From an uncultured Bacteroidales bacterium (lineage in GTDB: Bacteria > Bacteroidota > Bacteroidia > Bacteroidales > Bacteroidaceae): a DNA stretch of 32,823 bases. The DNA lies in contig CACZAN010000042.1 in the NCBI GenBank assembly GCA_902779165.1, positions 1 through 32,823 on the forward strand. The letters are read 5' to 3'. This document shows, piece by piece, positions 1 through 32,823 of this stretch (position 1 is its first letter; every line of letters begins with the position of its first letter). Below the pieces are notes generated by a model. The model had not been told where the DNA came from and ran no database searches. It was given only the letters and a program-made list of their open reading frames with translations. Position numbers and translations under genes: made by a program.

Positions 1-893
<893 letters not shown>

Positions 894-901
894 TCATGGT
901 G

Positions 902-909
902 CAAAATTA
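902..909 (-). promoter_or_regulatory. -7 promoter element of the aldo/keto reductase
   Basis: On the minus strand this reads TAATTTTG, an exact match to the Bacteroidota -7 consensus TAnnTTTG. It would start transcription about 23 nt before the ATG at 872. No convincing -33 TTTG lies at the usual 19-21 nt, which fits a promoter that needs an activator bound at the box just upstream (924-969). Confidence 0.6.
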
Positions 910-923
910 CGCAGAAAACTCGA

Positions 924-969
924 AACTATTTTGATAATAATTTCGGGTTTTCGTTCACTTTTTACCGAA
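924..969 (-). promoter_or_regulatory. Conserved 46-bp regulatory box, copy A
   Basis: This stretch matches 6536-6581 at 41 of 46 positions without gaps. Both copies sit at the same distance from their -7 element and from their start codon (offset 5612 throughout). On the minus strand it holds two A-rich half-sites (AAAAAGTGA and AAAATAGTT) about 32 bp apart, three helical turns, in direct orientation, which is how AraC-family activators often bind. The nearby AraC-type gene (6664-7435) is the obvious candidate regulator, but this is inferred from position. Confidence 0.6.
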
Positions 970-989
970 TCGTATCTTTTAATAATCTA

Positions 990-1178
990 CTTGAACTCTG
1001 TTCGAGCTCGCTCACGTTCTTTCTCCGCTTCGCTATGAAAGCGACCAGAGGTCGAGCGCGGAAATGTAAACGAGCTTCCATTTCTCTCACTTAATCGCGA
1101 CCTTGAACTTCGTTCGAGCTCGCTCACGTTCGGCCATCTGCAAGCAAGCTTGCATGGCTCTCACTTAATCGCGACCTT
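990..1178 (-). repeat. Two tandem copies of a dispersed intergenic repeat
   Basis: The 21-base string ctctcacttaatcgcgacctt occurs exactly at 1084-1104 and 1158-1178. A 30-base block starting cttgaact occurs at 990-1019 and 1102-1131 with two differences. Together they make two tandem units, 1102-1178 and 990-1104, the latter enlarged by about 38 bases. Read on the minus strand, the first unit starts inside the last codons of the DUF362 gene (KVAIK then stop). The second unit carries the same codons again after its stop. Related copies lie at 6584-6642 and, inside a gene, at 6343-6388. Confidence 0.7.
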
Positions 1179-2312
1179 CTTCCCATTGATGATATATAGC
1201 CCCTCCGACAGCGCATCGAGACTCTTCATATTGGTACCAACAGGCGTGCCGTCAATTCGAAATATATTGTAGCTCTGAGGCATGGCTTGCGAGGGTATAA
1301 GCTGGATGCCTGTGAGGTCAGCCAAGTCGATGAGCATGTAAGAACGACTGCCGAGACCTATGCGCTCGGCGTGATCGATGATGTGAGTGCCGTGCTGGCG
1401 GGCGATGCGGTCGAGCAGTGGCTGGTGGTTATCGCCAGCCGACGAGGGCATGTTCACGAAGTCGAGACAGGCTTGGTCGAGGGCTACGGGGTCGGTGGAG
1501 GCCAGTATACCCACATCCTTCATCTGTGGCGAAGCAGGTCGGCCGTTGCAGTCGCAATCCACGCTAATGTTGTTCATCACATCAATGTAGATGATGTTCT
1601 TGCCTTCCTGATGGAAATACTGATGGATGGCGTTGGCAACCTCAGCCATCGACTCAAGGAAGCCGTCCTGGTCATCGGCATACGAGAACCAACGCTCCGA
1701 TACCGTATTACGCCCAGCTGAGTGGATGAGCGCCTTGCCGCGACGGGCAGACATGCCGATGCTTTGGTTCTTCAGGACACCTCCGAATCCACCCATCTGA
1801 TGACCCTTGAAGTGAGCGAGGTTAATCATAAAGTCGTAGTTGGCCATGTGGGCACCCACTACGGCATTGGGGAAATGGGGTGTCACGCCGTTCATGTTGT
1901 CTGCTGACATCGGTAATTCCAGTTCGCCTGCCGCTGAGTCGGCACCATCGGAGTCCATCAGGTCGAGTTCGTACTTGAAACCACCAGCCACGGTATAGCC
2001 GCGTTGCTGTATAGCCCGACGGTGGCTGGCCGTCGTACTGCGACTGCCGCTGTAGGTGGTGTTACATTCCACGAGCGTTCCGTCCACTCCGTTGACGAAA
2101 GCCTGAATCAGCGAAGGCTTCAGTTGGTTCGAGTTCTGCGACTCGCCTGTACTGATTTTCACTGCCACGCGTCCCGTTGCCGGCACGCCCAGCACTTCAT
2201 AGATTTTCTGCAGCGATTCTGCGGAAATATCCTTCGTGAAATACACATTGGCCTGTGCCATCATCGTGACGGTCACGGCAAGCATTGCGATGCTTAATAG
2301 GATTCTTTTCAT
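1161..2312 (-). CDS. DUF362 domain secreted protein with sorting-type tail
   Basis: A 383-residue protein with a signal peptide (residues 1-21, MKRILLSIAML onward, cleavage after AQA). The mature part reads as DUF362: VYFTKDISAESLQKIYEVLG, RVAVKISTGE, VECNTTYSG, AHMANYDFMINLAHFKGHQM, GGFGGVLKNQSIGM and ILASTDPVALDQACLDFV. DUF362 proteins often accompany or contain 4Fe-4S ferredoxin domains; here there is none, but the gene just upstream encodes one. The last 35 residues (NIFRIDGTPVG to INGKKVAIK) look like the short C-terminal tail of Prevotella secreted proteins. It is the last gene of the apparent operon and starts 16 nt after its neighbour. Its biochemical role is not known. Its 3' end overlaps the intergenic repeat. 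Confidence 0.88.
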   Translation of the reverse strand: MKRILLSIAMLAVTVTMMAQANVYFTKDISAESLQKIYEVLGVPATGRVAVKISTGESQNSNQLKPSLIQAFVNGVDGTLVECNTTYSGSRSTTASHRRAIQQRGYTVAGGFKYELDLMDSDGADSAAGELELPMSADNMNGVTPHFPNAVVGAHMANYDFMINLAHFKGHQMGGFGGVLKNQSIGMSARRGKALIHSAGRNTVSERWFSYADDQDGFLESMAEVANAIHQYFHQEGKNIIYIDVMNNISVDCDCNGRPASPQMKDVGILASTDPVALDQACLDFVNMPSSAGDNHQPLLDRIARQHGTHIIDHAERIGLGSRSYMLIDLADLTGIQLIPSQAMPQSYNIFRIDGTPVGTNMKSLDALSEGLYIINGKKVAIK

Positions 2313-2327
2313 ACGTTTGATTGCTTA

Positions 2328-3233
2328 TTAATGTTGGTTGTTCGCTCTGACTATCTCGCCTAAAGAAATGTCAGGGTGACGGTAGCGGGCCTGTGGGTTG
2401 CGTTCGCCACGGGCCAACGTGAGGGCTTTTTGCGGACAGTTGTGGACGCATGCCAAACAGTAGTCGCAGTCGCCACTGAATTGGGCCACATCATCTGCCA
2501 TCTTGAAATTGCCGTGCGGACAGACCTTGGCACAGGTATTGCAACCTATACAGGCCTCGGTGTTCAACTTCAGCAGTTGCTCAGCGGTCATCGGGAAGTG
2601 ACTCTTCTGCAGATTTGACAGGAAGCCTTGCATCTGCTCGTTCATCTGGTCAAACTTTGCAATGAACTGGCGATGTGCCGCCACGTCGGCTTCGATGGCC
2701 GCCAGGTTCTCGGCAGTATGCTTCTCTGCCTTTATCTGTTCGTTCATGTCGAACACAGGCAGATAGTTATCCACCATCAGCAGCGTCTGGATGTACTGGT
2801 TCACGACACCTTGCTTTTGGCAATAGTCTTCCCACCATTCGGCTACGTTGGCTGCGAAGTTTCCAAACGTGATGACAGAGAAAATATAGGGAGCCTTCAG
2901 CTTTGCCTTCCTCACAAATGCACGCACCAACATCGGGGCCGTTGCAGCATAATCGGGGAACACGAAACCAATTTCGTCGGCTTCGTACTCCAGCCTTCTA
3001 TCTTTGAGCGCCTGTGGAATGCTGACTAACTCAGTGCCTAATGCCTTTGCCACAAACAGGCTATTGCCCGTTGCTGTGAAGTAGAACACCAACCTCCGCT
3101 TCCCCGTCTGTTTTCCACTCGCGTCCCTTGACGACGCCAGACTGCTCAGCGGCGATGCCATCATAGCCGCTGAAAGCACTGAACATCCCATGATCTTCAG
3201 TGCTTCTCTACGTGTCACACTTTTCTCTTCCAT
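2328..3233 (-). CDS. EFR1-type flavodoxin / 2x[4Fe-4S] ferredoxin protein, exported
   Basis: A 301-residue electron-transfer protein of the EFR1 type. It has an N-terminal flavodoxin-like FMN-binding region (LVFYFTATGNSLFVAKALG) and a C-terminal pair of 4Fe-4S motifs, CIGCNTCAKVCP and CDYCLACVHNCP. The N-terminus has a twin-arginine-like leader (SVTRREALKIMG followed by a hydrophobic, small-residue stretch), so it is probably exported folded with its cofactors. I chose the ATG at 3233 (MEEKSVTRREALK). An in-frame ATG at 3278 would add 15 residues and run into the upstream gene's 3' end, and it would bury the leader. It lies between a flavodoxin lipoprotein and a DUF362 protein, which suggests an envelope redox relay. 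Electron donor and acceptor are unknown. Confidence 0.88.
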   Translation of the reverse strand: MEEKSVTRREALKIMGCSVLSAAMMASPLSSLASSRDASGKQTGKRRLVFYFTATGNSLFVAKALGTELVSIPQALKDRRLEYEADEIGFVFPDYAATAPMLVRAFVRKAKLKAPYIFSVITFGNFAANVAEWWEDYCQKQGVVNQYIQTLLMVDNYLPVFDMNEQIKAEKHTAENLAAIEADVAAHRQFIAKFDQMNEQMQGFLSNLQKSHFPMTAEQLLKLNTEACIGCNTCAKVCPHGNFKMADDVAQFSGDCDYCLACVHNCPQKALTLARGERNPQARYRHPDISLGEIVRANNQH

Positions 3234-3250
3234 ATTGTAGCTTGTCAAAA

Positions 3251-3910
3251 TTATTTGTATCCCAATCCATTTAGCCACTCGTTGATGGCATTGGACTGAC
3301 TGCCGGCACTTGCACCACGGGTTTGGAATCCTGTGGCATTGACGCTGGCTTGTGGTTCCTGCTGACGGATGACGCTGATGGCATCGGCCAGTCCGCTGCC
3401 CTCATGGGTGGTGAACACCATTACATTCTTGCCGCTCAGGTCATAGGCATCGAGGAAACTGTAGATGGGCATTGGCACGGTGTACCACCATACCGGGGTG
3501 CCGATGATGATGTTCTGATAGTCGGCCAGGTTTGTCAGCATCGAAGTCAGTACGGGATGTGTGCCTGCTTCCTTCTCATTGCGGGCAAAATCGGCCAGTT
3601 CGTTGTAAGTCACAGGATAGTAGCCGTCGGCCACGGTGATGCGGTGCATGTCGGCTCCTGTGCGGTCTGCAATCTGCTGTGCCACCCATTGGGTAGCCCC
3701 CAACTCACGATCTTTGTAATTGAAGACCTGCGTTGCTCCCGTCGAAGCATCTACGCCATCGGGAACGGTCTTAGAGAAATAGACCACTAACGTCTTCCCG
3801 TTCGGATTGTCGATAGGCTCGATTGGAGCGTTTGTGTTGTTGTCGTCGTCACTCGAACAAGCGGTCAGCAAGGCCGTCATCATTACTGCTGTAAATAGAA
3901 TCTTCTGCAT
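3251..3910 (-). CDS. Flavodoxin-like lipoprotein
   Basis: A 219-residue flavodoxin-family protein. The start at 3910 (MQKILFTAVMMTALLTAC) gives a lipoprotein signal with the lipobox LTAC and Cys at residue 18; an in-frame start at 3979 would bury it. The FMN phosphate loop region is TLVVYFSKT, and the core has the typical GTPVWWYTVPMPIYSFLDAYD and VFTTHEGSGLADA segments. This is the Flavodoxin_4 pattern common in Bacteroidota redox clusters. It ends in NEWLNGLGYK, the same ending seen in the damaged paralogue at 5869-6484. It would sit on a membrane surface and pass electrons by FMN. Partners are likely the neighbouring iron-sulphur and DUF362 proteins (inference). Confidence 0.88.
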   Translation of the reverse strand: MQKILFTAVMMTALLTACSSDDDNNTNAPIEPIDNPNGKTLVVYFSKTVPDGVDASTGATQVFNYKDRELGATQWVAQQIADRTGADMHRITVADGYYPVTYNELADFARNEKEAGTHPVLTSMLTNLADYQNIIIGTPVWWYTVPMPIYSFLDAYDLSGKNVMVFTTHEGSGLADAISVIRQQEPQASVNATGFQTRGASAGSQSNAINEWLNGLGYK

Positions 3911-3929
3911 ATAATAAATAATGTATTGG

Positions 3930-5038
3930 TTATTTGATAATCTTTTTACCGTCGATAATTTGTATGCCTCGTCCTCCACTGGCCAGCATCCCGCCCAGTG
4001 TATATGCTCTTCCTGTGGCTGCGCTTTTACGATTTACACTGCGAATGGCACTCGCCTCATTGGCGGGAAAGAAGAACTGAAGAGCATGGTAGCAGAACTC
4101 CCATACGGCGTTAAAGTCGTGGCGACCGCCCTCCTTCATGTGATAGGAAAAGGTGTTGACGTTGAACGTGTCGGTGAGTTTGGCCATAGCCAGAGCCTGG
4201 TTGTGGGTCTGGTCAATGCGCACATCCTCGGTGCCCACGGCATACCACACATAGAAGTCGTTCTTGTAGGGTGAGGTATTGACAAGGGATAGTATGCTCC
4301 GCCATACATGCCCTGGCTCCAGTTGTCACCGCTCATGGGCAGATACATACGGCTGTAGGGGAAAGCCTGCTCAAAGACATACCACGTGGTGATGCTACCC
4401 AGCGAGAAACCGCCGATGGCACGATGGGCACGCGAGGCAAGGATGCCTTCGGGTGTCGTCTCTGTCAGATAGGTGGAGTAGCGCGTCTCCACAGCAGGGA
4501 TGAGATCGTTCACGTATTCCTGCGAGAATACGGCGGCTTCGCGTGTCGATTCACCCCAGTCCTTAGAACGATTGTCCTTATCCCATGTAGGCGATATGGC
4601 GATGAACGGACGGCAGAGTCCTCGCTGAATCAGGTTGTCGAAGATGTTTACCAACCCCGTGCGGCTATTACCGCTGCGCCCCAGGAAATACTCCTCGGCC
4701 ACTCCTGTCCAGCCGTGCAGCAGGTAGATAACGTCGTACTGCTTCGACGGGTCATAGCCGTATGGCACATACACGTAGGCAGGTTTCCTCGTTGCGGGAC
4801 GGCTGCTTTGGGTGTAGTCCTTTGAATCATACTCAACCAACTCAATCGTTCCCTGCTGCGTTGCCGCCTGAAAGAAATCCGACGGCACGGGTGTGGTGTA
4901 CTGTATCTGGAAATCTGTCGGCACGTTGTCATTTGCCGAAAGGTCTGTTGCCTCTTTTGAAGCTCCGTCCGACGAGCAGGCTGCACAACCAAACATCGAA
5001 GTCATCAGCATCATCATTGTAGTCATTGATTTTCTCAT
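3930..5038 (-). pseudogene. Esterase D/feruloyl-esterase-like lipoprotein, broken by a frameshift
   Basis: An alpha/beta-hydrolase of the esterase D (Fes/XynZ-like) family. From 5038 the frame encodes a lipoprotein-type leader (Cys at about 21 in GCAACSS), then YVYVPYGYDPSKQYDVIYLL, HGWTG (oxyanion region) and the nucleophile elbow GGFSLGS at about residue 211. Near 4285-4295 the reading changes frame: the first frame ends at 4136 in nonsense, while another frame continues the protein with YKNDFYVWYAVGTEDV and GGRHDFNAVWEF, stopping at 3930. The catalytic Asp and His lie in that second part, so neither fragment is complete. The end LGGMLASGGRG to IDGKKIIK is a sorting-type tail, odd together with a lipobox. 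It starts 4 nt after the bicupin gene. It may be a real pseudogene or a one-base sequence error. Confidence 0.82.
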
Positions 5039-5042
5039 ATTC

Positions 5043-5864
5043 CTATTCCTTTGGAAGTCGCTCGTATTCCTCTTTACTCAGCATCTCGTCAGACCACACT
5101 ACGGCAGGACGGTCGGGATTGGTGCCTGCAGCCAGGTGGGCGAAGCGCGAATTGGGTGAGGCACCGTGCCAATGCTTCACACCCGGCGGACACATCACAA
5201 CATCGCCTGGATGCAACACCTCTACAGGCTGACCTTCAATCTGGTGGTATCCGATGCCGTCGGTTGCTATCAGTATCTGGCCTCCGGGATGGGTGTGCCA
5301 AGCATTAATGACACCAGGCTCGAACACGACGTAGTGAAGTCCTGGAGCACCTGCCACATTTGGAGCATCCACTGTATTTGCCAGACGAATCGGCCCGTTG
5401 TCCGAAATGGAATTGTCGCTGTCACCAGATGTTTCTGCAGGTTTCCAAGCCGAATCATAAATCACTACCTGAGAGAACCAGTTGTCCTTTGTGGCCCCGT
5501 GCCAATGGCGTACCCCTGCGGGAATCTCTAGCACATCACCGCGACGCAGAATCTGTGCGGGTTTGCCCTCCTCCTGATAGAGTCCCACACCGTCGGTCAC
5601 CAACACAACCATACCACCGTGACGATGCCAACTGCTGTGTGCCGCAGGGCCGAACGTCACGACATTGGTTTGTGGGAAATTGAACACAGAATCTACGCTA
5701 ATCAGTGGCTTCAAATAAGCCTCGCCTGTAAACGCGGGATTGTCTATCCGCTGGCCAATGGGAAAGGATATCTGTTCCTTCGTAATACCCATTGTGGTCT
5801 GTTTATGATCGGCGCACGATGCCAGCAGAAGGCCGCTCATGATGATTGCAAACAATTTCTTCAT
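5043..5864 (-). CDS. Bicupin lipoprotein
   Basis: A 273-residue protein with a lipoprotein signal ([17 protein letters not shown], Cys at 17) and two cupin domains. The first (about residues 65-140) has SSWHRHGG, then the second cupin motif [15 protein letters not shown]. The second (about 180-255) repeats this as [13 protein letters not shown] and [15 protein letters not shown]. Both domains keep the His pair and the later His expected to hold a metal ion. Cupins of this sort are often found with flavodoxins, aldo/keto reductases and carboxymuconolactone decarboxylases in Bacteroidota and may handle small aromatic or reactive carbonyl compounds; that is inferred, not shown. The gene lies 4 nt from the esterase and 4 nt from the flavodoxin reading-frame end at 5869, so it is translated from the same operon. 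Confidence 0.9.
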
Positions 5865-5868
5865 ACGC

Positions 5869-6484
5869 TTAGAACCCTATTTCGGTGAGCCACTTGTCAA
5901 TCTTGCCATGCTTCTTGTCCATATCCTTGCCGCCCTGTTCCTTGGTCACCACACAGATACCATTGCGATGGTCGCTCATCGTACTGTTCCAGAAATGTAT
6001 AGACGGGCATCGGAGCCGTGTACCACCATACAGGGACGCAGACGAACACCACATCATACTGCGCCATGTTCTCCACCTTGCCTTTAATGGCAGGACGCTC
6101 GCCGGCCTCCTTCTCCGCCTTGGCATCCTCGGTGCAGGCGTTATACTCCTTGGGATATGCCTTTTCGCGGATGATTTCAAACTCTTCGGCTCCTACCTTT
6201 TGAGCAATGTAGTGAGCTGCCTCCTTCGTATTGCCACTCCATGAGAAGTAAGCAACCAGTGTTTTCTTTCCTTTCAAATTTGTCATCTCTTTCTTTGTTG
6301 TTTCGTTAGTTGACTCACCAGCCTCTTGGTTGGCTTCGCCTTCGTCCGTCACGACTCGGCCATTCAAGCGAGCTTGATGGCTCTCGCTGCTCCTTCCGTT
6401 GGCCTTGTTTGTTTTTGCCGTACAGGCACTCAGTCCCATTACGGTCAGCAGCATCATGGCTGCCAGAGTTAAAATCTTCTTCAT
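5869..6484 (-). pseudogene. Flavodoxin-like lipoprotein, C-terminal part out of frame
   Basis: First gene of the minus-strand operon. It starts MKKILTLAAMMLLTVMGLSAC, a lipoprotein signal with Cys at 21, followed by a linker and a flavodoxin core (TLVAYFSWSGNTKEAAHYIA, VFVCVPVWWYTAPMPVYTFL). After EQYD (about 5975) this frame gives an unconvincing tail and stops at 5897. Another frame carries the family ending KIDKWLTEIGF to a stop at 5869, exactly 4 nt before the bicupin start as in the next gene pair. The part between is also shorter than in the paralogue at 3251-3910, so a deletion as well as a frameshift is likely. Residues of about 31-53 in the linker are encoded by a copy of the dispersed repeat (6343-6388). 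The FMN site is probably incomplete. Confidence 0.75.
6343..6388 (-). repeat. Copy of the dispersed repeat inside a coding sequence
   Basis: The plus-strand string cggccattcaagcgagcttg at 6357-6376 and the following atggctctcgct correspond to 1131-1165 with few changes and small gaps. It is in frame and encodes part of the disordered linker (around SESHQARLNGRVV) between the lipobox and the flavodoxin core. Confidence 0.5.
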
Positions 6485-6513
6485 ATTGTGATACGCTTTA
6501 TTATTCGACGGTG

Positions 6514-6521
6514 CAAAGGTA
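6514..6521 (-). promoter_or_regulatory. -7 promoter element of the flavodoxin-DUF362 operon
   Basis: Minus-strand TACCTTTG, an exact TAnnTTTG match, predicting transcription from about 6507, 23 nt before the ATG at 6484. Leader length is the same as for the aldo/keto reductase promoter. No good -33 element is seen at the usual distance. Confidence 0.65.
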
Positions 6522-6535
6522 CGACAAATCCCCGC

Positions 6536-6581
6536 AACTATTTTGACAATAATTACGGGGATTCTTTCACTTTTTACCGAA
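6536..6581 (-). promoter_or_regulatory. Conserved 46-bp regulatory box, copy B
   Basis: Gap-free match to 924-969 (41 of 46), lying directly upstream of the -7 element. The invariant cores on the plus strand are aactattttga and ttcactttttaccgaa. Probable operator for the AraC-type regulator encoded just upstream (inference). Confidence 0.6.
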
Positions 6582-6583
6582 AA

Positions 6584-6642
6584 TCGCGATTAAGCGAGTG
6601 CAGATGAACTTGCTCATTCTGCCAAGCGTGAGCGATTTCGAC
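6584..6642 (+). repeat. Dispersed repeat, inverted copy
   Basis: Plus-strand tcgcgattaagcgagtg followed by a small palindromic core and gcgtgagcgatttcga corresponds to the minus-strand sequence of the tandem repeats at 990-1178. It lies between regulatory box B and the end of the AraC-type gene, so both copies of the box have a copy of this repeat on their upstream side. Confidence 0.55.
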
Positions 6643-6663
6643 CGTAGGTCAAAAGCATGTTTA

Positions 6664-7435
6664 TTACTCCCTAAAGTCAGTAGGCGAAGCACCGAGATAC
6701 TTCTGCACATAGCGGCTGAAGTAGCTGGGTGAGGAGAAGCCATATAGGTCAGTCAATTCGGTGAATGAGCGTTTCTTGTCTCGTAACTGGCGACTAATAT
6801 CAAGCACCGTGTATCGGTTAATCCAGTAGTTGGCAGGAAAACCGCTTACCTTCTTGCACACTTCCGACAAATATTTCGTGGTGACGCAAAGCTTGTCAGC
6901 ATAGTAGCCTATGTCGCGGTTCTTGCGGAAATCTCCATGTTCCAGCAATGCCAAGAAACGCTCCATCAAATCAGCATATTGCGAAGTTATCTTCTCATTC
7001 CCATATAGTGATGCATGGAAGTCGAAGAAATCGATAATCATGCACTGGATTGCATTGATCATGGCATCACGGTGGAAGTTGTGAGTTGTCAAAGCCAAAC
7101 GCCGTTTGATATAGTCAAAGTCGAGTGCGCACACTTTCTGCTGTTCAGGGTTAAGGTGTAAAATAGGGTCATTGAACAAAGCCATCGACCCTTTCATGCC
7201 ATAGTTACTATGTGGTGTGGAAACCTCAATAAACTCCGGTAAGGCATTCACCAACCTTCAGCCTATAAACATTGTTATTATATTTGAATTCACAGAAACC
7301 CTTATGGCAATAAGCATGACAAAGATAACCAGCAACTTCACCTTTGCCGATGCCGGTTAATGTATTTGATACTATGATGTCTCTACGTTCGTTCACGCCA
7401 CAAAGGTACAGCTTTTTTGTGAGAATCCGTACCAA
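6664..7435 (-). pseudogene. AraC-family transcriptional regulator, split by a frameshift
   Basis: An N-terminal sensor half lies in one frame (from KLYLCGVNERRDIIVSN to YNNNVYRLKVGECL, stop at 7226). The rest lies in the next frame, from about 7254 to the stop at 6664. The second part ends in a clear AraC double helix-turn-helix: DKLCVTTKYLSEVCKKVSGF, then LTDLYGFSSPSYFSRYVQKY and GASPTDFR. Loss of one base near 7245-7250 would join the two parts. The longer start at 7435 overlaps the promoter element at 7401-7408. A GTG at 7396 (VNERRD) fits better and would give an almost leaderless message. It is transcribed toward the redox operon and is its likely regulator. Whether the break is real or a sequence error cannot be told here. 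Confidence 0.75.
7401..7408 (-). promoter_or_regulatory. -7 promoter element of the AraC-type gene
   Basis: Minus-strand TACCTTTG matches TAnnTTTG exactly. Transcription would begin near 7394, at or just beside the candidate GTG start at 7396. Confidence 0.45.
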
Positions 7436-7516
7436 TTCATAAGAGAAAGGCTAAAATACTATCAATCTTAAATGTTTTTAAGCTAAACAGCGTCTTCTGA
7501 GAGTCATCGACTGCAT

Positions 7517-7841
7517 CTAGTGAAATCCCTTCCCTTTTTGATGCTCATGCATCCATTTACCACCCTTGTCTATGTTTTCGATCACAAACTGCACAATTGC
7601 TCCCGTAGGAATGTCCTTCGGCAATCTCTTTATGAGTAATGCGACAAGCTGGCCTTTATTGGTGAATCCTGTCTTTTCCTCTTCTGCAACAACTTTTCCT
7701 TTGTAAAATGCTGTTCCTCGAAGTAGATTGTTTTTGGATATTCGATCTGTTTCTAACTTCTTTTCTTCCCGACGCAACTCTTCCTTTCCAGGATTACTTA
7801 CGAGGTTTTTGAACTACGGGTTTCATTGATACTGTTTTCAT
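7517..7841 (-). pseudogene. Small basic protein of unknown function, frame broken in an A-run
   Basis: I do not recognise this gene. A frame beginning at the ATG at 7841 (MKTVSMKPVVQK) stops after 14 codons. The next frame continues NLVSNPGKEELRREEKKLET and RGTAFYKGKVVAEEEKTGFT to a stop at 7517. Taking one base out of the five-base A-run at 7806-7810 (minus strand) joins them into a 107-residue, lysine- and glutamate-rich protein without signal peptide or membrane segment. The alternative is an 86-residue product from a TTG at 7777. The central part (GQLVALLIKRLPKDIPTGAI, VQFVIENIDKGGKW) looks like an ordered small domain. It is not obviously part of the redox operon. Confidence 0.5.
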
Positions 7842-7865
7842 AATTATAATTTTTATAAGAAATAA

Positions 7866-7904
7866 CTCTTATATACTCTTATAATGTAAAACATTGCTCT
7901 TATA
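7866..7904. repeat. Three direct repeats ctcttata upstream of the small gene
   Basis: The octamer ctcttata occurs at 7866-7873, 7876-7883 and 7897-7904, with spacings of 10 and 21 bases, one and two helical turns. It lies 25-63 bases upstream of the ATG at 7841 in very AT-rich DNA. This could be a binding site array or chance in AT-rich sequence. Confidence 0.35.
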
Positions 7905-7976
7905 AAAGCTATCCCGTTTGCTATTATTTGCGATTGGCACACGGAATAGCGGCTATTTTTTATAGGCTTATTATAG

Positions 7977-8022
7977 AAAAAACGAGAGGTTAAAGTATGG
8001 ATGTGGCACTTTAACCTCTCGT
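7977..8022 (-). terminator. Strong intrinsic terminator
   Basis: A perfect 15-bp inverted repeat (7982-7996 with 8008-8022; arm acgagaggttaaagt) has an 11-base loop. On the minus strand it is followed by a run of six T (7977-7982 read in reverse). It would end a transcript coming from the right, 32 bases after the stop codon at 8054. Confidence 0.85.
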
Positions 8023-8053
8023 AATTAATTATTTGATTTTCAATAAATAAACA

Positions 8054-8086
8054 TTACTCCTCAACAGCAGCCTGTGCGGCGGCTAA
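8054..8086 (-). pseudogene. Remnant of the last codons of a pyruvate phosphate dikinase gene
   Basis: The minus strand reads LAAAQAAVEE then stop. The intact ppdK in this window ends LAAAQAAVEG, with several different synonymous codons, so this is a diverged relative and not a recent copy. Upstream of it the similarity stops (codons for DYQHS instead of VPIAR). The strong terminator at 7977-8022 follows at a normal distance. Region 8087-8215 beyond it is AT-rich with no gene that I can see. The match is only about ten residues, so chance cannot be fully excluded. Confidence 0.4.
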
Positions 8087-8215
8087 CGAATGCTGATAAT
8101 CAGCTACTTATAGGTTTCGTGTAAAGTACTGGCACCATAAATCATACACATTCTGCACGTTTTTACACGCTATAAACGTGATTTTACAGCAGAATTATCT
8201 ATTTCTATGTCATTT

Positions 8216-8773
8216 TTACAATTTTGGTTTTACACTCCATTTCTTCACGTATTTCTTTCCTTCCTTGATGTAGATGCCCTTTGTGGGATTGTCGACCAGT
8301 CTGCCGCTCAAATCGTAGATTACCGTATTCACGGAGCTATGGGCAGCGATTGATTGGACGGCTGTGTTGTGGCAGTTCATTCGGGCAACGGAGAGTCCGA
8401 GGCCACCATAATGGGTGAGCCAGATGAGATCACGCTTTATGTCGAGGATGATTTTAGTCACTTCATTGAGGGCGATGCCTGAGTTGTCGGTGTCGTAAGT
8501 CGTCCAAGCGGTTCCATCGTAGCTAACGAGGCCGACGTCACCGGCTGTGGCTATCCATAGACGGTTGTCGGCATCGACCTGTACGTCCCAGAAGCAGTCG
8601 CTGGGCAGCGGAGAGTTGTTGTGGTTGTAGGTTGTAAATGTGTTTCCGTCGAAGCGTGTCAATCCCAGACCATATTCTGAGCCCATTTTGTCGGGATAGC
8701 GAGGGGCGCGGCTGTTCAGCCAAAGGACGTTGTTGTTATCGACAGTCACTGTGCCCACGTAATTGGACGGGAT
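8216..8773 (-). pseudogene. C-terminal part of a secreted beta-propeller (reg_prop-type) protein
   Basis: About 186 residues of a two-component-regulator-propeller-like protein. Blade-type repeats are visible: VTVDNNNVLWLNS, GLTRFDGNTFTTYN, SPLPSDCFWDVQVDADNRLW, GLVSYDGTAWTTYDTDNSGI and KIILDIKRDLIWL. The end (VIYDLSGRLVDNPTKGIYIK, EGKKYVKK) is a sorting-type tail, extended by eight residues. The N-terminal part is absent: past about 8773 the frame stays open but encodes only the reverse of the DUF3127 gene, so a predicted start at 9115 is an artefact. No start codon or signal peptide remains. Such propellers usually belong to longer exported proteins. Truncation is at the same point where the facing gene loses its 5' end. 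Confidence 0.72.
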
Positions 8774-9156
8774 GGAAGGTTGCAACCTATGTCCTCGAGA
8801 CGATGGAACAGTATCCGAAGAAGTGTTGTTTCGATGTTTTCGGTACCGACAAGATTCAGCAGATGAACATTCAGGTAGGCCAGATGCTGACCGTGAGCGT
8901 GGATATCGACGCCCACGAGTACCAGGGCCGCTGGTACAATCAGATTCGTGCCTGGAAGGCCGTGCCCTATGATCCCAACGCTCCTGTGGCTCCCGTGGCT
9001 CCCGTGGGCAGTTTCGATGCAGGCTCTCAGCCTTCAACTCCCTTCCCGCCGACCGACGCCCAGCCTGCGGCTCCCGCTCCCGCTGCTGCTCCTGTTGCAG
9101 ATGCTCCTGCAGCACCTGCCTTCCCCAGCGACAGTACCGACGATCTGCCTTTCTGA
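8773..9156 (+). pseudogene. DUF3127 protein lacking its N-terminal part
   Basis: From the Trp codon at 8773 the plus strand encodes WKVATYVLETMEQYPKKC, then FDVFGTDKIQQMNIQVGQML, VSVDIDAHEYQGRWYNQIRA and a Pro/Ala-rich tail ending in DDLPF. This is the DUF3127 family of small Bacteroidota proteins, OB-fold-like with an acidic tip similar in style to single-strand DNA-binding proteins. The usual first 25 or so residues (a beta-strand with a glycine turn) are missing. Upstream sequence is the reverse of the propeller gene, and an ATG at 8638 there would add meaningless residues. The first internal ATG is at 8803. A terminator hairpin follows at 9191. It is either a rearrangement product or an assembly join. 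Confidence 0.75.
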
Positions 9157-9190
9157 TGATTCCGCTCTCCGGAACGTCAGGAAACTACAG

Positions 9191-9226
9191 GCCCCGCAAC
9201 ATCCAACGATGCTGCGGGGCTTGCTA
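9191..9226 (+). terminator. Intrinsic terminator after the DUF3127 gene
   Basis: An 11-bp stem with one mismatch (gccccgcaaca at 9191-9201 with tgctgcggggc at 9210-9220) and an 8-base loop, followed by a short T-rich stretch. Confidence 0.65.
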
Positions 9227-9284
9227 TTAAGCAGGTGCTCACAATTCTTCTACATTATTATATTATCGCGCGCTCGCGACGAAC

Positions 9285-10025
9285 TTACCTTGTGGCTTCG
9301 TTCATGGCGAGGATCTTCAGGTTTTTGGTGTATTCGTCCAAAAGGGGGCGCCAGTCTGCGACAGAGATGATAGAGTGGGAGAGCAGGTGCTCGAGGCTGT
9401 GTATATCATAGAGACCGCCGTTGTGAAGGATGTGCAGCGCGTTGGCTCTGGCCTTCACCATCGAGCGTGTGGTTTTAAGGCGCTCTTCCCACTGACCTTG
9501 ACCGAGACGGGCTTCTTGCACCACAGGGAGCAGTTTGTTGATTGACTGGATGAGAAGCTTGCCGTGTTCGTAGATGGGCCAGTAGTGGTGGAAGATGAAG
9601 AGGTCTGATTGCTCCACGAGACGGAGCTTGCCCGTAGTGGGGTCGGTGTCAATGTAATAGTGGGTCTCATGGGGCTCGATATCCACGTTTTCAGGCTCGT
9701 ACTGGCTGAAATCAATACCGTAAATACCTATATCGTCGTCGGGGTTGTAGGGCTTTGGATCTTCGCGTGGAATCTTCTTGGAGCGGTCTTTCAAGATGAT
9801 GACTTCGCGCGAGAGCGTGTCTGCATCGTATTCCTGATGGTGGTCGGCAGAGGGAAACAATAGGTAGTCGGGGAAACTTGTGTGATTCACCTTCAGGCGC
9901 TGCCACTCTTCCTCGAGGTTGTCAGCTGTCTTCTCCAGCGTACGCGAGTAGAAGTACGACTTGACCATGTAATAGACGGGGAGGTTGACGTCGCAGAGCG
10001 GTATGGGGTATAGCTGGTAGATCAT
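9285..10025 (-). CDS. Hypothetical protein, 246 residues
   Basis: I do not recognise this protein. It has no signal peptide or membrane segment and is rich in acidic and aromatic residues. Visible stretches are EEEWQRLKVNHTSFPDYLL, an acidic middle (PYNPDDDIGIYGIDFSQYEP), DLFIFHHYWPIYEHGKLLI and a helical, basic C-terminal third (RLKTTRSMVKARANALHIL). It starts 3 nt after the stop of the 457-residue membrane protein gene, so the two are almost certainly co-transcribed and may act together. No sequence feature reveals a catalytic site. The reading frame is intact. Confidence 0.7.
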   Translation of the reverse strand: MIYQLYPIPLCDVNLPVYYMVKSYFYSRTLEKTADNLEEEWQRLKVNHTSFPDYLLFPSADHHQEYDADTLSREVIILKDRSKKIPREDPKPYNPDDDIGIYGIDFSQYEPENVDIEPHETHYYIDTDPTTGKLRLVEQSDLFIFHHYWPIYEHGKLLIQSINKLLPVVQEARLGQGQWEERLKTTRSMVKARANALHILHNGGLYDIHSLEHLLSHSIISVADWRPLLDEYTKNLKILAMNEATR

Positions 10026-10028
10026 AAC

Positions 10029-11402
10029 TTAGCAATAGTTAATTGAATACAACAGGGCATGATGTCGCTCATCATAGAGTTTGCTTGTAAGTTCGCGGTT
10101 GAAGTAGGGAGTGTCGTAGAACGAGCCAATGCCGCCGCCTGTCTGGCTCAGCGACACGGCTTCCATGAGGTCTCCTTCGCGGGCTTTCTGGGCTGCCAGC
10201 AAGAAATTGTCTCTCCACATTCCCCCTGAAGAGTTGGCCATCTCCATGAGGATCTCCTCGAACTCCTTTGTGTTGTCCGTAAGGACTGGCTTTTGGTAAA
10301 GGTTGTCCGTCAGGGGTTTCTCAATCAGCGAGAGCTGTGCGTCGTCTCCCACGACAAAGGTGAAATAGCGTGGATTGCAGCTGTAATACCAGCAGATGAC
10401 ACCGTGTTTGTCGCCTGGCTGCAGCGGTGCCTTTGCCCATTCGTCATAGAAGTAGAACACATCGCGCAGCCCCCTGGAACGCTGATTTTCAAACCATTCG
10501 CTGCTCTCGGCTTCTGCGTAGGGCTGTCCGTCGTGCAGCGAATTGCGTGCCGAACGGGTGATCTCCTGCAGCCAATTCACGCCCCGGAAACGGGCTTCTA
10601 CGATCATATGTTCCTTGGGCTTGGCTGGAATGACGTACCATGGTTGCAAGATTGTGTCGTCCTTGGTGGTCTGTGGTGCACCGTTGATTGCAGCCTTGGG
10701 CGCTGTGACGGTTGTTGTCTGTGGTGCCGTGGTTCTTGCAGCCTTGGGCGCTGGCGTGTTTGCAGCCTTGGGTACAGTCGTTCCTGCAGCCTTCGGTGCT
10801 GGCGTGTTTTCCCTCGTTTCCATCTGTTGCTCAATAGCTTTCATTGCAGCCGAGCGAGCAACATGTTCCACTTGGGGATTCTGGGAAAAGTAGGGCCTGC
10901 GATAGTACTTGCTGGACTTGGTGAACAGGATGCTGCCGTCGTGGCCCACGAGGGTGAGCTTGTATAAGATATCGATGTTCGCGTAACTGCTGTTGCCCTG
11001 GATAGCCTTCTCCTTGACTTCCATGTGGTTGACAAGGTCATAAAGAACTTCCTTGCGGTCACGTACTTTGCCGCTGCGGGTGCGAACCTCCCACACGAAC
11101 CCTTTTTCGTAGAAGAACACGTAGTCGCGATTCATGAAATAGGCTGCATGTTTGATGGCTTTGTACATACCAGGCAGAAGCAGGAGAAAGAGCGCCGCAG
11201 CCACTGTCAGTGCCCTCACGACCAGCGAACTCGTGGTAATGGCCACAAACAGCAAAAACACAACGACGGTCACCCAGATAGAATCCTTCAGTGTCCATCG
11301 TGGCTCCTCCGGCTTATTGCGTATGCATTTTTCAAAGCGCCCCAGATGTTGCGACTCTGGAATCCGCTCCTCGCCCTGCGGCATCAGGAATTCTTCGTTC
11401 AT
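10029..11402 (-). CDS. Hypothetical membrane protein with PKAA-repeat linker
   Basis: I do not recognise this family. I place the start at the ATG at 11402 (MNEEFLMPQGEER), giving 457 residues. An in-frame ATG at 11474 lies inside the ppdK terminator hairpin and would translate it. Two adjacent membrane helices are clear at about residues 41-62 (SIWVTVVVFLLFVAITT) and 63-82 (LTVAAALFLLLLPGMY). After a soluble part comes a low-complexity linker at about 210-260 made of APKAA/VPKAA/APQTT units, then a C-terminal domain with WYVIPAKPKEHMIVEARFRG, REITRS-like basic and VFYFYDEW segments. Both ends are probably cytoplasmic. It is followed 3 nt later by the 246-residue gene. Confidence 0.7.
   Translation of the reverse strand: MNEEFLMPQGEERIPESQHLGRFEKCIRNKPEEPRWTLKDSIWVTVVVFLLFVAITTSSLVVRALTVAAALFLLLLPGMYKAIKHAAYFMNRDYVFFYEKGFVWEVRTRSGKVRDRKEVLYDLVNHMEVKEKAIQGNSSYANIDILYKLTLVGHDGSILFTKSSKYYRRPYFSQNPQVEHVARSAAMKAIEQQMETRENTPAPKAAGTTVPKAANTPAPKAARTTAPQTTTVTAPKAAINGAPQTTKDDTILQPWYVIPAKPKEHMIVEARFRGVNWLQEITRSARNSLHDGQPYAEAESSEWFENQRSRGLRDVFYFYDEWAKAPLQPGDKHGVICWYYSCNPRYFTFVVGDDAQLSLIEKPLTDNLYQKPVLTDNTKEFEEILMEMANSSGGMWRDNFLLAAQKAREGDLMEAVSLSQTGGGIGSFYDTPYFNRELTSKLYDERHHALLYSINYC
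10660..10815 (-). repeat. Imperfect tandem repeats coding the PKAA/PQTT linker
   Basis: Repeated units around the string gcagccttgggcgctg (plus strand), separated by variable Thr/Pro codons, give four PKAA and two PQTT motifs. Such repeats can change length by slippage. The unit number is probably variable between strains. Confidence 0.6.
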
Positions 11403-11436
11403 AAGCAGCTGAGGAATAAATGTGAGTGTAGGGTTA

Positions 11437-11475
11437 ATAAAAATGGACTTGCCACGAAATTGTGACAAGTCCATT
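11437..11475 (-). terminator. Intrinsic terminator of ppdK
   Basis: Stem of 10 bp (aatggacttg at 11442-11451 with caagtccatt at 11466-11475), extended inward by a further three pairs after a mismatch. A T-run follows on the minus strand (11439-11443 reversed). It lies 18 bases after the ppdK stop. Confidence 0.8.
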
Positions 11476-11492
11476 GAAAATGTGCAGTTGGA

Positions 11493-14213
11493 TTATCCTT
11501 CGACAGCTGCCTGCGCGGCGGCCAGACGTGCGATGGGCACGCGGAAGGGTGAGCAGCTGGCGTAGTTCAGACCAATCTTGGCGCAGAACTTCACAGAGCT
11601 GGGTTCGCCGCCGTGCTCGCCGCAGATACCGCAGCGCAGGGTAGGACGTACTTCGCGGCCCTTCTCTACGGCCATCTTCACGAGCTGACCTACACCATTC
11701 TGGTCGAGCACCTGGAACGGGTCAACCTTCAGGATCTTCTTCTCCAGATATGCGGGCAGGAAGCTGGCGATGTCGTCGCGGCTGTAGCCGAAGGTCATCT
11801 GAGTCAAGTCGTTGGTACCGAAGCTGAAGTACTCGGCCTCAGTAGCGATGCGGTCGGCGGTGAGGGCAGCACGAGGAATCTCAATCATCGTACCGATCTC
11901 GAACTCAACCTTCACACCGTACTCCTCGAAGACCTCAGCAGCCACCTTCTGGATGATGGCCTTCTGCTGCTTCAGCTCATAGAGGATACCAATCAGCGGC
12001 ACCATGATTTCGGGCTTCGGGTCGAAGCCTTCCTTCTTCAGTTCGCAAGCGGCGCTGAGGATGGCGCGAGTCTGCATGGCGGTGATTTCGGGGAAGGTGA
12101 TGCCCAGACGGCAACCACGGTGACCCAGCATCGGGTTATTCTCGGCCAGAGAAGCCACGCGGCGCTTGATGGTTTCGAGGCTTACGCCCATCTCCGTAGC
12201 CATGGTCTGCTGACCAGCTTCATCGTGGGGCACGAACTCGTGCAAGGGAGGATCGAGCAGGCGGATGTTCACGGGCAGACCGTTCATAGCCTTCAGGATA
12301 CCCTTGAAGTCAGCCTTCTGATAGGGCAGCAGCTTGGCCAGAGCCTTCTCGCGACCTTCTGCGGTCTCGGCGAGAATCATCTGACGCATAGCGATAATCT
12401 TCTGGTCATCGAAGAACATGTGCTCGGTACGAGTCAGACCAATACCCTTTGCACCGAAGGCGCGAGCCACCTCTGCATCGTGCGGGGTGTCGGCGTTGGT
12501 GCGAACCTGCAACTTGGTGTACTTGTCGCAGAGATCCATCAGCTCCTTGAAGTCGCCGCTGAGTTCAGCTGCCTTCGTGGGAACTTCACCTGCATATACC
12601 TGACCGGTGGTACCGTTGATGGAAATATAGTCGCCTTCCTTGTAAACGATGCCGTCGATTTCCACGGTCTTAGCCTTGTAGTCAACGTTCAGGCTGCCTA
12701 CGCCGCTGACGCAGCACTTACCCATACCACGTGCAACCACGGCAGCGTGAGACGTCATACCGCCGCGTGCGGTGAGGATACCTTCAGCAGCACTCATACC
12801 TGCGAGGTCTTCAGGAGAGGTCTCGATACGTACGAGGACCACCTTGTGACCATCGGCGTGCCAAGCCTGTGCGTCGTCAGCGTGGAACACGATCTGACCA
12901 CAGCCTGCACCAGGAGATGCGGGCAGACCCTGAGCAATCACCTTAGCGGTGCTGAGGGCTTTCTTGTCGAATACGGGGTGCAGCAGCTCGTCGAGCTTCT
13001 GGGGCTCGCAGCGCAGGATGGCGGTCTTCTCGTCGATCTTGCCTTCGTGCAGCAGGTCGATGGCAATCTTCACCATAGCAGCACCGGTGCGCTTACCGTT
13101 ACGGGTCTGCAGGAACCAGAGCTTGCCTTCCTGAACGGTGAACTCCATATCCTGCATGTCGCGGTAGTGCTCTTCCAGCTTCTCCTGGATGGCGTTGAGT
13201 TCGGCGTAGATGGCGGGCATAGCCTCTTCCATCGAAGGATACTTCACGGCACGTTCGCCCTCGCTGATACCGGCACGTTCTGCCCAGCGCTGGCTGCCAA
13301 TCTTCGTGATCTGCTGCGGAGTGCGGATACCGGCTACGACGTCCTCACCCTGAGCGTTGACCAGGTATTCACCGTTGAACAGGTTCTCGCCGTTGGCGGC
13401 ATCGCGGCTGAAGCATACACCTGTTGCGGAGGTGTCGCCCATGTTGCCGAATACCATAGCCATGACGCTGACAGCGGTTCCCCACTCGTCGGGTATTCCT
13501 TCCATCTTGCGATAGAGGATGGCGCGCTCGTTCATCCAGCTGCGGAACACAGCACAGATAGCGCCCCAGAGTTGCTCGATAGGATCATTGGGGAAGTCCT
13601 TGCCGGTGCGCTCCTTGATGGCCTTCTTGAAGCGGACCACCAGTTCCTTCAGCTCTTCTACGCTGAGGTCCTTGTCCAGCTTCACGCCGCGCACGGCCTT
13701 CACCTGCTCGATGATTTCCTCGAACGGGTCGATGTCGGTCTTGTTGGCGGGCTTCAGCTCCAGCACCACGTCGCCATACATCTGCACGAAGCGGCGGTAG
13801 CTGTCATACACGAAGTGGGGGTTGCCGGTCTTCTTCACCATACCTTCTGCCACCTCGTCATTCAGACCCAGATTCAGGATGGTGTCCATCATACCGGGCA
13901 TGGAAGCACGTGCACCGGAACGGACGCTGACGAGCAGCGGGTTCTGGGCATCACCGAACTTGGAGTTCATCAGGGTCTCGATGTGCTTGACGGCTGCCAT
14001 GACGTCGTCGTTCAGCAGCTCCATGATCTTCTCCTGACCTACTTCGTAGTACTCGTTGCACACGTCTGTGGTGATGGTGAAGCCCGGAGGAACGGGAACG
14101 CCAATGAGGTTCATCTCTGCCAGGTTGGCACCCTTGCCCCCCAGTTGCTCGCGCATCTGCGCATTACCTTCAGCCTTACCGTTACCGAAGGTGTAAACAC
14201 GTTTTTGACTCAT
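11493..14213 (-). CDS. ppdK: Pyruvate, phosphate dikinase
   Basis: Converts pyruvate, ATP and phosphate to phosphoenolpyruvate, AMP and pyrophosphate, reversibly; a cytoplasmic glycolytic/gluconeogenic enzyme widely used by anaerobic Bacteroidota. The 906 residues fit the family. The N-terminal ATP-grasp domain begins VYTFGNGKAEGN and has GGKGANLAEMNLIGVPVPPG and LVSVRSGARASMPGMMDTIL. The swivelling domain carries the phosphohistidine in GGMTSHAAVVARGMG (His 489). The C-terminal TIM-barrel has GLTRTEHMFF, LGHRGCRLGITFPE, FGTNDLTQMTFGYSRDD and the acid/base Cys in CGICGEHGGEPSSVKF. The start at 14213 agrees with the family. It has its own promoter and terminator, so it is a single-gene unit. 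A long open frame on the opposite strand (11613-14216) is a codon-bias shadow. Confidence 0.98.
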   Translation of the reverse strand: MSQKRVYTFGNGKAEGNAQMREQLGGKGANLAEMNLIGVPVPPGFTITTDVCNEYYEVGQEKIMELLNDDVMAAVKHIETLMNSKFGDAQNPLLVSVRSGARASMPGMMDTILNLGLNDEVAEGMVKKTGNPHFVYDSYRRFVQMYGDVVLELKPANKTDIDPFEEIIEQVKAVRGVKLDKDLSVEELKELVVRFKKAIKERTGKDFPNDPIEQLWGAICAVFRSWMNERAILYRKMEGIPDEWGTAVSVMAMVFGNMGDTSATGVCFSRDAANGENLFNGEYLVNAQGEDVVAGIRTPQQITKIGSQRWAERAGISEGERAVKYPSMEEAMPAIYAELNAIQEKLEEHYRDMQDMEFTVQEGKLWFLQTRNGKRTGAAMVKIAIDLLHEGKIDEKTAILRCEPQKLDELLHPVFDKKALSTAKVIAQGLPASPGAGCGQIVFHADDAQAWHADGHKVVLVRIETSPEDLAGMSAAEGILTARGGMTSHAAVVARGMGKCCVSGVGSLNVDYKAKTVEIDGIVYKEGDYISINGTTGQVYAGEVPTKAAELSGDFKELMDLCDKYTKLQVRTNADTPHDAEVARAFGAKGIGLTRTEHMFFDDQKIIAMRQMILAETAEGREKALAKLLPYQKADFKGILKAMNGLPVNIRLLDPPLHEFVPHDEAGQQTMATEMGVSLETIKRRVASLAENNPMLGHRGCRLGITFPEITAMQTRAILSAACELKKEGFDPKPEIMVPLIGILYELKQQKAIIQKVAAEVFEEYGVKVEFEIGTMIEIPRAALTADRIATEAEYFSFGTNDLTQMTFGYSRDDIASFLPAYLEKKILKVDPFQVLDQNGVGQLVKMAVEKGREVRPTLRCGICGEHGGEPSSVKFCAKIGLNYASCSPFRVPIARLAAAQAAVEG

Positions 14214-14292
14214 TAGATGTTGTTTTAGTTTTATGGATTAAAAAAATGTTAGTTATCTCGCTTTGTGACCCTATATATATTAATAAGGTGCG

Positions 14293-14324
14293 CAAAAGTA
14301 CGCTTTTTTTGCCAAAGCTCCAAA
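14293..14324 (-). promoter_or_regulatory. ppdK promoter
   Basis: Minus strand: TTTG (14324-14321), 20 bases, then TACTTTTG (14300-14293). This is a full Bacteroidota sigma-ABfr-type promoter, TTTG-N20-TAnnTTTG. The predicted leader is about 73 nt. Confidence 0.75.
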
Positions 14325-14424
14325 TAAAACAACGAATAATTGTACCCTTGACCATGATTTTTCTCATCACGGCCCCTCTTTCACCATAAAACTGCACAAA
14401 AAATAGCTCGCAAGCAGCGATATC

Positions 14425-15630
14425 TCACGGTTGGGCCACGAACTGAGCCGGTGTGAAACCCGTCATACGCTTGAAGAGCGTTTGGAAGTAGCTGCGGTCG
14501 TGGAATCCGCAGTGCTGTGCCACCGCTTCATTGCTCCAGTCTGGATGTGCTTTCAAGGTGCGTTTCGCCTCTTCTATGCGCAGCCGCGTCATCCATTCAC
14601 TGTACTTCAGTCCCTGTTTCCGCAACCATAAGGCCAACAGATAACGCGGCACTCCCATATCATCTGCCGTATTGGGCATCTTGATGCCGTCTTTCATGTG
14701 TCCGCCCCTGTTCAGCCACGCCTCTACGGCAGTGTCCACCCGCAGCATTGCCTCTCTTTCTTCCTCTTCAGCTTCCTTCTGCCCGTTAGTGGCGGAGTCT
14801 TCGATCTTAGCGGTTCCCGATGCCTCTTTCCTTTCCCCTTCAATGCCTGTTCTGTTCTCTGTCGCAAACGTTTTCTCGCTTCTCTCACGCACGCTTTCGT
14901 TTTCCTGTTCTTCCTCTTCGGCCTCCTTCATCTTTGCCGGCGCCGAGCTGACGACATAGCTGCAGAAGCTGTCGACCAAATAGAAGATACCCATGAAGGA
15001 GAAGATGCCGTATATGGCCAGCCACGATCCGGAACCGAAGATGAACAATGGTGCCAGCACTGCCAAGAAGGCCAATACAACGACACTCACCTGCATCCAT
15101 CGCAGGATGCCGTCCATGTCGCGGTCATAATAGTCCTGCAGGGCCTGGCGCATACGGCGCAGCTCGCGCAGGTGACGATAGGTGTAGAAAAACTGGATGC
15201 CTGCATAGCAGAGGCTGGCTCCCCATTCTGCCCAGCGCACCTCACGTGCGCCTGCCAGCAATGGCTTGCCGCCCGCATACGTAGAGACGGCTATCATGGT
15301 CATTGCCACAATCCACACGGGCACGCCAATCCATCTTTCCAGCTGGCTGATCTTGCCCTGACGTTGCAGATAGAGCACAGCCAAAGAGAGTAGGGTAGAA
15401 CTGGGGATGAACAACGCCAAGTTCAGCATCACTGCCTGGGTGACACCCATGGCGCGTAGCTTCAGCACATATTGCAACAGAAACTGCAATGCCAGCAGCG
15501 ATGTGCCGCAGACCATCAGCCAGCGCGCCTTGCTCGCCACGGCATTTTCCGCGGCACGGTGGGGCAACAGCAGCAGCTTCATCGACAACAGCGTCAGCAC
15601 CACCACGGCACTAAATTGCATCGTTTCCAT
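14425..15630 (-). CDS. Seven-helix membrane AraC-family regulator
   Basis: A 401-residue regulator that probably senses in or through the membrane and binds DNA in the cytoplasm. Seven hydrophobic segments can be read in the first 230 residues: FSAVVVLTLLSMKLLLL, LMVCGTSLLALQFLLQYVL, MLNLALFIPSSTLLSLAVLY, VPVWIVAMTMIAVSTYA, ASLCYAGIQFFYTY, VSVVVLAFLAVLAPLFIFG and IYGIFSFMGIFYLVDSF. A charged linker follows with two near-identical acidic blocks (EAEEEEQEN and EAEEEEREA). The last 90 residues are an AraC helix-turn-helix pair: PRYLLALWLRKQGLKYSEWM, RIEEAKRTL, and VAQHCGFHDRSYFQTLFKRM with FTPAQF. It is divergent from the surface-protein locus and shares with it an intergenic region with repeated sites, so it probably regulates both directions. 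Confidence 0.88.
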   Translation of the reverse strand: METMQFSAVVVLTLLSMKLLLLPHRAAENAVASKARWLMVCGTSLLALQFLLQYVLKLRAMGVTQAVMLNLALFIPSSTLLSLAVLYLQRQGKISQLERWIGVPVWIVAMTMIAVSTYAGGKPLLAGAREVRWAEWGASLCYAGIQFFYTYRHLRELRRMRQALQDYYDRDMDGILRWMQVSVVVLAFLAVLAPLFIFGSGSWLAIYGIFSFMGIFYLVDSFCSYVVSSAPAKMKEAEEEEQENESVRERSEKTFATENRTGIEGERKEASGTAKIEDSATNGQKEAEEEEREAMLRVDTAVEAWLNRGGHMKDGIKMPNTADDMGVPRYLLALWLRKQGLKYSEWMTRLRIEEAKRTLKAHPDWSNEAVAQHCGFHDRSYFQTLFKRMTGFTPAQFVAQP

Positions 15631-15659
15631 GTTCTATTTCAATTTCACATTTGAGGCTG

Positions 15660-15667
15660 CAAAGGTA
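15660..15667 (-). promoter_or_regulatory. -7 promoter element of the membrane AraC gene
   Basis: Minus-strand TACCTTTG, exact TAnnTTTG match, placing the transcript start about 23 nt before the ATG at 15630. A -33 TTTG at standard spacing is not evident. Confidence 0.6.
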
Positions 15668-15694
15668 CGAAAAAAAGTACAAAATACACTCTTT

Positions 15695-15765
15695 GGTGTT
15701 TAAATTGTCACAAATTAAACACCTTATTGGCTAATTTTAAACACCAATCTCACAAATTAAACACC
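15695..15765. promoter_or_regulatory. Operator-like cluster: four copies of TTAAACACC
   Basis: Plus-strand TTAAACACC stands at 15715-15723, 15737-15745 and 15757-15765, with start spacings of 22 and 20 bases (two helical turns). An inverted copy, GGTGTTTAA, is at 15695-15703. The longer string tcacaaattaaacacc occurs twice. The cluster lies between the two divergent -7 elements at 15660 and 15785. This is the arrangement expected for an AraC-type activator binding direct repeats; the adjacent membrane AraC protein is the natural candidate. Confidence 0.65.
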
Positions 15766-15784
15766 CTCAAGCCTTTTTTTTTGC

Positions 15785-15792
15785 TATTTTTG
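15785..15792 (+). promoter_or_regulatory. -7 promoter element of the sensor/surface-protein locus
   Basis: TATTTTTG, an exact TAnnTTTG match, 20 bases downstream of the last TTAAACACC site. No TTTG is found at the -33 position, so activation by a bound regulator is plausible. Confidence 0.6.
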
Positions 15793-15809
15793 CACCGCAA
15801 TTATAAATA

Positions 15810-16652
15810 ATGGCTTCCATTGGGAGGCAATTAACGCAGATAAAGATGAATATAGAACAACCCCTCTACGACCTGATGTTGCTCATCGCCGGTGGCGTCA
15901 ACATCCTCCTTGCACTAGTTCTGCTGCACAACAACTACTGGTACCAGGCCTACGACGTGTATCATCGTGCCCGCATCATTGTGGCCGTCAACTACATCAT
16001 ATTCGGTATCGGATTCCTGATGCACGCCCACCTCAGCTGGCGAAACTCATGGCCCGAAGGCGCCACGGCACTCTCGCTGAGCTATTTCCACAGCGGCGGT
16101 GTGCTCTTTGGATGGAGCCACACTTCGCTGATGCGACCCGACTACCTCACCCGCCGTGTCGTCGTCCGCGATCTCCTCATCCTAGTCCTCGGCATCACCG
16201 CTTACTGGACGACCGCTATCATGAGGTCTTTGGGCTACGAGCAGCATTTCAATATTTCACTCTTCAACCTTTCATCAATCATCTTCTTCCTCCACGCCTT
16301 CTATATTTCTTTTACATTCTACCGCACCTACTACCGCGTCAGCCGCAACCTGAACGACCGCGTCGCAGATGCTGGCTCTCCGCGCTGGTGGACTCCTGAT
16401 GTGAAGCGCACAGTGCTGAGCTTCCACCACTCCTTCCTCATCGGCTGCCATCTTATTATATTGTTTGGTATAGGCAGCATTGCCATCACCGCCGCCTTCC
16501 CCCACGATATATGGCCCTACACCCTTCTGCTTATCCTCGGCATCATCGTCTTCACCTACATTTTCTACTCCCTCACCGAGTACGGCAATGTCATCGAGGC
16601 TGGAACCAACGCAACAGAGGATGCGGAACTGGATATGAAGAATAAGAATTGA
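15810..16652 (+). CDS. Stand-alone seven-helix membrane sensor-like protein
   Basis: A 280-residue membrane protein without any enzyme or DNA-binding domain. Seven hydrophobic segments are visible: LMLLIAGGVNILLALVLL, IIVAVNYIIFGIGFLMHA, LSYFHSGGVLFGW, LLILVLGITAYWTTAI, SSIIFFLHAFYISFTFY, FLIGCHLIILFGIGSIAI and YTLLLILGIIVFTYIFYSL. The layout, with a charged loop after helix five, parallels the N-terminal half of the divergent AraC regulator, so this looks like the sensor module on its own. An alternative start is the ATG at 15846 (MNIEQPLYDL), which removes 12 polar residues and may be the true one, given the transcript start predicted near 15799. It ends 29 nt before the giant gene and is probably co-transcribed. 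Function as co-sensor or modulator is inference. Confidence 0.75.
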   Translation: MASIGRQLTQIKMNIEQPLYDLMLLIAGGVNILLALVLLHNNYWYQAYDVYHRARIIVAVNYIIFGIGFLMHAHLSWRNSWPEGATALSLSYFHSGGVLFGWSHTSLMRPDYLTRRVVVRDLLILVLGITAYWTTAIMRSLGYEQHFNISLFNLSSIIFFLHAFYISFTFYRTYYRVSRNLNDRVADAGSPRWWTPDVKRTVLSFHHSFLIGCHLIILFGIGSIAITAAFPHDIWPYTLLLILGIIVFTYIFYSLTEYGNVIEAGTNATEDAELDMKNKN

Positions 16653-16681
16653 AATCAGATCAAAACCAATAATAAAATAAT

Positions 16682-19600
16682 ATGAAACGACAATTTATAT
16701 CAATTAACAAGACAGCAATCAATTCTTTGCCATGTAATAAGCCTAGAATTATTGCCATCCGTTGGATGCTCTTCCTGTTTGCCATGCTTCTGACCATTCC
16801 GGCTCAAGGAAAAACTTATGCCGAAAAATCGGAACAGATGCAAGAAAATCGCAAAGGAAAAGGACAATTCACCATCTTGGTGAAACCTGACAGTAAGGAT
16901 GAAGAAGATCCTGATTACTTCTTCAATGATGACCAGTACGGAAACGATGACCACGACACCAAGTTCTGTAATAAGTTCTATTCCAAGTCCTTCTTCGACA
17001 ACGGAAAGGGTAAGTGGTGCTATGAATTTTACTTCGAACAATGGAACGACAAAACAGACTGGGGAGACGAGGAAGACCGCGTCTGTTCTGATACGGAAGT
17101 ATTAGTGCAGAACAACTCCGGGACGTGGAATACTATTGGAACTATTAAGAATGATGAAAAAGGAGAGGTTGATAACAAAGAATCTTCCTGGGGGCTGCTC
17201 GAGAAAAGTGATGATCACGTATACAGGTTCTATCCTTCTCCTCAACTGATAGACGGAGGTTTTAAGGCCATAAAGCTTCAATTCCGCTATTTCTTGGGGC
17301 GCCATGCCTTTGGACATGCGACGGATATGTATTTCCGTCTGGAAGTCACCAAATCGAGGTCTCAGGGATTGGATGTCACCTACACTCCGATGCCCCTTCA
17401 GGTCCAGTGTACTACAGACGAGAACGGCTACCTGAACATGAATGTTTCAAAAGTTCCAGGACATAGTAAAAAGGTGTTCTATGACTGGCGTTATCGTCGT
17501 TCAGATGCATCAATTATATCTAGATCGACGACGGCTGATGTTTCATCGGACTCAGGCTGGAACTCAGGTAAGGATGCGAACACAATCAACGCCACCGATG
17601 CCGCGTCGCGAATACACCTCTCACCATTCTACCGCTATACCATTTTCTTGAGAGGTGGAATGGAAACGGATGCTCCCGATAATAATACTTATACATGGTA
17701 TAATCCCTACAACTCTGATAATGCGTGGGGCGAAAGTGTGGTGGATGCATACGTATATCCCAAAGTGTTGCAGTTCAAGAGTTTCAACCAGTGGGACAAG
17801 ACTGTCACCCTTTCCTGGACAGCTGAGACATCGGTTCAGGATTTCACCACGAACAAAGTCTATTCTCGCAGCAAAAACGGCAAGTGGTTCATCTATCGTA
17901 AAGACTTTGGAGCGAGCAACTCCTCCTATACTCAGATAGGCAATCTCCCTGGAGATACAGAAAACCTTAGCTTCACAGATGCAAAGGTGGATTATGATAA
18001 GCAATATACCTACTGCGTTGTCTTCCTTCCCAATGTGATGCAAGATGATAAACGAAATATCAGCGAGCTCCTCCAATGGTTCGAAAAGGAACTGCAGCCA
18101 ACAGACAGCGTCTCTACCAATCGCGCAGTGGAAGTCAACCTGCAGCAGATTGCTGACCCCGATGTCTCGGGCATCAAGCTGGAATGGACCTACGATATCC
18201 AGCAGACAGGTTCCAAATTCTTTGTTCAGCGCCGCCCGTCAGGGGCCGACAGTTCAGTGGCTTGGGATGAAGTGACCGACATGAACGTAGATGTCTCCCA
18301 GTCGAAAGTCACCTTTGTTGACAAAACGCCCCAGAGTGTCTGCGACATCTATGACTACCGCATCTACACAACGACCCTCGGAACCTCGTTCTTCAGTAAT
18401 GAACTGACGAAGTGTAGCATCACCTCGGGCACACGCATCACCTCTTTCGATGTCACCAAGGGCACGGAATCCAATCAGGTTGTTGTCAAATGGACGGTGC
18501 TACAGAAAGGTCAGGAAAGCACCACCTTTGACATCGAGCGCCGCCGTATCACCAATGGCGTTCCTGGCGATTGGGCTAAGGTGGGTGATGTGAGTGGCAC
18601 CGCCTCCGAGTACACCTACCGCGACGCCAACGTGGAGGCTGGCAGTTACTATGAATACCGCGTCCTCATCGAGAACAAGGACTGTGAGACTGGCGAATCC
18701 AAGTACGGCGGCTTCACCAGTATCGGCTACAGTCAGTCACGAGGCACTATCACTGGACATATTAGCTACGGCACGGGCACCTCTGTTTCCGACGTGAGGT
18801 TGAACCTCATCAAGAGCGGCACCGACAGCAACGACAGCGACCTGCAGCGACAGTTCTCCTCTATACGCATCAGTGGTAACAACACTGGCGGACTCAGCTG
18901 GAAACCCGATTCTGCACGCTATGCCGCCAAGCTTACCAGCAACAACCCGCTTTCCTTCCAATTGTGGATAGCTCCTGAAGCTAACAAAGACAATCTGCCC
19001 ATTGTCTCTTTCAGCAAAGACCTCAGCCTTAGTCTTAAAAAGAACGGCCCCAACGATTATGACCTGATATTCAGTGGCGATGGTTCTACGACCGTTGTCG
19101 GTCAGGTGCCAGCACTCCACTTCACTCACGTGACAGCTATCTACGATGGTGCCGGCAAATGGCGGTTCATCCTGAATGGCGACTTGGACAATGCCCAGAC
19201 GACTCAACGCAGTGGAAGCTGGATACTGAAGGATTCCTTGCATGTGGGTGCCGACAAAAACAATGCATTCAACGGTCTGCTGGATGACATCCGCTTATGG
19301 TCGCGCGCCCTCTCTGACAAAGACGTTGCCACGAACTACAATCGTGTGCTGGGCGGAACCGAGAACGGAATGGAATTCTACTGGCCCATGGACGAAGGCA
19401 TCAAAGGCAACACTTTCGATGTGTCCCGTCAGAACGGAATCTTCAATTGCAACCATCCCACCGTGGCACCCAACGCAGAGCCCAGCTCCATCACTCCTTC
19501 GGATCTGAAGCTCTACGGACTCACCGATGTGGACGGCAACTACATCATCCGGGGCATCCCCTTCGACGAAGGCGGCACCAACTACAAACTGCTGCCCGAG

Positions 19601-22600
19601 TTCGGTATCCACGAATTCCAGCCCTCGTCACGCTCGCTCTACGTCAGCCCCTCGTCGCTCACGGCGAACAATGTGGATTTCACAGACCGCTCCAGTTTCC
19701 CCATGCGCGGGTACATATATTATAAAGATACTAATATCCCAGTCAAGGGCATCTACCTTTATATCGACGGCGAGCTGGTGACTTCAGGAGGAACGGTGGC
19801 TCAAACCGACGCTGATGGCTACTACGAAATCTCCGTGCCCATCGGCAAGCACTTCATCGAGGCCAAACAGACAGGTCACCACATGGTGAATGCAGGCCGC
19901 TGGCCCACGTCAGGAACCTACGACTTCCAGGCCGCCGTACACCAGAACTTCACAGACTCCACCCTCGTCAATTTCTGCGGACGTGTGGCAGGTGGCGAGA
20001 TCCAGGACGCTAAGCCCGTCGGATTCGGCAAATCGCTGAACAACATCGGCACGGCCACCATCCGCCTCTCGCTGAACAATCCTAACTTCAGCTTCAACTG
20101 CGAGGAGGGTACCAAGAATGCCAACGACCAGGAACGCCTCTTCCTGGCACAGAACCCCGACACCATTAAGAGCCGCACCTGGGCTGGCGCCAAGCTGGAA
20201 GAACAGGACAATACAAGCTTCATCTATATCTCTACCGACCCAAAGACCGGTGAGTTCTCGGCAATGTTGCCGCCGCTCAAGTACCGTGTGGACGAAATTT
20301 CCATCCCCACGAATCCCGACGTCACATTCACAGACCTCACGGAGATTGATATGACAAATGTCATTGCCTACCAGGTGGATACACTCTTCTCTGTCACCAA
20401 CAATACCGAGAATGACTCAATCGTCATCGCGTATGACCTCTATAAGTACAATCAGAAGATGGTCAGCACCTGGTATGCCCAACCCCAGCTGGAAATCACC
20501 GAGACCAGTGACTCCCTGCACATAGGATACTACGGTATGCAGTACTGGCGGAACTATGAAGACGAGTTCGGCAAGGTGGATAGCATCGAGATTTGGAACG
20601 CCACGAATGGTCTGCACTACGACTATGACTATCCCGTCTTCCGTATGGGAGACCCATACTCTTTCAAGATCAGAGGCTATGAGGAGTACATCAACTATGA
20701 CTCCGGATCACCCGTGAAAGACTACGTTCCGATGAGCAGTCAGGTGCTCACCATCAACAACGAATTGAGCGACAATCAGGCTATTGTCACCGAAGACCAT
20801 CCCGACAAGGACTTGAAGCAGGGCGACGTGTACATGCTCAAATCCAACCAGCTCGCTCTGGACGACAACGGCGAGTTCATCTATCAGTGGAATGCGGGCC
20901 TGCCGAACCCGACGGCACCCTACACGCGCCATCTGGGCATTACCTACACGCGCCACAGACGTACCTGCTCGCAGGAAGTCTTTGATGCCTATGTCTTCGG
21001 CTCTCTGCCTCTGGGCAACAACTTTGTCACCAAGGGTCCCGATCAAGTGCTGATGGTGCTGCGTGACCCACCGGGTTCTAACTCTTATACCTCCTGGACC
21101 AGTGGAAAAGTAACTACCGAGATAGAGACAAGTGTCAACAATGGTTTCGATTTTGGAATTGGTGTTAACTTTGAGGTCATTTATGGAAAGAATCTTACAC
21201 AGGCTGACGGCATTGGAGTATCAATCGTCACTTCAAATGATATAGCTAACAAAATAAATGTAGGCGGAGAATTCGAGTTATCCTATAACAAAACCAATTC
21301 CACAGTCTATACCGTATCTTCAACAGAGACTGTTTCCACCAGTGCGGACCCGGAATTTGTGGGAGCCAACGGTGATGTCTATATCGGAACTTCCACCAAT
21401 CTCCTCATCGGTAATTGCAAGAAGGTGGGATTCTTCCGCGAAACCATGAACAGCGATTTCGTGGTCAAGGACAGCGTCGCTATGTGTATGAGCGACAGCA
21501 TCACCACTGCTTTCAAATATACCCAGAGTGAAATAGAAAATAAGCAGATTCCCGAATGGAAGAAGATGCGCGCATCCATACTGACCTCTGTGGATTCCAA
21601 GGAAGACGCAGAATCATTCCCCAATCCCGGCAAGGATCCCATCTATGTCACTTGGCAGGACAAGTTCAGCGATGAATGGATCGAAGGAACTAACTATCGG
21701 GTCGTTTACGGCACAGACTCCACGACCGTCAGAGTGGATAGTGTGCAATACCTGACAAGCCAAATAGACCTTTGGCGACAGGTGATGGCGGCCAATGAGG
21801 AAGATAAAGTGTTAACTATGGAATATATGAACGAGGTGCAATCAGATAGTTTGAGGAATATTTCCTTTGACAGCGGTACCTCTTACAACTATACCGAGAG
21901 AAATGACACGACAGAAACCAAAACTCGTCAAGTAGATTATGCTGTGGGATTATTGGGCGACGTCGCTTTGGGATTAGAACTGAAAGCTTTGGAACATTTT
22001 GGATTAAATATCACAATAAAGGGTAAATTCAAATACAAAGGTAATGTCACTATAGGCAGTCCCGATGACAACTATACTAACACAGCAGAGTTCAGCTATC
22101 ACTTTGCCGATTCCAGTTTTGGCTCTGACTACACCGTGAACATCTACAATTCCAAGTGTGGATGGTCCGACTTCTTCTCCGTCTTGGGCGGACAGACCTA
22201 CTGTCCCTACGAAGGCGAAGTCAGAACCAAATACTACAAACCTGGCGAGAAGGTTCTCAGCAATGCCACAGAAGCGATGCAGAATCCGCAGATACGCATC
22301 TCCAACGGAGCGCAGAACCCCTCTTCTCATGCCGTGATTTCTGATGTGGCCGCAGGTGAGTCGGCACTCTTCACACTCACACTCACCAACGATACCGAGA
22401 TAGATGGCGCAATGACCTACGTTCTGGGCGTGAAAGACGACACCAACTCACAAGGACTACAGTTCAGCGTGGATGGATCCAAGATTTCTGGCGGACGTTC
22501 CTTCGTCGTCGAGGCCGGACAGAGCATCACCAAGACTCTGGAAGTGAAGCAGACGGATGTATCTGTTCTGGATTACGAAAACATCTGCCTCACCTTTGCC

Positions 22601-25600
22601 TCCGATTGTCAGAACGACATATCCAGCATCAACGGCGTCGTCCGCGACAGCTGCACACTTGATGTCCACTTCAAGCCCAGCTCCTCGCCCGTCACCCTCA
22701 AGACCGGCAGCTATGTGGTGAACACTGCTAATTCCGGAACACTGAAGCTCACACTCACCGACTTCAACCGCGCGTTCCAGGGCCTGAAGTCCATGGGCGT
22801 GGAATACAAGGCTGACGGAGATGTGCAGTGGAACCGCGTGCAGCGTTTTGTCTTCGCACAGGCAGACTCCACCGAGCAGGGCGACATCGTCGTGCCCGCC
22901 ACTGGCGATGTCAGCCTCCTGCTCGACATGAGCGACAACAACAGCTATCCCGACCGCACCTACATCTTCCGTGCTTACACCGAGACTCCCTACGGCAACG
23001 AGGGCATCCGTGTCTATAGCGACGAGGTTTCCGTGGTGAAAGACATGCACCTGCCCACAGCCATCGGCACCCCGCAGCCTGCCGACGGCATACTCCACGC
23101 TGGCGACGACATCGTCCTTGAGTTCAACGAGGACATCATCCCCGGCTACGTCAATGCCTCCAACGTCCTCGTCACGGGCAAGGTCAACAAGCAGCCCACC
23201 ACGCATGAGGTCAGCCTGCATCTCAGTGGTGACGACCCCACGGCTTCCACCAGCAGCGACTTCTATATGCAGGGCAACAGCACGGTGGCTATGTGGCTGA
23301 AATATACCCAGCCGGGCACACTCTTCACCCACTGCACTGGCGACAACCAGTTCAAGCTTGCCATCGATGCCGACAATCACCTCACCGTGACCACCAACAA
23401 CACCACCCAGACGGCAGCCCGACTCACCCTGCCGAAGGATGAATGGATGTATCTTGTCTATGCCTTCAATAAGAACAACTCTGCGCTCGACATCCTGGTG
23501 CAATACGGCACACAGACCGACAGCATCCGCGCCACCTTCTCCGGAGCACGCTCCATGAATCAGGTGGTCTATGCCAACGACAAGCGGCTCTTCCTCGGAG
23601 GCGATGCCCTGGAGGCTGACATCCACGATCTCCGCATCTACGGCATCTGCCGCAACCCCCTGGAAGTGGCTACGGAGAAATACAGCACCTCCAGTATCTA
23701 TACCTCCGGACTGATGGCCCACTGGCCTATGGACGAGGGACAGGGCACCAAGGCTCGCGACCTCCGCAACGATGCACATCCGCTGCTCCTCACAGCAGCT
23801 GACTGGCACATCGACGGCACCAACTATGCCGCCACCGTGGATGCCAACAAGCAGCAGCACCTCGACCTGAGCATCGCTTCGGCCACCACTGACTACAACG
23901 AGAGCTACGTCCTCGAATTCTGGTTCAAGGCCGATGGCGATATGAAGGGCAAGACCCTCTTCCAGGCGGGTAACAAGTATGCCAACAACCTCCGCCTCTT
24001 CACCCATACCGACGGCACCCTCTACTTCCAGTACGATGTGAACATTAAGCCGGTAGCTCCCGAAGGCTTCGACATCAATGGCGGATGGCATCACTTCGCA
24101 CTCAACGTCATGCGCGGGATCTCGGCATCCGTGGCCATCGACGGCAAACGCACCGCCGTCTTCACCGAGACTGAGGTGCCGCCACTCGAGGGAGCACGCA
24201 TCGTCATGGGTGCCGGATATGAGTTGCCCGTCTTCGACAACTACACCTATAAAGATTGTATGACAGGTGCCTTCGACGAGGTCCGCATCTGGAAGGGTGT
24301 GCTGAAACCCGAAGTCGTGCAGGCCAATATGTATCAGTGCGTAGACACCGTATTGGCAGCCGTCCAGGGACTCACTGCATACTATCCCATGGAAGCCACC
24401 GTGATGATCAACAATGTCGAGACCAAGGCTCCGTCAGACAAGGATATGGCACCCGGCCAGATCATGGCAGGTTCCATCACCGGTAACTTCGACCTCAATG
24501 CCTTCACCCTCAATGCGCCGCCTCTCCGCAGTGCCCCCGAGGTGCAGACCGTCATCAACAGCACCACCGTCTCAGACCGCAAGGTATTCCTCCAGCTGCA
24601 GCCTGTCTCCATGGCAGAGATCGAGGGTACTACGCTCGACTTCACCGTCACCGAGATCTTCGACCGCAACGGCAACAAGTCCCAGCCCATCACCTGGCAG
24701 GCCTACATCCACCAGAACACCCTCAGCTGGGGTCAGGATTCCGTCACCTGCATCAAGAACTATGGCGATGCCTCCTCCTTCCAAGTCGATATCGTCAACT
24801 CCGGAAAGGCCACCGAGTACTACACCATTTCCGGCCTGCCCACCTGGCTGACCACCGACAATGCTCAGGGCGAAGTAGCTCCCGAAAGTCGTCAGGCCAT
24901 CCGCTTCGACGTCTTGCCGACAGCAGCTGTGGGCACCTATGATGTCAACCTCACGCTCACAGGCAACAACGAGATTGCCGAGCCCCTGCGTCTGGTGCTC
25001 AAGGTCAAGGGAATGGCTCCCGACTGGGCCGTTGCAGACGACGCCGGCTACGACGAACAGATGAACCTCGTGGGACAGGTGATCATCGACGGCTTCGTCA
25101 ATGAGAATCCCGAGAGCCGGCTGGCGGCATTCATCGACACCCGATGCGTGGGCGTAGCTCAGCCCGAGAAGGCACGCGGCTCCTACTTCGTTCCGATGAC
25201 CATCTACGGAACAGAGAAGGATAGCGGCAAGGACATCTCCTTCAAGTTCTGGGACGCTTCCACGGGCACCACCTACGTCGCCCTCAACACAGACCTCTAC
25301 GTGCAGTTCTATAAGGATAGCATGAAGGGCAGCTACAGCCATCCCGTCGTCCTCACCAATACCGACGAGTTGGAGCAGAACATCGACGTCGCAGCAGGCT
25401 GGAACTGGATTTCCACCTACGTTCAACCCGACACGCTCCTGCCGCTGACGAGTGTCCTCGTGGCCGACGGATTCCTCCAGGGCGACATCATCAAGGACAA
25501 GAACAATGCCAGCTACTACGATGGCGCAGCATGGAGCTCCGCAAAGCTCAACACCATCCAGCCCGCCACGATGTACAAGCTCTGCGTGCAGCAGCCCCTC

Positions 25601-26395
25601 AGCATCGTCATCCAAGGTGCCGAATGCAAGCCCTCGCAGACCCCCGTCAATATCAATCCACGATGGAACTGGATTGGCTTCATCCCGCAGTCTGCCATGC
25701 AAATCAACTATGCTCTGGCTGGCAGCGGAGCCGCACAGGGCGACTACATCAAGTCCAAGTCGCAGTTCGCCATCTACGGCCCCTACGGATGGGAAGGCAA
25801 CCTCAAGACCCTCGAACCCGGCAAGGGCTACATGTACTTCTCACAGGCCCCGCAGACCATCACCTTCCATTATCCCGAGGTGACGGATGCCAACCGCGCT
25901 CGTGCCGCTGTCAAGTCCAAATCGCCCGAATACTACTTCCATCCCGTGGGCTCAGAGAACTATCCCGACAACATGTCTGTCGTCCTCCAGCTCATTGCCG
26001 ACGGACAGCCCCTCGACACCTGTGAGGTGGCAGCATTCATCGACAACGAATGCCGTGCTACGGCCAAGGCCGACGACGGTCTCTACTACCTCATGATCCA
26101 GGGAGAGGGGAGTGGACAGCCCATAGAACTTCGCACCATCTATCAGGATCAGGTCATCGTCATCGACCAGTCTTTGGCCTTCCGCAGCGACGAGAATGTA
26201 GGTCTGCCCTGGAACCCCTACACCATAGACCTCGACCGCGTCACCAGTGTTCGCGAGCCCGAAGCACAGCCTTCCACCGCCGATGCGAAGTACTTCCTGC
26301 CCAACGGCATACAGGTGCAAGCCTCCAACCTGCGCAAGGGACAGGTATATATCAGAGTTGACAAGAATGGCAACGTAACAAAATACAGGAAATAA
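16682..26395 (+). CDS. Giant multidomain surface protein with three LamG-like domains
   Basis: A 3237-residue exported protein. The signal peptide is long (hydrophobic WMLFLFAMLLTIPAQG, cleavage near residue 43). In order, as read: fibronectin-III-like regions at about 362-450, 493-565 and 585-670; a carboxypeptidase-regulatory-like fold beginning GTITGHISYG at about 686; LamG 1 (about 750-890, DDIRLWSRALSD); the rest of that fold with TDVDGNYIIRGIPFDEGG at about 945; a second such domain (1004-1080, TDADGYYEISVPIG); a Ser/Thr-rich region at 1490-1900 ending GGQTYCPYEGE; LamG 2 (2170-2337) and LamG 3 (2381-2550, DEVRIWKGVL); a BACON-like Ig domain (2680-2778, LPTWLTTD); two related ligand-type modules and two GWNWIS-type repeats (2793-3175); and a tail with KGQVYIRVDKNGNVTKYRK. 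It probably binds glycans or host/plant polymers at the cell surface. It ends 3 nt before the next start codon. Confidence 0.88.
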   Translation: MKRQFISINKTAINSLPCNKPRIIAIRWMLFLFAMLLTIPAQGKTYAEKSEQMQENRKGKGQFTILVKPDSKDEEDPDYFFNDDQYGNDDHDTKFCNKFYSKSFFDNGKGKWCYEFYFEQWNDKTDWGDEEDRVCSDTEVLVQNNSGTWNTIGTIKNDEKGEVDNKESSWGLLEKSDDHVYRFYPSPQLIDGGFKAIKLQFRYFLGRHAFGHATDMYFRLEVTKSRSQGLDVTYTPMPLQVQCTTDENGYLNMNVSKVPGHSKKVFYDWRYRRSDASIISRSTTADVSSDSGWNSGKDANTINATDAASRIHLSPFYRYTIFLRGGMETDAPDNNTYTWYNPYNSDNAWGESVVDAYVYPKVLQFKSFNQWDKTVTLSWTAETSVQDFTTNKVYSRSKNGKWFIYRKDFGASNSSYTQIGNLPGDTENLSFTDAKVDYDKQYTYCVVFLPNVMQDDKRNISELLQWFEKELQPTDSVSTNRAVEVNLQQIADPDVSGIKLEWTYDIQQTGSKFFVQRRPSGADSSVAWDEVTDMNVDVSQSKVTFVDKTPQSVCDIYDYRIYTTTLGTSFFSNELTKCSITSGTRITSFDVTKGTESNQVVVKWTVLQKGQESTTFDIERRRITNGVPGDWAKVGDVSGTASEYTYRDANVEAGSYYEYRVLIENKDCETGESKYGGFTSIGYSQSRGTITGHISYGTGTSVSDVRLNLIKSGTDSNDSDLQRQFSSIRISGNNTGGLSWKPDSARYAAKLTSNNPLSFQLWIAPEANKDNLPIVSFSKDLSLSLKKNGPNDYDLIFSGDGSTTVVGQVPALHFTHVTAIYDGAGKWRFILNGDLDNAQTTQRSGSWILKDSLHVGADKNNAFNGLLDDIRLWSRALSDKDVATNYNRVLGGTENGMEFYWPMDEGIKGNTFDVSRQNGIFNCNHPTVAPNAEPSSITPSDLKLYGLTDVDGNYIIRGIPFDEGGTNYKLLPEFGIHEFQPSSRSLYVSPSSLTANNVDFTDRSSFPMRGYIYYKDTNIPVKGIYLYIDGELVTSGGTVAQTDADGYYEISVPIGKHFIEAKQTGHHMVNAGRWPTSGTYDFQAAVHQNFTDSTLVNFCGRVAGGEIQDAKPVGFGKSLNNIGTATIRLSLNNPNFSFNCEEGTKNANDQERLFLAQNPDTIKSRTWAGAKLEEQDNTSFIYISTDPKTGEFSAMLPPLKYRVDEISIPTNPDVTFTDLTEIDMTNVIAYQVDTLFSVTNNTENDSIVIAYDLYKYNQKMVSTWYAQPQLEITETSDSLHIGYYGMQYWRNYEDEFGKVDSIEIWNATNGLHYDYDYPVFRMGDPYSFKIRGYEEYINYDSGSPVKDYVPMSSQVLTINNELSDNQAIVTEDHPDKDLKQGDVYMLKSNQLALDDNGEFIYQWNAGLPNPTAPYTRHLGITYTRHRRTCSQEVFDAYVFGSLPLGNNFVTKGPDQVLMVLRDPPGSNSYTSWTSGKVTTEIETSVNNGFDFGIGVNFEVIYGKNLTQADGIGVSIVTSNDIANKINVGGEFELSYNKTNSTVYTVSSTETVSTSADPEFVGANGDVYIGTSTNLLIGNCKKVGFFRETMNSDFVVKDSVAMCMSDSITTAFKYTQSEIENKQIPEWKKMRASILTSVDSKEDAESFPNPGKDPIYVTWQDKFSDEWIEGTNYRVVYGTDSTTVRVDSVQYLTSQIDLWRQVMAANEEDKVLTMEYMNEVQSDSLRNISFDSGTSYNYTERNDTTETKTRQVDYAVGLLGDVALGLELKALEHFGLNITIKGKFKYKGNVTIGSPDDNYTNTAEFSYHFADSSFGSDYTVNIYNSKCGWSDFFSVLGGQTYCPYEGEVRTKYYKPGEKVLSNATEAMQNPQIRISNGAQNPSSHAVISDVAAGESALFTLTLTNDTEIDGAMTYVLGVKDDTNSQGLQFSVDGSKISGGRSFVVEAGQSITKTLEVKQTDVSVLDYENICLTFASDCQNDISSINGVVRDSCTLDVHFKPSSSPVTLKTGSYVVNTANSGTLKLTLTDFNRAFQGLKSMGVEYKADGDVQWNRVQRFVFAQADSTEQGDIVVPATGDVSLLLDMSDNNSYPDRTYIFRAYTETPYGNEGIRVYSDEVSVVKDMHLPTAIGTPQPADGILHAGDDIVLEFNEDIIPGYVNASNVLVTGKVNKQPTTHEVSLHLSGDDPTASTSSDFYMQGNSTVAMWLKYTQPGTLFTHCTGDNQFKLAIDADNHLTVTTNNTTQTAARLTLPKDEWMYLVYAFNKNNSALDILVQYGTQTDSIRATFSGARSMNQVVYANDKRLFLGGDALEADIHDLRIYGICRNPLEVATEKYSTSSIYTSGLMAHWPMDEGQGTKARDLRNDAHPLLLTAADWHIDGTNYAATVDANKQQHLDLSIASATTDYNESYVLEFWFKADGDMKGKTLFQAGNKYANNLRLFTHTDGTLYFQYDVNIKPVAPEGFDINGGWHHFALNVMRGISASVAIDGKRTAVFTETEVPPLEGARIVMGAGYELPVFDNYTYKDCMTGAFDEVRIWKGVLKPEVVQANMYQCVDTVLAAVQGLTAYYPMEATVMINNVETKAPSDKDMAPGQIMAGSITGNFDLNAFTLNAPPLRSAPEVQTVINSTTVSDRKVFLQLQPVSMAEIEGTTLDFTVTEIFDRNGNKSQPITWQAYIHQNTLSWGQDSVTCIKNYGDASSFQVDIVNSGKATEYYTISGLPTWLTTDNAQGEVAPESRQAIRFDVLPTAAVGTYDVNLTLTGNNEIAEPLRLVLKVKGMAPDWAVADDAGYDEQMNLVGQVIIDGFVNENPESRLAAFIDTRCVGVAQPEKARGSYFVPMTIYGTEKDSGKDISFKFWDASTGTTYVALNTDLYVQFYKDSMKGSYSHPVVLTNTDELEQNIDVAAGWNWISTYVQPDTLLPLTSVLVADGFLQGDIIKDKNNASYYDGAAWSSAKLNTIQPATMYKLCVQQPLSIVIQGAECKPSQTPVNINPRWNWIGFIPQSAMQINYALAGSGAAQGDYIKSKSQFAIYGPYGWEGNLKTLEPGKGYMYFSQAPQTITFHYPEVTDANRARAAVKSKSPEYYFHPVGSENYPDNMSVVLQLIADGQPLDTCEVAAFIDNECRATAKADDGLYYLMIQGEGSGQPIELRTIYQDQVIVIDQSLAFRSDENVGLPWNPYTIDLDRVTSVREPEAQPSTADAKYFLPNGIQVQASNLRKGQVYIRVDKNGNVTKYRK

Positions 26396-26398
26396 ATA

Positions 26399-27676
26399 AT
26401 GAATCAGTCAATCAAAACATGCGTGTTGGCAGCAGTCTGCGGGGTACTCTTCCCCGCAGCAGCTGCAGCACAGAGCTACCAGCTCGTTACATCTGCTGAA
26501 CAGTTGGAGAGCGGCAAGCGATACCTCATCGTGGCACAACAAAACATCGACACCTACTACGTATGGAATGGACTCGATGTGAGTCAAGAAAAGGGTCTGG
26601 CAACCACCATTTCAAAACCCGTTGGCAACATCATTACCCCCACGGCAGCTGTAGTCCCTGTGGTGTTGGAACAAGGTGGCGACTATTGGAAGATAATCGA
26701 CACGGCGAGCAGTAATAAATATGTGGGCTACGAAAAGTCCAGCAATCACCTTGTCGGCTCAGACTCTCCAAGTTCCGATAATATTGAATGGACTATTTCG
26801 TTTTATGAAGGAACGACGTCGGTGTACTATAATAATAATGGCTATCATTATCTGAAGTTCAACTACAACTCTGGAATTACCCCATTATTCCGACCCTATG
26901 GATTATCTGAAAATACCGACATTGCCCTCTATAAAGAGACCGCCTTCACACTCTTCGATACAGGCGACAACACCGCCGCTATCACAGTTGCTGAGGGGCA
27001 CTCGTGCAATGTCACGCTCCAGAATCGCGTCCTCTACAAAGACGGCGCATGGAACACACTGTGCCTGCCCTTTAACCTTACCATCAGCGGTTCTGTGCTC
27101 GACGAAGCTGACGTGCGTAAGCTCGAAAGTGCAAACTTCAGCAAGGGCGAACTGACCCTGAACTTCTCTGCCCAGGGAGAGGTGACCGAGCTGATAGCCG
27201 GCACACCTTATATCATTAGATGGACCAGCGGAGACGATCTCGAGAACCCCACCTTCACGGGTGTCTCCATCGACCAAACAATGAGGAACAGCGTCTGCAA
27301 CTTGGGCGGCGGCAGAAGTATCACCTTCGTGGGCAACTACAGCCCCGTGACGCTTGATGCCGGCGACAAGAGCTGCCTCTACCTCGGCGCTGAGAACAAG
27401 CTCTACTGGCCAAGTGTAGAGCGCCCCATCAACGCCTTCCGCGCCTACTTCCAGCTCGATGGCATCACTGCCGGCGACCCCGCAGCCGCCATCAGGGCTT
27501 TTGTCATAAACCTCGGCGACGAGGAAACAACAGGCATCAGCCTCACCTCCGACACCGCCCGCCTGGGAGAGGAGACGGCCGACGCATGGTACGCCATCGA
27601 CGGTCGCCGCCTGAGTAGCAAGCCTACGGCAAAGGGTCTGTTCATCCACAACCATCGTACCGTAGTGATAAAGTGA
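26399..27676 (+). CDS. Secreted protein sharing its C-terminal module with the next gene
   Basis: A 425-residue exported protein with a signal peptide (MNQSIKTCVLAAVCGVLFPA, cleavage after AAAAQ). The N-terminal half (LVTSAEQLESGKRYLIVAQQ, YWKIIDTASSNKYVGYE, YHYLKFNYNSGITPLF) looks like an Ig/lectin-type beta domain seen in Prevotella secreted proteins. The second half begins with NRVLYKDGAWNTLCLPFNLT and contains FVGNYSPVTLDAGDKSCLYL, AENKLYWPSVERPINAFRAY and the sorting-type tail WYAIDGRR to VVIK. The second half is also in the 1487-residue protein and part of it is nearly identical in DNA. It starts 3 nt after the giant gene stop, so it is in the same transcript. Exact role is unknown; the context suggests a cell-surface companion. 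Confidence 0.8.
   Translation: MNQSIKTCVLAAVCGVLFPAAAAAQSYQLVTSAEQLESGKRYLIVAQQNIDTYYVWNGLDVSQEKGLATTISKPVGNIITPTAAVVPVVLEQGGDYWKIIDTASSNKYVGYEKSSNHLVGSDSPSSDNIEWTISFYEGTTSVYYNNNGYHYLKFNYNSGITPLFRPYGLSENTDIALYKETAFTLFDTGDNTAAITVAEGHSCNVTLQNRVLYKDGAWNTLCLPFNLTISGSVLDEADVRKLESANFSKGELTLNFSAQGEVTELIAGTPYIIRWTSGDDLENPTFTGVSIDQTMRNSVCNLGGGRSITFVGNYSPVTLDAGDKSCLYLGAENKLYWPSVERPINAFRAYFQLDGITAGDPAAAIRAFVINLGDEETTGISLTSDTARLGEETADAWYAIDGRRLSSKPTAKGLFIHNHRTVVIK
27335..27473 (+). repeat. 139-bp near-identical duplication, copy 1
   Basis: Matches 31858-31996 with three differences in 139 bases and no gaps (offset 4523). It encodes NYSPVTLDAGDKSCLYLGAE onward to QLDGITA. Flanking sequence in the two genes is far less similar, so the block has been copied or converted recently. 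Confidence 0.92.
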
Positions 27677-27711
27677 GAAAAAGCCAAATTATAGTCAAAT
27701 AACAAGAAAAA

Positions 27712-30700
27712 ATGACAAAACAACCAAAAAATCTTTTATCCCCCAGACACTCGGGGGTACCAACAATCAGAGACACATGGCAGCGCCTGAGTATGCTGCT
27801 AATCGTCATGCTGCTCACTGCCACGACGGCGTGGGCAGAGCAGACCGTGACATTGAGCCTGAGCCCGGCGGAAGTCAACATCGGTGACGAGCTGATAATC
27901 AACGCAGCGGCCGATGGCTTCAGCGGCGACGTGGAGTGGGAATGGCTCGGGGATGACAACGTCACAGTCAATGAACCTGAACCGCCCTCTCTCTATGACG
28001 TCATAGTCAGGACAGACGGCAACGGCACGGCTGAGGCCGCCCCCAACGAAGCTGTCCCGGGCGAGACGATCACGCTGACGGTGACCCCGAAACAGGGCTA
28101 CATGCTGAGCGCCATCACAGTTAACAATGGTGAAGTGGAAGTCACCGGAAACTCGTTTGTTATGCCGAAGTCGAATGCCTTCGTGGATGTCACGTTCGAA
28201 CCCATATACTACATTGATGCCAACGGCACGATGCACTATGCCGAAGAAGCTACGGTGCTCGATGGCAGCGAGACTGTGCTCAATGCAGGCTGGTATGTGG
28301 TGAACAGCAATCTCACCTATGATCACGCCCTGCAGTTGGGCTCCGGCACGATAAATATCATCCTCGCTGACGGCAAGAAGATGAGCATCGGCACCGAGGA
28401 CAGTTATATACATAATAGCAGTGGCATCGTGCCTACTGATTTGAGCACAATCAAATCTGACCTGTGCATCTATGGTCAGACCGCAGGCACCGGCAGTATG
28501 GAGGTGTTTTCCGATAACGGCATTTCCTATATCAATTCCTACACGCAGCATGGAGGCAATGTCAAAAGCATCACCTACGCAACCAGTAGTGCTTTTTCTA
28601 TCAATTATTTTCCTGCGAATGATAATTCGACCTGCAACTTCACACTCAACGGCGGTACAGTAGTTGCCATTGCTGACTGTCAAGGTGTCGAAGCAGCAAA
28701 TAATATCATCATCAACGGCGGAACGCTGGATGCCACCGCCCGGGGAAACAACGTCACTATTGTAGCCTTAATGGCAAATAATAACATCATCATCAACGGC
28801 GGACAGGTCACTGCCACCAGCAACGGTAATAGCAAAGGCATCAATGCCAAAGGCGGCAGCACCACCCTCGCCGGTGGTAGCGTCACGGCCAGCAGCTATG
28901 AGGGTACTGTCATCGTCGCCAACGGCTGGACCTATGCTGCCGACGAGGATGACAATACATACTCCGGCACGCTCGAGAACAGCGACATCGCCAATAAGAC
29001 GCTGCGTCCCAAGACCTACACCACCTACTACATCGATGCCGACGGCACGCGGCACTACGTCAAAGACGCCACGGTGCTCGATGGCAGCACTACTGAGCTT
29101 TCAGCAGGCTGGTATGTGGTGAAGGGCAACGTTGAGTATAGCAGCAAACTCTCTTTCCGCGGCGATGTAAACCTCATCCTTGCCGATGGTGCCAGCCTCA
29201 CCGTAAACACAAATGATGGCGATGCCATCGATATGCAGTATGGTTCGCTGACCATCAATGGGCAATCACAGGGCACTGGACAGCTCCATGCCAGCAGCCA
29301 CAATGGTAATGGCATCTATGCCACAGGCAACATCACCGTCAATGGCGGCAGTGTCGAAGCCCGCGCCCAAAATTATAGCATCTTTGCCACAGGCGGCAAC
29401 ATCATCCTCAATGGCGGTAGTGTAGAAGCCAGCAGCACAAATCCTTATGGCATCTATGCCGAAGGCGGCAGCACCATCCTCGCCGGTGGTAGCGTCAAGT
29501 CTAACATCTATCAGGGTACAGTCACCGTTGCCACAGACTTCACCTATGCTGCCGACGAGGATGACAACACCTACTCCGGCACGCTCGGCAACAGCGCCAT
29601 CGCTGGCAAGACGCTGCGTCCCAAGACCTACACCACCTACTACATCGATGCCGACGGCACGAGGTACGACGACGTAACCGCCACGGTGCTCAATGGTTCG
29701 AACAGAGAGCTTTCAGCAGGCTGGTATGTGGTGAAGGGCAACGTAAACTATAGCTACTTGCTCTCTTGCACCGGCGGCGATGTAAACCTTATTCTCGCCG
29801 ATGATGCCAAACTTGTAGTAACTGAAAGTCGTATGCGTGCCATCGGAGTGGAATTCTGTTCGTTGACCATCTATGGACAGGCTCAGGGCACTGGACAACT
29901 CCATGCCAGTACCGAAAGTGGTGATGGCATCAATGCCAATCAGGGCAATATCACCATCAATGGCGGCAGGGTAGGAGTCAGCGGCGTAAATTGTGGCATC
30001 AGCGCCGAGAATGGCAATATCACCATCAATGGCGGCATTGTCGTAGCCAGTGGCATGACTAATAATGGCATCAATGCCACAAACGGCACCATCCTCGCCG
30101 GCGGTAGCGTCATGGCCAACAGCTACGGGGGCACCGTCACCATCGCCACGGGCTTAACCTATATCGACAATAATGAGAATACCTACACCGGCACGCTCGA
30201 CAACGAGGCAATCGCCGGCAAGAGGCTGAGTCCCAAGACTAACATCGTTACGTTCGACTTCAACTATGAAGATGGCGAAGACCCCGAGGTGCAGATTGTG
30301 CTTTCGGGCAGGACGGCTACCGAGCCTACTGCTCCGATACGTACGGGCTACACCCTCAAATGGAAACTGGGCGAGGAAGACTATGACTTCGACACACCCG
30401 TGACCAGCGACATCGCGCTCACCGCTGTGTGGACAGCGAATAACTACTTCGTGCAGTTCAACGCCAACGGCGGCTCGGGCGACGCAATGGAGCCGATGGA
30501 GCTGACCTACGACGGCGAATGTACGCTCCCAGCTTGCACCTATACCGCTCCCGATGGCAAGGCCTTCAAAAATTGTTGGAACACCGCAGCCGACGGCAGC
30601 GGCACCAGCTACGACGACGAGGGAAGGGTGCGCAACCTGACCGGTGAGCCTAACGGCACTGTCGTGCTCTATGCGCAGTGGGGCAAGGACATCGCCACAT

Positions 30701-32175
30701 GCACGGCTACCGTGCCTGGCCAAACGCTGGACGGCACCAGTTATATCTTCTATAAATTTGAATCTGCCAATTCTGGTAATGTTGAGACTGGTACGACGGT
30801 GTATGATGGCGAGACGTTGCTCACCGTGGGCACGGACTACGTGTTCGACCAGGTGTATTTCTACGGCACGGAAAACTCTTCCACAGACGAGACCAATAAG
30901 GTAGGCGACCGTTTCACCGTAGTGATTAAGGGTATTGGCGACTATGCCGGCACGACTACTGCTGACTTCTATATCGTCAGCCCGGAGGCCAACGGCGAAT
31001 GGGGCGACCTTGCGTGGGCCATCGATGCTGACGGCGACTTCACCATCAGCAAGAAAGATGGTGTGGAGGGCAACGTGGCCATGAATGAGACTACTAAGGG
31101 TGACTATCCTTGGTATGACAAGGCCGGATACATCAAGACCATCACCATCGGTGAGGGCATCACCACTGTGGCAGCCAATGCCTTCTGCCGCGAGACGGAG
31201 ATGAACGTTTATGGCAACGTTCACACACTAACCCTGCCTGAGTCGCTGACCTCCATCGGCGAGTTCGCATTCGCCTACTGCACTGGTCTTAACATCGACT
31301 TGGCAACCCTCGGGGATATCGAATACGATGCCACTGCTTTCAGCTATATCAACAGCCTCACGGGCACACTCTACGACAATGCTGACAACACGAAGACCAT
31401 CTCCGTGATGGCCCAGACCAACAGTAACGACGTGACCCTCACAGGACGTACGTTATATAAGGATGGCGACTGGAATACGCTGTGCCTGCCGTTCGATGTC
31501 AGTGAGGGCAACAACATCCTCGACGGAGCCACCATCAAGGAACTCGACGTCGAGAACTACTACGACGCGAATGGTGAGTTCTACACAAAGCTCGACCATG
31601 AGAATGCCTTCCGCACCGGCTTCGAGGCCGAGACAGGCACGCTGCGCCTCTACTTCAAGAATGTAGAAGCCGACGGCAGCGGTGTGGTGCTGCAAGCCGG
31701 AACGCCTTACCTCATCAAGTGGGACAAGGCCGAGGGCTACGATGCCGCCGACCCCGCCACCCGCGACATCACCGGCGATCACGTCTTCTCGGACGTGAAG
31801 CTTCTCTCATTGCCCAACAACGTGACGAGCAAGGACCACAACGTCACTTTCTGTGGTAACTACAGCCCCGTGACGCTTGCTGCCGGCGACAAGAGCAGCC
31901 TCTACCTCGGCGCTGAGAACAAGCTCTACTGGCCAAGTGTAGAGCGCCCCATCAACGCCTTCCGCGCCTACTTCCAGCTCGATGGCATCACCGCCGATGT
32001 CCGCGCCTTCGTGATGAACCTCGACGATGACAACGAGGCCACCGGCATCAGCCTCACTCGTCAAGAAGGGGAGAAGACCGACGCGTGGTACACCCTCGAC
32101 GGTCTGCGCATGGCTTCAAAGCCCGCGAAGAAGGGAATGTATATTTATAAAGGTAAGAGAATCGTGATTAAGTAG
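27712..32175 (+). CDS. Large repeat surface protein (beta-helix, InlB-type, BspA-type modules)
   Basis: A 1487-residue exported protein; the signal peptide has an extended n-region (core LSMLLIVMLLTATTAWA, cleavage about 43). Order: Ig-like domain (about 45-85); a module with TVTPKQGYMLSAITVNNGEV (about 115-165); three related units each opening YYIDADGT or YYIDANGT and containing runs of NIIINGG/NITVNGGSVEA, a beta-helix of the Cthe_2159 carbohydrate-binding type (about 165-843); two InlB/Listeria-Bacteroides-type repeats ending LTAVW and VLYAQW (844-990); an MBG-like module (996-1090); a short BspA-type leucine-rich stretch (KTITIGEGITTVAANAF, about 1140-1210); and the LYKDGDWNTLCLPF module with sorting-type tail shared with the preceding gene. 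It is probably a cell-surface adhesin or glycan binder. It lies 35 nt downstream of the preceding gene. Confidence 0.88.
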   Translation: MTKQPKNLLSPRHSGVPTIRDTWQRLSMLLIVMLLTATTAWAEQTVTLSLSPAEVNIGDELIINAAADGFSGDVEWEWLGDDNVTVNEPEPPSLYDVIVRTDGNGTAEAAPNEAVPGETITLTVTPKQGYMLSAITVNNGEVEVTGNSFVMPKSNAFVDVTFEPIYYIDANGTMHYAEEATVLDGSETVLNAGWYVVNSNLTYDHALQLGSGTINIILADGKKMSIGTEDSYIHNSSGIVPTDLSTIKSDLCIYGQTAGTGSMEVFSDNGISYINSYTQHGGNVKSITYATSSAFSINYFPANDNSTCNFTLNGGTVVAIADCQGVEAANNIIINGGTLDATARGNNVTIVALMANNNIIINGGQVTATSNGNSKGINAKGGSTTLAGGSVTASSYEGTVIVANGWTYAADEDDNTYSGTLENSDIANKTLRPKTYTTYYIDADGTRHYVKDATVLDGSTTELSAGWYVVKGNVEYSSKLSFRGDVNLILADGASLTVNTNDGDAIDMQYGSLTINGQSQGTGQLHASSHNGNGIYATGNITVNGGSVEARAQNYSIFATGGNIILNGGSVEASSTNPYGIYAEGGSTILAGGSVKSNIYQGTVTVATDFTYAADEDDNTYSGTLGNSAIAGKTLRPKTYTTYYIDADGTRYDDVTATVLNGSNRELSAGWYVVKGNVNYSYLLSCTGGDVNLILADDAKLVVTESRMRAIGVEFCSLTIYGQAQGTGQLHASTESGDGINANQGNITINGGRVGVSGVNCGISAENGNITINGGIVVASGMTNNGINATNGTILAGGSVMANSYGGTVTIATGLTYIDNNENTYTGTLDNEAIAGKRLSPKTNIVTFDFNYEDGEDPEVQIVLSGRTATEPTAPIRTGYTLKWKLGEEDYDFDTPVTSDIALTAVWTANNYFVQFNANGGSGDAMEPMELTYDGECTLPACTYTAPDGKAFKNCWNTAADGSGTSYDDEGRVRNLTGEPNGTVVLYAQWGKDIATCTATVPGQTLDGTSYIFYKFESANSGNVETGTTVYDGETLLTVGTDYVFDQVYFYGTENSSTDETNKVGDRFTVVIKGIGDYAGTTTADFYIVSPEANGEWGDLAWAIDADGDFTISKKDGVEGNVAMNETTKGDYPWYDKAGYIKTITIGEGITTVAANAFCRETEMNVYGNVHTLTLPESLTSIGEFAFAYCTGLNIDLATLGDIEYDATAFSYINSLTGTLYDNADNTKTISVMAQTNSNDVTLTGRTLYKDGDWNTLCLPFDVSEGNNILDGATIKELDVENYYDANGEFYTKLDHENAFRTGFEAETGTLRLYFKNVEADGSGVVLQAGTPYLIKWDKAEGYDAADPATRDITGDHVFSDVKLLSLPNNVTSKDHNVTFCGNYSPVTLAAGDKSSLYLGAENKLYWPSVERPINAFRAYFQLDGITADVRAFVMNLDDDNEATGISLTRQEGEKTDAWYTLDGLRMASKPAKKGMYIYKGKRIVIK
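28930..29132 (+). repeat. Tandem unit of the beta-helix protein, conserved start of unit 2
   Basis: This 203-base block recurs at 29542-29744 with high identity. The offset is exactly 612 bases (204 codons). It encodes AADEDDNTYSGTLENSDIAN and the following YYIDADGT opening. A weaker third copy of the border begins near 30160. Confidence 0.8.
29542..29744 (+). repeat. Tandem unit of the beta-helix protein, conserved start of unit 3
   Basis: Second copy of the 612-base period seen at 28930-29132. The best conserved stretch is the hinge between helix units, whereas the NGG-rich body differs more. Confidence 0.8.
31858..31996 (+). repeat. 139-bp near-identical duplication, copy 2
   Basis: Partner of 27335-27473, three differences in 139 bases. 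It sits in the same position of the shared C-terminal module of the 1487-residue protein. Confidence 0.92.
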
Positions 32176-32236
32176 GTGAGCGAAATATGTTGCACCAAAG
32201 AGACATAAATTACAAATATAGTTAACAAGTAGTATT

Positions 32237-32419
32237 ATGAAAAAGAATTATATCAAACCCACAACCACTGTAATCAGAATTGAAACAGAAAGTAGGCTGC
32301 TCTCTGCCAGCCAAGGAGTGACCTCCGTTGAAAGTAACACAGACATCAGCTACGGCGGCGGCGGCGATCAGGCTGCCCGCGTCAAGGCCAACAGCGTAGA
32401 ATGGGACGACTGGGAGTAA
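32237..32419 (+). CDS. Small protein of the MKKxYxKP...LLS...W-acidic type
   Basis: Sixty residues: MKKNYIKPTTTVIRIETES, then RLLSASQGV, a Gly-rich middle (YGGGGDQAARVKANS) and the end VEWDDWE. It has no signal peptide in the classical sense and no Cys. Small Bacteroidota proteins with an MKK-x-Y-x-x-P start, a central LLS and an aromatic-acidic end are common beside secreted-protein genes, from my general knowledge; their role is not established. It follows the large repeat protein by 61 nt and precedes a strong terminator, so it closes the transcript. The reading frame and position support it being real. Confidence 0.7.
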   Translation: MKKNYIKPTTTVIRIETESRLLSASQGVTSVESNTDISYGGGGDQAARVKANSVEWDDWE

Positions 32420-32497
32420 TCCCGACTGCCGTTCCCTCAAGGACAGCACCGCCCTCCCGAGGGCAGCACCGTTCACCCAATCAGTATCATGAAAGGC

Positions 32498-32542
32498 ATC
32501 CCCGCCGCAGGACCCAACACCTGCGACGGGGATTCTTCTTTT
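32498..32542 (+). terminator. Intrinsic terminator of the surface-protein locus
   Basis: A 14-bp stem with one mismatch (32498-32511 with 32520-32533; arm atccccgccgcagg), 8-base loop, followed by tcttctttt. It lies 79 bases after the small-protein stop. Confidence 0.8.
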
Positions 32543-32576
32543 GATGCTCATCGCGATAAGCTCTCCAATGAGTACG

Positions 32577-32687
32577 TTACTGCACGATGCCGGCAGCCTT
32601 CGCACTCAGCGTGGTGATGAGTGCCGTCAGTACCGCAATCACGATGTCAATGATGCGCTTCAGCGTCCTCTTCGTACTTTCTGTCAT
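32577..32687 (-). CDS. Smalltalk-type small protein
   Basis: A 36-residue protein beginning MTESTKRTLKRIIDIVIAVL and ending TLSAKAAGIVQ. It has a basic amphipathic start and one hydrophobic helix (IIDIVIAVLTALITTL), the pattern of the Bacteroidota smalltalk family, which usually ends near a VTSC motif that is absent here. It is preceded by an unusually strong Shine-Dalgarno for this phylum (AGGAGGAGG, about 5 nt before the ATG at 32687). Family members usually sit beside an N-acetylmuramoyl-L-alanine amidase and an HU-like protein, which would lie outside the window to the right. Function unknown, probably membrane-associated. Confidence 0.7.
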   Translation of the reverse strand: MTESTKRTLKRIIDIVIAVLTALITTLSAKAAGIVQ

Positions 32688-32750
32688 ATCCTCCTCCTTT
32701 CTTCTTCTGGTTCTTTAATTCTTATATTTTTTAATTTTTTAATTTTCCAA

Positions 32751-32791
32751 CTGAATCCGAGTGAGGGCACACGGCCCTCAACTCGGTTCAG
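32751..32791. repeat. Inverted repeat upstream of the smalltalk gene
   Basis: Arms ctgaatccgagtgagggc and ggccctcaactcggttcag pair with small bulges around an acac loop. No clean T-run follows on either strand, but the minus-strand side leads into AT-rich sequence. It may end transcription of the gene to the right of the window. Confidence 0.5.
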
Positions 32792-32801
32792 CTGCCCGGA
32801 T

Positions 32802-32823
32802 TCAACTCGTCAACTTGTCAACT
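32802..32823 (+). repeat. Short tandem repeat tcaactcg/tcaacttg at the window edge
   Basis: Two full and one partial 8-base units (32802, 32810, 32818). The array continues past the window edge. Confidence 0.5.

Follow-up and report, generated by a model that had tools for sequence, protein, structure and literature searches.

On balance, the divergent genes described here appear to encode a membrane-embedded one-component activator for large exported proteins and, as a separate protein, its homologous membrane partner. The window, i.e., the whole stretch of 32,823 nucleotides that was analysed, is contig C42 within a 3.59-Mb assembly of an uncultured Bacteroidales bacterium. The named relatives of this source assembly that carry the lone seven-helix (7TM) protein belong to Prevotella, Prevotellaceae and Bacteroidales.

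Activation, DNA binding, membrane pairing, a ligand and feedback are what we infer, and the proposed process would run as follows. The 7TM-AraC protein would respond to a signal located within the inner membrane or outside it, and its cytosolic AraC domain would occupy three direct sites with spacings of 22 and 20 bp. The last of these, at about the place of the -33 box, would recruit RNA polymerase to a TAnnTTTG promoter, so that large exported proteins would be switched on next door as well as elsewhere in the genome. Where an inverted site is present, the same array would point towards the promoter of the regulator itself as well. The lone 7TM would be the first product of the activated operon, would join the regulator in the membrane via the related helix bundle, and could act with its short tail on the regulator's cytosolic part, as a co-sensor and a source of feedback.

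The regulator and its seven-helix relative

The genes and coordinates given in a preliminary description of this DNA were confirmed, as was its view that two divergent genes encode membrane proteins of the same seven-helix layout, one with an AraC domain and the other devoid of an output domain. The regulator P0001, a 7TM-AraC membrane transcription regulator of 401 residues, is encoded on the reverse strand (14425..15630) and consists of seven helices, an acidic linker and a C-terminal HTH_18 domain (Pfam, E 6.4e-15). Its AlphaFold model (pLDDT 85.9) likewise comprises seven membrane-length helices, the linker and the HTH. The AraC-type HTH_18 places it in the AraC/XylS family, and AraC-family domains are its top Foldseek matches. 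The source genome holds two copies of the regulator and P. communis three.

The lone 7TM protein P0002 is encoded on the forward strand (15810..16652) and ends in a cytosolic tail that reads ...TNATED. Since 16 of 25 relatives begin level with its Ile15 (starts taken mechanically), its true start is probably Met13, at 15846, rather than 15810. The AlphaFold model shows seven helices (pLDDT 94.0; for both proteins, helix numbers were counted from the AlphaFold helix lists), and P0002 has zero Pfam or NCBIfam matches at E<=1 and no output domain. HisKA, HATPase_c and receiver domains, which mark a hybrid two-component system (HTCS), are absent from P0001 and P0002 according to Pfam; nor does either protein match a model of the known 7TM sensor families HisKA_7TM and 7TMR-DISM (Pfam, E<=1).

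The 7TM regions of the two proteins are homologous. Two profiles, one of 50 lone-7TM sequences and one of 24 regulators, match each other over most of the bundle (E 1.7e-11, 97.3%); smaller profiles, which were tried first, gave a weaker match (68.8%). Solved structures match both bundles only weakly in Foldseek, the best match of the P0002 model reaching E 5.7e-3 with a TM-score of 0.47 and none reaching E<=0.001, and a relation of the lone 7TM to GPCRs or rhodopsins was not adopted on the strength of such matches. Spread by plasmids was dropped as an idea, as P0002 is unmatched among plasmids at E 1e-5, and so was viral spread, a query with this single protein having given no confirmed match among viral contigs.

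The promoter array between the divergent genes

TAnnTTTG is the -7 promoter box type of Bacteroidota, and a likely box of this type, TACCTTTG (15660..15667, reverse strand), belongs to the regulator's own promoter. The four TTAAACACC sites with helical spacing that had been described earlier do stand beyond it: the inverted site I (15695..15703, reverse strand) and, on the forward strand, the direct sites D1 (15715..15723), D2 (15737..15745), 22 bp after D1, and D3 (15757..15765), 20 bp after D2 and at about the place of the -33 box. The end of D3 lies 19 bp from the likely -7 box of the operon promoter, TATTTTTG (15785..15792, forward strand). All four sites are exact matches, and I forms an inverted repeat with D1. 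Activation from direct sites that abut a promoter is the usual reading for AraC-type proteins.

The single TTAAACACC 9-mer was dropped as evidence, since with one mismatch allowed it occurs five times in the window against 4.89 expected; what argues for these putative sites is their arrangement. Across the source genome, the exact pair pattern gives five matches in three places (control, 0), namely in the window, on contig C11 and, with shorter spacing, beside glycosyltransferase-like genes. Furthermore, 29 promoters, comprising 25 that lie next to a lone 7TM or regulator from the set, or next to its operon, that of C11 and three further ones of P. communis, align without gaps when anchored by hand on the -7 box. 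The mean identity among their three direct sites is 0.71, versus 0.28 when shuffled and 0.32 at most in 500 shuffles. This set includes near-copies (e.g., L045/L047 and L055/L056) and inexact -7 boxes (L048, L049 and one of P. communis). An identity of at least 0.55 among direct sites is reached by 26 of the 29, L038, L050 and L053 fitting poorly, and the inverted site is found at its fixed place (identity of at least 0.5) in only 17.

The core of the sites varies by locus, being TTAAACACC here and TTTTACACACC, TTTTGTACACC or GTCACCCC elsewhere. A one-residue insertion in the HTH region goes with the site core (a TG start at 13 of 18 sites versus 1 of 45, the rows being related). Once the 7TM part is accounted for, the HTH and the sites do not covary significantly across 21 loci (partial Mantel p 0.063), and HTH-site covariation was for this reason not taken as proven.

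Other tandem repeats were seen as well. Upstream of the triple array, a second repeat with a 22-bp period, AAAAGCTATCATATTACA, occurs at L039 (618-660 and 9756-9820), and at L044 (393-480) a repeat of the same period, ATTRCACTGTAATTTGGGC, lies upstream of the triple array of the giant operon; could these repeats at two giant operons be sites of another regulator? On contig C16, four TATATACGT repeats exactly 22 bp apart (L020, 433-507) lie upstream of an exported-type protein of 3583 residues and are perhaps a similar design with another core and another regulator.

The operon and its exported-type products

Exported type here means a signal-peptide-like start or the usual C-terminal tail, as judged by eye. 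Behind the lone 7TM, and likewise on the forward strand, follow genes for three such proteins: one of 3237 residues with three Laminin_G_3 stretches (16682..26395), which has a homologue on contig C11; one of 425 residues (26399..27676); and one of 1487 residues (27712..32175) with InlB-type and List-Bact repeats, in which a BspA-type LRR match falls just below the Pfam cut-off. The giant proteins are presumably located at the cell surface. A small protein of 60 residues (32237..32419), whose family is often found after exported proteins of this kind, completes the series, and the gaps between the operon genes measure 29, 3, 35 and 61 bp.

The strong terminator that had been proposed for the operon end is supported by a likely intrinsic terminator on the forward strand (32498..32542), in which 14-base arms with one mismatch are followed by TTCTTCTTTT; a 141-nt segment there folds at -50 kcal/mol (z -4.48). 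A terminator scan found no forward-strand site in the operon gaps, with a scan total of 14 versus 14.6 by chance, and it also misses the operon end, where the stem and TTCTTCTTTT are visible.

Residues 178-425 of the 425-residue protein are common to the 1487-residue protein, with 46% identity. The shared C-terminal stretch of about 250-290 residues (26930-27676 and 31324-32175 in the window) also occurs in exported-type proteins of contig C20, P. communis, L039 and L044. Pfam finds nothing there in the 425-residue protein, and the stretch is a candidate sorting or anchoring domain. The small protein of the window has zero Pfam or NCBIfam matches, and small proteins that start with approximately MKK-x-Y-x-x-P recur behind large exported-type proteins (window, 32237-32419; L037, L039, L045, L047, L057, L076 and L080). 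Eleven of 14 small frames follow a frame of at least 200 residues within 600 bp (duplicates L030 and L032 dropped), and ten of these 11 preceding frames carry the typical C-terminal tail.

Predicted targets elsewhere in the genome

The preliminary description had viewed the locus as self-contained, which does not hold: the promoter of the window recurs on contig C11 with the identical 22-20-19 layout and there precedes a frame of 3296 residues that matches the window giant over 3017 columns with 28% identity and has no regulator next door, and, judged by sequence, distant targets exist in other genomes as well. The pattern of sites, 19 bp and TAnnTTTG, searched at up to three mismatches, gave 44 matches in 29 of 33 regulator-carrying genomes (control, 0). 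As these genomes were selected for the regulator or the pair, and the pattern itself was derived from promoters of this kind, matches beside regulators are expected, and the informative ones are the distant ones.

With its own core, the complete genome of P. communis yields four matches (control, 1), each in front of either the lone 7TM or an exported-type protein (1411, 1246 and 1199 residues), the last two without a regulator next door. Regulator-less targets in three other genomes comprise 1498, 776 and at least 2401 residues, plus a remnant of 112 residues. When ten extra places were read, eight looked like promoters, and the other two, L189 and L191, were rejected as such. Seven of the eight precede exported-type frames (one of them the 112-residue remnant), L184 has no clear target, and four of the promoter-like places are without an adjoining regulator. 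The short pattern, which omits the -7 box, is unspecific by itself, since in 399 genomes of the family it gave 19 matches versus 10 in the control. Eight of the 19 show promoter anatomy (two in G000, five in G233 and one in G281) and 11 do not; among these 11, a match in G623 borders on a regulator frame, yet TAnnTTTG is missing at a distance of 19.

Conservation of the pair and of the regulator alone

Among 51 named loci with a lone 7TM, the regulator is divergent from it within 500 bp in 16, as it is in the window and on contig C20. In four further loci (L035, L040, L042 and L046), a single gene for about 620-655 residues stands between the two. At L039 and L044 the lone 7TM comes after a giant operon or the small gene of one; the locus includes only part of the regulator in the former, and in the latter the regulator is cut off. 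An AraC gene on the strand of the lone 7TM is found in three of the 51 loci (one broken), a histidine kinase gene after it in 12, a fusion of the lone bundle to a histidine kinase in six and to AraC in two; all 20 kinase genes, kinase fusions and AraC fusions were tested with Pfam. Six loci are cut or otherwise arranged (L036, L058, L067, L073, L075 and L085). These groups cluster strongly on the tree, with eight changes versus a shuffled mean of 26.6, and the fusions of lone-bundle relatives to AraC or histidine kinases mark the bundle as a signalling module.

In 13 of 17 pairs (the 16 loci and the window), the next gene on the same strand is of the exported type, two of these 13 being cut by the contig end. 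This neighbourhood would suit a lone 7TM that serves the exported proteins in secretion, processing or anchoring and stands outside regulation. We regard that reading as improbable, since the lone 7TM persists in L041, L043 and L054 without an exported gene next door, signalling outputs are fused to its relatives, and a regulator but no lone 7TM accompanies many exported-type genes of this kind. The same three loci and L038, where a histidine kinase comes next, are the exceptions among the 17 pairs. In P. communis, one of the 13, the giant lies behind an opposite-strand gene and has its own upstream region, in which no triple array was seen. Between the lone 7TM and the giant of P. communis (L030, 6931-8028), a diverged, multi-helix-looking protein is encoded whose end is weakly AraC-like in a home-made HTH model (E 3e-8), with no Pfam match. 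The gene after the second lone 7TM of the source genome falls in a masked stretch (L016, 9309-16000; L017, 1-2851), and a 3909-residue fusion of that protein with its giant was rejected, as the frame enters the masked stretch, where the letters are N.

The regulator's 7TM is present in 24 of 399 family genomes and the lone-7TM family in eight (E 1e-10), with three weak matches (E about 1e-11 to 7e-11) and one that is split in two. Three family genomes hold both, and 21 of the 24 regulator genomes are without a lone-7TM match. Among 17 cases of a regulator without a lone 7TM that were read, 13 have an exported-type frame opposite, the exceptions being L138, L139, L140 and L150; L137 and L147 end at the gene, and the 17 cases leave out five matches, four of them weak. 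The order-level relatives L087-L089 face no exported-type genes. With the regulator so often found in the absence of the lone 7TM, and in that case mostly directly opposite an exported-type gene, the lone 7TM seems to be an add-on, for which 21 of 24 family genomes show no general need; these sequence comparisons suggest that the core consists of the regulator and its target promoter, with the lone 7TM as an extra component. That the five genes form a fixed set is likewise not supported: four of 17 pairs lack the exported gene next door, the P. communis giant is separated as stated above, and most regulator-carrying family genomes give no lone-7TM match.

In genome G687, a copy of the lone 7TM that is lacking its middle (C56, 14107-15489; L134) lies beside a full-length regulator, perhaps a loss in progress. 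This copy and the AraC-fused relatives are what one would expect if an ordinary membrane one-component regulator were accompanied by a functionless, decaying duplicate that has lost its HTH. Such decay is very improbable in our view, because the lone 7TM has open frames of normal length in 16 divergent pairs and a mean pairwise identity of 58% that exceeds the 45% of the regulator's 7TM across the same 22 loci.

Residues that mark the lone 7TM

The lone 7TM carries three intramembrane histidines, H104, H162 and H214, which are kept in 26, 26 and 25 of 26 AraC-side rows and also in all four AraC-fused or same-strand rows (fused proteins were trimmed prior to alignment). Counted among the AraC-side rows are five with a regulator that lies apart from the lone 7TM, is not divergent or was not seen (L036, L039, L044, L052 and L058) as well as the four with a gene between (L035, L040, L042 and L046). 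None of the 20 kinase-clade rows (18 with the kinase seen, plus L073 and L075) has any of the three histidines, their places being taken by Y or F, by Y and by D; H94 is kept in all 50 lone-7TM rows. As the kinase-linked rows form one clade, this residue switch may be a single event. At the terminus, E270 and D271 occur in 26 and 24 of the 26 AraC-side rows versus 2 and 0 of the remaining 24; the tail residues T266 and A268 are common in the remaining copies too (12 and 10 of 24), which leaves the terminal E-D as the only specific part. Genome G660, which has no regulator match at E 1e-10, holds an orphan lone 7TM that is missing the ATED end.

Across 22 loci, lone-7TM distances correlate with those of the regulator's 7TM (r 0.74) and of its HTH (r 0.65), with partial correlations of 0.51 and 0.26, respectively; both proteins are shared by descent in related species, and hence correlated distances are no proof of contact. 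Together, homology, neighbourhood, the tail and the correlated distances suggest that the two proteins pair in the membrane. A fair rival, if an unlikely one, is that the lone 7TM forms inactive hetero-oligomers with the regulator and limits its own operon by titration, as pure negative feedback with no role in sensing. Its position as the first gene behind the promoter, the missing output domain and the existence of the regulator without it would agree with titration; a pure titrator, however, need not keep the three AraC-associated histidines or the specific terminal E-D, and lone-bundle relatives are the input parts of kinases and AraC proteins. Between pairing and titration, the comparative evidence leans towards pairing.

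Relation to known systems and significance

AraC/XylS activators such as AraC itself bind direct half-sites separated by about two helical turns, of which the last adjoins the promoter. The system presented here resembles them in its AraC-type HTH and in the spacing of its direct sites, including a last site next to the promoter, and differs from them in its membrane-bound 7TM input, its three direct sites plus, here, one inverted site, and its TAnnTTTG promoter. The 7TM sensor histidine kinases of L059-L063 and L070 have the same lone-7TM family as their input part; they differ in their kinase output, in forming a separate clade and in the Y or F/Y/D residues that replace the three histidines.

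In the excerpted text of PMC10269533, TTRs are described as proteins with a TM region and a DNA-binding domain in one chain that are enriched in Bacteroidota, the majority being single-pass and about 72% of those in the genus Bacteroides being hybrid kinases. P0001, with HTH_18 plus seven modelled membrane-length helices in one chain, is such a TTR (PMC10269533); the main text of that source does not mention AraC, HTH_18 or Prevotella. Co-component systems such as VtrA/VtrC and ToxR/ToxS likewise combine a membrane-tethered DNA-binding protein with an output-less membrane partner encoded together and, according to the excerpts of PMC9214523, are proposed to sense as a pair; the VtrA/VtrC type has a membrane helix, periplasmic input domains, a lipocalin-like co-sensor and partly overlapping genes (PMC9214523). 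A membrane DNA-binding protein and a separate partner encoded together were found in the window, on contig C20 and in 16 of 51 loci. VtrA/ToxR-type periplasmic and lipocalin-like domains are absent from the two models, which are seven-helix bundles with no strand in either. Unlike VtrA/VtrC, the partners described here are homologous, both have seven helices, the output is AraC, the genes are divergent and the phylum is Bacteroidota. TTRs and co-component pairs are thus already known kinds, and topology, partner homology, output domain and phylum are what differ here; we found no account of the regulator/lone-7TM pair in the open-licence literature, several of the queries being broad.

More tentatively, and with somewhat less than even confidence, we propose that the AraC-bearing and the tail-only homologous seven-helix proteins form a polytopic co-component receptor which, in Prevotellaceae of the rumen and gut, controls the expression of giant exported proteins as one regulon. 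The histidine triad of such a receptor may serve either to bind the signal, be it a metal, haem or a proton, or to determine how it is passed on, and the lineage-specific core, combined with the fixed promoter geometry, would allow several such receptors to operate within a single cell.

To our knowledge, it is still largely an open question in what way Bacteroidota of the gut and rumen select from their very large surface-type proteins, and a probable membrane gene switch with a sister that lacks the DNA-binding part is described here for gut and rumen bacteria related to Prevotella. Fixed promoter geometry, lineage-specific cores and a membrane regulator family make its regulons predictable from sequence. 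The residue switch between AraC-linked and kinase-linked copies offers a way into the question of how a single bundle can work with two outputs. If true, the combination of a regulator with an output-less homologue would extend co-component sensing from periplasmic domains to multi-helix bundles.
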